Shown here: in pieces, positions 1-64,000 of the stretch | Numbering within the stretch: the first letter of the stretch is position 1 | Layout: each line of letters starts with the position of its first letter | Program-made: the position numbers and the translations under genes | Notes under the pieces: model-generated | The model's input: the letters and a program-made list of their open reading frames with translations, nothing else | Databases searched by the model: none | Told to the model about the DNA's origin: nothing | From: Loktanella salsilacus | GTDB taxonomy: Bacteria > Pseudomonadota > Alphaproteobacteria > Rhodobacterales > Rhodobacteraceae | Assembly (NCBI RefSeq): GCF_900114485.1 | Contig: NZ_FOTF01000005.1 | Location: 62,001 to 126,000, forward strand | Length of the DNA: 64,000 nt | Reading direction: 5' to 3'

Positions 1-1826
1 ATATAATTAAAGCCAGAGTTGACGTTGATACAAACAAAGTGGTTGCCCGTCACCGTCAAACCGCCAAAGGAATAGCCCGTCGTAAAGGCCGGATCTGCCT
101 GCGATTCATTCGTCCATTCGATAAAATTGTTGTCGATATAGTTGCCGGTAATGGCAGCGCGACAATTAGGCTGGGTAAAGATCAGACCACCCCGCCGCAC
201 GCCGTTATTTTCCGAATCGCCATTAAACCAATGGTTGCCAGTAATCGTGCTGCCACCGCCTTGAATAACGCCAAAATGCTTGAACAAAGACGAGCGATTA
301 TCGCGCACCTTCACATCATTCGCATTGGCGTTAAAACTGATCGTTGTGCGATCTTGCACCCGCGCCGATTGTTCGTTGGAAATGAACTGACAGCGGTCAA
401 TCATCATGCCCTGACAGCCATTGCCGGGGCTTGAAATGCCGCGATCCTTGGGTTTGGTGAAAAAACAATCTCGCACATGAAACGTCAGGCCCTGCGGAGC
501 CAAAATAATCGCGCTGGCCTGCCCGTCACACTGAAATTCCACGTCATCAATCACGAACTGCGACAGGCTGGCATAGCCGGAAAAATCCAGCAGATACTTG
601 AACCTGCGGAAGGTAAACGTCTGCGTGCCCGCCGCATCATATAGCCCGCTGCTGATCTGCAAGGTGCGCGCCCCGACGTTCTTGGACGTGACATAAACCT
701 CGCGCCCGACACCGCTGCCCAGCACCAACGATCCAACAGCGATATTCGCCACATTCGTCACATTGGTCAGCGTATTGGCATTTCCCGGGCTATACGTCGC
801 CTGCGAGGTGACGTTTTCCGTATTCCAAGCAGAGCCAGCAGCGGGCTGAAACTGGCCATTGCGAATAACGCGCCGCGTGGCAAAGCTGGTGCGCGACGGA
901 TCGCAGGCCTGCATATCCACAGGTTCGCGCAATGTGACCCGCCGCCCGTTCATATCCAGCGATTCGTGGTCCGAGAAATTTAATAGCGCCTGATATGCCT
1001 TCTTAAAGGCAAGTTCTTCATCCTCGAAGGCGTCAACATAGGTCTGATAGTTGAAATCTTTTTGCAAGATAAACCGCTTGTCAGCAGTCTGCGTCACCCG
1101 CCCGACAAAGCGAATGCGGCTTTGGATCGATACATCCTGCCCCATTTTATAAACGCCTTCGGACACGATAATTTCCCGCCCCTGCGCAGCTGTATCAGCC
1201 GCCTCAAAGGCTGCGGAATCGTCCGCCACGTTATTACCGATCGCGCCGTAATCGCGCACATCGACGCTGCCCAGCATGTCGGGCAAAAACGCGACCGTGT
1301 AATCCTCGATCGTGATGTCGTCGATCCGCACCAACCCGCCGCTAGGGCCCGTCAGATCAAGTCCGAAATGACCGTAATTGGCGTTCGGCCAGACCAGATC
1401 CACCCCGGTGCGATCGCCAATCCCGACAATCGCACTGACCTCGACGACCGCACCATAGGTCGTCAGCGTGGTCTGCGGCCCGACAGAGGTCGGAACAGAC
1501 GCCGCACTGCCGCCATTGCGCGCCGCATATCCGGCAATGCGCACGTTCGGCAGCGGTCCGGCCACCGCTTTGACGCGCGCGGTGATCCGCAGATAACAGC
1601 CCGGCAGAATAGGCGTCTCGCCCATATAGCGGACCTTTTGCACGGTGCTGGTCTTTTGCACCTCGAGGCAGCCGCCAAAGTCCTGATCTGACGCCACAAA
1701 AACGCCAGTGCCGCTGGTGGCATAGGTATCACTGCCCGGCGTGCCATCGCCGCTGGACCACACCCCAAGCCCTGCTGCAAACGGCAGTGGCTGAAACACG
1801 ATTCCGTCCGTAATTGCCTTGTTCAT
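1..1826 (-). CDS. Right-handed beta-helix protein, glycosyl hydrolase 28/pectate-lyase-like (partial, C-terminus off window)
   Basis: An uninterrupted minus-strand frame of about 608 codons runs off the left edge, so the C-terminus is missing. The start ATG at 1826 gives MNKAITDGIVFQPLPF and has an AAAGGG ribosome site seven bases upstream; an ATG one codon earlier (1829) is spaced less well. The first ~190 residues look like a beta-sandwich. The motif VDVRDYGAIGNNVADDSAAF near residue 200 is the entry signature of pectate-lyase superfamily (PF12708) helices. Further on, ITGNH, ITGNY and VTGNH turns repeat every 20-30 residues, as parallel beta-helices do. Proteins with this N-terminus recur in Rhodobacteraceae as glycosyl hydrolase 28-related proteins. 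There is no signal peptide. Substrate and role are unknown; surface or tail-fibre-like polysaccharide binding is a guess. Confidence 0.8.
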   Translation of the reverse strand, partial: MNKAITDGIVFQPLPFAAGLGVWSSGDGTPGSDTYATSGTGVFVASDQDFGGCLEVQKTSTVQKVRYMGETPILPGCYLRITARVKAVAGPLPNVRIAGYAARNGGSAASVPTSVGPQTTLTTYGAVVEVSAIVGIGDRTGVDLVWPNANYGHFGLDLTGPSGGLVRIDDITIEDYTVAFLPDMLGSVDVRDYGAIGNNVADDSAAFEAADTAAQGREIIVSEGVYKMGQDVSIQSRIRFVGRVTQTADKRFILQKDFNYQTYVDAFEDEELAFKKAYQALLNFSDHESLDMNGRRVTLREPVDMQACDPSRTSFATRRVIRNGQFQPAAGSAWNTENVTSQATYSPGNANTLTNVTNVANIAVGSLVLGSGVGREVYVTSKNVGARTLQISSGLYDAAGTQTFTFRRFKYLLDFSGYASLSQFVIDDVEFQCDGQASAIILAPQGLTFHVRDCFFTKPKDRGISSPGNGCQGMMIDRCQFISNEQSARVQDRTTISFNANANDVKVRDNRSSLFKHFGVIQGGGSTITGNHWFNGDSENNGVRRGGLIFTQPNCRAAITGNYIDNNFIEWTNESQADPAFTTGYSFGGLTVTGNHFVCINVNSGFNY

Positions 1827-1998
1827 CATTCATCCCTTTGCCGGTGGGATGATGTGCAGGCCAAACGCCCTGCCCTGCGGCACCACCCCGTTCATCGCTG
1901 TCCGGCACGCGCCGGGCACTGCGAAACGGGATATGGTCTAGGGATGAACCGCCGCTGATAGCAGCGTCACGCAGCACCTGCGCGCGGCGCAACACCCA

Positions 1999-2418
1999 TC
2001 AGACGCCGACATCAGGGGGCGGCAGCAGGGACACGCCGTCAATCTTCCAGCCCTGCGCGGTTTGGATCATGGCATATTCCAGCACATGCAGCGCGCCATT
2101 GGTGTCCTGCACCATGACCTGTTGGTAAATGCGTCCGTCCACCTCGCGCTGCGCCATGAACTTGGCGGCGGAGTTATCCCAGACCATCGGATAGCCTTCG
2201 CTAACCATCACGCCAAAATTTCCGGGATTGCCGAACATGCCTTGGATCATCGGGCTGGCAAAGGTCCACGCCAGATCAACGTCGCGCGCATTGAACGCAT
2301 CCAGTTGCTGGCGGATGATATCTTGCAGGGGCAACTGCTCGACCTGCGCGGCAGGGGGCGTATCCTGCGCCAACGCAGGCACCCCCCAGCCCATCATTAA
2401 AATCAGCACAAATCGCAT
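1999..2418 (-). CDS. Secreted DUF4864-family protein
   Basis: A 139-residue protein starting at MRFVLILMMGWGVPALAQ. The start at 2418 is chosen because a GGAGG ribosome site lies six bases upstream; an upstream in-frame start at 2454 has none. The first 18-20 residues form a Sec signal peptide ending ALA-Q. The mature part carries the DUF4864 pattern: a helical QQLDAFNARDVDLAWTFASP stretch, then GNPGNFGVMVSEGYPMVW and a C-terminal beta-rich WKIDGVSLLPPP. DUF4864 has a likely NTF2/SnoaL-like fold and no assigned function. It probably acts in the periplasm. It lies downstream of lysK on the same strand, 67 bases away, and could be co-transcribed with it. Confidence 0.8.
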   Translation of the reverse strand: MRFVLILMMGWGVPALAQDTPPAAQVEQLPLQDIIRQQLDAFNARDVDLAWTFASPMIQGMFGNPGNFGVMVSEGYPMVWDNSAAKFMAQREVDGRIYQQVMVQDTNGALHVLEYAMIQTAQGWKIDGVSLLPPPDVGV

Positions 2419-2485
2419 GGCCGTCCTCCACCGCATGATGTCCAGTTTGAACAATCACGCGGCGAAGGGGTGAAAAGTTTCGCCT

Positions 2486-4066
2486 TTAGCCCTGCTGCAA
2501 TTCGCCGCGTAGCGCGGATTCGATCAGCGCAATCGTCTCGTCCACACCGTAAAGCGCGATGAAACCGCCAAAACGCGGCCCTTGGCTTGCGCCCAGCAAC
2601 ACCTCGTAAAGCGCCGTGAACCAGTCGCGCAGCGGCTCGAAGCCATGCGCCTTGCCGACAGCAAAGACTTCGGACTGCAGCGCCTCTGCATCCAGCCCGC
2701 CGTCCCACACCTTCAGACGCGCGACCAGATCCTCTAGCGCGGCGCGTTCCACATCAGTTGCGGCACGGAACACCTTGGTCGGCTTCACAAAATCATTGTA
2801 ATACCGGACCGCAAAGCCTGCCGCCTGATCCATCTGCGGGTTCGCCTCGGGCGATGCATCCGGCGCATAGCGCTGGATAAAGCCCCACAGCTTGTCCTTG
2901 CTCTCAGCGCTCGACACGGACGCAAGGTTCAGCAGCATCGCGAATGGCACAACCATATCCGACGCTGGCACATTATGGCCGTGGATATGGAACACCGGGT
3001 TATTCAACCGTGCCGCATCGTCCTGCGTTTCATAGGCGCGCAGCTGCTGATGATACTCGTCCACCGCCTTCGGAATTACATCAAAATGCATCCGCTTTGC
3101 GGTCTTTGGCTTCAGGTACATGAAATATGACAGCGATTCCGTCGCCGCATAGGTCAGCCATTCATCAATCGTCAGACCATTGCCGCTGGTCTTACTGATC
3201 TTGTGACCATCCGCATCCAGAAACAGTTCATAGGTGAAATGCTCTGGCGCACGCCCGCCCAGCACGCGGCAGATGCCGTCATAGATCGCCGTATTGGTCG
3301 CGTGGTCTTTGCCATACATCTCGAAATCGACGCCCAGCGCAGCCCAGCGCGCGCCAAAATCCGGCTTCCACTGCAGTTTGCAATTACCGCCTGTGACGCT
3401 GACCGTATGCTCGGTCCCGTCCTCGTCATCAAAGGTGATCATACCATCCTTCGTGACGTTCTTCATCGGCACATACAGCACCCGCCCGGTCGTTGGGCTG
3501 ATCGGCAAGAAGCAAGAATAGGTCGCGCGCCGCTCTTCGCGCAACGATTTCAACATGATCGCCATGATGTCGTCATAGCGCTCTGCCGCGCGCAGCAGGA
3601 TCGCGTCCATTTTACCGCTTTGGTAATATTCGGTCGCGCTGGCGAATTCGTATTCAAACCCAAAGGTATTCAGGAAATTCTGCAGCCGCGCATTCATATG
3701 CGCGCCAAAGCTGGCATGCGTGCCGAACGGATCAGGCACTGCCGTCAGCGGGCGCTGCATAAACGGCTCTAGCGCCGCCGGATCAGGCACATTGCCGGGG
3801 ATCTTGCGCATCCCGTCCATATCGTCGGAAAAGCACAAAAGCTTGGTCGGAATATCGCTGATAATCTCGAACGCACGACGGATCATCGTCGTCCGACCAA
3901 CTTCGCCAAAGGTGCCGATATGCGGCAGGCCGGATGGGCCATAGCCGGTTTCGAACAAGACATAACCGCTTTCTGGGGGCTGTTTTTCGTACCGTTTGAG
4001 CACGCGGCGCGCCTCTTCGAACGGCCAGGCCTTCGATGTCATCGCTGCGTCACGCAATGTGCTCAT
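2486..4066 (-). CDS. lysK: Lysyl-tRNA synthetase, class I (LysK)
   Basis: Charges tRNA-Lys with lysine in the cytosol. This is the class I LysRS found in archaea and most Alphaproteobacteria, not the class II enzyme of enteric bacteria. A Rossmann catalytic domain carries the HIGH-type motif [13 protein letters not shown] (HIGT at residues 49-52) and the KMSKS-type loop [11 protein letters not shown] near residue 290. A helical anticodon-binding domain follows. At 526 residues the length is normal for alphaproteobacterial LysK. The start at 4066 ([20 protein letters not shown]) matches the family N-terminus; the frame stays open to 4117, but those extra residues do not look conserved. The gene is divergent from the TerB-like gene. 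Confidence 0.96.
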
Positions 4067-4181
4067 GTTTTCACTCACTTCATGGTATACGGCCCCCATT
4101 GGCCGGATCTTGCGCATCCCTATTGCGACAGCGCAGGCCCGTCAATAAATGGGACGTTCAAGACATAAAAGGACAGGGCAT

Positions 4182-4598
4182 ATGGTCACCGATTCAATGA
4201 CACCGCAGGACGCGCTTGCGGCGTTGATGATCACCGTTTCAGCCTCTGACGGCGAGATGCGCACGTCGGAACTGATTAAGATTAACTCGACGATCAACAA
4301 CCTGCCGATCTTTTCCGATTACGACGCCGACCGCCTCCCCCGCGTGACCAGCATGGTCATGGACCTGCTGGATCAAGACGACGGGCTAGAGGCGCTATTT
4401 GGCCTGATCCGCGACACCCTGCCAGAGCGCCTGTTCGAGACAGCTTACGCGCTGTCCTGCGACGTAGCTGCCGCCGATGGCAAGATCGGCGCGACCGAAG
4501 GGCGCATGCTCGAAGAGATCCGCGACGAGCTGGAACTTGACCGTTTGCACGCTGCCGCAATCGAACGCGGATCGCGCGCACGGCATATGACGCTTTAA
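4182..4598 (+). CDS. TerB-like tellurite-resistance family protein
   Basis: A 138-residue, all-helical acidic protein. Two internally similar segments, ALAALMITVSASDGEMRTSE and AYALSCDVAAADGKIGATE, each carry the DG(E/K) turn of TerB-like domains (PF05099), where acidic loops may bind metal. The start at 4182 is supported by AAGGA eight bases upstream; the open frame begins 11 codons earlier without a ribosome site. TerB-fold proteins of this size are common single-gene orthologues in Rhodobacteraceae. Their cellular role is not established, and the tellurite label is inherited from plasmid ter operons. There is no signal peptide, so it is cytosolic. The next gene follows after 70 bases and may be co-transcribed. 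Confidence 0.75.
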   Translation: MVTDSMTPQDALAALMITVSASDGEMRTSELIKINSTINNLPIFSDYDADRLPRVTSMVMDLLDQDDGLEALFGLIRDTLPERLFETAYALSCDVAAADGKIGATEGRMLEEIRDELELDRLHAAAIERGSRARHMTL

Positions 4599-4668
4599 GC
4601 ATTTGGGAACTTTTGGGGCGCTCTCCCGGTTGTCATCACAATTGATGACTGCCTCAAAGGAATAACCC

Positions 4669-4854
4669 ATGGAATACGGCCTCTTCGGTCTCATCGTCCT
4701 GATCGCCGACCTTTACGCGATCTACCAAGTGCTGACCTCTGGCACGACAACCCTGTCCAAGATCCTCTGGACCCTTGCCATCCTGATCCTGCCAATCCTT
4801 GGCTTCTTGGTCTGGCTGGTGGCTGGCCCACGCGGCTCTTCCGTCCGGGTCTGA
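4669..4854 (+). CDS. Small PLDc_N-domain membrane protein
   Basis: A 61-residue protein made almost entirely of two transmembrane helices (about residues 3-22 and 31-52). The pattern matches the phospholipase D nuclease N-terminal domain (PF13396): FGLIVLIADLYAIYQVL, then SKILWTLAILILPILGFLVW, ending LVAGPR. This domain usually precedes the catalytic part of cardiolipin synthase but also occurs alone, as here. A GGAATAACCC ribosome region precedes the ATG. A strong terminator follows the stop codon. Role unknown. Confidence 0.8.
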   Translation: MEYGLFGLIVLIADLYAIYQVLTSGTTTLSKILWTLAILILPILGFLVWLVAGPRGSSVRV

Positions 4855-4877
4855 CCCAGCGGCATCTTACAGCACAA

Positions 4878-4902
4878 AGGGCGCAGCCAATAGCTGCGCC
4901 CT
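4878..4902 (+). terminator. Rho-independent terminator after the PLDc_N gene
   Basis: A perfect 10-bp stem (AGGGCGCAGC / GCTGCGCCCT) with a CAATA loop is followed by ATTTTTAT. It lies between the convergent PLDc_N gene and dacB and may serve both, although the U-tract is better on the plus strand. Confidence 0.85.
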
Positions 4903-4906
4903 ATTT

Positions 4907-6442
4907 TTATCCCGTGATCCGCCCCAGTACAGCCCAGCGCTGCAATAAATCCTGCTGCAATTTCTTGGCCTTACCATTAAAGCTTGATGCCCCGCGCGGT
5001 TGCTCATCTTGCGACGATAGCGACTGCGTCCGCGCCTCTGGGTCATAAGCAAAGATCGCAAAGCTTAACTTGCGCCCGGTATCCGTATCCAAATACCCCG
5101 CTAGCGTACTGACAAAGTTTAGCGTCCCCGTCTTTGCCCGCACATTTGCCGGAAAATCCTTAATCGCACGGCGATTTTCATCAACCATCACGATGGACTT
5201 CATCAGGGGCTGCAATTCGGCCTGCACGCCAGCAGCATTCAAAAGCCGCACCATATCCTGCCCCGAGACGCGATTTTCATCGCTTAGACCCGAATGATCC
5301 GCCAGATGCAGCGTCATCCCGGTCCGCTCTGACAACCACTGCGCCATTGTCGCGGCAGAGCGACCCATCGCCTGCGCCGCGCCAAACCGCTTGGCCGTCG
5401 CCGTCATCCCAACCACCTCTGCGGTCAGGTTCGTTGAGTACAGCAGCATATCCCGCAGCATCTGCGTCAGCGGCACGCTTTCAAAGCGGGCAAGTTGTGT
5501 GCCTGCGGGCAGATCATCGACCAGCGTCGCAGCAGGCAAAACGATGCCTGCATCCTGCGCCAGCGTCCGGAATACGTCGCCTGCATAAAGCGCTGGAAAC
5601 CGCACCGGCAGCCAGCGTGATCCCGCTTTACCCAGCGCGCCCTTCGCGACAGTCCATTCATCCGTGCCAACACCCTCGGCGTAGGCATAAACAGGCAATT
5701 GCCGATCCACGATCTGCATTCGCGCCATCTTGACCACAGGTCGCAACGTCTCGCTTCGCGCGTCCATGCTGACGGTATAGTCAGCACCGCTTTGCGCCCA
5801 TTCGAAAAAGACACGGTTAAAGTTCAGGTTCAGCCCGCCCAGCGACGGGTTATACCCCAACTGGTCCAACTGCCCCGGCTCAATCTCTTTTAACCCGGGC
5901 AAGGCGTTGCCCCAGACCAAAAACCGCCCCTTCACCTGCTTAAGGCCAGCATCACTCAGCTGCGTCACCAACTGCGCCAGCTCATCCGTCACCAGATTAG
6001 GGTCGCCCCCACCTGCCAGCACCAGATCGCCTTCGAGCACGCCGTCCACGACAGGCCCTGTCGCCAGCACTCGGGTCTCGAATCGATAATCGCCGCCAAG
6101 TATTTCCATCGCGTAAACAGAGGTCAGCGCCTTCGTCACGCTTGCCGGCGGGCGGCCAAGCCCGCCATCGACGACCTCTAGCACCTCGCCCGTCGCCACA
6201 TCCGAAATGACAAACCCAACCTGCCCCGCCAAACCTGCGGCGGCGATTAGATCGACAGCACCTTTGCGGGCGACAGGACGGGCATTCGTAGGCACGGCCG
6301 CGATGTCCGCCGCCGCCGCCCCGCCCCGCGCCACCGGGCGCAGCGTGCGCTGCGGCCCTGCCAGTGCAGCGCTTGCGAAAAAGGCAACGCCGCCGGCCAA
6401 AAGGCCGCGGCGGCTCAAACGGGTCAAAGTCTCTTGGCTCAT
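4907..6442 (-). CDS. dacB: D-alanyl-D-alanine carboxypeptidase/endopeptidase (PBP4 type, peptidase S13)
   Basis: Removes terminal D-Ala from peptidoglycan stem peptides and cuts meso-DAP crosslinks in the periplasm. The S13 triad is visible: SVTK (residues 101-104, nucleophile Ser101), the SxN motif in YSTNLTAE, and KTGT in VRAKTGTLNFVSTLAGYL near the C-terminus. The large insertion between SxxK and SxN typical of PBP4 is present; at 511 residues the length is normal. The N-terminus has SRRGLLAGG and a hydrophobic stretch ending ALAGP. The paired arginines make a Tat-type signal peptide possible. The gene starts 13 bases after the nadD stop, so the two are likely one operon. Confidence 0.93.
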   Translation of the reverse strand: MSQETLTRLSRRGLLAGGVAFFASAALAGPQRTLRPVARGGAAAADIAAVPTNARPVARKGAVDLIAAAGLAGQVGFVISDVATGEVLEVVDGGLGRPPASVTKALTSVYAMEILGGDYRFETRVLATGPVVDGVLEGDLVLAGGGDPNLVTDELAQLVTQLSDAGLKQVKGRFLVWGNALPGLKEIEPGQLDQLGYNPSLGGLNLNFNRVFFEWAQSGADYTVSMDARSETLRPVVKMARMQIVDRQLPVYAYAEGVGTDEWTVAKGALGKAGSRWLPVRFPALYAGDVFRTLAQDAGIVLPAATLVDDLPAGTQLARFESVPLTQMLRDMLLYSTNLTAEVVGMTATAKRFGAAQAMGRSAATMAQWLSERTGMTLHLADHSGLSDENRVSGQDMVRLLNAAGVQAELQPLMKSIVMVDENRRAIKDFPANVRAKTGTLNFVSTLAGYLDTDTGRKLSFAIFAYDPEARTQSLSSQDEQPRGASSFNGKAKKLQQDLLQRWAVLGRITG

Positions 6443-6455
6443 CTCATCACCGTAA

Positions 6456-7091
6456 TCATGTCAGCGAAGCCGGATCAATCGCACCCGCATCACGCTTGCG
6501 CCATGTTCCGGCCTTGCGCAACGCCGTCGAAGACTGATCGCTGAGCGGTAAATTCACAAAACACCACGCCGGAGGCGTCATCAGACCCAAAGCGCCAGAG
6601 GCCCGCGCCGGAACTCGCGCGCCGCGATATATCCGCGCCGCTGGACTAAACCCGGCCGCTAAACGATCCCCCGGCCGCGCCAGCACACCAACAGCCACAT
6701 GATCCATGATCCAGCGCCAATCCTGCCACAGATGAAACTGGCTCAAATTATCCGCACCCATTAACCAGACGAACTGCACGCCGGGATAACGCGCCATCAA
6801 ACGCCGCAGCGTCTGCGCCGTATAGCGCGTTTTCAACCGTGTCTCTACATCTGTCACCTGCACGCGCGGATGCTGCATGACATCACGCGCCCGCGCCATG
6901 CGGTCGGACATCGGCGCAGGACCGTTCGTTTTCAACGGGTTACCCGGACTGACCAGCCACCAGACGCGGTCCAGCCCGAACCGCCGCATGGCCACGCGGG
7001 TAATATGCGCATGCCCCTCATGTGCCGGATCAAATGATCCGCCCAGCAGACCAACCCGCTGCCCCCGTCCTGCCTGCGGCCATCCTTGCAT
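6456..7091 (-). CDS. nadD: Nicotinate-nucleotide adenylyltransferase
   Basis: Adenylylates nicotinate mononucleotide to deamido-NAD in the last common part of NAD synthesis. The nucleotidyltransferase signature [17 protein letters not shown] at residues 14-30 contains the (H/T)xGH motif, and SSTALRK near the C-terminus matches the ISSTxIR motif. [17 protein letters not shown] is the typical substrate loop. The 211-residue length fits. In many Alphaproteobacteria nadD is followed by rsfS and rlmH; here it is followed by dacB. NAD synthetase (nadE) lies about 13 kb away in this window. Confidence 0.95.
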
Positions 7092-7218
7092 GTCCGGTCC
7101 CTTTATCTTTGCGCACTGTAAACCCGAAACAGGCCCGCAGGTGCAAACCCAAATGCGCGTTAGGCGTTTGATAAACCCTTCGGCCTAGGTTGCATCAAAC
7201 GAACTGGCCGAGCATGAG

Positions 7219-9045
7219 ATGTTGAATATCGCCCTGACTGCCTTGATTACCTCCCTACTGTTCGCGGGGATTACCTTTTGCATTCGGCAAAGGCAGGCGC
7301 TGATGCGCGACCGGGGGCCTGACTTCAACGCCATCGCCTGCGCCAGCACCAATGATGGCATCGTCGTTCAATCCCTTGACGGCAAGATTATCTGGGCCAA
7401 TCCAGCCTATTTGCGGATTTTTCGGCTGCCTGCAGATCAGGTTTTAGGTCGAAACCCACTTAGCTTTTGCCTTCCTCCGGATGAATTACAAACCCCCGAA
7501 CAGATTGCTGCGTTTCGCTATGACAGGGCCGATCCGATCTGGGGCAAGCTTTATATCGTGCGCAATCAACGCAGTGATGGCAGCCTATTTTGGAACCAAA
7601 TCAGCGCGAGTTTTCACGAGGTAGAGGGTCAGCCGGATCTTGTTATTCTACTGTGCCGCGATGTGACCGAGCAGGTCGATCAAGAGCAGGCGCTGCGCGA
7701 ATCGACCCGCACACTGGCTTTCATGGCGGAACACGACAGCCTGACTGGCCTCGCAAATCGCAACAAATACAACGCCTTCATCAAATCGGCCCTTGATGGC
7801 GACCCCGCAACTCGGCCCGGCTTTGGTGTGCTGCAAATCGATTTGGATCACTTCAAGGCTATCAATGATCGACACGGTCATGCGGCTGGCGACGCGGCCT
7901 TACAACACGTCGCCACAACGCTTGGGCGGAGCCTGCGCCAAACCGACCTGCTTGCGCGGCTTGGCGGTGACGAATTCGTCGCCGTCTGCGCAGGTATAAC
8001 GCACGATTCGGAACTTTTGCGCATCGGTCATTCGCTTGGACAGGCCGCCCGCGCCCCGTTTCACTTTGATGGCAAGCAAATCGACGTCTCTATTAGTATC
8101 GGTGCCGCGATTGCGGGCAGCGACGACGATACGGGTGACAGCTTGTTACAAAAGTCCGATTTTGCCCTGTACGAGGTAAAGCGCGCCGGGCGCGGACATG
8201 TCGCCGTCTACGATTCGAACCTTCATGAGGAAGCGCAGCGCCGCGACCGATTTGGCCTGCAGCTGCGCGATGCCATCGAAGGAAATGAGCTGACTTTCTA
8301 CTTCCAGCCGACTGTCGACCTTCACACTGGTGTAATTCGCGGATTCGAGGCTTTGGCCCGCTGGCAGCACCCTACGCAGGGCCTGCTTCATCCGTCCGAA
8401 TTTCTCTCCCTCGCAACAGAGCTGAACCTGCTTCGCCACGTCGATACCGCGGCAGTCAGTGCTGCCGCCGATCTTCGCAAGCGCCTAGAACACAACAATT
8501 TCGATGACATACGCGTTGGCATCAATGGCTCGCATAACCTGCTGTCCGACGACGAACACGCCGATCGGCTTCCCGCTGAACTTGCCCGCGTTGGCGTCAA
8601 GACGCGCCATATTGTAATCGAGTTCAACGAACGGGACATTTTCGGCAACACCGACATGATCGAACAAAACATGCGGTCAGTATCCCGCCTTGTTGATATC
8701 GGCTTTAACGTCCTGATTGACGGCTTCGGCTCGGGCTACGCGGGCCTGCTTCACATCGAACGCCTGCAAGTCGCCGGCATAAAAGTCGAAAAATCGCTGA
8801 TCAGACATTTAGACTGCACGCCGGCCTGTGAAAAAATCACGGCCATGTTGCTGCAGTTCGGACAGGAAAAGAACATCTACTGCGTCGCCTGCGGGATCGA
8901 GACAGAGGCACAAGCGCTGAAAGTCAAATCCTTCGGCGGCTCGGTCGGACAAGGCAATTTTTTCGCACGCGCCATGCCCGCCGAAGACGTCATTGACTGG
9001 CTTCGCCAGCGCCAAGCCAACGCGCGACTGCGCGACGCTGGCTAG
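7219..9045 (+). CDS. Membrane PAS-GGDEF-EAL cyclic-di-GMP protein with a degenerate EAL domain
   Basis: Controls cyclic-di-GMP. There is one N-terminal transmembrane helix (about residues 4-23), then a PAS domain (about 35-150, DGKIIWANPAYLRIF), GGDEF (about 165-335) and EAL (about 350-600). The GGDEF active site RLGGDEF is intact, with a correctly spaced inhibitory RxxD (RQTD, five residues before). The EAL domain keeps Glu377 in FEALARW. However, the DDFGxG signature reads DGFGSG (Asp501-Gly502) and the EGVET signature reads CGIET (Cys558). Those positions bind metal or support catalysis, so phosphodiesterase activity is probably weak or lost, and diguanylate cyclase output is more likely. 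No strong ribosome site is seen before the ATG at 7219. Confidence 0.9.
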   Translation: MLNIALTALITSLLFAGITFCIRQRQALMRDRGPDFNAIACASTNDGIVVQSLDGKIIWANPAYLRIFRLPADQVLGRNPLSFCLPPDELQTPEQIAAFRYDRADPIWGKLYIVRNQRSDGSLFWNQISASFHEVEGQPDLVILLCRDVTEQVDQEQALRESTRTLAFMAEHDSLTGLANRNKYNAFIKSALDGDPATRPGFGVLQIDLDHFKAINDRHGHAAGDAALQHVATTLGRSLRQTDLLARLGGDEFVAVCAGITHDSELLRIGHSLGQAARAPFHFDGKQIDVSISIGAAIAGSDDDTGDSLLQKSDFALYEVKRAGRGHVAVYDSNLHEEAQRRDRFGLQLRDAIEGNELTFYFQPTVDLHTGVIRGFEALARWQHPTQGLLHPSEFLSLATELNLLRHVDTAAVSAAADLRKRLEHNNFDDIRVGINGSHNLLSDDEHADRLPAELARVGVKTRHIVIEFNERDIFGNTDMIEQNMRSVSRLVDIGFNVLIDGFGSGYAGLLHIERLQVAGIKVEKSLIRHLDCTPACEKITAMLLQFGQEKNIYCVACGIETEAQALKVKSFGGSVGQGNFFARAMPAEDVIDWLRQRQANARLRDAG

Positions 9046-9113
9046 TCGCCGATTGCCCCTTGGCCGCCAGCCCGATAAAGAAGGCGAAATTTCAGTCCGA
9101 GCGGAGCATTCCC

Positions 9114-10769
9114 ATGGCCAGCTATCAATACGTCTATTTTATGGACGGCGTCTCCAAGACCTATCCCGGCGGCAAAAAGGTTTTTGAAAACATCCGGCTG
9201 AACTTCTTGCCTGGTGTCAAAATCGGTGTTGTCGGTGTGAACGGCACAGGTAAATCGACCCTGATGCGGATTATGGCCGGACAGGACAAGGATTTCGCTG
9301 GCGAAGCTTGGGCGGCCGAAGGTGCCAAAGTTGGCTATCTGCCGCAGGAACCGGAACTCGATCAAACGCTCAGCGTGCGCGAAAACGTGATGCTGGGCGT
9401 GGCCGAGAAAAAGGCTGTGCTGGACCGTTATAACGAACTGGCGATGAACTACAGCGAAGAGACCGCTGAAGAGATGGCCAAGCTGCAGGACGAGATCGAC
9501 GCGCAGAACCTGTGGGATCTGGATGCACAAATCGACGTCAGCATGGAAGCGTTGCGCTGCCCGCCCGACGACGCAGACGTCAGCACATTGTCTGGCGGTG
9601 AAAAACGCCGCGTGGCTCTGTGCAAACTGCTGCTCGAAGCCCCCGACATGCTGCTGCTTGACGAACCGACCAACCACTTGGACGCCGAAACAATCGCTTG
9701 GCTGCAGCAGCACCTGATCGACTACAAAGGCACGATCCTGATCGTTACTCACGACCGTTATTTCCTTGATGCCATCACAGGCTGGATCCTCGAACTCGAC
9801 CGCGGGTCGGGCATCCCGCACGAGGGCAACTATTCCAGCTGGCTGGAAGCCAAGGCCAAGCGCCTTGAGAAGGAAGCGAAAGAGGACAAGTCCAAGCAGC
9901 GCACGCTAGAGCGTGAATTAGAGTGGATGCGTCAAGGTGCAAAGGCGCGTCAGGCCAAATCAAAAGCGCGAATCAGCGCCTATAACGACCTGGCCAACCA
10001 GTCGGAAAAAGAAAAAATGGGCCGCGCCCAGATCATCATCCCCAACGGTCCGCGTCTGGGTTCTAAGGTGATCGAGGTCATCGACCTGAAAAAGGCGATG
10101 GGCGACAAACTGCTGGTCGAAGGCCTGTCCTTTGACCTGCCCCCCGGCGGCATTGTCGGCGTGATCGGCCCGAACGGCGCGGGTAAATCCACGCTCTTCT
10201 CTATGCTTACGGGTCAAGCGCAGCCCGACGAAGGCACCGTTGAATACGGCGACACGGTCAAACTGTCCTACGTCGACCAGTCCCGCGACGCCCTGTCCCC
10301 CGATGCCACTGTCTGGGAAGAAATCACAGGCGGCGCAGAGATCATCGAACTTGGCGACGCCTCCATGAACAGCCGCGCTTATTGCTCGGCCTTCAATTTC
10401 AAAGGCGGCGACCAGCAGAAAAAAGTCGGCCTGCTCTCGGGCGGTGAACGCAACCGCGTCCACATGGCTAAGCTGTTGAAATCCGGCGGCAACGTTCTGC
10501 TGCTCGACGAACCGACGAACGATCTGGACGTGGAAACCCTGCGTGCGCTCGAGGATGCTCTGACCTCTTTCGCCGGCTGCGCTGTCGTCATCAGCCACGA
10601 CCGCTTTTTCCTTGACCGGATTTGCACGCATATCCTGGCATTCGAGGGTGATGCCCACGTCGAATGGTTCCAAGGCAACTTCGAAGACTACGAAGAAGAC
10701 AAAAAACGTCGCCTTGGTGCGGACGCGCTGGAACCTAAGCGCCTAAAGCACAAGAAATTTGTGCGATAA
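9114..10769 (+). CDS. ettA: Energy-dependent translational throttle protein EttA (ABC-F)
   Basis: Cytosolic ABC-F ATPase that binds the ribosomal E site and gates entry into elongation according to ADP/ATP ratio. It has two ATPase cassettes: Walker A GVNGTGKST and GPNGAGKST, signatures LSGGEKRR and LSGGERNR, Walker B LLLLDEPTNHLD and LLLDEPTNDLD. Between them is the charged linker (KRLEKEAKEDKSKQRTLERE), and an arm insertion is present in cassette 1. There is no membrane segment. The start MASYQYVYFMDGVSK is canonical for EttA and has GGAG eight bases upstream; the frame opens 18 codons earlier, overlapping the end of the preceding gene region. Length 551 compared with about 555 in E. coli. 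Confidence 0.96.
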   Translation: MASYQYVYFMDGVSKTYPGGKKVFENIRLNFLPGVKIGVVGVNGTGKSTLMRIMAGQDKDFAGEAWAAEGAKVGYLPQEPELDQTLSVRENVMLGVAEKKAVLDRYNELAMNYSEETAEEMAKLQDEIDAQNLWDLDAQIDVSMEALRCPPDDADVSTLSGGEKRRVALCKLLLEAPDMLLLDEPTNHLDAETIAWLQQHLIDYKGTILIVTHDRYFLDAITGWILELDRGSGIPHEGNYSSWLEAKAKRLEKEAKEDKSKQRTLERELEWMRQGAKARQAKSKARISAYNDLANQSEKEKMGRAQIIIPNGPRLGSKVIEVIDLKKAMGDKLLVEGLSFDLPPGGIVGVIGPNGAGKSTLFSMLTGQAQPDEGTVEYGDTVKLSYVDQSRDALSPDATVWEEITGGAEIIELGDASMNSRAYCSAFNFKGGDQQKKVGLLSGGERNRVHMAKLLKSGGNVLLLDEPTNDLDVETLRALEDALTSFAGCAVVISHDRFFLDRICTHILAFEGDAHVEWFQGNFEDYEEDKKRRLGADALEPKRLKHKKFVR

Positions 10770-10783
10770 GATACGATTATGTT

Positions 10784-10812
10784 GCAGTGCAGCGCCCACA
10801 GCGCTGCACTGC
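10784..10812 (+). terminator. Terminator hairpin after ettA
   Basis: A perfect 12-bp inverted repeat (GCAGTGCAGCGC / GCGCTGCACTGC) with a CCACA loop, 15 bases after the ettA stop. The downstream tract GGCGCAACAAAATATC is not U-rich, so termination may be Rho-assisted. Confidence 0.7.
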
Positions 10813-10924
10813 GGCGCAACAAAATATCACATTAACGTTTTGTTTTGCAACTTTTGGTAGATATCGCCACATTCGCGTCTAAATTTGCGTTTAAAGCTGA
10901 CGGATCAATCGAAAGGCACGTGTC

Positions 10925-11104
10925 ATGGCGATCGGCTTACTTAGCGGCATCATCGGATTGTTTTCGGCTTTGTGCTCTACGCTGGTGCCGGGCATTTCGA
11001 TTGTTGAAACATGCATAATTTACGCCATCATGGTCTGCGCCAGCATGACACTTTCAGTTGTACTCACGCTTATTCACCCGCAGGCAGATTCCCGCACCCA
11101 TTGA
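10925..11104 (+). CDS. Putative 59-residue two-helix membrane protein
   Basis: ATG at 10925 opens a 59-codon frame ending TGA at 11102-11104. Residues 3-24 (IGLLSGIIGLFSALCSTLV) and about 28-51 (IVETCIIYAIMVCASMTLSV) are hydrophobic, followed by a short polar tail. A GAAAGG sequence nine bases before the ATG could be its ribosome site. It sits alone between the ettA terminator and the first cold-shock gene. I do not recognise the family. It may be a real small membrane protein, or part of the long leader of the cold-shock gene. Its composition is less GC-rich than the neighbouring genes. Confidence 0.4.
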   Translation: MAIGLLSGIIGLFSALCSTLVPGISIVETCIIYAIMVCASMTLSVVLTLIHPQADSRTH

Positions 11105-11277
11105 TACCGCGCAACACGTCGGCCTTGCATTTGACGCGGGCTTCGCGTATCCAACCGTTGCAGACGTTATCCATCTCGACCCACTGTGTTCCTTTCTAGG
11201 CTACAGCGCTCGACATTGCACTGACTACGCCGGGCTACCGCAATCTCGTGGGTGGCATGACTAAAAGGAATAACACG

Positions 11278-11484
11278 ATGGCTACTGGCACCGTGAAATG
11301 GTTCAACGCAACTAAAGGCTTCGGCTTTATCGCTCCCGATGGCGGCTCCAAGGACGTTTTCGTTCACATCTCCGCTGTTGAGCGTTCCGGCCTGACCGGC
11401 CTGGCCGACAACCAGAAAGTGACTTTCGACATCGAATCCGGCCGTGACGGTCGTGAATCCGCTGTGAACCTGTCGCTGGCTTAA
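11278..11484 (+). CDS. Cold-shock protein (CspA family), copy 1
   Basis: A 68-residue single cold-shock domain that binds single-stranded RNA or DNA and melts mRNA structure. Both RNA-binding motifs are present: KGFGFIAPD (RNP1) and VFVHISAVE (RNP2). The start [10 protein letters not shown] is canonical, with AAGGA about nine bases upstream. About 170 bases of leader separate it from the upstream small ORF; cold-shock mRNAs often carry long structured leaders. The paralogue at 11719 differs at only five residues (11, 24, 27, 52, 54). An alternative start ten codons upstream is less likely. Confidence 0.95.
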
Positions 11485-11505
11485 GCCGCTTCTGCAAGAC
11501 TTGGG

Positions 11506-11521
11506 TGCGCGGAACCGCGCA
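11506..11521 (+). terminator. Possible hairpin terminator after cold-shock copy 1
   Basis: TGCGCGG-AA-CCGCGCA forms a compact GC hairpin 21 bases after the stop codon. No U-tract follows, so terminator function is uncertain. Confidence 0.35.
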
Positions 11522-11718
11522 TCCTTACCCCAGCCAGACGCAGCGATATGCGTCACAAAACCTTCCCAAAAATTTCGTTGATTTTGCAAACGTGACGCAG
11601 ATAATGGCGTTGCTACGTTAACTCTATCGACGACGGTCCCCATCGGCCCTGTGCATCGATCTAGCACTGACGAGCCGATCCGCTGCATCCCGCGAGCGGT
11701 AAGTAAGGGAGACACGCC

Positions 11719-11925
11719 ATGGCAACTGGCACCGTAAAATGGTTCAACACCACCAAAGGCTTCGGATTCATCGCACCCGACGGCGGGACCAAGGACATCT
11801 TCGTCCATATCTCAGCCGTCGAGCGTTCGGGCCTGACCGGCCTCGCCGACAATCAAAAAGTCACCTTTGATGTCGAAGCCGGTCGTGACGGCCGCGAAAG
11901 CGCCGTGAACCTGTCGCTGGCTTAA
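11719..11925 (+). CDS. Cold-shock protein (CspA family), copy 2
   Basis: A 68-residue cold-shock domain with intact RNP1 (KGFGFIAPD) and RNP2 (IFVHISAVE). It is 63/68 identical to copy 1, with only conservative changes (Ala11Thr, Ser24Thr, Val27Ile, Ile52Val, Ser54Ala). Many third codon positions differ, so the duplication is old and the proteins are under purifying selection. An AGGGAG ribosome site precedes the ATG. It has its own leader of about 230 bases and probably its own promoter. Its stop codon overlaps the convergent tesA stop inside the palindrome TTAA. Confidence 0.95.
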
Positions 11926-12590
11926 TGCGCGGTCAGGCTGTTCACGAAATCCAGAACCGCCGGTCCCATATCCGCGACAATCAGCTTCACCCCGGCTGCG
12001 TTGGGGTGAATGCCGTCATCCTGCAGGTACGCCTGCAAATCAACGCTGCGCAGCCCTGTGAACCAATCAGGATACAGCGGCAGGTCATAGCTTTGCGCAA
12101 GCGCATCATACATACCGTTGAATTCAAGCGCATAATCCGCGCCATAGTTCGTCCCAGCCTGCAGGCCCACCAGTATCGCAGGCACATCCGCCGCGTCTAG
12201 CTTGGTCAAAATCTGATCCAGATTGCCCCGCGACACCGCCGGGTCCAACCCGCGCAAATAATCGTTACCCCCCAGCGCCACCAGCACGCCGTCCACGTCC
12301 GGCGTCAGCGTCCAATCGACGCGGCTTAGCCCGCCTGCCGTCGTATCACCCGATACGCCAGCGTTCAGCAGCGTGACCTCTGCGCCCTGTTCGTCCAACC
12401 AAGCTTGCATCTGGGGCACGAAGCCTTCGCCCTGCGTCAACCCATAGCCCGCCGTCAGGCTGTCGCCCAAGGCTGCGACCGTGACGGGTGCGGCAAATGC
12501 CGCAGTTGCAAAAAGGCTGACGGTTAACCCGTTGCGAACTGCCCGTGCGGCACCATATGCAAAGGTGAACAAACCAAAGGTCTTGCCCAT
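11922..12590 (-). CDS. tesA: Periplasmic arylesterase / lysophospholipase (TesA-like SGNH hydrolase)
   Basis: Hydrolyses acyl esters, probably in the periplasm. SGNH blocks are visible: [11 protein letters not shown] (block I, nucleophile Ser), the Gly block near [22 protein letters not shown] (block III, Asn), and DGIHPNAAG (block V, Asp and His). A hydrophobic signal segment ([16 protein letters not shown]) follows a longer than usual n-region [19 protein letters not shown]. The start at 12590 sits in the same CATG as the divergent ABC ATPase start. The tesA next to ybbA-ybbP arrangement is also found in E. coli and suggests an old functional link, perhaps in envelope lipid handling. Confidence 0.88.
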
Positions 12591-13263
12591 GCCCGATTCC
12601 GTCCTGTCACTGCGCAACGTGGCGCTGTCCCTCGACGGCAATGCGGGAAAGGTCGACATCCTGCACGATATATCGCTCGACGTGGCAAGCGGTGAAACCT
12701 TGGGGCTGGTCGGGCCAAGCGGGTCTGGCAAATCGTCTCTCCTGATGCTGATGGGCGGGCTGGAACAGGCCAGCGCGGGCACGATCACCGCCATGGGCGA
12801 AGACCTGACCGCGATGAACGAAGACCAGCTGGCCCGCTTTCGCCGTTCACATATGGGGGTGGTGTTCCAATCTTTCCACCTGATCCCGACAATGACCGCT
12901 TTGGAAAATGTCGCGACCCCGCTGGAACTGGCAGGCGCGCCCGATGCGTTTGATCGTGCCCGCGCGGAATTAGACGCCGTTGGCCTTGGTGCCCGCGTCG
13001 ATCACTACCCCAACCAGATGTCGGGCGGCGAACAGCAACGTGTCGCCCTCGCCCGCGCCTCTGCCCCCCGCCCGCGCATTTTGCTGGCGGACGAACCCAC
13101 CGGCAACCTTGATGAAACCAACGGCGCGGCGATCATCGACCTGCTCTTTGGCCTGCGCGATCGCCACGGCGCGACGCTGATCATGGTCACCCATGCCCGC
13201 GACCTTGCTGCGCGCTGCTCGCGCGTGATTGGCCTGCGTGACGGCCGGTTGGACGCCGCATGA
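12589..13263 (+). CDS. ABC transporter ATP-binding protein, YbbA/LolD-like
   Basis: A 224-residue ATPase for the permease that follows. Walker A is GPSGSGKSS, the Q-loop is VFQSFHLIPTMTALENV, the signature is MSGGEQQRVALARA, Walker B is ILLADEPTGNLD, and the switch His is in MVTHARDLA. The sequence is of the LolD/MacB/YbbA branch that works with FtsX-fold permeases. Start [10 protein letters not shown] has AAAGG eight bases upstream; the frame opens 36 codons earlier but those codons lie inside tesA. The stop overlaps the permease start by four bases (ATGA). Confidence 0.92.
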   Translation: MPDSVLSLRNVALSLDGNAGKVDILHDISLDVASGETLGLVGPSGSGKSSLLMLMGGLEQASAGTITAMGEDLTAMNEDQLARFRRSHMGVVFQSFHLIPTMTALENVATPLELAGAPDAFDRARAELDAVGLGARVDHYPNQMSGGEQQRVALARASAPRPRILLADEPTGNLDETNGAAIIDLLFGLRDRHGATLIMVTHARDLAARCSRVIGLRDGRLDAA

Positions 13264-15776
13264 GCCTGCGCCTTGCTGCGACCTTCGCCCGCCGGGAACT
13301 GCGCGGCGGCCTGCGCGGATTTCGCGTCTTCCTCGCCTGCCTCGCCCTTGGCGTCGCGGCCATTGCTGCCGTTGGCACCGTCCGTTCAGGGATAGAGGCC
13401 GGCCTTGCCGAACAAGGCAGCGCCTTACTGGGCGGCGACGCACAGGCCACGCTAACCTACCGCTTTGCTGCAGAGCCAGAGCTCGCCTTTATGCGCGAGG
13501 TCTCAACCACCCTATCCGAAACCGTCGATTTCCGCTCTATGATCACCGTGGGTGATGACCGCGCCCTGACGCAGGTGCGCGCCGTCGACGATGCCTATCC
13601 CCTTGTCGGCAACGTCACGCTTGATCCGCCCATGCCCCTGCCGGACGCGCTGGCGGGGAACGGCACCCTACCCGGCGGCGTGATGGAACGCGTCCTCGCT
13701 GACCGCCTTGGCCTGACCCCCGGCGACACATTCCGCATGGGCACGCAGGATTTCGTCATGTCCGCCGTGCTGGCCAGCTATCCTGACAACGGCGCTGGCG
13801 GCTTTTCGCTCGGACCGCGCAGCATCGTGCTGACCAAGGATCTGGCGAACGCGGGCTTGCTGTCCGAAGGTACCCTCTTCGACACCGACTACCGCATGCT
13901 GCTGCCCGCTGGCACCAACCTGCAAGCGCTAGAGGACCGCGCCGACAGCCAGTTCCGCGACACTGGCATGCGCTGGCGCGATAGCCGCGAAGGTGCAGGC
14001 GGCACCGCCCGTTTCGTAGAGCGCATTGGCGCCTTCTTGATCCTTGTGGGCCTGTCTGGCCTTGCCGTCGGGGGCGTTGGCGTCAGCGCTGCTGTGCGCG
14101 CCTATCTGGGCAACAAAACCGGCACCATCGCGATCCTGAAAACGCTCGGTGCCACACGCGGCACGATCTTTACGACTTACGCCCTGCAAATCGGCGTTCT
14201 GACCCTGCTTGGCGTCGCCATCGGCCTGATTCTTGGCGGCGGCATTCCCGTTCTGCTCGCCCCGGTGATCGAGGCGCAATTGCCCATCCCCGCCGACTTC
14301 GGCTTCGCCCCCGCACCGCTGATTGAGGCGGCGATATACGGCATCCTCGCCGCCGCGATTTTCACCCTCTGGCCCCTTGCCCGGACGGAACAGATCCGCG
14401 CAGCGACCTTGTTCCGCGATGCATTTGCCGGGGGCACGGCCCTGCCCCGCTGGCCCTATCTGGCCATCACCGCCGCGCTGATCGCGCTCCTGCTCGGCCT
14501 TGCGATCTGGTTCTCTGGTACCGCGTGGCTCACGCTTTGGACCGCTGGCGGCATCGCTGGGGCCCTGCTGATCCTTGTGCTCGCTGCAGCGCTGATCCGC
14601 TGGATCGCCCGTATCTCTCGCCGCGCGGCACGCGGCAGGCCGGCCCTGCGCCTTGCGCTGGCCAGCATTGGCGCACGGGGCGGCGAATCGACCTCTGTCG
14701 TGCTGTCGCTGGGCCTTGGCCTTGCTGTGCTGGCGGCCATCGGCCAGATCGACGGCAACCTGCGCCGCGCCTTCACGGCAGAACTGCCAGAGCGTGCGCC
14801 AAGCTACTTCTTCGTCGACATCCAGCCTGACCAGATCGACGGCTACCGCCAAATCCTTGCGGATAACCCCGCCGTCACCCGCGTCGACACCGCCCCCATG
14901 CTGCGCGGCATCATCACGCGCATTAACGATGAAGACGCTGAAAAAGTCGCTGGCGGCCATTGGGTCGTGCGCGGCGATCGCGGCATCACCTATGCCAATG
15001 CCCTGCCAGAGGGGAGCACCATCAGCGCCGGCGAATGGTGGCCCGAAGGCTACTCTGACGCGCCGCAAATCAGCTTTGCCGCCGAAGAGGCTGCCGAGAT
15101 TGGCTTGAGCCTTGGCGACACCCTGACCGTCAACGTGCTGGGCCGCGATATCACCGGCACGATCACCAGTTTCCGCGAAGTGAACTGGGACAGCGCGGGC
15201 CTTGGCTTTGTGCTGACGTTCAACAGTGCAGCCCTAGCGGGTGCGCCGCACAGCTGGATTTCCACCGTCTACGCCACCCCGGAATCAGAGGCGCAGATCC
15301 TGCGCGACTTGGCCACCGCCTATCCCAACATCACCGCCATCCGCATCCGCGATGCCATCGACCGCGTCGCCACCTTGATCGAAGGCGTCACCGCCGCCAC
15401 CCGTTACGGCGCGCTGGCGACTCTTGTGACAGGTTTCCTTGTCCTGATCGGGGCCGCCGCCGCAGGCGAACGTGCCCGCACATTCGAGGCGGCTGTGCTG
15501 AAAACCCTTGGCGCGACCCGCGGTATGATCATCACCAGCTTTGCCCTGCGCGCGGCGCTTCTGGGCTTTGCCGCAGGCGCGGTTGCCTTGGCCGCTGGCA
15601 TCCTTGGGGGCTGGGCGGTGCAGACCTTTATCATGGAAGGCGACTATCAGATCATCTGGGCCAACGCGCTGTGGATCATTGGCGGCGGCGTGCTTGTGTC
15701 GCTGCTCGCAGGCCTCGCCTTTGCGATCCGCCCGCTGCAAGCCGCCCCAGCGCAAGTCCTGCGATCGCGCGACTAA
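13260..15776 (+). CDS. FtsX-like ABC permease, YbbP type
   Basis: An 838-residue inner-membrane permease. The N-terminal transmembrane helix is followed by a large periplasmic domain (MacB-PCD-like, about residues 40-240). A block of helices (about 255-420, IGAFLILVGLSGLAVGGVGV and beyond) comes next, then a second periplasmic domain and a C-terminal FtsX block (about 695-835, ALATLVTGFLVLIGAAAAGE). The paired repeats of KTLGATRG (near residues 295 and 745) mark the coupling helices of two FtsX units. This is the YbbP architecture. It acts with the ATPase encoded just upstream (4-bp overlap). The substrate is unknown; lipid or lipoprotein-related export is inferred from family relatives and tesA. 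Confidence 0.9.
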   Translation: MSLRLAATFARRELRGGLRGFRVFLACLALGVAAIAAVGTVRSGIEAGLAEQGSALLGGDAQATLTYRFAAEPELAFMREVSTTLSETVDFRSMITVGDDRALTQVRAVDDAYPLVGNVTLDPPMPLPDALAGNGTLPGGVMERVLADRLGLTPGDTFRMGTQDFVMSAVLASYPDNGAGGFSLGPRSIVLTKDLANAGLLSEGTLFDTDYRMLLPAGTNLQALEDRADSQFRDTGMRWRDSREGAGGTARFVERIGAFLILVGLSGLAVGGVGVSAAVRAYLGNKTGTIAILKTLGATRGTIFTTYALQIGVLTLLGVAIGLILGGGIPVLLAPVIEAQLPIPADFGFAPAPLIEAAIYGILAAAIFTLWPLARTEQIRAATLFRDAFAGGTALPRWPYLAITAALIALLLGLAIWFSGTAWLTLWTAGGIAGALLILVLAAALIRWIARISRRAARGRPALRLALASIGARGGESTSVVLSLGLGLAVLAAIGQIDGNLRRAFTAELPERAPSYFFVDIQPDQIDGYRQILADNPAVTRVDTAPMLRGIITRINDEDAEKVAGGHWVVRGDRGITYANALPEGSTISAGEWWPEGYSDAPQISFAAEEAAEIGLSLGDTLTVNVLGRDITGTITSFREVNWDSAGLGFVLTFNSAALAGAPHSWISTVYATPESEAQILRDLATAYPNITAIRIRDAIDRVATLIEGVTAATRYGALATLVTGFLVLIGAAAAGERARTFEAAVLKTLGATRGMIITSFALRAALLGFAAGAVALAAGILGGWAVQTFIMEGDYQIIWANALWIIGGGVLVSLLAGLAFAIRPLQAAPAQVLRSRD

Positions 15777-15800
15777 CCAAGGCCCAGCAAGCAACAAAAA

Positions 15801-15828
15801 AGGCGCAGGTGGATCACCACCTGCGCCT
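15801..15828. terminator. Bidirectional terminator between the permease gene and gltX
   Basis: A 12-bp perfect stem (AGGCGCAGGTGG / CCACCTGCGCCT) with an ATCA loop, preceded by an A-run and followed by TTTT. It can stop transcription from both convergent genes. Confidence 0.92.
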
Positions 15829-15850
15829 TTTATCATCAAAGGTCAGCTTC

Positions 15851-17176
15851 TTACAGCGACGGCTTCTTCTGCAACAGCGGCATCACTTGCGCCATCTCTG
15901 GCCCGCGTGCCTGCCCGGTGACAGCCAGACGCAGCGGCATGAACAGCCCCTTGCCCTTGCGGCCCGTGGCCTCTTTCACCGCATTGGTCCACTCGCCCCA
16001 AGTCGCATCCGTATAGGGCGGCTCGCCCAGCAGATCGAAGGCCTGCGCGACCATGTCGCGGTCTTCATCCGCGACCACAGCCTGCCCGCCATCGCGGAAC
16101 AGCGCCCACCACGGGGCCACATCATCCAGCTTGGCGATGTTTTCCTTCACCACAGCCCAGAACGCGGGCTGCAGATCGGCAGGCACGCCAGCTGCGTCCA
16201 GCGTGTCCTTTACCGCATCAGCCTCAAGCGTCGCATAGTGGCGCGCAGTCAGTGGCCACAGGTCTTCGAAATCGAACTTCGTTGGGGCAGACCCAAAGGT
16301 GCCGATATCGAAGCCTTCGATCACTTGATCAATGCCATTGACCAGCACGACAGGCTGGGACGATCCAAGCCGCGCCATCAGCGACAAAACCGCCTCTGCC
16401 GCGATGCCCTGCGCGCGCAGATCGCGCAGCGCCAGCGTGCCAAGACGCTTCGACAGCGCCTCGCCCTGCGGGCCGGTCAGCAAGGAATGGTGGGCAAAGC
16501 GCGGCACGGTGCCGCCCAGCGCCTTCATGATCTGAATTTGCGTAGCTGTGTTGGTGACGTGGTCGGACCCGCGCACGATATCCGTGATCTTCATGTCCAC
16601 ATCGTCGACGGGGGACGCGAAGGTATACAGGATCTGGCCGGTTTCCTTGATCAGCACGGGATCGCTGACCGACGTGCAATCAATGCTGATCGGACCCATG
16701 ATCCCGTCGTCCCATTCGACCCGTTCCAGATCCAGCTTGAAGCGCCAGTGGGACTTGCGCCCCTCGTCGCGGTAGGCCTGCTTTTGCGCGTCAGTCAGCG
16801 ACAGCGCAGCGCGGTCATAGACCGGCGGCTTGCCCATGTTCAGCTGCTTCTTGCGCTTCAGGTCCAGTTCGACGGGCGTTTCGAAACATTCATACAAACG
16901 CCCCGCATCCAGCAATTGCTGACGCGCCTCGTCGTAGCGGGCAAGGCGATCAGACTGTTTTTGCACGTCGTCCCATGTAATCCCCAGCCAGGTCAGCACA
17001 TCGCGGATGCCCTGTTCGTATTCCGGCTTGGACCGTTCCTGATCGGTATCGTCGATCCGCAGAATGAACGTGCCGCCGTTCTGGCGCGCGATGGCGTAGT
17101 TAAACATCGCAGCGCGCAGGTTGCCGATGTGCATCCAGCCGGTGGGCGACGGGGCGAAACGGGTGATCGTGGTCAT
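15851..17176 (-). CDS. gltX: Glutamyl-tRNA synthetase
   Basis: Charges tRNA-Glu in the cytosol. The class I motif FAPSPTGWMHIGNLRAAMFN (HIGH equivalent HIGN) is at residues 7-26, and the KMSKS equivalent is ALSKRLGT near residue 240. The 441-residue length places it in the shorter GltX type. Alphaproteobacteria commonly carry two gltX paralogues, one of which may be specialised for tRNA-Gln; which one this is cannot be told from the window. The MFS gene ends 33 bases upstream on the same strand. Confidence 0.93.
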   Translation of the reverse strand: MTTITRFAPSPTGWMHIGNLRAAMFNYAIARQNGGTFILRIDDTDQERSKPEYEQGIRDVLTWLGITWDDVQKQSDRLARYDEARQQLLDAGRLYECFETPVELDLKRKKQLNMGKPPVYDRAALSLTDAQKQAYRDEGRKSHWRFKLDLERVEWDDGIMGPISIDCTSVSDPVLIKETGQILYTFASPVDDVDMKITDIVRGSDHVTNTATQIQIMKALGGTVPRFAHHSLLTGPQGEALSKRLGTLALRDLRAQGIAAEAVLSLMARLGSSQPVVLVNGIDQVIEGFDIGTFGSAPTKFDFEDLWPLTARHYATLEADAVKDTLDAAGVPADLQPAFWAVVKENIAKLDDVAPWWALFRDGGQAVVADEDRDMVAQAFDLLGEPPYTDATWGEWTNAVKEATGRKGKGLFMPLRLAVTGQARGPEMAQVMPLLQKKPSL

Positions 17177-17209
17177 GGGGCGACGTCCTTTATCTTTGCC
17201 CCTGCTGTG

Positions 17210-18670
17210 TCATGCCGCCTGCGGTTTGTCCAGTTTTGACGCCCCCGGGGCCGGCAAACGCCACACCAAAAGCGCCAAAGCGACGAAGGACACCGTTGAA
17301 AACAGCAGCGCCAGTTGCAAGGCGTCCGAATAGACCGCGACCTTCCCCTCTCCTGCCTGCAAACCGCTGGTGACATGGGCAAAGAACAGTTGCCCCATAA
17401 CCGCAATTCCCAAGGCACCGCCGAGCTGCTGAAACGACTGCAGCGCGCCAGAGGCAGAGCCGGTATCCGCGTCCTTCACCTGCCCCAGCACCGTGTTGAA
17501 CAGCGGCGATATTGCCGTGCCAAGCCCCAGCCCGCCCATGAACAAGGGGATCATGAATGCGTTGCGGCTGATCTCTCCGGCCTCTTGCGGGGTCACAAAG
17601 GGCAGCAAAATCATGCAGCTGGCCAGCAACGCGCCTCCCATACTGATCCGGGGCCGCAAAAAGCGGTTGCCCAATCGCCCCGCCGCAATTGATGCTGTCA
17701 GCACACCAATCGAGAACGGGATCGTTGTCAGACCAGATTGCAACGGCGTGAAGCCGTTTCCGACTTGCAGCAGGATCGCAAGCACAAGGAAAAACCCCGG
17801 AATGCCTGCAAACAGCAACATAACGATCCCAGTGCCGACCATGAAATTGCGGTTGCGGAACAAGGCCACCGGCAGCAATTGCGCCTGCCCCATCGTAGCC
17901 CGGCGGCGTTGCCACCAGACAAAGACCCACAGCATCGGCAGCGCGGACGCCATCATCGCGAAAATCCATAGCGGCCAGCCAACCTGACGCCCCTCAATCA
18001 GGGGGAACATCACCAGTAGCGTGGTAATGGCCGCAAGGCCGATCCCGACAAAGTCGACCTCTAGCCCCTTATTGCCGGGCAGATTAGGTACAAACTTCAG
18101 CGCGCCGATCACGGCGATGATGCCGACCGGCACGTTCACCAGAAAGATCGGCCGCCAGTCAAGCCCTTGAATATCCGCGCCAATCAGGAACCCGCCCAGC
18201 ACCGGCCCTGTCACGCTGGCAAGGCCTGCCGACAGCCCGAATAGCGCAAAGGCCAGCCCGCGTTCCTTGGGCGCAAAGAGCGAGGGCACAATCGCCAGCG
18301 TCTGCGGCGTCATCATCGCGCCGCCAATCCCCTGCACCACCCGCGCCGCGACCAGCGTATAAATCGACGGGGCCAGCCCGCATAGCGCAGAGCCGAAGGT
18401 GAAAACGCACACACCCGCGATGAACATCCGCCGCCGCCCGACCCGGTCGCCCAGTCGCCCCATCGGCAGCAGCAACAGCGCAAAGGTCAGGATATAAATC
18501 GCCACGACCCATTCGATCTGGCTGTCCGTCGCGCCAAAGGCGTCCTGCAGCGACGGGATCGCTACGTTGACGATGGTCACGTCGATCAGGTTCATGAAAC
18601 CCGCAACCAGCAATGCCGCCATGGCAAACCATCGCCCGGCCAGCGGGGTATCGTCATTCGTCGCGTTCAT
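17210..18670 (-). CDS. MFS multidrug exporter, DHA2 (14-helix) family
   Basis: Proton-driven efflux permease in the inner membrane. At 486 residues with about 14 hydrophobic helices it fits DHA2 (EmrB/QacA-like). NLIDVTIVNVAIPSLQ in helix 1 and GRLGDRVGRRRMF (motif A, loop 2-3) are diagnostic, and GGAMMTPQTLAIVPS matches the helix 5 region. The start at 18670 (MNATNDD) has AGGAAG about six bases upstream; the longer frame to 18748 runs into the upstream terminator. It is followed by gltX after 33 bases, possibly by chance. The drug or metabolite exported is unknown. Confidence 0.9.
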   Translation of the reverse strand: MNATNDDTPLAGRWFAMAALLVAGFMNLIDVTIVNVAIPSLQDAFGATDSQIEWVVAIYILTFALLLLPMGRLGDRVGRRRMFIAGVCVFTFGSALCGLAPSIYTLVAARVVQGIGGAMMTPQTLAIVPSLFAPKERGLAFALFGLSAGLASVTGPVLGGFLIGADIQGLDWRPIFLVNVPVGIIAVIGALKFVPNLPGNKGLEVDFVGIGLAAITTLLVMFPLIEGRQVGWPLWIFAMMASALPMLWVFVWWQRRRATMGQAQLLPVALFRNRNFMVGTGIVMLLFAGIPGFFLVLAILLQVGNGFTPLQSGLTTIPFSIGVLTASIAAGRLGNRFLRPRISMGGALLASCMILLPFVTPQEAGEISRNAFMIPLFMGGLGLGTAISPLFNTVLGQVKDADTGSASGALQSFQQLGGALGIAVMGQLFFAHVTSGLQAGEGKVAVYSDALQLALLFSTVSFVALALLVWRLPAPGASKLDKPQAA

Positions 18671-18751
18671 CTTGGGCTTCCTGATCTGTGACAAGTTCGA
18701 TCTAGCCCTGCGCCAGACAATGTCCAAGCGCCAACGCCTTCCCATCAAAAA

Positions 18752-18777
18752 GGGCCCCGCATCACAATGCGGGGCCC
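18752..18777 (-). terminator. Terminator of the SH3/DUF1236 gene
   Basis: An 11-bp stem (GGGCCCCGCAT / ATGCGGGGCCC) with a four-base loop. On the minus strand it is followed by TTTTTGATGG, the expected U-tract. Confidence 0.9.
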
Positions 18778-18802
18778 AAATTTAGTGCAATATCAGATCG
18801 TT

Positions 18803-19486
18803 TTAGCGAATGATCTGAACGATTGTGCCGGTTTCAGCGTCGACCAGAACTGGCAGGTTGTTCACGTTCAGGTAACGGTACTCTGGCTGTGGCACCTCAA
18901 AGGTCGTGATCTCTGCGGGGACGATAGCGCCCACAACGACTTCGCCGTCCAGATAGACCGTATCAACCGGGTTCGCCGCAACATAGGTCAGCGTATCTGG
19001 TGTGGGTTCAACCGCTGCTGCGCCGACGGCTGTACCTGCGATACCGCTGGCCACGATGGCACCCACGGGGCCGCCCAGTGCGAAGGCGGTCAATGCACCG
19101 ACCGTGGCGGTCGCTACGGCTGCGCCGTTCTGGTCACCTTGCGACACGCCCTCTTCGGTCTGTGTGATGATCACCAGCTCTTCTGGGTTGCCGGCCATGT
19201 CGACCAGCGGCACGGCGTTGGCGTTGTCCTCAACATACAGGTACTGGCCCGATGCCCAGCCTTCTGCGTCCGCAGCAGTGACCTTGCACCAGCTGACGTC
19301 TTCCAGGCAGCCTTCGATTGTGACCTCTTCGTTCAAGGCCAGCACGCCCGTGATTGGTGCTGCGATGGTTGGATCGGTCCGCACGGTCAGTTCTGCGCCA
19401 GCCTTGGCAGACGTGGTCTGCGCGAAAGCAGGGACAGCTGCGGTCAAAGCGATGGCAGAGGCGATTGTGAGTGTTGTCAGTTTCAT
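18803..19486 (-). CDS. Secreted SH3b and DUF1236 domain protein
   Basis: A 227-residue protein with a Sec signal peptide (MKLTTLTIASAIALTAAVPAFAQ, cut near residue 22). A bacterial SH3 domain covers about residues 28-85 (LTVRTDPT, GWASGQYLYVE). A glycine/alanine-rich hydrophobic stretch (about 120-155) resembles a Gly-zipper that may span or associate with membrane. The C-terminal DUF1236 (about 185-227, YRYLNVNNLPVLVDAETG) follows. Two cysteines (CLEDVSWC) may form a disulphide within the SH3 fold. The AAAGGAAG ribosome site is strong. This architecture is frequent in Rhodobacteraceae; a cell-envelope role is likely but unproven. Confidence 0.82.
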   Translation of the reverse strand: MKLTTLTIASAIALTAAVPAFAQTTSAKAGAELTVRTDPTIAAPITGVLALNEEVTIEGCLEDVSWCKVTAADAEGWASGQYLYVEDNANAVPLVDMAGNPEELVIITQTEEGVSQGDQNGAAVATATVGALTAFALGGPVGAIVASGIAGTAVGAAAVEPTPDTLTYVAANPVDTVYLDGEVVVGAIVPAEITTFEVPQPEYRYLNVNNLPVLVDAETGTIVQIIR

Positions 19487-19859
19487 GCGAGTCTTCCTTT
19501 AGGCCGTCCCGCTGCACCGATGATCGATACTACTTAACAAGACGGCGTTCTGGGAATGAAATGCGCGGCAGTGGCCAATCGTTCCGTGGCCAAACGGGGT
19601 GCAGGCGGCTATCCGCCCAAACCGGACCTTGATTTCGGCAACAATCGCAAGGCGTTGGCAGAAAGGCTTGTCGCTGCACGCCAGCAGACCACAGCTCGTG
19701 CGCAAAACATCACCGGCCCGCGGGTTGCCGCATCACGCGCCATGCCTGCTCTTTGTCCGAAGCATTCGAAACCAAGGCGAAACCCGCGCTATCGACTGCC
19801 CACCCCGCACAGCGCCGTACCGGGGTTCGATACCGCGTGAACGATCAGGTCGTCGTCCG
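19487..19859. other. Intergenic stretch with no recognisable gene
   Basis: 373 bases between the SH3/DUF1236 start and the nadE stop. Open frames here have no ribosome sites or family resemblance. I see no tRNA fold, no repeat copy and no strong hairpin with a U-tract. The right end must lie downstream of nadE and the left end holds the SH3 gene promoter. Decayed coding sequence is possible. Confidence 0.6.
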
Positions 19860-21518
19860 TTATCCGTTGTCGCGCCAGCGGTTTACGATGGGATAGCGGC
19901 GATCCAGCCAGAACGCCCGGCGCGACAACCGCGTGCCGGGGGCCGACTGAAAGCGTTTGTATTCGCTGATATAAACCAGATGCTCGACCTTCTTGACGGT
20001 GGCCCGGTCGTAGCCCGCAGCGACGCAATCCGCGACGCTGGATTCGTCATCGACCAGCATCGTCAGGATGCCGTCAAGGATGTCATAGGGCGGCAGGCTG
20101 TCGTCATCGCGCTGATCGGGACGCAGTTCTGCACTGGGCGGCTTGTCGATAATGCTGACAGGGATCATTTCCCCCGCAGGGGCCTTCATCCACGGACGGT
20201 GGTTGGCATTGCGCCAGCGGCAAATGTCGAACACCCGTGTTTTATACAGATCCTTGATCGGGTTATAGCCGCCCGCCATATCACCGTAAATTGTGGCATA
20301 ACCCACTGCGACCTCTGATTTATTGCCAGTGGTTAGCAGCATCTCGCCAAACTTGTTCGACTGCGCCATCAGCAGCAGCCCGCGCATCCGGCTTTGAATA
20401 TTCTCTTCGGTCAGATCGGGCGCGAGCCCGTCAAACAGCGGGGCCAACGCCGTGCCCACCGCGTCAACAGGCCCGGAAATCGGCACCGTGTCGAAGGCAC
20501 AGCCCAGCGCATCCACGACCCCCTGCGCATCATCCAAAGACGCCTGAGAGGTGTATTTGCTGGGCAGCATCACGCCGCGCACATTGTCCGGCCCCAGCGC
20601 GTCAGCCGCAATCACGGCGACAATCGCACTGTCGATCCCGCCAGACAGACCCAGCAGCACCTTTTTAAAACCGGTCTTGCCGCAATAATCGCGCAGGGTT
20701 TCCACCATCGCGCGATAGTCCTGCTCAAGGCTGTCTGGGTGATGCGCCTTCGCGCCCTCGGCCGCGACCCAAGCGCCGCCTTCGCGGATCAGATCGACGT
20801 GGGCAATCGCCTCTTCCATAATCGGCATCTGCAACGCCAGCTTGCCGCCCCGGTTCAGCACGAACGATCCACCATCGAACATCTGGTCGTCCTGCCCGCC
20901 AACCATGTTCACATAGATCAGCGGCACGTCATTTTCGATCACGCGGGCGACCATATTGTTCAGGCGAATGTTGAACTTGTCACGGAAATAGGGGCTGCCG
21001 TTGGGAACAAGCAACACCTCCGCCCCGCTTTCGACCTGCGCCTCTGCCACGTCAGGATACCAAGCATCCTCGCAAATCGGCGTGCCAATGCGCGGGCCTT
21101 GCGTGGCAAAGGGGCCGTGGATCGCGCCCCGGCTGAACAGGCGCACCTCGTCAAAGACATTATAGTTGGGCAGGAAAAACTTATCCGCACGCCCTGCGAT
21201 CTTGCCGCCTTGCAGCATGTAATAGCAGTTGTGCAGCTTCACGCCCTCGACCGCCGGTCCGCCAATCATCAAGATGGGACCGTCAGCGCAGTCCGCTGCC
21301 AATTTTTCAATCGCCGCGACGGCGTCCAGAATGAAGGCGTTGCGCCGGACTAAATCCTGCGTCTGATACCCCGTGATGAACATCTCTGGCAGCGCAACCA
21401 TCTGCGCCCCCGCATCACGCCCCTGCCGCCACGCGTCCAGCGCCTTTGCGGCATTGCCTGCCAAGTCCCCAACGGTTGGGTTCAGCTGCGCCAAGGTGAT
21501 GCGATAGGTGTCAGTCAT
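19860..21518 (-). CDS. nadE: Glutamine-dependent NAD+ synthetase
   Basis: Converts deamido-NAD to NAD using glutamine nitrogen and ATP. The N-terminal nitrilase-type glutaminase (about residues 1-260) shows ALPEMFITGY (Glu), a Lys in GRADKFFLPNYNVF, and ICEDAWYPD (catalytic Cys). The C-terminal synthetase (about 275-552) has the PP-loop LLGLSGGIDSAIVAVIAADA and TTGNKSEVAVGYATIYGD. The two-domain form of 552 residues is normal for Alphaproteobacteria. An additional C-terminal tail ends in RRYPIVNRWRDNG, as in the family. It stands alone on the minus strand, divergent from the MORN-repeat gene. Confidence 0.95.
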   Translation of the reverse strand: MTDTYRITLAQLNPTVGDLAGNAAKALDAWRQGRDAGAQMVALPEMFITGYQTQDLVRRNAFILDAVAAIEKLAADCADGPILMIGGPAVEGVKLHNCYYMLQGGKIAGRADKFFLPNYNVFDEVRLFSRGAIHGPFATQGPRIGTPICEDAWYPDVAEAQVESGAEVLLVPNGSPYFRDKFNIRLNNMVARVIENDVPLIYVNMVGGQDDQMFDGGSFVLNRGGKLALQMPIMEEAIAHVDLIREGGAWVAAEGAKAHHPDSLEQDYRAMVETLRDYCGKTGFKKVLLGLSGGIDSAIVAVIAADALGPDNVRGVMLPSKYTSQASLDDAQGVVDALGCAFDTVPISGPVDAVGTALAPLFDGLAPDLTEENIQSRMRGLLLMAQSNKFGEMLLTTGNKSEVAVGYATIYGDMAGGYNPIKDLYKTRVFDICRWRNANHRPWMKAPAGEMIPVSIIDKPPSAELRPDQRDDDSLPPYDILDGILTMLVDDESSVADCVAAGYDRATVKKVEHLVYISEYKRFQSAPGTRLSRRAFWLDRRYPIVNRWRDNG

Positions 21519-21653
21519 GGGCGATATCTCCGGGTTTGGACTGCAAATAGCAGATATCCGCCCAAGGGAAACCCGCCGCCGCCCCGCTTGCCCCGTTGCC
21601 TGCGGCCCAGGCTTTCTTTACCCTCCGGTTCTGAGGCAATCACAGGACTCCCC

Positions 21654-23135
21654 ATGACGCGTTTTGCAACGGCAGCACTCTTGGCAATGACCCTTGCGGG
21701 GGCAGCTACGGCACAGACCGTGGAAACCAAGCAATACGACGACGGCGGCGTGTATGAAGGCGCATTCCTGAACGGCAAACAGCATGGCACGGGCACCTAC
21801 ACCCTGCCCAACGGCTACAGCTATACCGGCAACTGGGTGGCGGGCGAAATCAGCGGCACCGGATCTGCGACCTTCCCCAATGGCTCAATCTACGAAGGCA
21901 CATTTGCCGCAGGCAAACCTGACGGCACCGGCAAGATCACCTTTGCTGACGGCGGCACCTTTGAAGGCGACTGGCTCGAGGGGAACATCACCGGCCGCGG
22001 CATCGCCCGCTACGCCAATGGCGTCGTGTACGAAGGCGAATTCCGCAACGCGATGCACCACGGCACCGGCACCATGCGCAGCCCCGACGGCTATGAATAC
22101 ACCGGCCCCTGGATCAATGGCGTCAAAGAAGGCGTCGGCCGCGTCACCTATCCCGACGGTGCCATCTATGAAGGCGCGCTGAAAGCAGGAGAGCGTGACG
22201 GGACCGGTACCCTGACCATGAAAGACGGCCTGATCTACGAGGGCACCTGGGTCGACGGCCAAATCCAAGGCACGGGCAAACTGATCCAACCCAATGGCGA
22301 CATTTACGAAGGCGACCTTGCTGCCGGCAAACGCGACGGCACCGGCAAAGTCACTTATGCCAACGGCGATATCTATGACGGCGGCTTTACCGATGACCGC
22401 CGCAATGGCACGGGCACCTTTACCGGCACGGACGGCTATCGCTACAGCGGCGACTGGAAAGACGGCCAGATCGACGGCATGGGCGAAGTCACCTATCCCG
22501 ACGGCGCGGTTTACGTCGGTGCCTTCACCGCCGATCTGGCGAATGGCACGGGCAAAATCACCTACGCCGACGGCTCGACCTATGACGGGGCATGGACCAA
22601 CGGCGTCATCGACGGGCGCGGGGTTGCGACCTATGCCAACGGCCTTGTGTATGATGGCGACTTTGTGAATGCCAAGAACGAAGGCACCGGCACCATGACC
22701 TACCCCGACGGATATACCTACGCGGGCAGCTGGGCGGACGGGCAGCGCAACGGCATGGGCACGGCCACTTATGCTGACGGCACGGTCTACGAGGGTGAAT
22801 TCCTGAACGGCCAGCGCCACGGCACCGGCACGATCACCCTGCCCGATGGCTTCGTCTATGCTGGCGAATGGCAAGACGGCGAAATCAGCGGCAAGGGCGT
22901 CGCGACCTACGCCAACGGCGACGTCTACGAGGGGGCATTCGTGCGCGGCCGCCGCGAAGGCCCCGGCACCATGCGTTATGCTACAGGCACTGAAACCACA
23001 GGCGATTGGGCCGACGGTGCCCTGCTAACACCGGCCCCCGCGCCAGAGCCCGCGACCGCGGAAGAGGCACCCGTCAACGGCGACGCGCCCGTCAACGTGG
23101 ACACCGCCCCGGCAGAACCTGCGCCCGCCAACTAA
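21654..23135 (+). CDS. Secreted MORN-repeat protein, 18 tandem 23-residue repeats
   Basis: A 493-residue protein with a signal peptide (MTRFATAALLAMTLAGAATA, cut near residue 20). Eighteen consecutive, gap-free 23-residue MORN repeats start at Tyr34, with a partial 19th (TTGDWADG). A proline/alanine-rich acidic tail ends the protein. The repeat pattern is YxGxFxxGxxxGxGxxxxxxGxx. MORN arrays form elongated beta-hairpin ribbons and in other systems bind phospholipid or mediate assembly. The start at 21654 has AGGA upstream; the frame opens 22 codons earlier in the nadE leader. Secretion suggests a periplasmic scaffold. The array has a regular two-repeat code and a block duplication (see the repeat entry). 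Confidence 0.9.
   Translation: MTRFATAALLAMTLAGAATAQTVETKQYDDGGVYEGAFLNGKQHGTGTYTLPNGYSYTGNWVAGEISGTGSATFPNGSIYEGTFAAGKPDGTGKITFADGGTFEGDWLEGNITGRGIARYANGVVYEGEFRNAMHHGTGTMRSPDGYEYTGPWINGVKEGVGRVTYPDGAIYEGALKAGERDGTGTLTMKDGLIYEGTWVDGQIQGTGKLIQPNGDIYEGDLAAGKRDGTGKVTYANGDIYDGGFTDDRRNGTGTFTGTDGYRYSGDWKDGQIDGMGEVTYPDGAVYVGAFTADLANGTGKITYADGSTYDGAWTNGVIDGRGVATYANGLVYDGDFVNAKNEGTGTMTYPDGYTYAGSWADGQRNGMGTATYADGTVYEGEFLNGQRHGTGTITLPDGFVYAGEWQDGEISGKGVATYANGDVYEGAFVRGRREGPGTMRYATGTETTGDWADGALLTPAPAPEPATAEEAPVNGDAPVNVDTAPAEPAPAN
21753..22994 (+). repeat. Coding tandem array: 18 x 69 bp MORN units arranged as two nine-unit blocks
   Basis: All 18 units are exactly 69 bp. The residue at repeat position 5 alternates aromatic type: units 1-9 read F W F W F W L W L and units 10-18 read F W F W F W F W F. 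The alternation breaks only at the unit 9/10 border (22373/22374). Units 3-6 resemble 12-15 (for example GTGKITFADG in unit 3 and GTGKITYADG in unit 12), and units 7-8 resemble 16-17. The simplest reading is duplication of a 621-bp nine-unit block: 21753-22373 and 22374-22994. Confidence 0.8.
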
Positions 23136-23138
23136 ACC

Positions 23139-23933
23139 TTAGCCCCGCAGCCGCGCCTTCAGCGCCAGCAGGTCGGCCCAAGCCTCGCGCTTGGCCGCCG
23201 GCTGGCCCAGCAGCATGTCTGGCGAAAACATCGGCAGCGCGGGGCGGCCCATCACCTCGGCCCACTGCCCGCGCATCCGCGTAATTCCGGCGCGTCCCAG
23301 CAAGGCCTGACAGGCCGCATTGCCCATACAGACGACAACATCCGGCTGCACCAGCGCGATATGCCGCTGCACAAACGGCAGCATCATCGCCAGATCATCC
23401 GCCAGCGGCATGCCCGCCCCCGCCGTGCGCCAAGGCATCACATGCATGACATAGGCCGCCTGCGCCGCGGCCTCGGACGTCCGGTCCAGCCCGATCGCCC
23501 CCAGCATCCGGTCCAGCAACGCGCCCTGCGGCCCGACAAAGGGACGTCCCGCCTGATCCTCGGCCCGGCCCGGCGCATCGCCAATCACCATGACACGCGC
23601 GGCCATGTGTCCCTCGGCCCCGACAAAGTTGCGCGCACCGCGCTTAAGCGCGCACAACTCGAACCCTTCATGCGCCGTCGCAAGCGCCGCCAAATCTGCC
23701 GCCGCCTCAGCCGCCTCGCGCGCCAGCGCCACGGCGTCGAACTTTTCGGGCACCGGGATCGGCGGCGGCGGTGGCCGCGTACCGGGGGCAAGCTTCACTG
23801 GCGCAGCCTTCGCCGCCACGGCTTCCAGCGCATAGCGGTCGACGGGCACATCGCCAATCGCCTCATCCGCGCCCAAGGCCACTTGCCAGTCGAGCAAGGC
23901 AACCTCGGCCCAATATGTCTCACTTGATTCCAT
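23139..23933 (-). CDS. Uracil-DNA glycosylase, family 4-like, lacking the usual cluster cysteines
   Basis: Removes uracil from DNA in base-excision repair. The core motif VMVIGDAPGRAEDQAGRPFV matches the GExPGxxED...GRPFVG active-site block of family 4/5 enzymes, followed by LLDRMLGAIGL. The proline-rich N-terminal 100 residues are low complexity (RPPPPPIP). Canonical family 4 enzymes hold a 4Fe-4S cluster with a Cys pair before motif A and two later cysteines around CPPxNR. Here I see only one (FELCALKRG), and the later site reads MPWRTAGAGMP. The start MESSETYWAEV is at 23933; the longer frame continues into the upstream repeat element. 264 residues. Confidence 0.85.
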   Translation of the reverse strand: MESSETYWAEVALLDWQVALGADEAIGDVPVDRYALEAVAAKAAPVKLAPGTRPPPPPIPVPEKFDAVALAREAAEAAADLAALATAHEGFELCALKRGARNFVGAEGHMAARVMVIGDAPGRAEDQAGRPFVGPQGALLDRMLGAIGLDRTSEAAAQAAYVMHVMPWRTAGAGMPLADDLAMMLPFVQRHIALVQPDVVVCMGNAACQALLGRAGITRMRGQWAEVMGRPALPMFSPDMLLGQPAAKREAWADLLALKARLRG

Positions 23934-23970
23934 AGGCCTCACTCTACCCCAGCCAAAGGCGGAACGCAGT

Positions 23971-24030
23971 CCCCTTCTTCTGGTCAAAAATATCTCGGGG
24001 GGACGGCGCAGCCGGGGGGGCTGGCCCCCC
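23971..24030 (+). repeat. Dispersed structured repeat, copy A
   Basis: Begins CCCCTTCTTCTGGTCAAAAA and continues TATCTCGGGG. Hairpin 1 is CGGC-GCA-GCCG and hairpin 2 is GGGGGG-CTGG-CCCCCC. It lies between the divergent uracil-DNA glycosylase and pyrB genes, in the plus orientation. Confidence 0.8.
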
Positions 24031-24076
24031 ATCCCGCGCCCGCCTATAACCACCGCCATCAAGAAGGAGAGCCATC

Positions 24077-25027
24077 ATGTCATTCCGCGCACGCCACCTG
24101 CTGGGCATCGAACATCTGGCCCCAGACGAGATCACAACCCTGATTGATCTGGCCGATACCTACGCCACCGACAACCGCGCCGGCAAAACCCACCGCGACG
24201 TGCTGGCGGGCATGACCCAGATCAACATGTTCTTCGAAAACTCCACCCGCACCCAAGCCAGCTTTGAACTTGCTGGCAAAAAGCTGGGCGCGGATGTGAT
24301 GAACATGGCGATGCAGTCCAGCAGCGTCAAAAAGGGCGAAACCCTGATCGACACGGCCCTGACCCTGAACGCCATGCACCCCGACCTGCTGGTTGTGCGG
24401 CATCCGTCCTCTGGCGCGGTGGATCTGCTGGCGCAAAAGGTGAATGGGGCGGTGCTGAATGCAGGCGACGGCCGCCACGAACACCCCACGCAGGCCCTGC
24501 TTGACGGCCTCACCATCCGCCGCGCCAAAGGGCGCCTGCACCGCCTGTCCATTGCGATCTGCGGCGACATCGCCCATTCCCGCGTCGCCCGGTCCAACAT
24601 CATGCTGCTCGGCAAAATGGAAAACCGCGTCCGCCTGATCGCCCCGCCGACCCTGATGCCCGCCGGCATCAGTGAATTCGGGGTAGAGGTGTTCGATGAT
24701 ATGGAAAAGGGTCTGCAGGACGTCGACGTCGTGATGATGCTCCGCCTGCAAAAGGAACGCATGGACGGCGGCTTTATCCCGTCAGAGCGGGAATATTTCC
24801 ACCGCTACGGCCTTGATGCCGCCAAACTGGCCCGCGCCAAGCCGGACGCCATCGTCATGCACCCCGGCCCAATGAACCGCGGCGTTGAAATTGACGGCAC
24901 CATCGCCGACGACATCAACCGCTCTGTCATTCAAACGCAGGTGGAAATGGGCGTCGCCGTGCGCATGGCCGCGATGGACCTGCTGGCCCGCAACCTGCGC
25001 GCCGCCCGCGCAGAAGCCGCCGCCTGA
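24077..25027 (+). CDS. pyrB: Aspartate carbamoyltransferase catalytic subunit
   Basis: Makes N-carbamoyl-aspartate, the committed step of pyrimidine synthesis. The carbamoyl-phosphate signature STRTQASFE is at residues 57-65, and [18 protein letters not shown] and MLRLQKERM (aspartate loop) are in place. Length 316 is typical. The AAGGAGAG ribosome site is strong. It opens an operon with a small membrane-anchored protein, a dihydroorotase-like protein and plsY. Because the dihydroorotase partner lacks metal ligands, the ATCase is probably of the class A type, in which a non-catalytic DHO-like chain forms a dodecamer with PyrB. Confidence 0.95.
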
Positions 25028-25088
25028 TCCGGGAACCAGTCCCGCCCCTGCGCGGTTGCCCTCTTACACGACAAACGGAGCTTGCCGC

Positions 25089-25610
25089 ATGACCCTGACC
25101 ATCCCCGCGAACGACCACGGCCTGATCCGCGTCTTCAAAGTCACGGACCCCCTCCCCGAAGGCCTCTCTGATCGCACGCCAGAGGCGCTCTTGGCGCTCT
25201 TCGGCACCGATACCCTTGATCCGACCTATATCGACGTCGTTGACACCCGCGATCTGTCGGGGCTGACCCTGCTCGACTACCTGAACCAAGGCTATGACAT
25301 CCCGCCAGAGGCTGCTGTCGATCCGGCCCTGCGCGATTTGCATGGCATCGCCGTCCTGATCATGTCCCGCGCCAGCGCGGGCCGCGACGTGACCCTAACC
25401 CTTGCACCGCAGGTCACCCACGTCACCACGACGGGCGCGCCCGCCCGCCTGACCGCACCCGCCGCACCGCTGACATCAGACGCCGCGACCGGCACCGTGA
25501 CCGGCAGCAAAGCGCCGCCCAGTAACGCCGCCATGTCGGGCCGCGTCGCCACCATCGCGCTGCTGGTCCTTTTTGCCCTTGTCGCCCTGATGATCTGGGT
25601 GGCCAGCTAA
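25089..25610 (+). CDS. Conserved unknown protein in the pyr operon, C-terminal membrane anchor
   Basis: A 173-residue protein. The start at 25089 has CGGAGC eight bases upstream; the open frame extends back into pyrB but those codons are out of phase with it. The N-terminal 100 residues form a soluble domain (VFKVTDPLPEGLSDRTPEAL, DPTYIDVVDTRDLSGLTLLD). A threonine/alanine-rich linker follows, and one transmembrane helix (about 152-171, VATIALLVLFALVALMIWV) ends the protein. I do not recognise a named domain. Its position between pyrB and pyrC looks conserved in Rhodobacteraceae as I remember it. It could tether the pyrimidine enzymes to the membrane, but that is inference. Confidence 0.8.
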   Translation: MTLTIPANDHGLIRVFKVTDPLPEGLSDRTPEALLALFGTDTLDPTYIDVVDTRDLSGLTLLDYLNQGYDIPPEAAVDPALRDLHGIAVLIMSRASAGRDVTLTLAPQVTHVTTTGAPARLTAPAAPLTSDAATGTVTGSKAPPSNAAMSGRVATIALLVLFALVALMIWVAS

Positions 25611-25697
25611 CCACATTCCCCGAAACATGCGGCAAAGATTGACCCTGCTGCCCGCGCTCCCTACACCTTGCCCGACCGCCGCAAGACGCAGGACCGC

Positions 25698-26993
25698 ATG
25701 ACAACCCTACATTTTATAAACGCCCGCCTGATCGACCCGGTCGCACTGACCGACGATGTCGGCACCTTGACCGTGCAGGACGGCCTGATCACGGCCCTGA
25801 ACGCCGATGCCCCAGCGGGGGCCACTGTGATTGATTGCGACGGCGCGTGCCTCGCCCCCGGCATTATCGACATCGGCGTCAAAGTCTCTGAACCGGGCGA
25901 GCGGCACAAGGAATCCTTCCGCTCTGCTGGCCGCGCCGCAGCCGCTGGCGGCGTTACCACCATCGTCACCCGCCCCGACACCGCTCCCCCCATCGACACG
26001 CCAGAGGCGCTGGAGTTCGTCCGCCGCCGGGCCGAAGTCGAGGCCTGCGTCAACGTTCTGCCCATGGCGACCCTGACAAAGGGCCGCGAAGGCCGAGAGA
26101 TGACAGAGATCGGCTTCCTGCTCGACGCAGGCGCTGTCGCTTTCACCGATGGCGATCACGTCGTCACGGATACCAAAGTCCTCTCCCGCGCCCTGACCTA
26201 TGCCCGCAGCCTTGGCGCATTGGTCATCGGCCACCCCCAAGACCCGGGCCTGTCTGCCGGGGCCTGCGTCACCAGCGGCAAATTCGCATCGCTGCGCGGG
26301 TTGCCTGCCGTGTCGCCCATGGCGGAACGCATGGGCCTTGACCGGGATATCGCCCTGCTGGAAATGACCGGCGCGCGCTATCATGCCGACCAGATCACCA
26401 CCGCCCGCGCCCTGCCCGCGCTGGAACGAGCCAAGCGGAACGGCCTGAAAATCACCGCTGGCATCAGCATCCACCACCTGACGCTGAACGACATGGATGT
26501 CGCCGACTACCGCACCTTCTTTAAACTGACTCCGCCACTGCGGTCAGAGGATGACCGCCAAGCCGTCATCAACGCACTGGCCGAGGGTCTGATCGACATC
26601 GTCTGCTCTATGCACACGCCGCAGGACGAGGAATCCAAACGCCTACCGTTTGAACACGCCGCCGCTGGCGCTGTCGGCCTGCAAACTTTACTCCCCGCCG
26701 CGCTGCGTTTGGTGCACGCGGGCCAGATCACCCTGCCGCGCCTGTTTCGCGCCCTCACGCTGAACCCGGCGCACCTGCTGAACCTGCCCGCAGGCCGCCT
26801 GACGCCGGGTACCCCCGCCGATCTGGTGCTCTTCGACCCCGATGCACCTTTCGTGCTGGACCGCGCCACACTTCTGTCAAAATCCAAGAATACCCCGTTC
26901 GACGGCGCCCGCCTGCAAGGGCGCGTGATCGGTACATGGGTCGGGGGCACCTGTGTCGCTGGCACCCACGTTCAAGGAGGCTTTGATGCCTGA
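25698..26993 (+). CDS. pyrC: Dihydroorotase-like protein lacking metal ligands (pseudo-dihydroorotase)
   Basis: Overall the sequence is a type I dihydroorotase (amidohydrolase fold, 431 residues): an N-terminal beta domain, CLAPGIIDIG, GGVTTIVTRPDT, NTPFDGARLQGRV. The metal-binding HxH that should follow PGxxD is Gly60-Val61-Lys62 (DIGVKVSEPG). The DHAPH signature reads SMHTPQ, so the enzyme cannot bind the usual binuclear zinc. In Pseudomonas a similar inactive DHO is needed structurally for aspartate carbamoyltransferase; this is the likely role here, with an active dihydroorotase encoded elsewhere. Start MTTLHFINARL with AGGA upstream. The 3' end holds the plsY ribosome site and overlaps plsY by eight bases. 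Confidence 0.88.
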   Translation: MTTLHFINARLIDPVALTDDVGTLTVQDGLITALNADAPAGATVIDCDGACLAPGIIDIGVKVSEPGERHKESFRSAGRAAAAGGVTTIVTRPDTAPPIDTPEALEFVRRRAEVEACVNVLPMATLTKGREGREMTEIGFLLDAGAVAFTDGDHVVTDTKVLSRALTYARSLGALVIGHPQDPGLSAGACVTSGKFASLRGLPAVSPMAERMGLDRDIALLEMTGARYHADQITTARALPALERAKRNGLKITAGISIHHLTLNDMDVADYRTFFKLTPPLRSEDDRQAVINALAEGLIDIVCSMHTPQDEESKRLPFEHAAAGAVGLQTLLPAALRLVHAGQITLPRLFRALTLNPAHLLNLPAGRLTPGTPADLVLFDPDAPFVLDRATLLSKSKNTPFDGARLQGRVIGTWVGGTCVAGTHVQGGFDA

Positions 26994-27597
26994 TATTTCC
27001 TCACCCGTCGCCATGCTGCTGCTTTGGGGCGCTATCGGTTACCTGCTCGGCTCTATCCCGACGGGCGTCATCCTCGCCCGCGTCATGGGCCTCGGCGATC
27101 TACGCACAATCGGCTCTGGCAATATCGGGGCCACGAATGTGCTGCGCACCGGCAACAAACGCGCCGCTGCCCTGACCCTGCTGGGTGACGCGCTGAAAGG
27201 GGCCATCGCTGTGCTGCTCGCCAGCGCCTTCGCCTCTTCCTATGACGCCGTGCAACTGGCCGCGCTGGCCGCCCTGATCGGCCACTGCTTCCCTGTCTGG
27301 CTTGGCTTTCGCGGCGGCAAAGGTGTGGCAACCTTCCTTGGCATCATGCTGGCGCTCGTGCCACTGGCAGGCCTGATCGCCTGCGCCATCTGGGGACTGA
27401 CCGCCAAATTCGGCAAAATCTCGTCCCTCGCGGCCTTGCTTGCCGCAGGCTGGACGCCCATCGTGCTGGTGCTGATCGGCCGCGGCGACCTGTTCGCACT
27501 CGCCACCGTGCTCGCGATCCTGATCTACCTGCGCCACTGGGCCAATATCGCCCGCCTGCGCAAAGGGACCGAGCCTAAGATCGGCGCGAAAAGCTAA
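26986..27597 (+). CDS. plsY: Glycerol-3-phosphate acyltransferase PlsY
   Basis: Acylates glycerol-3-phosphate from acyl-phosphate, the first membrane step of phospholipid synthesis. It has 203 residues and about five transmembrane helices. The PlsY motifs are present: GSIPTGVILAR (motif 1 region), GSGNIGATNVLR, and FRGGKGVATFLG (motif 2, phosphate binding). The start at 26986 has a near-perfect AAGGAGG inside the last codons of pyrC; an earlier in-frame start at 26953 lacks one. The gene overlaps its convergent neighbour by four bases at the 3' end. Confidence 0.95.
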   Translation: MPDISSPVAMLLLWGAIGYLLGSIPTGVILARVMGLGDLRTIGSGNIGATNVLRTGNKRAAALTLLGDALKGAIAVLLASAFASSYDAVQLAALAALIGHCFPVWLGFRGGKGVATFLGIMLALVPLAGLIACAIWGLTAKFGKISSLAALLAAGWTPIVLVLIGRGDLFALATVLAILIYLRHWANIARLRKGTEPKIGAKS

Positions 27598-27836
27598 ATA
27601 ATCCTGCGCCCGCGCCAGAGCAGGCGCAGCGCTGCCCCCAGCAGCCACAGCGGCCAGCCCAGCACCATGCGTAGGTTCACAAGCCGCAGCGCCAGCGCAA
27701 AGGGCAGCACCACAGCCAGCCCCGCCAACGCGCCCAGCACAAAAGCGCCGCCCGCCTTGACTGGCAGCCCCAGCGCCAAAGGTCCCGCAATCAACGCGAC
27801 CGGCACAATCCGCTTGAACAAAAATCCTGCAATCAT
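27594..27836 (-). CDS. Small hypothetical membrane protein
   Basis: An 80-residue protein starting MIAGFLFKRIVPVAL, with GAAGGTGG upstream. Three hydrophobic stretches (about 8-25, 29-47 and 53-70) suggest two or three helices, followed by a basic tail LLWRGRRII. I do not recognise a family. The stop codon overlaps the plsY stop region by four bases in convergent orientation. An in-frame upstream start at 27881 exists without a ribosome site. It may be co-transcribed with gshA upstream, although repeat copy B lies between them. Confidence 0.6.
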   Translation of the reverse strand: MIAGFLFKRIVPVALIAGPLALGLPVKAGGAFVLGALAGLAVVLPFALALRLVNLRMVLGWPLWLLGAALRLLWRGRRII

Positions 27837-27893
27837 CCCGCCACCTTCACCGCAATTGCGGCAAAATAAAGGCGCGCCCAAACCGGCACGCCT

Positions 27894-27949
27894 CCTCTTC
27901 TTCTGGTCTAAAATACCTCGGGGGAGGCGTAGCCGGGGGCAGAGCCCCC
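27894..27949 (+). repeat. Dispersed structured repeat, copy B
   Basis: CCTCTTCTTCTGGTCTAAAA then TACCTCGGGGG. Hairpin 1 is shortened to GGC-GTA-GCC and hairpin 2 is GGGGGC-AGA-GCCCCC. It lies between the gshA stop and the small membrane-protein start, antisense to both. Confidence 0.8.
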
Positions 27950-27959
27950 AGCCAACCTC

Positions 27960-29330
27960 TCAATAAGAATATTCCGGATAGATCTTGCTCAAATCACCGC
28001 CCCACTCACCGTGGTACTTGGCAAGCAGCTCATCCGCAGGCACTTGGCCCGTCTCGACGCTTTCCTGCAGCGCATTCAGGAAATGTGTCTCATCCGCAAC
28101 CAAACCGCCTGCACCGGGCTTGGCCCGCGCCTTCAATCCGCCATGGGCGATATCCACACAGGCCTTCGCCAGCTGGTGCATATCGATGCCGTCCACCTTG
28201 GCCTGCAACCCGTCCACGCTCGACGCCACCAGCAGCGCCTGACGCTGCTCTGCGGTCCAGTCCTTGCACAGGTCCCATGCCGCATCCAGCGCGCCTTGGT
28301 CATAAGTCAGACCAACCCAGAACGCCGGCAGCGCACACAGACGTCGCCATGGGCCACCGTCGGCACCGCGCATCTCGATGAATTGCTTGATCCGCGCTTC
28401 GGGGAAGACCGTCGTCAGATGGTCGGCCCAATCGCTCAGCAATGGCTTCTCGCCCGGCAGTGCAGGCAGTTCGCCCTTCAGAAAATCGCGGAACGACTGG
28501 CCCAGCGCGTCGATATACTTACCGTCGCGGTACACAAAATACATCGGCACATCGAGGACCCAGTCCACCCAACGCTCGAACCCCATGCCGTCCTCGAATA
28601 CCCAAGGCAGCATCCCGGTGCGCGAGTCGTCAAGGCCCCGCCAGACGCGCGAACGCCAAGACTTGTGGCCGTTCGGCTTGCCCTCAAAGAAAGGCGAATT
28701 CGCGAATAGCGCCGTCGCGACAGGCTGCAGGGCAATCGCCACGCGCAGCTTTTGCACCATGTCGACTTCAGAGCTGAAATCCAGGTTCACCTGAACCGTG
28801 CAGGTCCGCCGCATCATCTGCGTGCCATGCGTGCCAACGGTGCCCATATAGGCGTCCATCAGTTTGTAACGCCCCTTGGGCATCAGCGGCATCTGCTCGT
28901 GCGTCCATTCAGGCGCTGCGCCCAGACCGATAAAGCCTGCGCCCATCTCGTCCGCGATCTCTTTGACCTGCGCCAGATGGTGGTTCACTTCATCGCAGGT
29001 CTGGTGGATCGTCTCAAGCGGCGCGCCTGACAGCTCTAGCTGACCGCCCGGCTCTAGCGACACATTGGCGCCGTCCTTGGTCAGGCCAATGATCTTGCCG
29101 CCTTCTTCAACGCGGTCCCAGCCGAATCGCTGCTCCAGCCCCTCCAGCATCGCCTTGATGCCGACGTCGCCCTCATAGGGCAGCGGCATGTTGGTCGCTT
29201 TGATATAGCCGAATTTCTCGTGTTCTGTGCCGATACGCCATTGATCCTTGGGCTTACAGCCTTTGGACAGCATCTCTGCCAGTTGATCATGGCTTTCGAT
29301 GGGGCCGCCACCGGTTTGGGGAATGGACAT
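27960..29330 (-). CDS. gshA: Glutamate-cysteine ligase (plant/alphaproteobacterial type)
   Basis: Makes gamma-glutamylcysteine, the first step of glutathione synthesis. The 456-residue GCS2-type sequence opens with the conserved DQWRIGTEHEKFG (residues 29-41). It continues with LEPGGQLELSGAPL, MRRTCTVQVNLDFSSE (metal and glutamate site) and NGHKSWRSRVW, as in plant GSH1 and alphaproteobacterial enzymes. It lies downstream of a 172-residue membrane protein and rsmE on the same strand, with gaps of 60 and 81 bases, so an operon is likely. The plant-type enzymes are redox-regulated through cysteines; I cannot tell whether this one is. Confidence 0.95.
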   Translation of the reverse strand: MSIPQTGGGPIESHDQLAEMLSKGCKPKDQWRIGTEHEKFGYIKATNMPLPYEGDVGIKAMLEGLEQRFGWDRVEEGGKIIGLTKDGANVSLEPGGQLELSGAPLETIHQTCDEVNHHLAQVKEIADEMGAGFIGLGAAPEWTHEQMPLMPKGRYKLMDAYMGTVGTHGTQMMRRTCTVQVNLDFSSEVDMVQKLRVAIALQPVATALFANSPFFEGKPNGHKSWRSRVWRGLDDSRTGMLPWVFEDGMGFERWVDWVLDVPMYFVYRDGKYIDALGQSFRDFLKGELPALPGEKPLLSDWADHLTTVFPEARIKQFIEMRGADGGPWRRLCALPAFWVGLTYDQGALDAAWDLCKDWTAEQRQALLVASSVDGLQAKVDGIDMHQLAKACVDIAHGGLKARAKPGAGGLVADETHFLNALQESVETGQVPADELLAKYHGEWGGDLSKIYPEYSY

Positions 29331-29390
29331 AAGGGCAGCCTTTTCATCGCGCGGGTTTCACAGAGTATCTGGCGTGACCCACCCCTTGCG

Positions 29391-29909
29391 TCAATGCAAG
29401 AGCGTTCGTTCCTTTTCCCACACGGTCACCCGCGCACCGGGTGTGCGTTCCAGCACATCTAGGACCGAACCGCTGCGAATCCCCGGCAAAGCGGCGAAGA
29501 CATCGAACAACGTTTCAGCCCCTTCCGCATTCACTGGAATAGCCAGCGCCTGCCCGCCCACGCCCGTCAGCACCCAATGCGGGCGCGGCATGGCGGCGGG
29601 TTCCAGCTCTAACCGGGTCAGATCCGCGACATCCATCGCGCCGCCCGTCAGCGGCCCCATGTAGACCAAGCGCCGCTCGTCCAGCATGACAATTCCCGGC
29701 CCCTGCCCATCTTGGCGGAACCGTGCACGCTGCACGCCAGCCGCTGCGATCGCGGCCGCCAGCAGGACCAGAACGATGCCGATCCACTTGACCAGACCAA
29801 AGCTGCCCAGCGCCCACCACAGGCCCAATGCTGCCAAAGCCCCTGCAAATAAGACCTCTCGCCAGCGCCACAGGGTCGCCCGCGCCTGCGGCCTCAAAAA
29901 CTCAGCCAT
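29391..29909 (-). CDS. Membrane protein of unknown function between rsmE and gshA
   Basis: A 172-residue protein starting MAEFLRPQARATLWRWREV, with AAGGG about eight bases upstream. Two transmembrane helices (about 21-35 and 41-58) are followed by a soluble beta-rich domain (MLDERRLVYMGPLTGGAMDV, WVLTGVGGQALAIPVNAEG). The layout, two helices then a cytosolic PH-like domain, resembles small bacterial PH-domain membrane proteins, but I do not recognise a named family. Linkage with gshA and rsmE appears to recur in Rhodobacteraceae as I remember it. Confidence 0.72.
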   Translation of the reverse strand: MAEFLRPQARATLWRWREVLFAGALAALGLWWALGSFGLVKWIGIVLVLLAAAIAAAGVQRARFRQDGQGPGIVMLDERRLVYMGPLTGGAMDVADLTRLELEPAAMPRPHWVLTGVGGQALAIPVNAEGAETLFDVFAALPGIRSGSVLDVLERTPGARVTVWEKERTLLH

Positions 29910-29990
29910 GCGCTTGCCCTTCTGTTTCACAGTGCCGCCCGCGTCTGCGGCCTTCTGATTTTTCGCCCAGTGATCGGCTTTGCAGCAGCC

Positions 29991-30707
29991 TCACTGCCAG
30001 TCCCCCAGCGTCGTCTGCCACAGCGTCAATGCAGCGACCGCCGCCGTATCGGCGCGCAAAATCCGCGGCCCCAGACTGATCGCCTGCGCCTGCGGCATCG
30101 CATGCAGCCGCGCGCGTTCACTGTCCGAAAAACCGCCCTCTGGTCCGATCAGCACGGCCCAAGGTCCGGGCGTCAGGCTGGCCAGATTCGCGGCCGTGCC
30201 AACCAAGCCTTCGTCGCAGAACAAAATCCGCCGATCGCCCCAACCATCCAGCACAGCTGACAATTTCGTGACCTCGGCCACGTCGGGCACATAGGTGCCG
30301 CCGCATTGCTCTGCCGCCTCGACCGCATGGGCCTGCAACTTGTCCTGACGCGCCTTTTCATTCGTGAAATCTGTCACAACGGGCAAAATACGCGCCACGC
30401 CCAGTTCCACCGCCTTTTCGACGATGAAATCGGTGCGCACCTTTTTGATCGGGGCAAAGATCAGCCACAGGTCCGGCGGCGCAATCTGCGGCGCGGTTTG
30501 TGCCTGCACCAGCAGGACGCCGCCGCGCTTGGACCCTTCGATGACTTGCGCATCCCACGCACCGTCACGCCCGTTGATCAGCGTCAGCACATCACCAACG
30601 GACAGCCGCATCACGGCAAAAAGATACAGCGCACGGTCCTTATCCAGAGGAACCGTTTGCCCTTCCCCCAAGGGGTGCTCTACAAAAAGGCGAATTTTTG
30701 ATGCCAT
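29991..30707 (-). CDS. rsmE: 16S rRNA (uracil-1498-N3)-methyltransferase RsmE
   Basis: Methylates U1498 of 16S rRNA. A SPOUT-fold protein of 238 residues with an N-terminal PUA-like domain (KIRLFVEHPLGEGQTV). The knot is formed by KVRTDFIVEKAVELGVARI, VLIGPEGGFSDSE (AdoMet loop) and SLGPRILRADTAAVAALTL, which are diagnostic. The start at 30707 (MASKIRLFVEH) is the family N-terminus; the open frame runs on into ubiA on the other strand. There is no clear ribosome site, so the mRNA may be leaderless. The divergent ubiA start lies only 12 bases away. Confidence 0.94.
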   Translation of the reverse strand: MASKIRLFVEHPLGEGQTVPLDKDRALYLFAVMRLSVGDVLTLINGRDGAWDAQVIEGSKRGGVLLVQAQTAPQIAPPDLWLIFAPIKKVRTDFIVEKAVELGVARILPVVTDFTNEKARQDKLQAHAVEAAEQCGGTYVPDVAEVTKLSAVLDGWGDRRILFCDEGLVGTAANLASLTPGPWAVLIGPEGGFSDSERARLHAMPQAQAISLGPRILRADTAAVAALTLWQTTLGDWQ

Positions 30708-30718
30708 GGGCAGAACAT

Positions 30719-31696
30719 ATGCACCAGACCACCCGGACACCAGAGGCAGCGACCACCAATGCCGCAGGCCGTGTCGCCGATAGCGCCGGAAACTGGGTCG
30801 ACACCCGTGCGCCGCAATCGTGGCGGCCTTATTTGCGCCTGTCGCGCCTTGATCGCCCCATCGGCACATGGCTGCTGCTGCTGCCCTGCTGGTGGGCGAT
30901 TGCGCTGGCGGCGCTGGCGACGAACAGTTTTACCGCCTTCGACGTCTGGCTGATCGCAGGCTCTGCCATTGGGGCGGCCCTGATGCGCGGCGCGGGCTGC
31001 ACGTGGAACGACATCACCGACCGCCACATCGACGGCTCTGTTGCGCGCACACGCTCGCGGCCCATTCCGTCTGGCGCGGTCACGGTCAAACAGGCGCTGG
31101 CATGGATGGGCGCGCAATGCGCTGTCGCATTCGCGATTCTGCTGACCATGCCGCTGGCCGCCATCGCCCTAGGTATCGCGGCGCTGATCCCTGTTGCGAT
31201 CTATCCCTTTGCCAAGCGCTTTACGTGGTGGCCGCAGGTGTTCCTTGGCCTTGCGTTCAACTGGGGCGCGCTGCTGTTGTGGACGGCGCATACCGGATCG
31301 CTGGGCTGGCCCGCTGTCGCGCTTTACGTCGCGGGCATCAGCTGGACGCTGTTCTATGACACCATCTACGCCCACCAAGACACAGAGGACGACGCCCTGA
31401 TCGGCGTGAAATCCACCGCCCGCCTGTTCGGCGACAACAGCCCGATGTGGCTGCGCGGTTTCCTTGTTGGCACCCTGTTTTTACTAGGCCTCGCCGTGAT
31501 TGGTGCCACGATCGACCGCAGCCTGCCGTCCCTGCTGATCGCTTTGCTGGGCCCTTGGGCACTGGCATGGCACCTGACGTGGCAGCTGACGCGGTTCCGC
31601 CCGAATGACACGGCAAGCTTGCTGATGCTGTTCCGGTCCAACCGTAACGCGGGCCTTTTGCCCTTGCCGTTTTTCGCCGTCGCGCTGCTGGTGTGA
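30719..31696 (+). CDS. ubiA: 4-hydroxybenzoate polyprenyltransferase
   Basis: Attaches the polyprenyl tail to 4-hydroxybenzoate in ubiquinone synthesis, in the inner membrane. About eight or nine transmembrane helices. The first aspartate motif is NDITDRHIDGSVARTRSRPI and the second is YDTIYAHQDTEDDALIGVKS; both are intact. The start at 30719 (MHQTTRTPEAATTNAAGRVA) gives an N-terminus like that of relatives; ATG 30701 is also in frame but overlaps the rsmE start. Neither has a good ribosome site. 325 residues. Confidence 0.93.
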   Translation: MHQTTRTPEAATTNAAGRVADSAGNWVDTRAPQSWRPYLRLSRLDRPIGTWLLLLPCWWAIALAALATNSFTAFDVWLIAGSAIGAALMRGAGCTWNDITDRHIDGSVARTRSRPIPSGAVTVKQALAWMGAQCAVAFAILLTMPLAAIALGIAALIPVAIYPFAKRFTWWPQVFLGLAFNWGALLLWTAHTGSLGWPAVALYVAGISWTLFYDTIYAHQDTEDDALIGVKSTARLFGDNSPMWLRGFLVGTLFLLGLAVIGATIDRSLPSLLIALLGPWALAWHLTWQLTRFRPNDTASLLMLFRSNRNAGLLPLPFFAVALLV

Positions 31697-31769
31697 TTGC
31701 GTCCAGCCGCCCCTGCGCTTAGACCACTTTCAGATCACGTCCAGACCAAGTCCAAGGATTCCACGACCC

Positions 31770-33656
31770 ATGCGTCTGTCACACCTGTTTTTGCGCATCG
31801 GCGTCTTTGTCATCGCCGCCATCGCCTGCACCCTTGCCGCCCGCGCGACCGTCGCCATCGTCGAGGATGTGTCGGTCGTGTCCGTCCAAGAGGACCTTGT
31901 TGACGCGCAGATGCCTTGGGCCAGCGTGCTGGGCGACGGTCTGCAAGTCATCATCGAAGGCGAAGCCCCGACAGAGGCCGCCCGCTTTCGCGCCATCTCC
32001 ACCGCAGGGCGGGTCGTGGACGCCAGCCGCGTGATCGACAACATGTCCGTCGTTGATACCGCAGGCATCGCCGCCCCCGATTTTGCCGTCGAGATTCTGC
32101 GCGGCGATAGCGGTGTATCAATCATCGGCCTGATCCCGACAGCCACCGACCGCGAGGCGCTGGACGCCCGCATCACCCAGATCGCACGCGGCCTGACCGT
32201 GACCGACCTGCTGGAAACCGCGGATTACCCCGTGCCGGACACATGGCGCGACGCCATGACCTATGCCCTGCGCGCGCTGGACCTGCTGCCGCGGTCCAAG
32301 ATTTCGGTGTCGGATGGCCGCATCGCGATCACCGCCATCGCCGACAGCGCAACGCAAAAAGCCGACTTTGAAACCGCGCTGGCCCGCAATGTGCCGCAAG
32401 GCGTCCGCCGCCAAGTGCGCATCACTGCGCCGCGCCCGGTGATCTCTCCCTATACCATCCGCTTTACGCAGGACGATGATGGCGCACGCTTTGCCGCCTG
32501 CGCGGCCGACAGCCCCGCCACCGAACAGCAGATCATGGAAGCCGCCATCGCCGCTGGCTATACCGGGCGATCCACCTGCGTGCAGGCGCTTGGCGTGCCG
32601 TCGCGCACGTGGGGCCGTGCCGCCGCGCTGGCGATCAAGGCCGTGACGGACATCGGCGGCGGCACCGTCACGCTGGCTGACACCGACATTACGCTCGTCG
32701 GCCTAGAGACCACCGATCAGGACACCTTTGACCGCATCACGGGCGTGCTAGAAAATGCCCTGCCGGACGTTTACGCCCTGTCCACCGATCTGCCCCGCCC
32801 ACCAGAGGCGACAGCCGACGGACCACCCACATTCACCGCCCTGCGCAGCCCCGAAGGCGCTGTGCAACTGCGCGGCCGGATGACGGACGATCTGTCCAAC
32901 ATGACCGCCGAAAACTACGCCGCGGCCAAATTTGGCGCGACCAATGTCACCATGGGCACCCGCGTTACGGGCGATCTGCCGCAGGACTGGTCCATGCGTG
33001 TCCTTGCCGGGATCGAAGTGCTGGCCCAGTTGAAAAACGGCAGCGTCTCTGTGACGCCTGACCTTGTGACCGTCAAAGGTAACACCGGCAACGCCAACGC
33101 GCCTGCGATCGTAACCAACCTGCTGATCAGCAAACTGGGCCAGACCGCAGAGGCGGATTTGGACATCACCTACGTCAAGGAACTTGATCCATCCGCGGGC
33201 CTGCCGACGCCAGACGAATGCATCGCGAATATCGAAAACGTAACCGAGGGGCGCAAAATCGGCTTTGATCCCGGCTCTGCCACGCTGACATCGGATTCGC
33301 AGCCCATCGTTGATGACATCGCCGAAATTTTGCAGCGCTGCCCCGATATTCGCCTGCAAATCGCGGGCTATACCGACAGCCAAGGCGGCGAAGAGATGAA
33401 CCAAGAGCTGTCCCAGACCCGCGCCGATGCCGTGCTGACCGCCCTGCGCGTGCGCCGCATCCCCATCGCGACCTTCACCGCCATCGGCTATGGTGAAGCC
33501 GATCCTATTGCCGATAACGACACCGCCGACGGGCGCGAAGCAAACCGCCGCATCGCATTCTCTTTGACCAAAACCGAAGAAGAGACGACAACGCTGGACG
33601 ACGTCGCCGCCGAGTCCGAAGCCACCTCTGAAACAGCGAATGAGACGAACGAATGA
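31770..33656 (+). CDS. Large OmpA-family envelope protein
   Basis: A 628-residue protein. One hydrophobic N-terminal segment (residues 8-24) is a signal peptide or anchor. The next ~490 residues hold repeated alpha/beta units resembling BON-like modules (for example VIIEGEAPTEAARFRAISTA, VSIIGLIPTATDREALDARI, VQLRGRMTDDLSNM). The C-terminal OmpA/MotB peptidoglycan-binding domain (about 495-605) has IAGYTDSQGGEEMNQELSQT and GREANRRIAF, including the conserved Asp and Arg that hold diaminopimelate. An acidic Glu/Thr-rich tail follows. It probably links the inner membrane or periplasm to peptidoglycan. The following GTG-start gene lies 17 bases on and may act with it. Confidence 0.88.
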   Translation: MRLSHLFLRIGVFVIAAIACTLAARATVAIVEDVSVVSVQEDLVDAQMPWASVLGDGLQVIIEGEAPTEAARFRAISTAGRVVDASRVIDNMSVVDTAGIAAPDFAVEILRGDSGVSIIGLIPTATDREALDARITQIARGLTVTDLLETADYPVPDTWRDAMTYALRALDLLPRSKISVSDGRIAITAIADSATQKADFETALARNVPQGVRRQVRITAPRPVISPYTIRFTQDDDGARFAACAADSPATEQQIMEAAIAAGYTGRSTCVQALGVPSRTWGRAAALAIKAVTDIGGGTVTLADTDITLVGLETTDQDTFDRITGVLENALPDVYALSTDLPRPPEATADGPPTFTALRSPEGAVQLRGRMTDDLSNMTAENYAAAKFGATNVTMGTRVTGDLPQDWSMRVLAGIEVLAQLKNGSVSVTPDLVTVKGNTGNANAPAIVTNLLISKLGQTAEADLDITYVKELDPSAGLPTPDECIANIENVTEGRKIGFDPGSATLTSDSQPIVDDIAEILQRCPDIRLQIAGYTDSQGGEEMNQELSQTRADAVLTALRVRRIPIATFTAIGYGEADPIADNDTADGREANRRIAFSLTKTEEETTTLDDVAAESEATSETANETNE

Positions 33657-33672
33657 CAGTCAGGACCGCCCC

Positions 33673-33987
33673 GTGAACCGCACCGAATTCATCGTCGCCA
33701 CGGCGATCATCCTTTTTGTCGCTTTCGTCCTTGGCTGGTTTGCCAGCTGGTTGGTCAACCGCGCCACCCGCGTCACCAAGGCCGAGATCGGAGAGCTTGA
33801 CCGCATGGCGCAGGCCCTGCACGAGGCCGAAGAAACCCGCGACCAGGCCATCACCTATCTGCAACAACGCGAGGCTGAGATCACCAATCAGCTGTCCCAA
33901 ACCGAGGCAGAGCTGCGCGCCGCCATGGACGGTTTGCGCGATGCCCGGCAAGAAGCGGAAGAGTACCGCAGCCAGCTAGAGCGCTAA
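33673..33987 (+). CDS. Single-helix membrane protein with coiled coil
   Basis: The GTG start at 33673 (VNRTEFIVATAIILFVAFVL) has AGGA seven bases upstream; a 115-codon frame begins earlier inside the ompA-like gene. One transmembrane helix (about 6-25) is followed by a long heptad-rich coiled coil (about 38-104, MAQALHEAEETRDQAITYLQ and QTEAELRAAMDGLRDARQEA). 104 residues, ending at the stop with no further domain. It is likely co-transcribed with the OmpA-like gene 17 bases upstream. Role unknown; a structural partner in the envelope is possible. Confidence 0.78.
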   Translation: MNRTEFIVATAIILFVAFVLGWFASWLVNRATRVTKAEIGELDRMAQALHEAEETRDQAITYLQQREAEITNQLSQTEAELRAAMDGLRDARQEAEEYRSQLER

Positions 33988-34110
33988 TCTGCGGGGTGAC
34001 GTGGCGACACGTCCCCTAGTATGGAACCACAAGACACTTAAATGGTTTAGTCCCCATAGACGCCCTGCGCCTTACCGGCCGCGGGGCGTGGCATTTTGAA
34101 AGGACACCCC

Positions 34111-34782
34111 ATGAAAATTCTTATGGTTCTGACATCGCACGACAAACTGGGCGATACTGGCAAGAAGACTGGCTTCTGGCTCGAAGAATTCGCCGCACCC
34201 TACTACGTCTTCAAAGACGCAGGCGCGGATATCACCATCGCGTCCCCCAAGGGCGGTCAGCCACCGCTTGACCCATCGTCCGACACCAAAGACGCGCAGA
34301 CCCCTGCGACTGACCGCTTCAAGGACGACGCCGATGCACAAAAAGCGCTGGCCAACACCGATGTGCTGTCAACCATCGACGCCGCCGGTTATGATGCCGT
34401 CTTTTACCCCGGTGGCCACGGCCCTCTGTGGGATCTGGCAAATGACGCCGACAGCATCAAGCTGATCGAAACCGTCACCACCGCAGGCACGCCCCTTGCC
34501 GCCGTCTGCCACGCACCTGCGATCTTTAAGAACACCATGATCGACGGCAAGCCGCTGGTCACAGGTAAGACCGTCACCGGCTTTACGAACACCGAGGAAG
34601 ACGCCGTCGGCCTGACCGACGTCGTACCGTTCCTGGTCGAGGACATGCTGAAAGCCAACGGCGGCAACTATGAAAAAGGCGCCGACTGGGGCTCTTTCGT
34701 CGTCACCGACGGCAAGCTGGTCACGGGCCAGAACCCTGCGTCGTCCGAAGAAGCGGCTAAGAAGCTGATGTCGCTCGTCTAA
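34111..34782 (+). CDS. DJ-1/PfpI family protein (type 1 glutamine amidotransferase-like, possible glyoxalase III)
   Basis: A 223-residue cytosolic protein with the Hsp31/DJ-1 fold. The nucleophile elbow is AAVCHAPAIFKN. GFWLEEFAAPYYVFKDAGAD supplies the conserved Glu, and YPGGHGPLWDL the His region. These match the small, stress-inducible glyoxalase III/deglycase-like proteins of this length. Expected activity is conversion of methylglyoxal to lactate without glutathione, but family members also act as chaperones. The AAGGA ribosome site is seven bases upstream. A strong terminator follows. Confidence 0.9.
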   Translation: MKILMVLTSHDKLGDTGKKTGFWLEEFAAPYYVFKDAGADITIASPKGGQPPLDPSSDTKDAQTPATDRFKDDADAQKALANTDVLSTIDAAGYDAVFYPGGHGPLWDLANDADSIKLIETVTTAGTPLAAVCHAPAIFKNTMIDGKPLVTGKTVTGFTNTEEDAVGLTDVVPFLVEDMLKANGGNYEKGADWGSFVVTDGKLVTGQNPASSEEAAKKLMSLV

Positions 34783-34801
34783 GTTTGGCGATTCAAGATG
34801 G

Positions 34802-34827
34802 AGGGGGTCGCAGATTTGCGGCCCCCT
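34802..34827 (+). terminator. Terminator after the DJ-1/PfpI gene
   Basis: An 11-bp stem AGGGGGTCGCA / TGCGGCCCCCT (one G-T pair) with a GATT loop, followed by TTTTT. Confidence 0.92.
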
Positions 34828-34854
34828 TTTTCGTGTCCTGTCGTTATGTTTCGT

Positions 34855-34929
34855 CTCGGCTACGCCGAGCCGATCCATTGGGGGCTTTGCCCCCAAACCC
34901 CCAAGGTATTTTCAACCAGAAGAAGGGGG
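34855..34929 (-). repeat. Dispersed structured repeat, copy C (hairpin order swapped)
   Basis: Read on the minus strand: CCCCCTTCTTCTGGTTGAAA, ATACCTTGGGGG, then GGGGGC-AAA-GCCCCC, then CTCGGC-GTA-GCCGAG. The same two hairpins as the other copies are present but in the opposite order. It lies between convergent genes (DJ-1-like and the CDF transporter). Confidence 0.8.
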
Positions 34930-34932
34930 CAC

Positions 34933-35877
34933 CTAGGACCCATTCGTGTGATCGTGATCATGGACGATGGCAGGGGCATCGCCGATCAGCCCCGCCCCTT
35001 GGCAAGCGTGGCGGCTACATTCGATTTCCAGCGTCGTGTGCGCGATGCCATGAACGGTCAAAGACTGGCGCACCACGCTTTTAATCGCATCCGCCCGGCC
35101 CCACGCGCCAAGGTCCACCACGATATGCGCGTTCACCGCGCTGCGGTGTTCGTCGATCATCCACAGGTGGACATGGTGAACGTCGGCAACGCCGTCCACC
35201 GCGCGCATATCTGCAATGATCGCGTCAGCATTTGCCTCTGGCGGGCTGCCTAGCATCAGCAGGCGGATAACGTGGCCGATTTCGGAAAAGGATTGCCACA
35301 GGATGTAGCCCGCAATGCCCAGCGTCACGACAGGGTCGACCCACGTCCAGCCGAAGGTCAGGATCAGCACACCAGCGACAATAACACCGACAGACCCCAG
35401 CGCATCGCTGACGTTGTGCAGAAACGCGGCGCGGATGTTCATACTGTCTTTGCTCATCGTATAGGTCAGCGCGGCGGTGATAAGGTCAATGATCAGGGCA
35501 AAGCCCGCAATCCAGATCACCAGCCATCCGTTCACCCCTTCGGGCGTGATCAGGCGGGCGATGCCTTCGTAAACCAGCCAAAGTCCGATCACGATCAGCG
35601 TGGTGTAGTTGATCAGGGCGGCCACCACCTCTGCCCGCGCATAGCCAAACGTCATCTTAGCGTCCGCAGGGCGGCGCGCAATCTTGCGGGCACCAAATGC
35701 GATCACCAGCGCCAAGGCGTCCGACAAGTTGTGGATCGCATCCGCAATCAGCGCGAGGCTGCCTGACAGGATGCCGCCGATGATCTGCGCCACGGTCAGC
35801 GCAAGGTTCACGCCAACCGCCGCGGCGATGCGGCGGTCCCCCGCATTTGGGTCGACGTGATGATGATGTCCGGCCAT
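34933..35877 (-). CDS. Cation diffusion facilitator metal exporter
   Basis: A proton-coupled exporter of Zn, Co or a similar ion in the inner membrane. A His-rich N-terminus (GHHHHVD) precedes six helices. The metal-site motifs are ADAIHNLSDALAL in helix 2 and AAFLHNVSDALGS in helix 5, the HxxxD pairs of the Zn-transporting CDF group. The C-terminal cytoplasmic ferredoxin-like domain (about 205-290) contains VADVHHVHLWMIDEH, and a further His/Cys cluster (CSRHACQG, HDHDH) ends the 314-residue protein. Substrate is inferred from the motif as zinc or cobalt. It stands apart from tsaC by 43 bases on the same strand. Confidence 0.92.
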   Translation of the reverse strand: MAGHHHHVDPNAGDRRIAAAVGVNLALTVAQIIGGILSGSLALIADAIHNLSDALALVIAFGARKIARRPADAKMTFGYARAEVVAALINYTTLIVIGLWLVYEGIARLITPEGVNGWLVIWIAGFALIIDLITAALTYTMSKDSMNIRAAFLHNVSDALGSVGVIVAGVLILTFGWTWVDPVVTLGIAGYILWQSFSEIGHVIRLLMLGSPPEANADAIIADMRAVDGVADVHHVHLWMIDEHRSAVNAHIVVDLGAWGRADAIKSVVRQSLTVHGIAHTTLEIECSRHACQGAGLIGDAPAIVHDHDHTNGS

Positions 35878-35920
35878 ATGTGTCCCCTTTGATCATCAAC
35901 GCCGCAAAGCGGTCATCGGT

Positions 35921-36889
35921 TCAGCTGCGCGGTGCCGCGGCCCGCCGCAAGCGGTCATTAATCGCCGCCCCAAGACCATGCTCTGGCACAGGCGCAACTG
36001 CAATCGCCTGCGCCCCCATGGCATCCAGCTGGTGCAGGCGGTCAAATAGGTTTGTTGCCGCCTCAACCAGATCGCCCGCCGCCGACAGCGTCAAATCGCC
36101 CGCGACGGGGCCGAACCCCAGCATGACTTCGCCGGGCCGCGCATGGGTCGCATCCAGTCGCACCGTGCCCTGCGGCGCATAATGGCTGGCCAACATCCCC
36201 GGCGCGGTGATCGCGGCAGTGCCGCTTGGGCGGCTCAAAGGCTGGCCCAAAGCGGCCTCTAACGCCTCTGCCGCGACGCCGCCGGCGCGCAGCAGGACCG
36301 GATCGCCTGTCACATCAACAATCGTCGATTCAACGCCGACACCGCAGGCACCGCCATCGACAACGCCGCCGATCCGCCCCGCGAGCCCCGCCATGACATG
36401 CGCCGCCGTCGTCGGGCTGATCCGGCCAGAGGGGTTCGCGCTAGGGGCCGCCACCGGTCCACCAAAGGCCCGCAGCAGGCCCTGCGCCACCGGATGATCC
36501 GGCACCCGCACCGCAAGCGTCGTCAGCCCTGCCGTCACCAGTGTCGAAATTCCCGCATCCGGCCGGAGCGGCAACACCAGCGTCAGCGCGCCGGGCCAAA
36601 ATGCCTGCGCCAAACGGTAAGCCTGCGGGGTAAACGTCACCAACGCCTCTGCCGCGGCCAAATCGGCCACATGTACGATCAACGGATTGAAACTGGGCCG
36701 CCCTTTGGCCGCATAAATCCCAGCCACCGCGTCAGAGCGTCGCGCATCAGCCCCAAGCCCGTAGACGGTTTCCGTCGGAAACGCGACCAAACCGCCATCG
36801 GATAAGACCTTTGCCGCATTTGTCAGCCCCGCATCATCCGCAAGGAAGACGGCAGTTTCTGACGTGGCGTTGTCATTGCGTGATTGCAT
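35921..36889 (-). CDS. tsaC: L-threonylcarbamoyladenylate synthase (Sua5 type)
   Basis: Makes threonylcarbamoyl-AMP for the t6A37 modification of tRNAs that read ANN codons. The N-terminal YrdC domain (about 15-200) has KVLSDGGLVAFPTETVYGLG, KGRPSFNPLIVHV and SANPSGRISPTTA, all diagnostic. The C-terminal Sua5 domain (about 245-322, SHYAPQGTVRLD onward) marks the longer two-domain enzyme, 322 residues. The start at 36889 (MQSRNDNATSET) has AAGGTAG about eight bases upstream; the open frame extends 28 codons further into the intergenic region. Confidence 0.94.
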   Translation of the reverse strand: MQSRNDNATSETAVFLADDAGLTNAAKVLSDGGLVAFPTETVYGLGADARRSDAVAGIYAAKGRPSFNPLIVHVADLAAAEALVTFTPQAYRLAQAFWPGALTLVLPLRPDAGISTLVTAGLTTLAVRVPDHPVAQGLLRAFGGPVAAPSANPSGRISPTTAAHVMAGLAGRIGGVVDGGACGVGVESTIVDVTGDPVLLRAGGVAAEALEAALGQPLSRPSGTAAITAPGMLASHYAPQGTVRLDATHARPGEVMLGFGPVAGDLTLSAAGDLVEAATNLFDRLHQLDAMGAQAIAVAPVPEHGLGAAINDRLRRAAAPRS

Positions 36890-36971
36890 GGTGCGGCTAC
36901 CTTGGTCAGGATCGCGCCTGCATACCGCCGCGCCACGACCTTGCCAAGCACGCCTCAGGAGGAGCCGACCC

Positions 36972-38675
36972 ATGCCCTACCGCGCCCCCGTTTCCGATTT
37001 CCGCTTTTTGCTGGACCACGTCACCGATTTCGCCGCTGTCACCGCGACTGATAAGTTCAGCGAAGCGACACCGGATATGACCGACGCTATCCTAACCGAG
37101 GCCGCCAAGATGTGCGAAGCGGTGCTTGCCCCGCTGAACCGCGCGGGCGATTTGCACCCTGCCCGTCTGGAAAACGGCGTCGTGCGCACATCGCCGGGGT
37201 TTGCGGACGGTTACAAGGCCATTGCCGACGGCGGCTGGATTGGCATGTCTGCCGATCCGGACAACGGCGGCATGGGCCTGCCGATGACGCTCACCACCGC
37301 TGTGAACGACATGATGTCCGCGGCCTGCTTGTCGCTGCAACTGAACCCGCTGATGACCCAAGGCCAGATCGAAGCGCTGGAACATCACGCCTCTCAGGAC
37401 CTGCGCGATCTGTATATCCCCAAGCTGATATCTGGCGAATGGTGCGGCACCATGAACCTGACAGAGCCGCAGGCAGGTTCGGACGTCGGCGCGCTGCGGT
37501 CCAAGGCCGTGGATAACGGCGATGGGACTTATGCGATCTCCGGCCAGAAGATTTATATCTCTTGGGCCGATAACGATTTCACCGAAAACGTCTGCCACCT
37601 TGTGCTGGCCCGCTTGCCGGACGGCGTGCCGGGCACCAAGGGCATCAGCCTGTTTCTGGTGCCAAAGTTCATCCCCGATGCGGATGGCAACCCCGGCACA
37701 CAAAACAGCCTGCGCGTCGTCAGCTTGGAACATAAGCTTGGCCTGCACGGCAGCCCAACGGCTGTGATGGAATACGACGGTGCCACCGGCTGGATGGTCG
37801 GGCCGGAAAACGGCGGCATGGCGGCGATGTTCACCATGATGAACAACGCCCGCCTTGGTGTCGGCACCCAAGGTATCGGCGTCGCTGAAGGCGCATATCA
37901 GCACGCGCTTTACTACGCCCAAGACCGCAAGCAAGGCAAAGCCGGCGGCTCTGGCAGCATCATCGAACATGCCGACGTGCGCCGCATGCTGGCCGAGATG
38001 AAGTCCGACATCTTTGCCGCCCGCGCCATAGCCATGATGTGCGCCTGCGCCATCGACATGACCACCGCCACCGGCGACGACACATGGCGTGCCCGGGCCG
38101 CGTTCCTGACACCGATTGCCAAAGCCTTTGGCACCGATACAGGCATCAAGGTCGCATCGACCGGCGTGCAGGTCCACGGCGGCATGGGTTTTGTCGAGGA
38201 AACCGGCGCGGCCCAATTTCTGCGCGACGTGCGCGTCACCGCGATCTATGAAGGCACCAACGGTATCCAAGCGATGGACCTTGTCGCACGCAAACTGATG
38301 GACGGCGGTGAAGCGGCACGTCTGCTGATCGAGGAAATCCAAGCCGGATCAGAGGCCGCCCGCAGCAGCCACAAGGAACTGGCCGAAGCTGTCTGGCAGG
38401 CCGCCGAAGACCTGCGCGAAACCACCGATTGGCTGGTTGCGCAGACCGACCTGAACCAGCGCTTTGCAGGGGCTGTCCCGTATCTGGCGGCCTTCGCCCG
38501 CGTGCTGGGCGGCCATGCCCACCTTGCCGCTGCGATCCACGGCGACGCGGCCCGCGCGCGTTTGGCCACCTTCTACATACGCCGCCTGCTGCCAGAGGTA
38601 TCAGGCCTGCTGGCCCATGTGCGCGAAGGTGCAGATGACCTACTGGCGATCACACCAGAAGACTTGGCCGCCTAA
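36972..38675 (+). CDS. dmdC: Acyl-CoA dehydrogenase, DmdC type (3-methylmercaptopropionyl-CoA dehydrogenase-like)
   Basis: FAD enzyme introducing a 2,3-double bond into an acyl-CoA. The 567-residue long form (about 180 residues longer than typical acyl-CoA dehydrogenases) starts MPYRAPVSDFRFLLDHVTDF, the N-terminus I recall from DmdC of Roseobacter DMSP demethylation. Motifs include TEPQAGSDVGALRSKA, QKIYISWADNDFTENV, NNARLGVGTQGIGVAE and the catalytic-base region VTAIYEGTNGIQAMDL. An extra C-terminal domain (about 450-567) is present. DmdC acts on methylthiopropionyl-CoA, but roseobacters have several paralogues with wider acyl range and no other dmd gene lies here, so the substrate is uncertain. 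Ribosome site AGGAGG. Confidence 0.8.
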   Translation: MPYRAPVSDFRFLLDHVTDFAAVTATDKFSEATPDMTDAILTEAAKMCEAVLAPLNRAGDLHPARLENGVVRTSPGFADGYKAIADGGWIGMSADPDNGGMGLPMTLTTAVNDMMSAACLSLQLNPLMTQGQIEALEHHASQDLRDLYIPKLISGEWCGTMNLTEPQAGSDVGALRSKAVDNGDGTYAISGQKIYISWADNDFTENVCHLVLARLPDGVPGTKGISLFLVPKFIPDADGNPGTQNSLRVVSLEHKLGLHGSPTAVMEYDGATGWMVGPENGGMAAMFTMMNNARLGVGTQGIGVAEGAYQHALYYAQDRKQGKAGGSGSIIEHADVRRMLAEMKSDIFAARAIAMMCACAIDMTTATGDDTWRARAAFLTPIAKAFGTDTGIKVASTGVQVHGGMGFVEETGAAQFLRDVRVTAIYEGTNGIQAMDLVARKLMDGGEAARLLIEEIQAGSEAARSSHKELAEAVWQAAEDLRETTDWLVAQTDLNQRFAGAVPYLAAFARVLGGHAHLAAAIHGDAARARLATFYIRRLLPEVSGLLAHVREGADDLLAITPEDLAA

Positions 38676-38718
38676 AAATGCCTGTCGCGGGGGCCGATGC
38701 CCCTGCGACACCGTGACG

Positions 38719-38748
38719 AGGCGCGCTGTTATAATAACACGTGCGCCT
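38719..38748. terminator. Hairpin after the DmdC-type gene
   Basis: AGGCGC...GCGCCT encloses a second palindrome TGTTA-TAA-TAACA, giving a long stem with one bulge. There is no U-tract. It may be a terminator for the dehydrogenase or an upstream element of the rhodanese gene. Confidence 0.45.
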
Positions 38749-38758
38749 TGCTGCAGGC

Positions 38759-38786
38759 TGATATATATTGAATCTTGAATATATCA
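38759..38786 (+). promoter_or_regulatory. AT-rich inverted repeat before the rhodanese gene (operator candidate)
   Basis: TGATATAT-N12-ATATATCA with two direct TTGAAT units in the spacer, ending 13 bases before the ATG. It stands out sharply in this GC-rich window. Rhodanese genes in related bacteria are often controlled by ArsR-type persulfide sensors (BigR/SqrR) that bind AT-rich palindromes; the regulator here is not identified. Confidence 0.5.
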
Positions 38787-38799
38787 GTCAGGATTCCCC

Positions 38800-39150
38800 A
38801 TGGCCTATACCGAAAAATTCCAATCCCTTGCCGATGCCGCCCGCGCCAAGGTCGATGAAGTCGCCCCGGCAGACGTCGCCGCGTTAATCGCAGACGGCGC
38901 GATCGCCCTTGATATCCGTGACCCGGACGAGCACGCCAAGGACCATATCCCCGGATCGCTGAACATCAGCCGCGGCAAGCTAGAGATGAACGTCGAAGAG
39001 GCCCTGCCCGATCTGGACCGCGTCATCCTGTGCTATTGCAACGCCAATAATCGCGGCGCGCTGTCGGCAGCCAGCCTGCGCGATATGGGCTACACCAACG
39101 CCCGCTTTATCGGTGGCGGCCTGAATGCATGGCGCAAACTGCCCGCCTAA
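38800..39150 (+). CDS. Rhodanese-domain protein
   Basis: A 116-residue single rhodanese domain with a short helical N-terminus. The features are ALIADGAIALDIRDPDEHAK, HIPGSLNISRGKLE and the active-site loop LCYCNANNRGALSA. The second Cys (CNANNR) is the expected persulfide-forming residue, with the terminal Arg of the six-residue loop conserved. A second Cys two residues earlier (CYC) could resolve a disulphide. It probably moves sulfane sulfur in the cytosol or acts in sulfide detoxification. It is monocistronic and preceded by a conspicuous AT-rich inverted repeat. The ribosome region AGGATTCCCC precedes the ATG. Confidence 0.9.
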   Translation: MAYTEKFQSLADAARAKVDEVAPADVAALIADGAIALDIRDPDEHAKDHIPGSLNISRGKLEMNVEEALPDLDRVILCYCNANNRGALSAASLRDMGYTNARFIGGGLNAWRKLPA

Positions 39151-39179
39151 GGCAGCAAAGGCGCGTCGACTTCGCGCGC

Positions 39180-39959
39180 TTATTCCGTCCGCGGCGGCGA
39201 CAGGAAACTGGTCGCCGCAGCATCCGCCAATAGCGGGGCAGAGTTATCCTTCAACGCGACCCCCGATGTGCCGAGCACTTGGGCCTGAGCATACAGATAG
39301 GCAAACCGCGCGGCGGCATGACCCGGCAATAGCCCCGCAGGGCGCACGTTAGAAATACAGTTGCGCCGCGCATCGCTTAGCCCCGGGCCGGGGTTTTGCG
39401 TAAAATATAACCCCAGCGAATCCGGCGAGGACAGCCCCGGCCGCTCCCCGATCAGCACCAGGACCGCCGCTGCATCCATTGCGGCCGCAATGTCATCACC
39501 AATCGCCACCCGCCCCTGCACCGCAATGACCGGGGCGGACATCCGCACCCCCGGCATCTGCGCCATCAAGGCCGCGACCATCGCTGCCGCGTGATCCTGC
39601 ACCGCCCGTGACGACAGCCCGTCGGCGATAACAATCGCCAATTCCGGCGCATCACCCGGCAATGCGGCCCCTGCCGCCAACCGCCGCCCCTTGTCCGGGT
39701 GGCGCAGATAATCGGCGCGGTCCACTGCCTGCGACTGAACAGTCAGCGCTGGCAAAACCCCGTCGATCGCGCCCAAATCCGCCACCAAGCGCGCCACATC
39801 CAGCGGCTGATGCACCGCATCGCGGGCCTGTGCATGGGCCATCTGGAACGCCAGCAGTTCTGCCGTCGGCAGGCTGACGCCTGCCCGCCCCATCCCGATT
39901 CGCGCATCGGTAAAGCGGCGCAAGCTGCGCCACGGATTATCTGTGACCCGATTATCCAT
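39180..39959 (-). CDS. eutC: Ethanolamine ammonia-lyase small subunit
   Basis: The adenosylcobalamin-binding subunit of the enzyme that splits ethanolamine into acetaldehyde and ammonia. 259 residues. Conserved stretches are FTDARIGMGRAGVSLPTAEL, LAIVIADGLSSRAVQ, VLIGERPGLSSPDSLGLYFT and CISNVRPAGL, matching EutC. The start at 39959 overlaps the end of eutB by eight bases, so translation is coupled. The open frame extends 15 codons upstream inside eutB. No shell, reactivase (eutA) or cobalamin adenosyltransferase gene is adjacent. Confidence 0.95.
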   Translation of the reverse strand: MDNRVTDNPWRSLRRFTDARIGMGRAGVSLPTAELLAFQMAHAQARDAVHQPLDVARLVADLGAIDGVLPALTVQSQAVDRADYLRHPDKGRRLAAGAALPGDAPELAIVIADGLSSRAVQDHAAAMVAALMAQMPGVRMSAPVIAVQGRVAIGDDIAAAMDAAAVLVLIGERPGLSSPDSLGLYFTQNPGPGLSDARRNCISNVRPAGLLPGHAAARFAYLYAQAQVLGTSGVALKDNSAPLLADAAATSFLSPPRTE

Positions 39960-41352
39960 GCGCCGCCCCCGCAAGCCGCTTGGCAAAACCATCCGGCATG
40001 CCATCGCCCAGCCGGAACCCGTCCGCGCTGTCCATGATTCCCATGCGCGCCAGCCAAGCGTCGAACTCTGGCGCAGGTTTCAGCCCCAAGGCGCGGCGCA
40101 AATAAAGGGCATCATGGAACGATGTTGACTGATAATTAAGCATAATATCGTCGGACCCCGGCACGCCCATGATAAAACTGACGCCCGCGACGCCCAGCAA
40201 AGTCATCAGACTGTCGACATCGTTCTGATCCGCTTCGGCGTGGTTGGTATAGCAAATGTCGCAGCCCATCGGCAGGCCCAGCAGCTTGCCGCAGAAATGA
40301 TCCTCTAGCCCCGCCCGCGCGATTTCCCGCCCATCATACAAGTATTCCGGCCCGATAAAGCCGACGACAGTGTTCACCAACAGCGGATCGTAATGCCGCG
40401 CCACGGCATAGGCGCGCGCCTCGCAGGTTTGTTGATCAAGGCCGTGATTCGCGCCTGCAGACAGGGACGATCCCTGCCCCGTTTCGAAATACATCACGTT
40501 CGTCCCGACCGTCCCGCGCCCCAATCCCAAGGCCGCATCCTGCGCCTGCGCCAAATGATCCAGCGTAAAACCAAAGGCATCATTGGTGCCCTGCGTGCCG
40601 CCAACGCTTTGAAACACCAGATCGACCGGCGCGCCTGCGGTGATGCAGTCCAGCGTATTGGTCACATGCGTCAGCACGCAGGACTGGGTCGGGATGCCGT
40701 ACCCGTCGATGATATCCGCCATCAGATGCAGCAACCGCCCCGCCTGTGCGACATTGTCCGTCGCTGGGTTGATCCCGATCACCGCATCGCCGCCCGCATA
40801 CATCAATCCGTCCAGAATCGACGCCGCGATCCCGTTCACATCGTCGACCGGATGGTTCGGCTGCACCCGCGTCGACAGCCGCCCGGGCAGGCCGATGGTA
40901 CCCCGAAACGCCGTCGTCACGCGGCACTTTTGCGCGACAAGGATCAAGTCCTGATTACGCATGATCTTGCAGACCGCCGCTGCCATCTCTGGCGTCAGAC
41001 CGGGGCGCAGGGCCGCCAGCACCGCAGGCGTCGCTAGATCCGACAGCAGCCAGTCACGAAAATCGCCCACCGTCAGATGCGCCACAGGCGCAAAGGCCGC
41101 CGCGTCATGTGTATCAATGATCAGCCGGGTGACATCGTCATCCTCGTAGGGAATCAGCGCCTCCTCCAGAAACCGCTGCAACGGCACATCCGCCAGCACC
41201 GCCTGCGCGGCGGCCCGGTCTTGCGCGCTGGTCGCCGCGACACCGGCCAGCCGGTCCCCCGCCCGGTCAGGCGTCGCCCGCGCCATCACCTGCGCCAGCG
41301 TATCATAGCGCCAAACCTGCCCCCCAAGGGTCGTGCGATAGCGGCTTTGCAT
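39952..41352 (-). CDS. eutB: Ethanolamine ammonia-lyase large subunit
   Basis: The catalytic TIM-barrel subunit that, with EutC and adenosylcobalamin, deaminates ethanolamine in the cytosol. 466 residues. EutB motifs include GRLSTRVQPNHPVDDVNGIA, DGLMYAGGDAVIGINPATDN, SVGGTQGTNDAFGF, MYFETGQGSSLSAGANHG and CDICYTNHAEADQNDVDSLM. Ethanolamine from phospholipid head groups would supply carbon and nitrogen; acetaldehyde must be handled by genes elsewhere. It is divergent from the ABC importer at 41549, with 196 bases between, which should contain both promoters. Confidence 0.96.
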   Translation of the reverse strand: MQSRYRTTLGGQVWRYDTLAQVMARATPDRAGDRLAGVAATSAQDRAAAQAVLADVPLQRFLEEALIPYEDDDVTRLIIDTHDAAAFAPVAHLTVGDFRDWLLSDLATPAVLAALRPGLTPEMAAAVCKIMRNQDLILVAQKCRVTTAFRGTIGLPGRLSTRVQPNHPVDDVNGIAASILDGLMYAGGDAVIGINPATDNVAQAGRLLHLMADIIDGYGIPTQSCVLTHVTNTLDCITAGAPVDLVFQSVGGTQGTNDAFGFTLDHLAQAQDAALGLGRGTVGTNVMYFETGQGSSLSAGANHGLDQQTCEARAYAVARHYDPLLVNTVVGFIGPEYLYDGREIARAGLEDHFCGKLLGLPMGCDICYTNHAEADQNDVDSLMTLLGVAGVSFIMGVPGSDDIMLNYQSTSFHDALYLRRALGLKPAPEFDAWLARMGIMDSADGFRLGDGMPDGFAKRLAGAAHG

Positions 41353-41548
41353 TGCCTGATCCTTTGGCTGTTCGCTGCCATCCTACGCACGCAAGCAGAA
41401 ACGAAAAGCCCCCAGCGCCGCGAAATCAATGCGCCATTCCAAACGTCTTGCTTTCAAAAAATCCGCCGTTAACCTCTGTCACATGAATGTCATCGGGCGG
41501 GTCTAACCGCAGCCGGTACGACACCCGCAATCATGATCGGAGTATCCC

Positions 41549-42649
41549 ATGATCTCGAAAACTGCCCTGATGGCGACCGTCAGCACCCTGTCGATGCTGA
41601 TCGCGCCACTGGCCCACGCCCAGTCGGACGAGCTGATCGCCGCCGCCAACGCCGAAGGCCGTCTGACCACCATCGCCCTGCCCCACAGCTGGTGCGGCTA
41701 CGGCGACGTGATTGCCGGCTTCAAGGCGAAATACCCCGATATCGAAGTGAACGAGCTGAACCCAGACGCCGGTTCCGCAGACGAGATTGAAGCGATTCGC
41801 GCCAACGTCGGCAACACCGGCCCGCAGGCGCCTGACGTGATCGACGTCGGCCTGTCCTTTGGCCCCGCCGCCACCGAAGAAGGTCTGGTTCAGCCTTACA
41901 AAGTCGCCACTTGGGACAGCATCCCAGACGGCGCAAAAGACGCTGACGGCAACTGGTATGGCGATTACTACGGCGTCATGTCGTTCCTCGTGAACACCGA
42001 TCTGATCGACAACGTGCCGACATCCTTCGCGGACCTGCTTAAGCCTGAATACGCTGGTGCCGTCGCACTGGCCGGTGATCCACGCGCATCCAACCAAGCG
42101 ATCCTTGCCGTCATGGCCGCTGGCATGGCGCAGGGCGCAGAGCCGGGCGAAGCCGCAGCAAAAGCTGGCATGGAATACTTTGCCGAAATGAACAAAGTCG
42201 GCAACTTCGTCCCCGTCATCGGCAAGGCAGGCACACTGGCACAGGGCACGACGCCCATCGTGATCGAGTGGGATTACAACGCATTGGCATCCCGCGACAC
42301 CCTGCAGGGCAACCCCCCGGTCGAGGTTGTCGTGCCTTCTGACGCCGTCCTTGCTGGTGTCTACGTGCAGGCGATCAGCGCCCACGCGCCGCAGCCGAAC
42401 GCCGCCAAGCTTTGGATGGAATACCTGTATTCCGACGAAGGTCAGCTGGGCTGGCTGGCGGGCTACTGCCACCCGATCCGCTTTAACGATCTGGCCAAAG
42501 CAGGATCGATCCCGCAGGACCTGCTGGACGCCCTGCCGCCAGCTGCCAGCTACGAGGCAGCCGTGTTCCCGACCCTTGATCAGGTGAATGCGAACTCTGC
42601 TGCTGTTGTTGCCGAATGGGACAGCATTGTCGGCGCAAACGTCCAGTAA
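41549..42649 (+). CDS. ABC importer substrate-binding protein (spermidine/putrescine/Fe3+-type)
   Basis: A periplasmic binding protein of 366 residues. The signal peptide is MISKTALMATVSTLSMLIAP with a LAHAQ-type cleavage site near residue 25. The mature protein is of the SBP type used by polyamine, ferric and 2-aminoethylphosphonate importers: ALPHSWCGYGDVIAGF, DVIDVGLSFGP, WYGDYYGVMSFLVNTDL, WMEYLYSDEGQLGWLAGYCH. Two cysteines (SWCGY and GYCHP) may pair. CGGAGT is the ribosome site. It is the first gene of a complete importer. The ligand is unknown; the adjacent GMC oxidoreductase and CoA-transferase-like genes suggest a catabolic substrate rather than iron. Confidence 0.88.
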   Translation: MISKTALMATVSTLSMLIAPLAHAQSDELIAAANAEGRLTTIALPHSWCGYGDVIAGFKAKYPDIEVNELNPDAGSADEIEAIRANVGNTGPQAPDVIDVGLSFGPAATEEGLVQPYKVATWDSIPDGAKDADGNWYGDYYGVMSFLVNTDLIDNVPTSFADLLKPEYAGAVALAGDPRASNQAILAVMAAGMAQGAEPGEAAAKAGMEYFAEMNKVGNFVPVIGKAGTLAQGTTPIVIEWDYNALASRDTLQGNPPVEVVVPSDAVLAGVYVQAISAHAPQPNAAKLWMEYLYSDEGQLGWLAGYCHPIRFNDLAKAGSIPQDLLDALPPAASYEAAVFPTLDQVNANSAAVVAEWDSIVGANVQ

Positions 42650-42666
42650 CATCTTGACAAGACAGC

Positions 42667-42697
42667 GCGTTCCCCGGACCACCCGGGGAACGCTTTT
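42667..42697 (+). terminator. Attenuating hairpin between binding-protein and permease genes
   Basis: An 11-bp stem GCGTTCCCCGG / CCGGGGAACGC with an ACCAC loop, followed by TTTT. Such hairpins between the binding-protein gene and its permeases usually keep the binding protein in excess. Confidence 0.85.
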
Positions 42698-42729
42698 CGT
42701 TTCGACGCACGTCCAACTCACGGGGTTTC

Positions 42730-43596
42730 ATGGCGCAGCAATCGGCAATCGTCGCGCAAGCGCAGCGCTGGGTGGGATTGGTCCCATTCATCGCCTTTAC
42801 CGGGCTGTTCCTGATCGCCCCCACGCTGTTCATCGTGATCGGCGCCTTTCGCACGCCGCAAGGCGGCTTTACCTTTCAAAACATCCTCGACCTGAACACG
42901 CCGACGATCCTGTCGGCCTATTGGGTGTCGATCAAAGTCAGCTTTCTGTCCGCCCTGCTGGGCTGCCTGATCGGCTTTGCCATGGCCGCCGCCATGACGC
43001 TGGGCGGGATCAGTAACCGCGTCAAAAGCCCGCTGATGACCTTTTCCGGCGTGGCCTCCAACTTTGCCGGCGTGCCGCTGGCCTTTGCCTTTATCGCGAC
43101 CATCGGCCCTGCGGGCCTGATCACCATGTATTTGCGCACGGAATTCGGCATCAATCTGCGGATGTATGGCTGGAACCTGCTGTCCACATGGGGCCTGATC
43201 ATCACCTATCTGTTCTTCCAGATCCCCCTGATGATCCTGATCATCACCCCCGCGCTTGAGGGGCTGAAAAAGGAATGGAGGGAGGCCGCCGACATCCTAG
43301 GCGCGACCCGTCTGCAATACTGGCGCATGGTGGCCCTGCCGATCCTGTTCCCGTCGATCCTTGGCACCATGGCGCTGCTGTTCGCCAATGCCTTTGGTGC
43401 TGTCGCCACCGCCATCGCGCTGACGGGGCCGTCCCTGAACATCGCGCCGATCCTGCTTTATGCGCAGATCAGGGGCGACGTTTTGGGCAACCCCAACCTT
43501 GGCTATGCGCTTGCTTTTGGCATGATCATCATCACCGGGGCTGCCAACACGATCTATATCGTCCTGCGCCTGCGCGCTGAAAGGTGGCTGAAATGA
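42730..43596 (+). CDS. ABC importer permease 1 (PotB/FbpB-like)
   Basis: An inner-membrane permease of 288 residues with six predicted helices, the first at about 17-38 (PFIAFTGLFLIAPTLFIVIG). The EAA loop for contact with the ATPase is EWREAADILGATRLQYWRMV (about residues 180-199). The family is BPD_transp_1 as in PotB. It pairs with the next permease, which it overlaps by four bases (ATGA). It forms one transporter with the binding protein upstream and the ATPase downstream. Confidence 0.9.
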   Translation: MAQQSAIVAQAQRWVGLVPFIAFTGLFLIAPTLFIVIGAFRTPQGGFTFQNILDLNTPTILSAYWVSIKVSFLSALLGCLIGFAMAAAMTLGGISNRVKSPLMTFSGVASNFAGVPLAFAFIATIGPAGLITMYLRTEFGINLRMYGWNLLSTWGLIITYLFFQIPLMILIITPALEGLKKEWREAADILGATRLQYWRMVALPILFPSILGTMALLFANAFGAVATAIALTGPSLNIAPILLYAQIRGDVLGNPNLGYALAFGMIIITGAANTIYIVLRLRAERWLK

Positions 43597-44369
43597 CCCG
43601 CATCGCCGCCTACGGCACCATCCTTCTAGGGTGCCTCTATTTCATCATGCCGATGATCGGCATGGCCGAGTTTTCCCTGTCCATGCGCCGGGGCGTCTAC
43701 TCTCTCGACGCCTACCGGGTGGTCCTTGCCGATCCACAGTTTCAGGCGACCTTCACCTATTCGCTGGTCATGGCGCTGTTCACGATCATCTTTGGCGTGC
43801 TGCTGGTCGTGCCGACCGCCTATTGGGTGCAGCTAAAAATGCCAAAGCTGCGCCCGGTGGTCGAATTCGTCACCCTGCTGCCCCTTGTCATCCCCGCCAT
43901 CGTCGTCGTGTTTGGCTATATCCGCCTTTATAACACCTCTGGCTGGCTGCCGATGACCGGTTCCGTGATGGGCACCAACATCCTGCTGATGTTCGGCTAC
44001 GCGACTCTGGCCCTGCCCTATATGTACCGCGCCGTCGATACGGGCCTGCGTACCATCGACGTGGCGACATTGACCGAGGCCGCGCAATCCCTTGGCGCAG
44101 GCTGGCTGCGCATTATGGCCACGCTGATCCTGCCAAACGTGCTGGGCGCGGTGCTGTCCGGCGCGTTCCTGACACTTGCCATTGTGATCGGCGAATTTAC
44201 CATGGCGGCCCTGCTCGACCGGCCCGCCTTTGGCCCCTACATGCAAATCCTTGGCGCGAACAAAGCCTACGAGCCTGCCGCACTGGCCGTGATTGCCTTC
44301 GCGATCACATGGGCCTGCATGGGCCTGATCCAGATGGTCAGCCGACTATCCAAACATAAAAGAGCGTAA
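43593..44369 (+). CDS. ABC importer permease 2 (PotC-like)
   Basis: 258 residues, six helices, BPD_transp_1 family. The start MTRIAAYGTILLG overlaps the preceding stop by four bases. The EAA-type loop is TEAAQSLGAGWLRIMATLI (about 150-168). VIGEFTMAALLDRPAFGPYM near the C-terminus is typical of PotC/PhnV-like permeases. The ATPase gene follows after three bases, so the three membrane-complex genes are tightly coupled. Confidence 0.9.
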   Translation: MTRIAAYGTILLGCLYFIMPMIGMAEFSLSMRRGVYSLDAYRVVLADPQFQATFTYSLVMALFTIIFGVLLVVPTAYWVQLKMPKLRPVVEFVTLLPLVIPAIVVVFGYIRLYNTSGWLPMTGSVMGTNILLMFGYATLALPYMYRAVDTGLRTIDVATLTEAAQSLGAGWLRIMATLILPNVLGAVLSGAFLTLAIVIGEFTMAALLDRPAFGPYMQILGANKAYEPAALAVIAFAITWACMGLIQMVSRLSKHKRA

Positions 44370-44372
44370 CTG

Positions 44373-45431
44373 ATGGCCTTTCTGGACCTAGCCCACCTCG
44401 ACAAATCCTATGGCGCAAACCACGTCGTCAAAGACTTCAACCTTGCGATTGAAAAGGGTGAATTCGTATCCTTGCTCGGGCCATCCGGCTGCGGCAAAAC
44501 CACCGTGCTGCGCATGGTCGGCGGGTTCGAAGTGCCCTCTGCTGGCACCATCCACATCGACGGGCAGGACGTCACATCGCTGAAATCCAACCAGCGCAAC
44601 ATCGGCATGGTGTTTCAGGCCTACGCCCTGTTCCCCAACCTGACCGTCGCGCAGAACGTCGCCTTTGGCCTTAAGGTCGCTGGCGTATCCAAGGCCGAAA
44701 CCGCCGAGCGCGTGACCGAGATGCTTTCGCTGATCGGCCTTGCTGATCTGGGCAACCGCTATCCGTTTCAGCTGTCCGGCGGACAACAACAGCGCGTCGC
44801 CTTGGCCCGCGCATTGGCCGTGCGCCCCAAGGTGCTGCTGCTGGACGAGCCGCTGTCTGCCCTTGACGCAAAAATCCGTGCCAGCCTGCGCCGCGAAATC
44901 CGTAGCATCCAGCAACGCCTTGGCATCACAACGATCTTCGTCACCCACGACCAAGAAGAGGCGCTGTCGATGTCCGACCGCGTTGTCGTCATGTCTGGCG
45001 GCCGCGCCGACCAGATCGGCACGCCGCATCAGGTCTATAACCGCCCTGCCACGCGCTTTGTCGCCAGCTTCGTCGGCACGCTGAACACGTTTGACGCCAC
45101 CGTCACCGACCCCGCGACGGGCACCGTGCGCCTTGGCGACAGCACCGTGGTCCTAAACCGCCCGGTCGAGGCCGCAAGCGGCGCCGCCATCACCCTTGCC
45201 TTGCGCCCCGAATCCGCAACCCTTGGCGCGGGCAACCCGGGCGACGTCACGCTGATGGGCCGCATTACCGAAGTGCAATTCCTTGGCGCGATCATCCGCA
45301 TCACCGCCGATTTGGGCGGGCATGACCTGACGCTGGACACCTTCAACCGCGCCGCCACCCCGCCACCGCATATCGGCGAAGAGGTCACGATCAGCCTGCC
45401 GCCAGATGGTCTTGTCGCGCTGGTCGCCTAG
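44373..45431 (+). CDS. ABC importer ATP-binding protein (PotA/FbpC-like)
   Basis: A 352-residue ATPase. Walker A is GPSGCGKTT (about 37-45), Q-loop VFQAYALFPNLTV, signature LSGGQQQRVALARA, Walker B VLLLDEPLSALD, switch His FVTHDQEEAL. The C-terminal TOBE regulatory domain (about 270-345) includes ALRPESATLGAGNPGDV. It energises the two permeases just upstream. The ligand class (polyamine, Fe3+, phosphonate or related compound) cannot be read from the ATPase alone. The convergent LysR gene ends nine bases downstream. Confidence 0.92.
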   Translation: MAFLDLAHLDKSYGANHVVKDFNLAIEKGEFVSLLGPSGCGKTTVLRMVGGFEVPSAGTIHIDGQDVTSLKSNQRNIGMVFQAYALFPNLTVAQNVAFGLKVAGVSKAETAERVTEMLSLIGLADLGNRYPFQLSGGQQQRVALARALAVRPKVLLLDEPLSALDAKIRASLRREIRSIQQRLGITTIFVTHDQEEALSMSDRVVVMSGGRADQIGTPHQVYNRPATRFVASFVGTLNTFDATVTDPATGTVRLGDSTVVLNRPVEAASGAAITLALRPESATLGAGNPGDVTLMGRITEVQFLGAIIRITADLGGHDLTLDTFNRAATPPPHIGEEVTISLPPDGLVALVA

Positions 45432-45440
45432 CGCCAAAGG

Positions 45441-46346
45441 TTAACGCCAATGCGATCCTAGCAGATCGAACAGCACGGCGATCAGCGGATCATCCGCCCG
45501 CCGTGCCAGCGTTGAAAAGCTCAGCGACGCAGGCACGCTGATGCCCGAACACATCGCCAATCCCGCGGTCTGCCGCTGGTGCAAGGCAATCGACTCGCGG
45601 CACAGGCTGAGCCCTACGCCCGCGCGCACCATTTCCAGCATCGACGCCTCTTGGTCCACCATCGCGACGACGTTCTGCGTGCAGCCCGCCTGCGCCAATA
45701 TCCCCGCCAGCAGCCGCGAATGCACCGACGCCTCTGGCGTGCCGATCCAAGGCAACGCGGCCAAGACGCCCCAGTCGTCCGTTTCGACCAAAGCATCCCA
45801 GCCCGCAGGCGCGATGATGCGGTACGTCACATCCGCCAGCCGCACGGTATGCAGCGCCTCTTGCCCTGCCTCGGCACCGGCCTCTGGCACCGTCAAATGA
45901 TAGCCTGCATCAATCTGGCCGCGCCGCAACCGCGCGATCACATCGCCACTGACGCCATGCGCCAGCTCTGTCGCGATACCGGGATAGCTGGTGCGCAGCT
46001 GGCCCAGCAGACGGCCCAGACGAATAAACTCCGGGTCGACAACCGTGCCAATCCGCAGCCGCCCGCTGATCCGCCCGCCCTGCTGCCGCGCGCTGCGCTG
46101 GAAATCTGCCATGGCGCCCAAGACGGCCTCGGCCTTGGTGACAATCGCCGCACCCTCTGCCGTAATCTCGAGCCCGCGCGGGGTGCGGCGGAACAGGGTC
46201 ACGCCCGTATCCTCGGCCAGCCGCTTGATCTGATGGCTGATCGCAGGCTGCGTCAAATGTAGCGCCTCTGCCGCGCGCGACACGCTGCCCAGATGCGCCA
46301 CGGTGACAAAAGCCCGCAGCGTCGTGATGTTTGCCAGTCTATCCAT
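45441..46346 (-). CDS. LysR-family transcriptional regulator
   Basis: A 301-residue LTTR. The N-terminal winged helix-turn-helix has FVTVAHLGSVSRAAEALHLT and QPAISHQIKRLAEDTGVTLF (about 10-50). The effector domain (about 90-301) begins RISGRLRIGTVVDPEF, and FRRTPRGLEITAEG is the usual hinge. The start MDRLANITTLRAF is at 46346; ten upstream codons in frame have no support. It is divergent from the GMC oxidoreductase and convergent with the ABC importer. The ATATTA-N7-TAATAT palindrome at its own start codon is a likely binding site. It probably controls the GMC/CoA-transferase operon and possibly the importer. Confidence 0.92.
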   Translation of the reverse strand: MDRLANITTLRAFVTVAHLGSVSRAAEALHLTQPAISHQIKRLAEDTGVTLFRRTPRGLEITAEGAAIVTKAEAVLGAMADFQRSARQQGGRISGRLRIGTVVDPEFIRLGRLLGQLRTSYPGIATELAHGVSGDVIARLRRGQIDAGYHLTVPEAGAEAGQEALHTVRLADVTYRIIAPAGWDALVETDDWGVLAALPWIGTPEASVHSRLLAGILAQAGCTQNVVAMVDQEASMLEMVRAGVGLSLCRESIALHQRQTAGLAMCSGISVPASLSFSTLARRADDPLIAVLFDLLGSHWR

Positions 46347-46363
46347 ATTACAAACCCTAATAT
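46345..46363. promoter_or_regulatory. LysR-type palindrome ATATTA-N7-TAATAT
   Basis: A perfect inverted repeat (ATATTA CAAACCC TAATAT) with the T-N11-A character of LTTR boxes. It covers the regulator start codon and the start of the 91-base divergent region. It is a good candidate for autorepression plus activation of the GMC gene. Confidence 0.6.
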
Positions 46364-46437
46364 CACTGCGCGTCAAATGTCATTGGATTTCTGCCCTCAG
46401 CCTTCATACGCTTCTCAAAAGCATCGGAGCCTGCCTC

Positions 46438-48102
46438 ATGACCACCCCGACTACGACATTTGATTATATCGTCATCGGCGGCGGCACAGCCGGGTGCCTG
46501 ATGGCCAACCGCCTGTCCGCCGATCCCAAGAACCGTGTTCTGCTGCTGGAAGCGGGCAAACCCGACACCTATCACTGGATCCACATCCCCGTCGGCTATC
46601 TGTATTGCATCGGCAATCCACGCACCGATTGGATGTATCAGACAGAGCCCGACGCAGGCCTGAACGGCCGCGCCCTACGCTATCCGCGCGGCAAAACACT
46701 GGGCGGATGTTCGTCCATCAACGGTATGATCTATATGCGCGGTCAGGCCCGCGACTATGACAATTGGGCCAAATTAACTGGCGACGACGCGTGGAACTGG
46801 GACCAATCCCTGCGCGATTTCATGGCGCACGAGGATCACTATAAACTCGACGGCGGCGCAGACCCGGCCACCGGCGACAACAGCCGCTTCTCCGACCTGC
46901 ACGGATCGGGCGGCGAATGGCGGATTGAAAAGCAACGCCTGCGCTGGGATGTTCTGGACAGCTTTGCCGATGCTGCCGTCCAAAACGGCATCAGCAAGAC
47001 CGACGACTTCAACAGCGGCGATAACGCGGGCGTGGGTTATTTCGACGTCAACCAACGCTCTGGCTGGCGCTGGAACACGTCCAAAGCCTTTCTGCGACCT
47101 GCCAAATCGCGTCCGAACCTGACGATCTGGACGCAGGCGCAGGTCGAAAAACTGACCCTTGCGCGGGGCGACGACGGCGCGCTGCGCTGCACAGGCGCGC
47201 GCGTAAACCGCGATGGCCAGACCGTGACAGCGGCCGCGAACAAAGAGGTGATCCTCAGCGCGGGGGCCATCAACTCGCCCCAGATCCTGCAGCTGTCCGG
47301 CATCGGCCCCGCCGCGACCCTGCGGGCCCACGGCATCGACGTCGCCAAGGACGCCCCCGTTGGCCTGAACCTGCAAGACCACCTGCAAATTCGCGCCGTA
47401 TACAAGGTCGCGGGCACCAAGACCTTGAACAAACTCGCCGCAAACCTGTTTGGCAAAGCCAAAATCGGCGCGGAATATCTGCTCAAACGCTCTGGCCCCA
47501 TGAGCATGTCACCCAGCCAGCTGGGTGCTTTCACCCGCTCTGACCCCAGCCGCACCCATGCCAACCTTGAATACCACGTCCAACCCCTCAGCCTCGAGGC
47601 GTTTGGCGATCCGCTGCATGACTTCCCCGCGATCACGGTCAGCGTCTGCAACCTGAACCCCACCAGCCGGGGCCAAGTGCAGATCCGGTCGAACAATTTC
47701 CGCGATGCGCCGCTGATATCCCCGAATTACCTGTCCACCGCCGACGACCGCAAAGTCGCCGCGGACAGCCTGCGCCAGGTGCGCGACATCATGGCCCAGC
47801 CCGCCATGGAAAAATACGCGCCGCAGGAATACAAACCCGGTCCCCAATACCAAAGCGACGCCGACCTTGCCAAACTGGCCGGCGATATCGCCAGCACGAT
47901 CTTCCACCCTGTCGGCACGGTCAAAATGGGCCGCGCTGATGACGACACCGCCGTCCTTGACCCCCACCTGCGGGTCAAAGGGGTGGCGGGCCTGCGCGTC
48001 GTGGACGCCAGCGTCATGCCCGAAATCACCAGCGGCAACACCAATTCCCCCACTCTGATGATCGCGGAAAAGGCGGCATCTTGGGTGCTGGCCGGCGTCT
48101 GA
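46438..48102 (+). CDS. GMC-family FAD oxidoreductase (choline dehydrogenase-like)
   Basis: A 554-residue flavoprotein that oxidises an alcohol to an aldehyde. The FAD Rossmann motif IVIGGGTAGCLMANRLS is at residues 11-27 with the acidic end LLLEAGKPD. GMC signature 1 is RYPRGKTLGGCSSINGMIYM (near 82-101) and signature 2 is ILSAGAINSPQILQLSGIGP. The active-site His is in IFHPVGTVKMG and the C-terminal Asn in GNTNSPTLM. A GGAG ribosome site is present. DddA, which oxidises 3-hydroxypropionate in DMSP degraders, belongs to this family, but so do dehydrogenases for choline and many other alcohols. The large CoA-transferase-like gene follows after 11 bases. Confidence 0.92.
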   Translation: MTTPTTTFDYIVIGGGTAGCLMANRLSADPKNRVLLLEAGKPDTYHWIHIPVGYLYCIGNPRTDWMYQTEPDAGLNGRALRYPRGKTLGGCSSINGMIYMRGQARDYDNWAKLTGDDAWNWDQSLRDFMAHEDHYKLDGGADPATGDNSRFSDLHGSGGEWRIEKQRLRWDVLDSFADAAVQNGISKTDDFNSGDNAGVGYFDVNQRSGWRWNTSKAFLRPAKSRPNLTIWTQAQVEKLTLARGDDGALRCTGARVNRDGQTVTAAANKEVILSAGAINSPQILQLSGIGPAATLRAHGIDVAKDAPVGLNLQDHLQIRAVYKVAGTKTLNKLAANLFGKAKIGAEYLLKRSGPMSMSPSQLGAFTRSDPSRTHANLEYHVQPLSLEAFGDPLHDFPAITVSVCNLNPTSRGQVQIRSNNFRDAPLISPNYLSTADDRKVAADSLRQVRDIMAQPAMEKYAPQEYKPGPQYQSDADLAKLAGDIASTIFHPVGTVKMGRADDDTAVLDPHLRVKGVAGLRVVDASVMPEITSGNTNSPTLMIAEKAASWVLAGV

Positions 48103-48113
48103 AAGGCACCCCC

Positions 48114-50624
48114 ATGGCACAGAAATTCTCTCAACTACCTCTGACCGGCGTCAAGGTCGTGGACTTTGGCCAATATATCGCTGGCCCCGCCGTCGCGATG
48201 TTGCTGGGCGATCTGGGCGCGACAGTCATCCATATTGACCCGCCCACGGGGCCGATGTGGGACAACCCGGCCAACGCGACCCTGATGCGCAACAAGCTGA
48301 TCGTGACCATCGACCTCAAAACGCCCGAAGGGCTCGCCCAAGCGCTCGACCTGTGCGCAGAGGCTGACATAATCATCGAAAACTTCCGCCCCGGCAAACT
48401 CACCAAGCTCGGCGTCGATTTCACCGCCCTGCGTGCCCAGCATCCCGCGCTGATCACTGTCTCGCTGCCCGGTTTCGCTTCAGACGACATGGAGCGCCGC
48501 GACTGGCGCGCCTTCGAATCCGTCATCGCCGCCAGTTCCGGCGTGTTCACTGACATGGGCCAGAACCGTGTCCTGATGGGCCTGTCGCCCTCTTTCTCTC
48601 CACTCCCCCTCGCCTCTGCCTATGCCTCTCAAATAGCCGCATCCGCCGCCGTGCTTGCCTTGCAAGCGCGCCAGCAAACCGGCCTTGGCGACGGGATCGA
48701 AGTCCCCCTCGCCGCCGCTGTGATGGAGGGGTTGTGCTATAACTCCCTCAAGGTGGACAGCATGCCCGCCCGCTACGTCACCCAGCGAGAGGCCGAAATC
48801 ACCCGCCGCCGGATCGAGGGCCTGCCGATGACCCTGACCTATGATGACCTGCAAGAGTTAATGGACCCTTTCTATCGCAACTACATGTGCAAGGACGGGC
48901 GCATGTTCTATGTCGTCTGCCCCAGCCACAAACACCACGCGCGCCGCTGCCTCGAAGTGCTTGGCATCTATGATGAATTGGTCGCCGAAGGGCTGACCGA
49001 AGAGGACGACACCTACAAACCCCACGACCAGTGGGAATCGAAAACCTCGCTTGGCGTCTACCCGATGCCAAAGGACTGGGCTGACCACATTGCCGCGCGG
49101 ATGAAGGATGTGTTCATCACCCGCACCTCTGTCGAATGGCAGCGGATGTTTGGCCGCGCAGGCATCCCCGCCGCGCCGCAGCGCTGGCTGCAGGAATGGA
49201 TCACCGACGAATATGCCGCCACCGCGGGCCTGATGATCGACGTCGCCGATCCGGTCTACGGCGACATGATCCAGCCCGGTCCCGTCGTCTGGATGGAAGA
49301 AAGCGGCGAAGAAGCCCTGACCCCCGCCCCCCGCGCTTGGACAACCGTGGAAGAGGCGCTGCGCACCCTGCGCAAATTGCCGACCACAATCCCCGACGCC
49401 GACGAAAACGCACCGCGCACAGGCTGGCTGTCCGGCCTACGCGTGCTGGATCTGTGCAACGTTATCGCCGGGCCACATTCCGTCAGCTACCTGTCCCGCT
49501 TCGGCGCAGAGGTCATTAAACTCGACCCTGCCCAGCCGATGTATGACAGCTGGAACACCGTGCTTTACGGCATCAGCCAAGGGCGCGGCAAACGGTCGAT
49601 CCTTGCTGACATCAAATCCCCCCACGGGCGTAAGCTGTTCGAAGACCTGATTAAATCAGTTGACCTGATCGTCTGGAATGCAACCGACAGCCAGATCAAA
49701 TCCGTCGGCCTTGACGCCGAAAGCCTGCGCCGCATCAACCCAGAGGCGCTGTTTTGCAAGCTTGATTGCTTTAGCGGCGTGCGGCGCGGCGTGCGCACCG
49801 ATTACATCGGCTACGACGATCTGGTGCAGGCCACGACTGGCATCATGCTGCGCTTTGGCGGCGCGATGCACCGGCCAGAGGAACACGCCCACGTCGGCAC
49901 GATCGACGTGATGTGCGGCTTTGGCGGCGCGCTTGGCATGGCCGCCGCGCTTTACCAGAAACACCGCTTTGGCCGCATTGGCCGGGGCCGCACATCACTG
50001 TCCGCCAACAGCGGCTTGCTGCAAATCCCATTCTGCTTTGACTACCGCCGCCGGGGCCTGTTCGACGAACCCTCTGGCCCCGAAAGCAACGGCTACGACG
50101 CCCTGACCCGCTTCTATAGCACCGCCTCTGGCGTCTATGTCCTGCTCAGCGCAGACGAGGCCGACCTGCCCCGCTTTGCCAGCGTCGAAGGCCTGTCAGA
50201 CCTGCCAGACGTGCCTGAAGAGGACCGCGCGACCTACCTCGCGACCGCGTTCCAAGACCAGCCCGCAACCGAATGGATGGCCCGCCTGCGCGCCGCCGAT
50301 ATCGCCTGCGCGATCTGCGAAAACCTTGAAGCGCTGCGCGCCGAAAACAGCCGCCCCGCCGATGGGACACCGGGCACGACCCTTGGCAGCTATGCGTTTT
50401 CCACTTTTGCAGATCACCCTAGCGGCCACACGATCACACAGCTGGATCCCTACGCCGTCCGCACCGCCGCCACGCCGGTCATCGCGCCCACCCCGACGGA
50501 AAAGTTCGGCACCTCGACCCGCGCCATCCTGCGCGATCTGGGCTACGGCGACAGCGCGATTGAAAAGATGTTAGCCTCCGGCCAAATCAGCGAAAGCTGG
50601 TCGGCCGAATACCTTCCCAGCTAG
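48114..50624 (+). CDS. Tandem CaiB/BaiF (class III CoA-transferase) protein, both catalytic aspartates apparently missing
   Basis: An 836-residue fusion of two class III CoA-transferase domains: about 1-390 (LTGVKVVDFGQYIAGPAVAM) and about 436-836 (LSGLRVLDLCNVIAGPHSVS). The DMSP CoA-transferase/lyase DddD has the same tandem architecture and size. The family's catalytic Asp lies in a GxGxxVDVSLLDA-type stretch. In an ungapped reading, half 1 shows GLGDGIEVPLAAAV (Ala201 at the Asp position) and half 2 shows GRGRTSLSANSGLL (Gly634). So neither half has a clear nucleophile, although Glu205 is close. It is therefore not a confident DddD. It forms an operon with the GMC gene and its stop overlaps the convergent pxpA stop in CTAG. 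AAAGG precedes the ATG. Confidence 0.85.
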   Translation: MAQKFSQLPLTGVKVVDFGQYIAGPAVAMLLGDLGATVIHIDPPTGPMWDNPANATLMRNKLIVTIDLKTPEGLAQALDLCAEADIIIENFRPGKLTKLGVDFTALRAQHPALITVSLPGFASDDMERRDWRAFESVIAASSGVFTDMGQNRVLMGLSPSFSPLPLASAYASQIAASAAVLALQARQQTGLGDGIEVPLAAAVMEGLCYNSLKVDSMPARYVTQREAEITRRRIEGLPMTLTYDDLQELMDPFYRNYMCKDGRMFYVVCPSHKHHARRCLEVLGIYDELVAEGLTEEDDTYKPHDQWESKTSLGVYPMPKDWADHIAARMKDVFITRTSVEWQRMFGRAGIPAAPQRWLQEWITDEYAATAGLMIDVADPVYGDMIQPGPVVWMEESGEEALTPAPRAWTTVEEALRTLRKLPTTIPDADENAPRTGWLSGLRVLDLCNVIAGPHSVSYLSRFGAEVIKLDPAQPMYDSWNTVLYGISQGRGKRSILADIKSPHGRKLFEDLIKSVDLIVWNATDSQIKSVGLDAESLRRINPEALFCKLDCFSGVRRGVRTDYIGYDDLVQATTGIMLRFGGAMHRPEEHAHVGTIDVMCGFGGALGMAAALYQKHRFGRIGRGRTSLSANSGLLQIPFCFDYRRRGLFDEPSGPESNGYDALTRFYSTASGVYVLLSADEADLPRFASVEGLSDLPDVPEEDRATYLATAFQDQPATEWMARLRAADIACAICENLEALRAENSRPADGTPGTTLGSYAFSTFADHPSGHTITQLDPYAVRTAATPVIAPTPTEKFGTSTRAILRDLGYGDSAIEKMLASGQISESWSAEYLPS

Positions 50625-51379
50625 CGGGGCGCTGCGATCGTATAGCCTTGGCCCTGCAGCGCGTCGGATAATTGCCCTGCAATATCAAGCGCCTCTGCGC
50701 TGTCACCATGTACGCAGATCGTATCGATCCGGGTCTGCAGCACGTCGCCCTGCGGTGTGACAATCCCGCCCGCCGCCAGCATTCCCAGCACGTGGCAGAC
50801 GGCAACCTGCGGGTCATGGATCACCGCGCCGGGCAGGCTGCGGTCGGTCAGCGTCCCGTCGGCATTATAGGTCCGGTCCGCGAAAATCTCGGCCGACTGT
50901 GCCGCCCCTAACGCCGTCGCGGCCCGATCCAACGCCGTGCCCGGCATCACCACCAGCCGCAAATCCGGCTGCACGGCAAGCGCTGCAGCATAGCAGGTGC
51001 GGGCAATGCCCTCGTCCTCTGACGCCATATTCGCCAGCGCGCCGTGCAGTTTGAAATGCGCCAGCCGCGCCCCCCGCGCTGCCGACATGCCCATCGCTGC
51101 GCCCAGCTGATACTGCACCAAGTTTGTCAGCTCCGCCGCGCTGAGCTTGATCCGCCGCCGCCCGAACCCTTGCAAATCCGCAAACCCCGGATGCGCGCCC
51201 AGCGCGACCCCCGCGGCCAGCGCCAGATCCATCGTCCGCGCCATCGTATCCGCGTCGCCTGCGTGAAATCCGCAGGCAATATTGGCAGAGCTCACGATCT
51301 TCAGCAGCGCCGCATCCTGCCCCATCACCCAAGGGCCAAAGCTTTCGCCCATATCAGCGTTCAAATCGATCGTCTTCAT
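50621..51379 (-). CDS. pxpA: 5-oxoprolinase subunit A (LamB/YcsF family)
   Basis: With PxpB and PxpC it opens 5-oxoproline to glutamate using ATP. The 252-residue TIM-like protein starts MKTIDLNADMGESFGPWVMG, the family signature, and continues with SSANIACGFHAGDADTMART, GAHPGFADLQGFGRR and FKLHGALANMA. The conserved His and Asp residues are in place. It is the third gene of pxpBCA on the minus strand and overlaps pxpC by four bases (ATGA). 5-Oxoproline arises from damage to glutamine and from glutathione turnover. Confidence 0.95.
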   Translation of the reverse strand: MKTIDLNADMGESFGPWVMGQDAALLKIVSSANIACGFHAGDADTMARTMDLALAAGVALGAHPGFADLQGFGRRRIKLSAAELTNLVQYQLGAAMGMSAARGARLAHFKLHGALANMASEDEGIARTCYAAALAVQPDLRLVVMPGTALDRAATALGAAQSAEIFADRTYNADGTLTDRSLPGAVIHDPQVAVCHVLGMLAAGGIVTPQGDVLQTRIDTICVHGDSAEALDIAGQLSDALQGQGYTIAAPR

Positions 51380-52389
51380 GGCAAAGGCTCCATATCGCGG
51401 CCAGCCGTCACGCCGCTAATCAGTTGATAAGACAGTAAATCATGCATGTTCCGCGGATCACGCACCAATGGGCGCACCGCAGCCTTTAGCGCCGTCAATT
51501 GCTGCGCCTCGGGGACGAACAGCGCATCCGCCCGGCCCACATCTACCCATTCAAACCGCAACGCTGCCCCGACAGGGGCCTGCGCCGCCCGCGCCAAATC
51601 GGCCGCAATGACCGTACCGATCCGGGGATAGCCGCCAACGGTCTGACATTCTGCCATCATCACAACGGGCGTGCCATCGCCCGTGATCTGCACATCGCCC
51701 GGCGCGATGAAATCTGACACCGGATTACCCCCCAGCGCCGCAAACCCAGCGCCATCTTTCATCAGTGGCAGCGCCGTCCGGTTCGCCTGCGGGCTGCGGT
51801 GAAACACCGTTTGCGCAAAGCGCGCCCGCTCTGCCGCGCTGAACATCTGCGTCTGCGGTCCCGGCATCAGCCGCAGCGTACCGCCGCCCAGATCGTCCCG
51901 GTCCGGCAGCACTTGGCCTGCGCCCGCCCCAACTGCGCCTATCTGCACCACATCGCCAGCCTGCAACCGCCCGCCAAGGCCCGCTGACAGATGCGCCGCG
52001 GCGCTCCCCAGCACATCGCGCCCCAGCACAGCGCCCGCAGGCACCAGATAGCCATAGCTCCCCGCCCGCACCGCGCCGATCACCAGCACCTGCCCCGGCA
52101 ACAGCATGTGCGAGGCGTTCCAACGCAGCGCTTGCCCGTCCACACTTGCGCGCATGACCGCCCCGGTCAGGGCAAAGCGCAGCGGCGCATCGACACGAAA
52201 CGTGCCGCCCATGCCTGCCATCTCGATCCCGGCCCGCACGCCCCCGCCCAGCAAAGCCGCTGCGCCTAGTAGCGCCGTGCGGTCCATCGCCCCGCCGCGG
52301 GACAAGCCCACATCGATCCGCCCCGGCCGCCCAAGGTCCTGCACCGACATCAGCGGCCCGGCCGCGTCAACGAACAGCCGCACCGTCAC
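51376..52389 (-). CDS. pxpC: 5-oxoprolinase subunit C (biotin-dependent carboxyltransferase-like, KipA/AHS2)
   Basis: 337 residues from a GTG start at 52389 that overlaps the pxpB stop in GTGA, with GAGG about eight bases upstream; an ATG five codons earlier (52404) is also in frame. AHS2 features include VQDLGRPGRIDVGLSRGGAM, GGTFRVDAPLRFALTGAVM and GYPRIGTVIAADLARAAQAP. It forms the cyclophilin-like PxpBC complex that phosphorylates or activates 5-oxoproline. Both flanking pxp genes overlap it, so the operon is strictly coupled. Confidence 0.94.
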   Translation of the reverse strand: MTVRLFVDAAGPLMSVQDLGRPGRIDVGLSRGGAMDRTALLGAAALLGGGVRAGIEMAGMGGTFRVDAPLRFALTGAVMRASVDGQALRWNASHMLLPGQVLVIGAVRAGSYGYLVPAGAVLGRDVLGSAAAHLSAGLGGRLQAGDVVQIGAVGAGAGQVLPDRDDLGGGTLRLMPGPQTQMFSAAERARFAQTVFHRSPQANRTALPLMKDGAGFAALGGNPVSDFIAPGDVQITGDGTPVVMMAECQTVGGYPRIGTVIAADLARAAQAPVGAALRFEWVDVGRADALFVPEAQQLTALKAAVRPLVRDPRNMHDLLSYQLISGVTAGRDMEPLP

Positions 52390-53183
52390 GGCGCCACCTC
52401 GCACAGCGCGCCGCCCAGCCCGTCCGGCTCCGCTCCCAGCGCGTCAATCGTACTCTCATCCGTCAAGGCCCAGCGCACTCGGTCCCCTGCCCGCATGGCA
52501 AAAGGCGCGGCACGCTCTGCCATAAACGGGCGAAATGCACAGCGCCCGACCCAGCGCCAGCCGGTCGGACTGGGGTTCGCAAACAGCACCAACTGCCGCA
52601 ATGCGACCACCAAAGCGCCCGCTGGCACCTGCGGCGTCAACGCCTGCTGGCGCGGCAAATCCCACGCCTGCGGCAAATGCCCCAGATACGGCTGCCCCGG
52701 CGCAAAGCCGATCGCCAGGACCGACACCTCTGCACCCGCCAGTTCTGCCCGCGCAGCCGCCTCGCTCATCCCAGCCAGCGCCGCTGCATCCGCCAACTGC
52801 GGCCCGCTTTCCCCGCCGAAACACGCGGGGATCGTCCAAAGCCGGCCCTGCGTCGCACCTGCGACACGCGGCGCAACCAGCACATCGCGCAAGTTTGCTT
52901 CGACCGCCGCTCGCGCCACCAGCATCGGATCGAACCGCACTAGGACAGAGGTCAGCGCCGTCGCAACCTCTACCACGCCCTCTAACTCAGCCGCGCGCAC
53001 CGCTGCGCCAAACCCAATCGCCGCCGCCGTCTGCGCCTGCCGCCCATCGCCAAAGCGCACAACAATGCCGTCCTGCCCCAAAGCGGACAGCGTCCAGTTC
53101 TCCGCGGGCCGAGTATCATCAGGCAAACTTAACAAAACGCAAACTTTCCCAGTAAGCGCCCATCTTGAAACCCCCAGCGTCAT
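52386..53183 (-). CDS. pxpB: 5-oxoprolinase subunit B (KipI/AHS1)
   Basis: About 265 residues. The AHS1 core is LGQDGIVVRFGDG near residue 36, VVEVATALTSVLVRFDP, RLWTIPACFGGESGPQL, VLAIGFAPGQPYLGHLP and NPSPTGWRWVGR, all typical of PxpB/KipI. The N-terminus is about 30 residues longer than usual (TLGVSRWALTGKVCVLLSLP) and has no good ribosome site, so the true start may be downstream of the ATG at 53183. A TTGACA at 53189-53184 could be a -35 element. First gene of pxpBCA; divergent from the MBL-fold gene. Confidence 0.88.
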   Translation of the reverse strand: MTLGVSRWALTGKVCVLLSLPDDTRPAENWTLSALGQDGIVVRFGDGRQAQTAAAIGFGAAVRAAELEGVVEVATALTSVLVRFDPMLVARAAVEANLRDVLVAPRVAGATQGRLWTIPACFGGESGPQLADAAALAGMSEAAARAELAGAEVSVLAIGFAPGQPYLGHLPQAWDLPRQQALTPQVPAGALVVALRQLVLFANPSPTGWRWVGRCAFRPFMAERAAPFAMRAGDRVRWALTDESTIDALGAEPDGLGGALCEVAP

Positions 53184-53296
53184 TGTCAACGCACAAAGGC
53201 AGATGGGACGGCGGGCGGGGCGTCTTGCCCCAAAGGGGCAACAGCGCCGCAGCGCCGACCCTTTACCATGCCCCGAAAATCCGTCACGCCACCCCC

Positions 53297-54322
53297 ATGA
53301 AAATCACAACCCCCTTTCCCGATCCGCCCGCTCCCGGCACCGCCATCACCGTCGCCCCCGGCGTGCTTTGGATGCGCCTGCCGCTGCCGATGGCGCTGGA
53401 TCACGTCAATATCTACGCCCTTGACGATGGGGACGGCTGGACCGTCATCGATACCGGCTTTGACAGCGCTGTTACCCGCGCCCATTGGGCCGACCTGCTG
53501 GCGGGTCCGCTTGCCGGCAAACCTGTGACCCGCCTGATCGTCACCCACCACCACCCCGACCATGTCGGCCTTGCCGGATGGTTCATCGTGAACGGCGCCG
53601 AACTGCTGATGCCCCGCACCGCATGGCTAATGGCGCGGATGCTGACTCTGGACGCCCAAGACACCGCCTCTGCGGCGCAGGTCACCTTTTGGGAACGCGC
53701 CGGAATGGACGCTGACACCCTTGCCCGCCGCCGCACGGAAAAGCCTTTCAACTTCGCCGACTGTGTCCACCCCCTGCCGCTTGGGTTCACCCGCCTGACA
53801 GACGGCGGCACCATCGAAATCGGCGGGCGCACATGGGACATCCGCATGGGCGACGGCCACGCGCCGGAACACGCAACCTTCTGGTCACGCGACGATAACC
53901 TTGTGATCGGCGGCGACCAATTGCTGCTGTCCATCAGCCCCAACCTTGGCGTCTATCCGACAGAGCCTGACGCCGACCCCGTTCGCGACTGGATCGACAG
54001 CTGCCAACGTTTTCAGGCCCATGCGCGCGCTGACCAACTGATCCTTGGCGGACACAAGCTGCCCTACACTGGCCTGCCCCTGCGCCTGTCGCAGATGATC
54101 GAAAACCACCACGCCGCCTTGGCCCGCCTGCACACCCATATCAGCGCCCCGCGCACCGCTGGCGACTGCTTTGCCCCGCTGTTCAAACGCACCATCGGGC
54201 CGCAGGTTTACGGCCTTGCGATAGTAGAGGCCGTGGCCCACCTGAACCATCTGCACCAAACAGGCCGCGCCACCCGCACCTTGGGTCCCGACAATGCGTG
54301 GTATTTTCAGGCAATCGAGTGA
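53297..54322 (+). CDS. Metallo-beta-lactamase-fold hydrolase
   Basis: 341 residues. The binuclear zinc signature THHHPDHVG (about residues 82-90) is intact, as are VIDTGFDS, the later GDGHAPEHATFW His and the IGGDQLLLS Asp. A C-terminal helical extension (about 255-341) resembles the LACTB2-like members that hydrolyse thioesters, glutathione thioesters or phosphodiesters. The start MKITTPFPDPPAPGT is chosen from family N-termini; no clear ribosome site is visible. The frame is open from 53165 through the divergent region. The pxpBCA genes next door turn over a glutathione breakdown product, which is a weak hint to substrate. Confidence 0.88.
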   Translation: MKITTPFPDPPAPGTAITVAPGVLWMRLPLPMALDHVNIYALDDGDGWTVIDTGFDSAVTRAHWADLLAGPLAGKPVTRLIVTHHHPDHVGLAGWFIVNGAELLMPRTAWLMARMLTLDAQDTASAAQVTFWERAGMDADTLARRRTEKPFNFADCVHPLPLGFTRLTDGGTIEIGGRTWDIRMGDGHAPEHATFWSRDDNLVIGGDQLLLSISPNLGVYPTEPDADPVRDWIDSCQRFQAHARADQLILGGHKLPYTGLPLRLSQMIENHHAALARLHTHISAPRTAGDCFAPLFKRTIGPQVYGLAIVEAVAHLNHLHQTGRATRTLGPDNAWYFQAIE

Positions 54323-54357
54323 CCCAGCCTTAACCTTTTACTGTGCAACCTACGGCC

Positions 54358-55740
54358 ATGTTGCTGCATCCCGCCCCCATGATCCCCGCCTCGCCCGTTC
54401 CGGCCTTGCGCTTGGCCGATGTTCTTGGCCCGCTGTCCCACGCGCTTGACCTGACCGAAGGACAGGCGCCCGGCCATTGCGTGCGCTGCACCTATATCGG
54501 CACCCGCATCGGTGACGCGCTGGGGCTTAGCGCGCCTGACATGGATGACCTCTTTTACACCCTGCTGCTCAAGGATCTGGGGTGTTCTTCCAACGCTGCC
54601 CGCATTTGCGAGCTTTACTTAGCCGACGACCTAACCTTCAAGCGCGACTTCAAGACGATCGACACCAGCCTGACCGCCGCCCTGCGGTTCGTCTTTGCCC
54701 AGACCGGGCTCGATTCCGGCCTGTCAGAACGGTTTCGGGCCATCGTCAACATCCTGCAAAACGGCGGCGATATCGCCCGCAACCTGATCGAAACGCGCTG
54801 CCACCGCGGTGCCGACATCGCCGCCCGCCTGCGGTTTTCGGCCACCGTTCAGGACGGCATCCGCAATCTGGATGAACACTGGAACGGCGGCGGACGCCCC
54901 CTTGGGCTGATGGGCGCGGCGATCCCGCTGAACGCCCAGATCGCGCTGCTGGCGCAGATCATCGATATCTTTCACACTGCTGGCGGGCGCGATGCGGCCC
55001 GGGTTGAGGCTACCCGCCGCGCTGGCACATGGTTCGACCCCGCCCTGATCGCGACCTTTACGAAGCTCGCCCGCGACCCCGGCTTCTGGGCGGACCTGAC
55101 CAACCCTCAGCTAGAGGCAGCCGTCTTCACCCTGCCCGCCGCCCAGCGCAGTACCCCGGTCGACGAAAGTTACCTTGACGACATTGCACAGGCGTTCTCC
55201 GATGTGGTCGATGCCAAAAGCAGCTTTACCGCCGACCATTCCAGCCGCGTGACGCTTTACGCCGACATGATCGCCGAACAAATGGGCCATAGCGCCGCCC
55301 ACCGCCGCTGGCTGCGGCGCGGTGCTTTGCTGCACGATCTGGGCAAGCTTGGCGTCAGCAATCAGGTGCTGGATAAACCGGGCAAACTGAATGCGGCCGA
55401 ATGGGCCTGTATCCGCGAACATCCCGGCGCGGGCAGCGCGATCCTGACCCGCATTAGCGCCTTCGCTGATATTGCCCCCATTGCCCGCGATCATCACGAA
55501 CGTTTGGACGGCACGGGCTATCCAAACGGGCGCTGCGCGGATGACCTTGGTCAAGACATACGGATCGTGACCGTCAGTGATGTCTTTGACGCCCTGTCGG
55601 CCACGCGCCCTTACCGGGACGCGATGCCCATCACCGACGTGCTGGCCATCTTGGACAAAGATCGCGGCACCGCCTTTGATCCAGACTGCATCGACGCCCT
55701 ACGCGCAGGCCTTGATGACCTTGCCAAAGCGGCGCACTGA
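54358..55740 (+). CDS. HD-GYP-domain phosphohydrolase with a second, degenerate HD region
   Basis: About 460 residues. The C-terminal half is a full HD-GYP domain, the class of cyclic-di-GMP phosphodiesterases: HD in LLHDLGKLGV (His326), HH at 379-380 (ARDHHERLDG), and GYP at 387-389 in DGTGYPNGRC. The N-terminal half (about 15-250) begins LGPLSHALDLTEGQAPGHCV and LLKDLGCSSNAARI, an HD-like fold in which the metal ligands look degraded. No signal or membrane helix is seen. GTG 54343 and ATG 54379 are alternative starts. With the GGDEF-EAL protein at 7219, it makes the window's two cyclic-di-GMP genes. Confidence 0.85.
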   Translation: MLLHPAPMIPASPVPALRLADVLGPLSHALDLTEGQAPGHCVRCTYIGTRIGDALGLSAPDMDDLFYTLLLKDLGCSSNAARICELYLADDLTFKRDFKTIDTSLTAALRFVFAQTGLDSGLSERFRAIVNILQNGGDIARNLIETRCHRGADIAARLRFSATVQDGIRNLDEHWNGGGRPLGLMGAAIPLNAQIALLAQIIDIFHTAGGRDAARVEATRRAGTWFDPALIATFTKLARDPGFWADLTNPQLEAAVFTLPAAQRSTPVDESYLDDIAQAFSDVVDAKSSFTADHSSRVTLYADMIAEQMGHSAAHRRWLRRGALLHDLGKLGVSNQVLDKPGKLNAAEWACIREHPGAGSAILTRISAFADIAPIARDHHERLDGTGYPNGRCADDLGQDIRIVTVSDVFDALSATRPYRDAMPITDVLAILDKDRGTAFDPDCIDALRAGLDDLAKAAH

Positions 55741-55825
55741 CGCAGCGCTTTGGCACATGCGGGGCGTGACAGCCCCGCTGCAATCGGCTAGGACATGACG
55801 AAATAGGCAGACAAGGACGCATCCC

Positions 55826-55960
55826 ATGGCAGACCACAAGCACGGCGAAATGGACATCACTGTTCAGGAAAAAACCTTTGACAGCTTCATCTGGTTCGTA
55901 TCGCGCGGCACCATCGGAATAATCGTTTTCCTGATCTTCCTCGCTCTCGTCGGCGCCTAA
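55826..55960 (+). CDS. aa3-type cytochrome c oxidase subunit IV (44 residues)
   Basis: A 44-residue protein: polar N-terminus MADHKHGEMDITVQEKTFDS followed by one transmembrane helix (about 27-43, GTIGIIVFLIFLALVG). This is the small subunit IV (PF07835) of the Paracoccus/Rhodobacter aa3 oxidase, a single helix at the edge of the complex. AAGGA lies ten bases upstream of the ATG. It is too short for most gene finders. Its stop codon overlaps the start of the following lipoprotein gene by one base (TAATG). The catalytic oxidase genes are not in this window. Confidence 0.88.
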   Translation: MADHKHGEMDITVQEKTFDSFIWFVSRGTIGIIVFLIFLALVGA

Positions 55961-56574
55961 TGATCTCGCGCCGCGCGCTGGTCTTCGGCCTGCCATTGGC
56001 AGCCGCCGGGGCCTGTTCTGCGCCGCAAACGTCTTCCCCGCCCGCCATGATCGCGTCAAAACGATTCGCAGGGCTGGGTCCGCGCGTGCTGACACTTTAT
56101 ACGATGCGCAGCGTATCCACGGGCAGCGGCGCGCATAGCAGCCTGCTGATCGACGCGCCCAGCCAGCGGGTCATCTTCGATCCCGCGGGCAGCTTTCGCC
56201 ATTCCACGATCGCGGAACGCAACGACGTCCTGTTTGGTGTCACGCCAGAGGTAGAGGCCTACTACGTCTCCTACCACGCGAGAGAGACCTACTACGTCAT
56301 CGGCCAAACCGTGCAAGTCAGCGACGCGGTCGCTGAACAGGCCCTTGATCTGGCCCTGACCAACGGGCCTGTGGCGCAATCCTTCTGCACCAATTCCACC
56401 GCCCGCCTGATGCGCCAATTGCCGGGCTTTAGCAGCCTGCCGCAAACGTTCTTTCCCAACACGCTGGCGAACCGCTTTCGCAAACTGCCCGGTGTTACAT
56501 CGCGCGAATGGCGCGAAAACGACCCCGATAACAAGGCCCTCGCCCTCGCTGAAATCGAAATGCAGCTCCGCTAG
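55960..56574 (+). CDS. Putative lipoprotein, possible permuted papain-like hydrolase
   Basis: A 204-residue protein with paired arginines (MISRRALVFGLPLAAAGACS). The AAAGAC region is a possible lipobox with Cys19. The mature part has TGSGAHSSLLIDAPSQRVIF (His near residue 56) and, later, FCTNSTARLMRQLPGF (Cys near 143). A His early and a Cys late is the order found in circularly permuted NlpC/P60 (YiiX-like) hydrolases, so a thiol hydrolase is possible, but I could not confirm it. The start codon overlaps the upstream coxIV stop by one base, implying translational coupling. Confidence 0.65.
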   Translation: MISRRALVFGLPLAAAGACSAPQTSSPPAMIASKRFAGLGPRVLTLYTMRSVSTGSGAHSSLLIDAPSQRVIFDPAGSFRHSTIAERNDVLFGVTPEVEAYYVSYHARETYYVIGQTVQVSDAVAEQALDLALTNGPVAQSFCTNSTARLMRQLPGFSSLPQTFFPNTLANRFRKLPGVTSREWRENDPDNKALALAEIEMQLR

Positions 56575-56595
56575 ATTAGCTCATCTGCGCCCGCC

Positions 56596-56931
56596 CTACA
56601 GCAGCTGCGCCACAGCCAAACCTGTATAAAGCGCGCCGAACCCCGCAAGGATCGCCCAGATCACCTGCTTGGTCCACAGCCCCACAGCCAGCGCCACCGC
56701 CGCCGCAATCAGACGCACCGCATCCGGCTGCCCGCCTGTCGCCGCAGGCCAAAGCACCAGCGGCGCGACCAGCCCTGGCAAGACGGCAACAGGCGTATAA
56801 CGCAGCAACCGAAGCACAATCGGCGGCATATCGCGGTTGCCAATGAGCCCCAAAAACGAAAACCGGATCAGGAAAGTGCCAATCGCCAGCGCCCCGATAA
56901 TGCCCCAAATCTGTAGCGCGGAATAACTCAT
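56596..56931 (-). CDS. azlD: AzlD-family branched-chain amino acid exporter small subunit
   Basis: 111 residues, about four transmembrane helices. MSYSALQIWGIIGALAIGTF, then RFSFLGLIGNRDMPPIVLRL and LRYTPVAVLPGLVAPLVLWP, the AzlD pattern. The start overlaps the azlC stop by four bases (ATGA). Together they should export branched-chain or other amino acids. The frame extends upstream inside azlC without meaning. Confidence 0.9.
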   Translation of the reverse strand: MSYSALQIWGIIGALAIGTFLIRFSFLGLIGNRDMPPIVLRLLRYTPVAVLPGLVAPLVLWPAATGGQPDAVRLIAAAVALAVGLWTKQVIWAILAGFGALYTGLAVAQLL

Positions 56932-57623
56932 ACCCGGTCCTCCACCAACACACCGACCGCCATGGCGCAGGCCGCCGCGATCAACAGGCCAAAGCCCGAC
57001 GGCAACCCGCTCAGCGCCAGCGCCACCACGACCGAGGTCGCCGCCGCCGCCAAATGCGCCGACGTGCGCAACATCGGCGCGACCATCGCCAGAAACGTGA
57101 TCGGCAGGGCGAAATCCAACGCCGCAGCCTCTGGGATCGTCGCCCCGACCAAGACGCCCACCGCCGTCATCGCGCACCAGACCGGCGTGATCGGCGTCGC
57201 CACCCCGAAAAAGAACGCGACCTTCTGCCGCAATGTCAGATCCGGCTCTTCTTCATAGGCCTTCACGCTCGCCAAATAGGTCTGATCAAACAACAAATAC
57301 GCCACGCAGGCCCGCTGCCACAGCGGTGCGGCCCCGATATGCGGCACCAAGGCCGCCGAATACATCGCCATCCGCAGGTTCACCGCCAGCGCCGCCAACA
57401 GCACAAAGGCAATGCCCGCTTGATCCACCATCATCTGCAACGCCGCAAACTGCGACGCCCCCGCGATCACCAAGACCGTGAACCCCATCGCCTGCCCCAG
57501 CGTCAGCCCTGCATCCGTGGCGGCCACGCCAAACAGCAGCGAAAACGGCACGACCACGATCACGAATGGGGCACCCGCGCGCAGGCCGCGCAGATAGACG
57601 GATTTCACGGTGGCAGCGGTCAT
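56928..57623 (-). CDS. azlC: AzlC-family branched-chain amino acid exporter large subunit
   Basis: 231 residues with six or seven helices. APFVIVVVPFSLLFGVAATD, GASQFAALQMM and LRMAMYSAALVPHI are conserved AzlC segments, as is LLFDQTYLASVKAYE. It exports amino acids (BrnF/YgaZ-like) with AzlD. No Lrp-type regulator lies next to it. It is divergent from fdhD with 60 bases between, so the promoters overlap or are very close. Confidence 0.93.
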   Translation of the reverse strand: MTAATVKSVYLRGLRAGAPFVIVVVPFSLLFGVAATDAGLTLGQAMGFTVLVIAGASQFAALQMMVDQAGIAFVLLAALAVNLRMAMYSAALVPHIGAAPLWQRACVAYLLFDQTYLASVKAYEEEPDLTLRQKVAFFFGVATPITPVWCAMTAVGVLVGATIPEAAALDFALPITFLAMVAPMLRTSAHLAAAATSVVVALALSGLPSGFGLLIAAACAMAVGVLVEDRV

Positions 57624-57683
57624 AGGTTTGGCCTAGTTTTATGTGATCGCGCCCTGCCTACCCCCGCGTCCAAGGATTGACAA

Positions 57684-58562
57684 TTGGCCACCCTGACAGA
57701 CACGCCTTATCTGATTGCCCCGCAGCCTAGCCTGCCGCGCCTGACCCGCGCCGTCACCGGCACCGACCAAACCGGGGCCAGCGTTGACCTGCGCGTTGTC
57801 GAAGAACGCCCGCTGACGATCTACCTCAACAGCCGCGAAATCGTCACCGCCATGACCATCGGCGACTACCCGACCTATTTGGCACTGGGCTTTTTGCGCA
57901 ACCAAGGCATGTTGTCCGCCACCGACGTGGTCACCGCCGTCGACTATGACGAAGAGCTCGAGGTCGTCGTCGTCCGCACAAAGGTCGAGACGAACCACGA
58001 GGCAAAGCTGCAAAAGAAAACCCGCACCTCGGGCTGCGCCGTCGGCACCGTTTTTGGCGATATGATGGAAGGTCTCGAAAACCTTGAGCTGCCGCAAACG
58101 CCGCTCAAAACCTCCGACCTTTACGCCCTCGCCGCCACCATCAGCCGCACCCCCAGCCTCTACCTCGAAGCCGGCGCAATCCACGGCACGGTCCTATGCC
58201 AAGGCAACACGCCGCTAGTCTATATGGAAGACGTCGGCCGCCATAACGCCGTCGACAAAATCGCAGGCTGGATGTTCGCGGAAGGCATCAGTCCGGACGA
58301 CAAAATCCTCTACACGACAGGCCGCCTGACCTCAGAAATGGTGATCAAAACCGCGCTGATGGGCATCCCCACCCTCGTCTCCCGCTCCGGCTTCACCGCT
58401 TGGGGTGTTGAAATCGCGACCCAAGTCGGCCTGACCCTGATTGGCCGTATGAAAGGCCAGCGCTTCACCTGCCTTGCCGGCGATCACCGCCTCATCCGCG
58501 ACGCCGACCCCGCCGCCGTCCCGGACGAGCCGCGCAAACAATCCCGCAAGGCTGCAGAATGA
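57684..58562 (+). CDS. fdhD: Formate dehydrogenase accessory sulfurtransferase FdhD
   Basis: Transfers sulfur to the molybdenum cofactor of formate dehydrogenase. The sequence (292 residues) has RPLTIYLNSREIVTAMTIGD, the active loop TSGCAVGTVF with a single Cys where enteric FdhD has CxxC, YMEDVGRHNAVDKIAGW and GRLTSEMVIKTALMGIP, all family marks. The start is TTG at 57684, with AAGGA about eight bases upstream; no ATG fits the N-terminus. It opens a molybdenum-cofactor block (mobA, mobB, moeA fusion), separated from it by two tandem copies of the dispersed repeat. Confidence 0.93.
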   Translation: MATLTDTPYLIAPQPSLPRLTRAVTGTDQTGASVDLRVVEERPLTIYLNSREIVTAMTIGDYPTYLALGFLRNQGMLSATDVVTAVDYDEELEVVVVRTKVETNHEAKLQKKTRTSGCAVGTVFGDMMEGLENLELPQTPLKTSDLYALAATISRTPSLYLEAGAIHGTVLCQGNTPLVYMEDVGRHNAVDKIAGWMFAEGISPDDKILYTTGRLTSEMVIKTALMGIPTLVSRSGFTAWGVEIATQVGLTLIGRMKGQRFTCLAGDHRLIRDADPAAVPDEPRKQSRKAAE

Positions 58563-58590
58563 CCTTGCCCGCCACAGCACAACAAATCAC

Positions 58591-58650
58591 CCCCCTTCTT
58601 CTCGTCCCAAATATCCCGGAGGGCGACGCAGTCGCGGGGGCAGCGCCCCC
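58591..58650 (+). repeat. Dispersed structured repeat, copy D
   Basis: CCCCCTTCTTCTCGTCCCAA then ATATCCCGGAGG. Hairpin 1 is GCGAC-GCA-GTCGC and hairpin 2 is GGGGGC-AGC-GCCCCC. First of two head-to-tail copies between fdhD and mobA, 88 bp before copy E. Confidence 0.85.
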
Positions 58651-58678
58651 TGCACCCCTGTCAGCAGATCACCACGCT

Positions 58679-58738
58679 CCCCCTTCTTCTGGTCAAAAAT
58701 ACCGCGGGGGGCGGCGCAGCCGCGGGGGCAGCGCCCCC
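58679..58738 (+). repeat. Dispersed structured repeat, copy E
   Basis: CCCCCTTCTTCTGGTCAAAA then ATACCGCGGGGG. Hairpin 1 is GCGGC-GCA-GCCGC and hairpin 2 is GGGGGC-AGC-GCCCCC. Compared with copy D, the central hairpin 1 pair changes from A-T to G-C on both sides, a compensatory change. Confidence 0.85.
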
Positions 58739-58767
58739 TGCAAAATCAACGCAAAAGGCACCACCCG

Positions 58768-59349
58768 ATGATGCAACCCTTCGGCCTCATTCTGATGGGC
58801 GGGCAAGCCACGCGCATGGGCGGCGGCGACAAGGGCCTGCTGCCCTTGGGTGACAGCACAATCCTGTCTCACGTCTTGGACCGCCTCACCCCGCAAGTTG
58901 ACCGCACCGCGCTGAACGCCAACGGCGATCCCGCCCGCCTTAAACACCTCAATCTGCCGATCCTGCCAGACAGCATCCCCGATCACCCCGGCCCGCTTGC
59001 GGGCACGCTTGCAGGTCTCGACTGGGCCGCCGCCCTTGGCGCGACCCACATCGTCACCGCCGCCGCTGATACGCCGTTCTTGCCCTGCGATCTGGTCCCG
59101 CAACTACTGCTTGCCGGCGGGGACGCCGGCTTCGCCCTCGCCGCTTCCCCGTCGGGGCGCCAGCCGACCTTCGGCCTCTGGCCCGTCACCCTGCGCGATC
59201 CCCTCCGCCAGGCGCTCTATGACGGGCTGCGGAAAATCGTCCAGTTCACCCGCGCCCACGGCGCAGGTACGGCGGAATTCCCGGACGACACCGCCTTCTT
59301 CAATGTGAACACACCCGAAGACCTCCTGACCGCAAAGGCCATGCTATGA
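58768..59349 (+). CDS. mobA: Molybdenum cofactor guanylyltransferase MobA
   Basis: Adds GMP to the molybdenum cofactor, giving the bis-MGD or MGD form used by DMSO-reductase-family enzymes such as formate dehydrogenase. 193 residues. The nucleotide loop LILMGGQATRMGGGDKGLLPL is at the N-terminus (residues 6-26), with HPGPLAGTLAGLDWAA, AADTPFLPCDL (Mg-binding Asp) and FFNVNTPEDL. The start at 58768 (MMQPFGLI) follows AAAAGG by ten bases. The frame opens much earlier, through repeat D/E, which produces a false long N-terminal extension. Overlaps mobB by four bases. Confidence 0.94.
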   Translation: MMQPFGLILMGGQATRMGGGDKGLLPLGDSTILSHVLDRLTPQVDRTALNANGDPARLKHLNLPILPDSIPDHPGPLAGTLAGLDWAAALGATHIVTAAADTPFLPCDLVPQLLLAGGDAGFALAASPSGRQPTFGLWPVTLRDPLRQALYDGLRKIVQFTRAHGAGTAEFPDDTAFFNVNTPEDLLTAKAML

Positions 59350-59849
59350 ACATCTTCGGCGTCACCGGCTGGAAAAACGCGGGCAAAACCGGCCTGATGG
59401 AACGGCTCGTGACCGACATCACCGCGCGCGGCTTCACTGTCTCCACCCTCAAACATGCCCACCACAGCTTTGACGTCGACCACCCCGGCAAGGACAGCCA
59501 CCGCCACCGCACAGCGGGCGCGTCCCAAGTGCTGCTCTCCTCCGGCACCCGCTGGGCGTTGATGAGCGAGCTGCGCGGCGCCCCCGAGCCCAGCCTGACC
59601 GACCTGCTGACCAAACTCGACCCCGTCGATCTGATCCTGATCGAGGGCTACAAACGCGACACCCACCCCAAGGTTGAGGCGTATCGCGCCGAACCCGGCA
59701 ACCCTTTGATTGCCACGCATGACCCCACGATCAAGGCCATCGCCACCGATACACCCCTGACAACCGACCGCCCGCAATTCGACCTTGATGACACCGCAGC
59801 CATCGCCGACTTCATCCTCGGCCACCTCGGCCTGCCGCTGCGTAAATGA
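59346..59849 (+). CDS. mobB: Molybdopterin-guanine dinucleotide biosynthesis protein MobB
   Basis: 167-residue P-loop GTPase that assists MobA. Walker A is GWKNAGKTGLMERL (residues 8-21), with ILIEGYKRDTHPKVE as the DxxG-like/effector block and STLKHAHHSFDVDHPGKDSH containing the conserved histidines. The start ATG overlaps the mobA stop (ATGA), and the end overlaps the next gene by four bases. mobA, mobB and the moeA fusion are thus translationally coupled. Confidence 0.93.
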   Translation: MNIFGVTGWKNAGKTGLMERLVTDITARGFTVSTLKHAHHSFDVDHPGKDSHRHRTAGASQVLLSSGTRWALMSELRGAPEPSLTDLLTKLDPVDLILIEGYKRDTHPKVEAYRAEPGNPLIATHDPTIKAIATDTPLTTDRPQFDLDDTAAIADFILGHLGLPLRK

Positions 59850-61942
59850 GCTTTGATACCGTCATCATGGTCGACTGGTCCGGCGGCAATGATCGCGGTG
59901 CCACGCCGAAAAAAGACGCGATCTGGACCTGCATCGCCCGCGCTGGACAGGCAGAGCCGCCCCTTTACCACCGCAACCGCCAGATCGCGGAAACCTATCT
60001 GCAAGGCACCCTGACAGCAGAGCAAACCGCAGGCCGCCGCACCCTTGCCGCCTTCGATCTGTGCTTCGCCTACCCCGCTGGCTTTGCCGAAAAACTGACC
60101 GGATCGGACGACCCCCTCGCCCTGTGGGACTGGTTCGCCGCCCGCGTCACTGACACCCCGGGGTTCAACAACCGCTTTGACCTCGCAGGTCAAATCAACA
60201 CACAATTTCCCGGCACAGGCCCCTTTTGGGGCAATGGACGACCCAATCACGACGTCCCGCACCTGCCGCGCAAGGGCCGCGATCGCACGGGTCACGACCT
60301 GCCCGAACATCGCGCCACTGACCTTGCCGCCCCCGGTGCCTTCTCGCCCTGGCAGCTCTCTGGCGCGGGGGCCGTCGGCGGCCAAGTCATCATGGGCCTG
60401 CCCATGCTATCACGCCTGCGCCACCATTTCGGCGCGGCCCTCTCAGTCTGGCCATTCGAGGCCCCCACCGCCGATATCGTGCTTGCCGAATCCTACTTCT
60501 CCCTGCTCCCCGCCTCCTACCTCACGGGCCACGCCATCCGCGACGCAGCGCAGGTCGCGCTTTACGCCCGCGCGCTTTCCGCCCTCACACCGGACCAGTG
60601 GCAAACCGTCCTCGACGTCGTGCCAACGGCCGAAGGCTGGGTGCTCGGCCTCGGCCACCAAGACTTGTTGAAAGGCGCTGCCATGCCCGACCTGACCCCG
60701 CCGCCCCTGCGCAACGACTGCTTCGCCATGCCGCAGGGCGCGCATTGGACCCCCGTGGACGATGCCCTCGCCCACCTGCGCGCCCAGCTGTCCCCCATCA
60801 CAGCAACCGAAACCATCCCCCTTGCCGCAGCCGCCGGCCGCATCCTCGCCGCCCCCGTCATCGCCGCCCGCAGCCACCCGCCGCACGCCAATGCCGCCGT
60901 CGATGGCTACGCCTTTGCGGGGCCGCTTCCGGATGGCCCGCGCACCCTGCCCCTGCATCCCGGCCGCGCCGCCGCAGGCGATCCATTCAACGGCACCGTC
61001 CCTGACGGCCACGCCCTGCGTATCCTGACCGGCGCGAATATCCCGGACGGCACCGACACCGTTGTCCTGCAAGAGGACACCGCCGCCAACGACACCCACA
61101 TCGCCCTGCACGGCCCGCTCAAACAGCGCGCCAACGCCCGCAAGGCAGGCGAGGACATGACAGCAGGCAGCGACGTTCTGCCCGCCCAGCGCCGCCTCAC
61201 CCCCGCTGACCTCGCCACCCTCGCCGCCTGCGGCACCGGGCAGGTCACGGTCCATAAACGCCTGCGCGTCGGCGTACTGTCCACCGGGGATGAACTGCGC
61301 GCCCCCGGCGAGCACGCCGCAGACGGCCAGATCTTCGACGCCAACCGCGCCATGCTGCTCGCCGATATTGAGCGCTGGGGCCACGCGGCGATCGACCTCG
61401 GTATCGCCCCGGACGACCGCCCTAAACTGCGCACCATCCTCGACGATGCCGCCGATCGCTGCGACGCAATCCTCACCTCTGGCGGCGCATCGGCTGGGGA
61501 CGAGGATCACATGTCCGCCCTACTGCAAGGCACCGGCACCCTCGCCCTGTGGCGCATCGCGATGAAACCGGGCCGCCCCCTCGCCCTTGGCCTGTGGCAA
61601 AACACGCCCGTCTTCGGCCTGCCGGGCAACCCCGTCGCCGCCCAAGTCTGCGCCCTCGTCTTCGCCCACCCGGCCCTGGCCCACCTCGCGGGCGCACAGT
61701 GGCCAACCCCGCAAGGCTTCTCCCTGCCCGCCGCTTTCAGCAAATCGAAAAAGGCGGGCCGCCGCGAATACCTCCGCGCCCGCATCACAGACGGCGCAGC
61801 AGAGGTTTTCCCCTCCGAAGGCTCCGGCCGCGTCTCCGGCCTGTCATGGGCCACCGGCCTTGTGGTGTTGCCCGACGCAGCCGCGCAAATCACCCCAGGT
61901 ACGCCAGTGACCTATATTCCCTTCGCAAGCTTCGATCTGTGA
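59846..61942 (+). CDS. moeA: MoeA molybdopterin molybdenumtransferase fused to an N-terminal RNase H-like domain
   Basis: 698 residues. Residues ~280-698 are a full MoeA that inserts molybdate into adenylylated molybdopterin: RSHPPHANAAVDGYAF, RILTGANIPDGTDTVVLQED, GVLSTGDELRAPG, TSGGASAGDEDHM and FGLPGNPVAAQVC are intact. Residues 1-279 form an added domain that begins FDTVIMVDWSGGNDRGATPK (Asp10) and contains LAAFDLCFAYPAGFA (Asp71), resembling the first two acidic strands of DUF429-type RNase H-like proteins. An in-frame ATG at 60683 has GAAAGG seven bases upstream and would yield free MoeA. Overlaps mobB and the GNAT gene by four bases each. Confidence 0.88.
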   Translation: MSFDTVIMVDWSGGNDRGATPKKDAIWTCIARAGQAEPPLYHRNRQIAETYLQGTLTAEQTAGRRTLAAFDLCFAYPAGFAEKLTGSDDPLALWDWFAARVTDTPGFNNRFDLAGQINTQFPGTGPFWGNGRPNHDVPHLPRKGRDRTGHDLPEHRATDLAAPGAFSPWQLSGAGAVGGQVIMGLPMLSRLRHHFGAALSVWPFEAPTADIVLAESYFSLLPASYLTGHAIRDAAQVALYARALSALTPDQWQTVLDVVPTAEGWVLGLGHQDLLKGAAMPDLTPPPLRNDCFAMPQGAHWTPVDDALAHLRAQLSPITATETIPLAAAAGRILAAPVIAARSHPPHANAAVDGYAFAGPLPDGPRTLPLHPGRAAAGDPFNGTVPDGHALRILTGANIPDGTDTVVLQEDTAANDTHIALHGPLKQRANARKAGEDMTAGSDVLPAQRRLTPADLATLAACGTGQVTVHKRLRVGVLSTGDELRAPGEHAADGQIFDANRAMLLADIERWGHAAIDLGIAPDDRPKLRTILDDAADRCDAILTSGGASAGDEDHMSALLQGTGTLALWRIAMKPGRPLALGLWQNTPVFGLPGNPVAAQVCALVFAHPALAHLAGAQWPTPQGFSLPAAFSKSKKAGRREYLRARITDGAAEVFPSEGSGRVSGLSWATGLVVLPDAAAQITPGTPVTYIPFASFDL

Positions 61943-62517
61943 TCATCGCGCCGGGCATCCCTGCAGGCCAAACCGAACAAGCCGCCGCACTCTATTGGGA
62001 CGCCTTCGGCCCCAAACTCGGCCGCGTCCTCGGCCCCGCGCCCCGCGCCCTGCACTTTATTGCGGGCGTCATCGACCCCAGCCACGTCATCAGCGCCACG
62101 AATGAGGCAGGCCACCTCATCGGTATTGCCGGCTTCAAAACCCACCGCGGAGCCTTCGTCGGGGGCACGCTCCGCGATCTGGCGAGGCACTACGGGTGGC
62201 CCGGCGCGCTGTGGCGCAGCGCCCTGCTTTCGCTGCTCTCGCGCGACACAGAAAACTTGAACTTCCTCACCGACGGCCTCGCCGTCGCGGCCCCTGCCCG
62301 CAGTCAGGGCGTCGGCACCGCGCTCTTGGACGCCCTGTCAATCGAGGCGCGCAGCCGCAACTATCCCGCCCTGCGCCTTGACGTCGTCGACACCAACCCG
62401 CGCGCAAGGGCGCTCTATGCCCGCCTCGGCTTCATCGAAACCAAGACCACGCAAATCGGCCCCCTGCGTCACATCTTCCACTTCCGCCGCACTATCACGA
62501 TGGTCCGCCCAGTCTGA
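61939..62517 (+). CDS. GNAT-family N-acetyltransferase
   Basis: 192 residues from a GTG start at 61939 that overlaps the moeA stop in GTGA; an open frame continues far upstream inside moeA but is not real. The acetyl-CoA loop is ARSQGVGTALLDALSIEA (about 115-132), preceded by DGLAVAAP and followed by LRLDVVDTNPRARALYARLG (about 139-158), the typical GNAT motif A/B order. The substrate is unknown. Being coupled to the molybdenum-cofactor genes suggests, but does not show, a link. It is the last gene of the operon; repeat copy F follows. Confidence 0.87.
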   Translation: MIIAPGIPAGQTEQAAALYWDAFGPKLGRVLGPAPRALHFIAGVIDPSHVISATNEAGHLIGIAGFKTHRGAFVGGTLRDLARHYGWPGALWRSALLSLLSRDTENLNFLTDGLAVAAPARSQGVGTALLDALSIEARSRNYPALRLDVVDTNPRARALYARLGFIETKTTQIGPLRHIFHFRRTITMVRPV

Positions 62518-62526
62518 GCGTGCCGA

Positions 62527-62574
62527 CCCCTTCTTCTGGTCAAAAATACCTCGGGGCTTGGGGCAGCGCCCCAA
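62527..62574 (+). repeat. Dispersed structured repeat, copy F (lacks hairpin 1)
   Basis: CCCCTTCTTCTGGTCAAAAA then TACCTCGGGGC. Only hairpin 2 is present, as TTGGGGC-AGC-GCCCCAA. It lies between convergent GNAT and mbfA genes. Confidence 0.8.
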
Positions 62575-62576
62575 CA

Positions 62577-62597
62577 CGATTTTTCTTGGAAAAATCG
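62577..62597. terminator. Symmetric AT-rich hairpin between convergent genes
   Basis: CGATTTTT-CTTGG-AAAAATCG forms an 8-bp stem directly after repeat copy F and just before the mbfA stop. It can act as a bidirectional terminator. Confidence 0.5.
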
Positions 62598-62598
62598 C

Positions 62599-63576
62599 CT
62601 ACCCCGCCCCGATCAAGGCGCCCGCGCCAAAGACCAGCGCCCCGCCGACAACCACCTGAAACGCCGCCCGCAAAAACGGTGTCTGCATGTACCTGTTCTG
62701 GATCCAGGCAATCGCCCAAAGCTCCACAAACACCACGATCATCGCGATCACTGTCGCTGTCCAAAAGTCGGTGATCAGATAGGGCAGCGCGTGCCCCAGA
62801 CCGCCCAACGTGGTCATGACACCCGCCGCGATCCCGCGCTTGATGGGCGAGCCTCGGCCCGAAATCGCGCCATCATCCGACGCCGCCTCGGTGAACCCCA
62901 TCGAGATACCCGCACCGATACTCGCCGCCAGACCCACGAGAAACGTTGTATGCGTATCCTGCGTGGCGAACGCCGTGGCAAAGATCGGGGCCAGCGTACT
63001 GACCGAGCCGTCCATTAGTCCCGCAAGGCCCGGCTGCACCCAAGTCAGCACGAACTGGCGGTGCGCCGCAGCCTCTTCTTCGGACTTCGCGTCCGGGCCC
63101 AAATTATGCTCGATCAGCTGATCGGCCTTCTCGACGTGACCGCTTTCGGCCTGCGCCAGATCGCCCAGCAGCCGCCGCGTGCCCGCGTCCGATGTGGCCT
63201 GCGCCGCCGTGTGATAGAACCGCGCCGCGTCCCGTTCCATCTGGCCCGCTTCTTCGCGGATCCGCTCCAGCCCCAAGTTTTGCGTCAGCCACACCGGCCT
63301 GCGCGCGTAAAACCCCGACACATGTTCGCGCCGGATCAACGGGATTACATTGCCAAAGCGTTCCTGATGCAGCGCAATCAGCCGCCGCCGATGCCCGTCC
63401 TCTTCCTCTGCCATACCGTCAAACACGGCGGCAGAGGCGGGGTAATCCGCACGCAACATCTCGGCATAGCTGCGATAAATGCGGCCATCATCCTCTTCAG
63501 ACGAAATCGCAAGTGCCAAGACCTCTTGCTCGCTCAACTCGGAAAACCGGCGGCGGTTGGCAAAACCTGGAATCAT
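62599..63576 (-). CDS. mbfA: Membrane-bound ferritin-like iron exporter MbfA (ferritin-VIT1 fusion)
   Basis: 325 residues. The N-terminal ferritin-like helical domain (about 1-165) has the iron ligands in ISSEEDDGRIYRSYAEML, MAEEEDGHRRRL, EAGQMERDAARFYHTAA and AQAESGHVEKA. The C-terminal VIT1/CCC1 domain (about 175-325) contains VQPGLAGLMDGSVSTLAPIF and GFTEAASDDG, with about five helices. This fused form is MbfA, known from Bradyrhizobium and Agrobacterium to export iron and to protect against iron and peroxide stress under Irr repression. An Irr-type palindrome lies just upstream (63589-63613), supporting that regulation here. Confidence 0.94.
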   Translation of the reverse strand: MIPGFANRRRFSELSEQEVLALAISSEEDDGRIYRSYAEMLRADYPASAAVFDGMAEEEDGHRRRLIALHQERFGNVIPLIRREHVSGFYARRPVWLTQNLGLERIREEAGQMERDAARFYHTAAQATSDAGTRRLLGDLAQAESGHVEKADQLIEHNLGPDAKSEEEAAAHRQFVLTWVQPGLAGLMDGSVSTLAPIFATAFATQDTHTTFLVGLAASIGAGISMGFTEAASDDGAISGRGSPIKRGIAAGVMTTLGGLGHALPYLITDFWTATVIAMIVVFVELWAIAWIQNRYMQTPFLRAAFQVVVGGALVFGAGALIGAG

Positions 63577-63588
63577 GGTGGCGGCCCT

Positions 63589-63613
63589 CTAGTTTAGAAT
63601 GATTCCAAACTAG
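63589..63613 (-). promoter_or_regulatory. ICE motif (Irr-binding iron control element) upstream of mbfA
   Basis: A 25-bp palindrome with the core TTTAGAA-TGA-TTCCAAA. It matches the ICE consensus TTTAGAA-N3-TTCTAAA at all but one position. The wider arms are CTAGTTT and AAACTAG. It ends 13 bases before the mbfA ATG, in a position to repress it when Irr is present (low iron). Confidence 0.85.
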
Positions 63614-63645
63614 GGCCAATTCGAGCCGCTGCCAAGCCCTCAGTC

Positions 63646-64000
63646 CTAGTCCAGACGGCGCACATCCAAATGATTGCCGCCCTGCCGCTGCGCGACCTCG
63701 AACCGGCCCGATTTACGCAGCAAATCGCTTAGCTTGGCGCTGCCATAGGTGCGCGGATCGAACTCGGGGTGGGCGCTGACCATGTATTGCCCCAGCTGGC
63801 CCAGCGAATACCAATCCCCGTCAGGATCAATGCTGTTCATCGCCTGAATAACCAGCGGCACAACCTTGCTTGGCTGCTCTTTCGCATTCCCGCCATCGCC
63901 ATTGCTCCGCGGCGCGGGCGCGCTCGCGTCGCTTGGCGCGGATGGCTCAACCGCGTCAGAGCCTAGGTTTTCAACGAAAATAAACCGCTTACACGCCCGG
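63646..64000 (-). CDS. NYN-domain protein, C-terminal LOTUS/OST-HTH part (partial, N-terminus off window)
   Basis: The frame is open from the right edge (RACKRFIFVENL) to the stop at 63646, about 117 residues. The entering piece FIFVENL is the end of a NYN (PIN-like RNase, LabA) domain. An acidic, serine/proline-rich linker follows (SDASAPAPRSNGDGGN). The terminal domain, about 70 residues, has PLVIQAMNSIDPDGDWYSLG and FDPRTYGSAKLSDLLRKSGR, the OST-HTH/LOTUS winged-helix pattern with the DPRxYG and LSDLLRK marks. It probably binds RNA. An internal ATG at 63861 is not the true start. Confidence 0.87.
   Translation of the reverse strand, partial: RACKRFIFVENLGSDAVEPSAPSDASAPAPRSNGDGGNAKEQPSKVVPLVIQAMNSIDPDGDWYSLGQLGQYMVSAHPEFDPRTYGSAKLSDLLRKSGRFEVAQRQGGNHLDVRRLD

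Follow-up and report, generated by a model that had tools for sequence, protein, structure and literature searches.

The repeat that occurs in six copies in the window (the whole stretch of 64,000 nucleotides of Loktanella salsilacus DNA that was analysed) has, in our judgement, about an even chance of serving as cognate site to a family of small RNA-like loci, whose guides are complementary to its first box, box A. Judged from sequence, the sites and loci look like an undescribed guide-and-target network within one genome, in marine bacteria, which we read as an RNA-guided address system that would probably act on DNA. The comparisons establish the match between guide and box A within a genome, its covariation both between lineages and between loci of the same genome, constraint acting on old copies, and a main family of sites without strand preference.

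Each site is composed of box A (11 nt), three variable bases, box B (AAATAYC) and GC hairpins. All six copies listed in the earlier note were found at the positions it gave, with ends that agree with the sequence. Five of the six match the repeat arm at ≤2 mismatches (0 in 100 shuffles), and the sixth (58595) is a diverged copy. Copy 1 (23971–24030, plus strand; box A 23974–23984, spacer 23985–23987, box B 23988–23994, then the GC hairpins) lies between divergent genes, while copy 2 (27894–27949, plus strand; box A 27897–27907, spacer 27908–27910, box B 27911–27917, GC hairpins) is antisense relative to both neighbouring predicted genes. Copy 3 (34855–34929, minus strand) has its core from 34925 down to 34905 and starts a few nucleotides 3′ of a stop codon, between convergent genes. 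In the congener G006, the spacer orthologous to that of copy 1 is without a copy, and none was found in the regions orthologous to copies 2 and 3. Copy 4 (58591–58650, plus strand) is the diverged one, with CTTCTTCTCGT as box A, and lies between tandem genes. The core is complete in copy 5 (58679–58738, plus strand), which has one same-orientation counterpart in the orthologous G006 spacer (L121), and in copy 6 (62527–62574, plus strand), which is located 12 nt 3′ of a stop codon between convergent genes and has a same-orientation counterpart in the orthologous spacer of genome G382 (L132). The hairpins do vary in paired fashion across copies, as had been proposed. In the 234 of 305 copies that could be parsed, with a crude parsing of lengths, two G-runs and one C-run often co-vary (X1 = X2 = reverse complement of X3).

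The 4.1-Mb Loktanella genome contains 83 copies at ≤2 mismatches, split 44 to 39 between the strands, and the reversed control pattern does not occur in it; a pattern with five instead of six free positions (25/390) was used solely as a chance baseline. The copies are nearly all intergenic and adjoin gene 3′ ends in either orientation. With gene calls from a simple purpose-made gene finder, 88 of 90 copies are intergenic and the other two overlap a predicted gene at its final codons, so the claim that all copies are intergenic holds with these exceptions, and copies are far from equally frequent inside coding regions. Divergent, tandem and convergent contexts all occur, as the earlier note had it, but they are unequal, the divergent one being rare (3/88 intergenic copies here, 11/218 in the pooled genomes), and 85 of the 88 intergenic copies adjoin the 3′ end of one gene or more. 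The description as a structured, REP-like intergenic repeat associated with Rhodobacteraceae is upheld. In a class-wide scan for the TTCTTCT box A family only, none of 285 genomes outside the bacterial family had it. At the thresholds used, Rfam gave no match over the repeat or the scaffold (64-kb window; 34 loci), and no title or abstract among the literature matches listed describes the repeat, the scaffold or the pairing, in a coverage that leaves out most subscription papers.

Each small RNA-like locus has a predicted length of about 70 nt and combines a conserved scaffold hairpin of 29 nt, an 11-nt linker termed the guide, and a hairpin of terminator-like form. Box A is this linker in reverse complement. 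The suggestion that the repeat is itself a small RNA was close but reversed: the link to small RNAs stands, and the repeat is the site to which separate small RNA-like loci are complementary. At each position of the scaffold stems, the bases pair in 68–74 of 74 loci, and three pairs show compensatory changes, although this uniformity is partly by construction, a motif search having been used to find the loci. When the 74 loci are folded, it is only at the first four bases of the guide that the unpaired state prevails (0.60–0.74), a point against the guide reading. The scaffold was found in Rhodobacteraceae chromosomes and in plasmids of Rhizobiaceae, Thiothrix and Legionella; viral contigs contain no exact match, and in phages no match reached 80% coverage of the query.

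A cognate site with box B is present within 250 nt of 61 of the 74 loci (57 with all 11 pairs), compared with 43/2179 for swapped guides, and a perfect 11/11 guide complement, counting Watson–Crick and GU pairs, lies downstream of 39/58 loci, against 15/1138 with the guides of other loci. The Loktanella genome has at least four loci, and the guides of three (L055, L303 and L302) each have dispersed sites that pair over 11/11 positions; the fourth, L304, pairs over 7 positions only, which counts against the guide reading. In genome G027, three guides correspond to one site family each. Guides and sites also change together between congeners, guide AAACAGAGAGG going with nnTCTCTGTTT sites here and guide AAACAGCGCGG with nnTCGCTGTTT sites in G006, a switch that includes one spacer common to both genomes and the locus itself.

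In 17 of the 19 cases compiled, the triplet that differs between lineages is complementary to the guide (17/25 when all failed predictions are counted); permutation of the 19 cases gave a mean of 2.3 and a maximum of 9 in 20,000. Assembled by hand, these cases are not independent, since four have one guide in common; of the two families in each of G002 and G003, the set includes just the one that matches. The predictions failed, at loci read in part, for the minor family of the Loktanella genome (CGT), G002 (TGG), G003 (TGC), G005 (GTT, two loci) and G053 (TGG), and likewise for G064, G086 and G485. The GCTGTTT family of G006 pairs with its guide over only 8 positions, and ten G006 sites ending in TTGC have no guide among the G006 loci read. 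When wobble is allowed, many Loktanella sites also match guides from other genera; when four Watson–Crick pairs are required, 175/216 sites find a matching guide in their own genome, compared with 23, the figure for G027 being only 6/23. Part of the match may be due to common descent, since the elements also spread as copies.

A bipartite motif that changes in parallel and in place would also be expected of the binding site of a DNA-binding protein whose specificity shifts between lineages, with the guide following to keep a local stem. We regard this as highly improbable, the least favoured of the readings considered here, because several box A families with similar box B match different loci of one genome, and because no box A complementary to the guide lies in the stretch read downstream of L302, L105, L305, L319 and L066, so that the guide match at these loci is not a local stem.

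The reading as guide and site finds further support in the constraint on the copies. In 34 same-orientation orthologous site pairs from two related species, which represent 27 distinct sites of the Loktanella genome, the constrained positions are 98% identical and the flanks 38%, while the spacer bases are identical at 58/102 positions, compared with 56.2 after permutation. Two core positions changed in parallel in these pairs, position 20 differing in 24/34 and position 22 in 31/34. Among the sites of four genomes, a set that decayed copies distant from good ones escape, positions 2–8, 10, 11, 15, 16, 18 and 19 vary by just 0–2%. A counterpart in the same spacer of the Loktanella genome exists for 20 of 41 G006 copies (of about 44) and 16 of 28 G382 copies (of about 80), a fairer measure than the orthology of the window copies, which is biased because the stretches of the relatives were picked around their own copies. 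Few spacers are in common in the cross-genus comparison with G027.

These observations bear on a doubtful but weighty alternative, namely that the repeat is a mobile mosaic element similar to BIMEs or MITEs, in which guide and box A are the two arms of one ancestral inverted repeat and the families are uniform through spreading, not targeting. The full unit would be an inverted site, a small RNA-like locus and a second site, from which short head-to-head pairs and single sites derive. Indeed, inverted cores flank several loci, and in several genera a small RNA-like locus lies between inverted cores 111–135 bp apart. Head-to-head pairs outnumber the others (25, against 8 tandem and 3 tail-to-tail, among the loci then examined), G177 has 14 pairs 8–20 bp apart among its 66 copies, and some loci are on plasmids. 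In G575, the units are nearly identical, four different 3′ modules occur on one core, and a composite pair with a near-identical 11–12-bp centre is found three times. Against it stand the spacers shared between genomes, the orthologous copies with saturated spacer bases yet an intact core and parallel changes in place, the conserved gene neighbourhoods in which the loci sit, and the lack of a mobiliser. Of the REP-like mobile element proposed in the earlier note, the REP-like part fits, but the link to a RAYT transposase does not: Y1_Tnp searches gave 0 hits in the Loktanella genome, and hits in 1/30 copy-rich compared with 3/30 repeat-free genomes. RAYT was ruled out as the mobiliser, Y1_Tnp being absent here and rare in carriers. 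Among 1076 flanking proteins, no mobiliser gene, transposase or recombinase was recurrent beside the copies (clusters in at least three genomes).

The location at gene 3′ ends raises two further explanations. The first, a terminator or REP-type stabiliser of mRNA 3′ ends, at any rate in the direction that starts from the hairpins, is in our view very improbable. TATTTTT can follow the hairpin directly on the minus strand, and the element forms such a terminator-like structure at 17/95 gene ends on this side, a point in favour of the earlier terminator idea; counts over whole spacers show no excess, a canonical terminator being present at 24/114 convergent ends with the element and 26/98 without, including, on re-check, terminators that lie inside the element. 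Convergent ends facing the hairpin side rarely have a terminator outside the element (2/57, compared with 26/98 element-free ends), but the element leaves less spacer room for other terminators. Tandem ends facing this side have a terminator more often (14/38 versus 31/293), but 7 of the 14 lie outside the element (7/38 ends). Most copies form no canonical terminator in either direction, and termination needs no conserved 11-nt box with lineage dialects that match a guide.

The second, in which the loci would encode trans-acting small RNAs of the conventional kind that target these sites within mRNA 3′ ends, for regulation or sponging, is unlikely. The predicted order of scaffold, linker and terminator resembles a standard small RNA and the sites are suitably placed, but such targets should be in sense orientation, whereas tandem copies of the main family in the pooled genomes are 56 sense and 56 antisense. 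Antisense-only copies are also conserved (44/56 perfect, compared with 98/114 for sense copies; p = 0.18), and box B is constrained too. A different family (CATCATCTTGC) is strand-biased, with 13 antisense and 5 sense tandem copies. Neither the wobble pairs (G.T 21, A.C 16, other mismatches 61) nor the folding energies, nearly equal for both strands, point to a particular strand of action.

Recognition would probably take place on DNA, not on mRNA. In the mechanism that we propose, the small RNA-like loci would be transcribed, a conserved protein would read the scaffold and box B, and the guide would pair with box A inside the cell; the effect would be exerted at the 3′ boundaries of transcription units, where transcription may be blocked or insulated, or the DNA organised. 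In its full form the proposal is a tentative one, less probable than the relation of site and locus itself: an undescribed RNA-guided DNA-recognition system, in which small RNAs with a shared scaffold (on Rhodobacteraceae chromosomes and on plasmids of Rhizobiaceae, Thiothrix and Legionella) and a putative conserved effector would recognise an 11-nt guide match with AAATAYC at tens of sites per guide, marking or insulating unit ends. Should the match prove functional, a single small RNA would reach many fixed chromosomal sites through base complementarity, and several such guide/site families would coexist in one genome. This would account for the uniformity of repeats of this kind and for their concerted change, and it predicts that a change of the guide abolishes the effect of the site and that a matching change of box A restores it.

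DNA uptake sequences of Neisseriaceae are genome-wide motifs with lineage dialects. The repeat resembles them in both respects, but it is almost only intergenic, has tens of copies and has a dialect that matches an RNA-like locus; an uptake sequence, which would be dense within genes, was rejected given the 88/90 intergenic copies and 83 copies in 4.1 Mb. The OMEGA (TnpB omega-RNA) and TldR systems have a constant 5′ scaffold, a short guide and, 5′ of the place that the guide matches, a fixed motif rich in T. Our loci and sites are alike in layout only, with such a motif on the strand whose sequence corresponds to the guide, and differ in the 3-nt gap between motif and match, the tens of genomic sites and a guide that is not at a transposon end. 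A TnpB-type effector was discarded as a general partner, this one domain model (PF07282) exceeding the cut-off in 3/33 genomes and 1/20 carriers, with weak matches below it in four more carriers and none in the Loktanella genome, G006 or G003; no effector emerged from the analysis. To the REP/BIME elements mobilised by RAYT, as described in the part of the source consulted (PMC2817692), the repeat is similar in its high number of intergenic copies, hairpins, inverted doublets, mosaic units and lineage-specific sequence; it differs in that its carriers mostly have no RAYT and that it has cognate small RNA-like loci, and the copies listed start with box A in place of the GTAG/GTGG head and hairpin of a REP. 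The StsR small RNA (72 nt) of Rhodobacter sphaeroides, also of the Rhodobacterales, is similar in length, the comparison being by length and order only; its sequence was not found in the accessible parts of PMC8307010 and PMC11354728. The general features of RNA-guided systems are present at the sequence level, with a constant scaffold, a variable guide and guide-matching sites next to a fixed motif, and, if the proposal is true, they would amount to an RNA-addressed marking of the genome that is unlike the systems tested here.

All six copies of the repeat that the earlier note had placed in the window were recovered there (23971–24030, 27894–27949, 34855–34929 on the minus strand, 58591–58650, 58679–58738 and 62527–62574). 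The Loktanella salsilacus genome as a whole (4.13 Mb, 76 contigs) contains 83 copies at up to two mismatches, 44 on one strand and 39 on the other, and none of the reversed control pattern; allowing up to three mismatches in the stretches around these copies, we listed 90. Each copy comprises an 11-nt box A (CTTCTTCTGGT in L. salsilacus), three spacer bases, box B (AAATAYC), the bases YC and GC-rich hairpins. The hairpin modules are interchangeable, taking either a mini form (CGCCGGAGGC) or the order G-run X1, optional hairpin, G-run X2, short loop and C-run X3, and in one further genome, G575, four different modules are attached to a single core. Among 305 copies from five sources, 234 could be parsed in this way, 34 were mini forms and 37 were left unparsed; in the parsed copies X1, X2 and X3 often agree three ways, rare GGAGG forms included. 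An X2:X3 hairpin by itself does not require X1 to equal X2. We also observed a palindrome like CCGATTTTTCGCCGAAAAATCGG, often 3′ of the repeat (window 62575–62601, and L012, L014, L018, L021, L041 and L048 of the same genome), and an extended form of the first hairpin, containing an inner stem and a GGTTCAAG-like loop (L042, L043, L044, L059 and L060), which recurs in other genera (L172, L208).

Within each of four genomes, at up to five mismatches, core positions 2–8, 10, 11, 15, 16, 18 and 19 show 0–2% variation, and positions 1, 13 and 14 show 9–57%. Position 12 varies by 19–21% in the three Loktanella genomes and not in G575, positions 20 and 22–24 are variable in some of the four, and copies at six or seven mismatches are scarce (10 against 86 in L. 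salsilacus). The relaxed pattern has at least one match in 103 of 295 genomes of the bacterial family, some of the single matches being due to chance, and two of these genomes hold more than 100 copies; the strict TTCTTCT pattern is absent from 285 genomes outside the family. Carriers among the matches listed include Loktanella, Roseovarius, Rhodovulum, Paracoccus, Phaeobacter, Leisingera and Thioclava. The terminal triplet of box A is near-invariant inside a repeat family and different across lineages, and some genomes have two families in which triplet and box B are linked: among the places listed, GTC with AAATATC and TGG with AAATACC in genome G002, and mostly TGC with ACC and TTT with ATC in genome G003. 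Two GTC-family copies also turned up under the name of the actinobacterium Enemella evansiae, in a record that is possibly a mislabelled or mixed assembly.

With gene calls from our own gene finder, the claim that all copies are intergenic holds for 88 of the 90 L. salsilacus copies, the other two overlapping the last codons of genes; divergent, tandem and convergent neighbours all occur, as had been stated, with divergent ones at just three copies. The contexts are 41 convergent, 23 tandem sense, 21 tandem antisense and 3 divergent in this genome, 37, 20, 26 and 6 (10 unclassified) for 80 loci of named Rhodobacterales genomes, and 17, 13, 9 and 2 (2 unclassified) in G575. Pooled, they give 95 convergent and 11 divergent, with tandem sense and antisense equal at 56 each, against a background, in the same L. 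salsilacus loci, of 47 convergent, 74 divergent and 164 tandem intergenic regions of at least 60 bp. The CATCATCTTGC family in Loktanella loci, unlike the main family, lies antisense in 13 tandem cases and sense in 5. Since the sites sit at gene 3′ ends, they may act at the boundaries of transcription units. The element may sometimes be a terminator itself, in one orientation, because the structure falls inside it at 17 of the 95 ends that face its hairpin side, and a terminator elsewhere is rare at convergent ends facing this side (2 of 57). With the whole spacer counted, terminators are commoner at tandem ends facing the hairpin side (14 of 38, against 31 of 293), sense-facing ones have them in 4 of 30 cases, and at convergent ends the frequencies are similar with the element (24 of 114) and without it (26 of 98).

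In three Loktanella genomes a conserved element is enclosed, at exactly 133 bp, by head-to-head pairs of sites in one spacer. The motif of this element, GCGGTACAGG-loop-CCGATGACCGC, is present in 100 of 149 family genomes, some without a detected repeat, and belongs to a predicted small RNA-like locus composed of a TTAACC-like motif, a 29-nt scaffold hairpin, an 11-nt linker (the guide) and a terminator-like hairpin, often adjoined by sites on one or both sides. Each stem position of the scaffold is paired in 68–74 of 74 loci, and three pairs show compensatory changes; the internal loop is near-invariant and the apical loop is GGRR in most loci, a uniformity that is partly by construction, because the loci were collected with that motif. 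When the terminator-like hairpin was included in full, three of three folded sequences beat their shuffles (z = −5.1, −3.8 and −6.0), one of them giving the hairpin, an unpaired linker of exactly 11 nt and a stem; in 84-nt folds of the 74 loci the linker is only partly free. Many loci lie in a few conserved neighbourhoods (genes named by eye from their translations), which include GST/thiolase-like with acyl-CoA dehydrogenase-like genes, an acyl-CoA synthetase-like gene, the interval between imuB-like and dnaE2-like genes, and an lpd-like gene. In L274, L276, L116, L287 and L293, TTAACC begins 28 nt 5′ of the scaffold hairpin (counted by eye); we take it to resemble half of a CtrA site, a likeness by which the loci may be CtrA-controlled.

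Many of the loci have a linker that is reverse-complementary to box A of the same genome, usually with one G·U pair. An 11/11 complement of the guide lies downstream in 39 of 58 loci, compared with 15 of 1138 trials with the guides of other loci, and a site with box B is found within 250 nt in 61 of 74 loci (plasmid loci included, orthologous loci entered separately), compared with 43 of 2179 permuted. Triplet predictions were fixed in advance and then compared with 20 more loci of 10 genomes. The guide fits the triplet of its genome in G002 (GTC), G003 (TTT), G020, G027, G032, G082 and G084; in the subset of loci read, predictions missed for the minor CGT family of L. salsilacus, G002 TGG, G003 TGC, G005 GTT and G053 TGG. 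Of the 19 cases compiled, 17 match in all three triplet bases (permutations averaged 2.3, with a maximum of 9); the figure is 17 of 25 with every known failed family or genome counted.

Individual guides match families of different size. In 572 kb of L. salsilacus, 11/11 sites with box B (one mismatch allowed) number 77 for locus L055, 7 for L303 and 3 for L302, each locus's own sites included; five of the six exact copies of the L303 family lie away from the locus, and L304 has a 7-bp match only, with its adjacent site, of which there is one dispersed copy. Three site families match three guides in G027. In the congeneric genome G006, the GCTGTTT family matches the guide of site D, one small RNA-like locus position, over 8 consecutive positions, and no guide matching the CATCATCTTGC family was found among the loci read. 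The differences that separate the site D guide of L. salsilacus from that of G006 are matched by differences in its sites, one shared spacer among them, where the orientation appears flipped. If four Watson–Crick pairs are demanded at the 5′ end of the guide, own-genome guides match 175 of the 216 dispersed sites examined in five genomes, and guides from other genera match 23; G027, held back by a wobble at its fourth pair, reaches only 6 of 23, and when wobble is allowed the contrast between own and foreign guides is weak for Loktanella.

The orthologous L. salsilacus spacer also holds a copy for 20 of 41 copies in G006 and 16 of 28 in the congeneric G382, in the same orientation in 34 of the 36 shared spacers, even though the median reciprocal-best protein identity over the loci compared is 76.5%. 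At these 34 pairs (27 distinct L. salsilacus sites) identity is 98% over the constrained positions and 38% in the upstream flank, and the 3-base spacer matches no better than permuted (58 of 102, against 56.2). Position 20 differs in 24 pairs and position 22 in 31; both changed alike in 22, position 22 alone in 7, neither in 3, and the remaining 2 are otherwise. From these comparisons we read the differences as parallel change in place, tracking something in trans, because homogenisation of the whole core would have taken the spacer along too. Exchange limited to the 3′ part is possible, and unlikely where module and downstream flank are also kept (L029, L130).

The main rival explanation is that common descent of spreading elements accounts for part of the guide/site matching: the elements do spread as copies, occur in inverted pairs and are carried on plasmids. 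Scaffold and linker are plasmid-borne in Phaeobacter, Paracoccus, Pseudosulfitobacter, Leisingera and Cereibacter, and further in Mesorhizobium, Rhizobium, Shinella, Thiothrix and two Legionella species. Inspection by eye shows a cognate site next to the locus in Phaeobacter, two Paracoccus, Pseudosulfitobacter, both Legionella and Rhizobium sp. 007, and none was seen at the Cereibacter, Mesorhizobium, Shinella, Leisingera, Thiothrix and Rhizobium CB3171 plasmid loci. The Legionella anisa plasmid has the site ATCACGTC-TTT-AAATATCCCGGGG and a guide that starts GACGTGAT, and the Rhizobium sp. 007 guide, AAAGGGTTAGG, stands opposite CCTAACCCTTT-TCG-AAATATCC. Scaffold, guide and cognate site occur on gammaproteobacterial conjugative plasmids (L346 and L350, both Legionella), and L350 also has a similar GC module. 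A match in Azospirillum looks like chance, and viral contigs gave no exact match to the scaffold.

As far as sequence can tell, loci and sites together show the outward signs of RNA-guided recognition: a scaffold that stays constant, a guide that varies and a fixed motif next to the match. The guide would then address sites carrying this adjacent motif. DNA would be the favoured target, since placement is strand-blind and antisense-only copies are similarly conserved. Unlike TnpB/Cas12 systems, the carriers tested have no TnpB-type protein in general. The targets of those systems have a T-rich motif 5′ of the match, and on the guide-like strand our sites read GRGRTATTT-NNR-guide match, again with a T-rich motif 5′ of the match, a layout that resembles TnpB/Cas12 targets.
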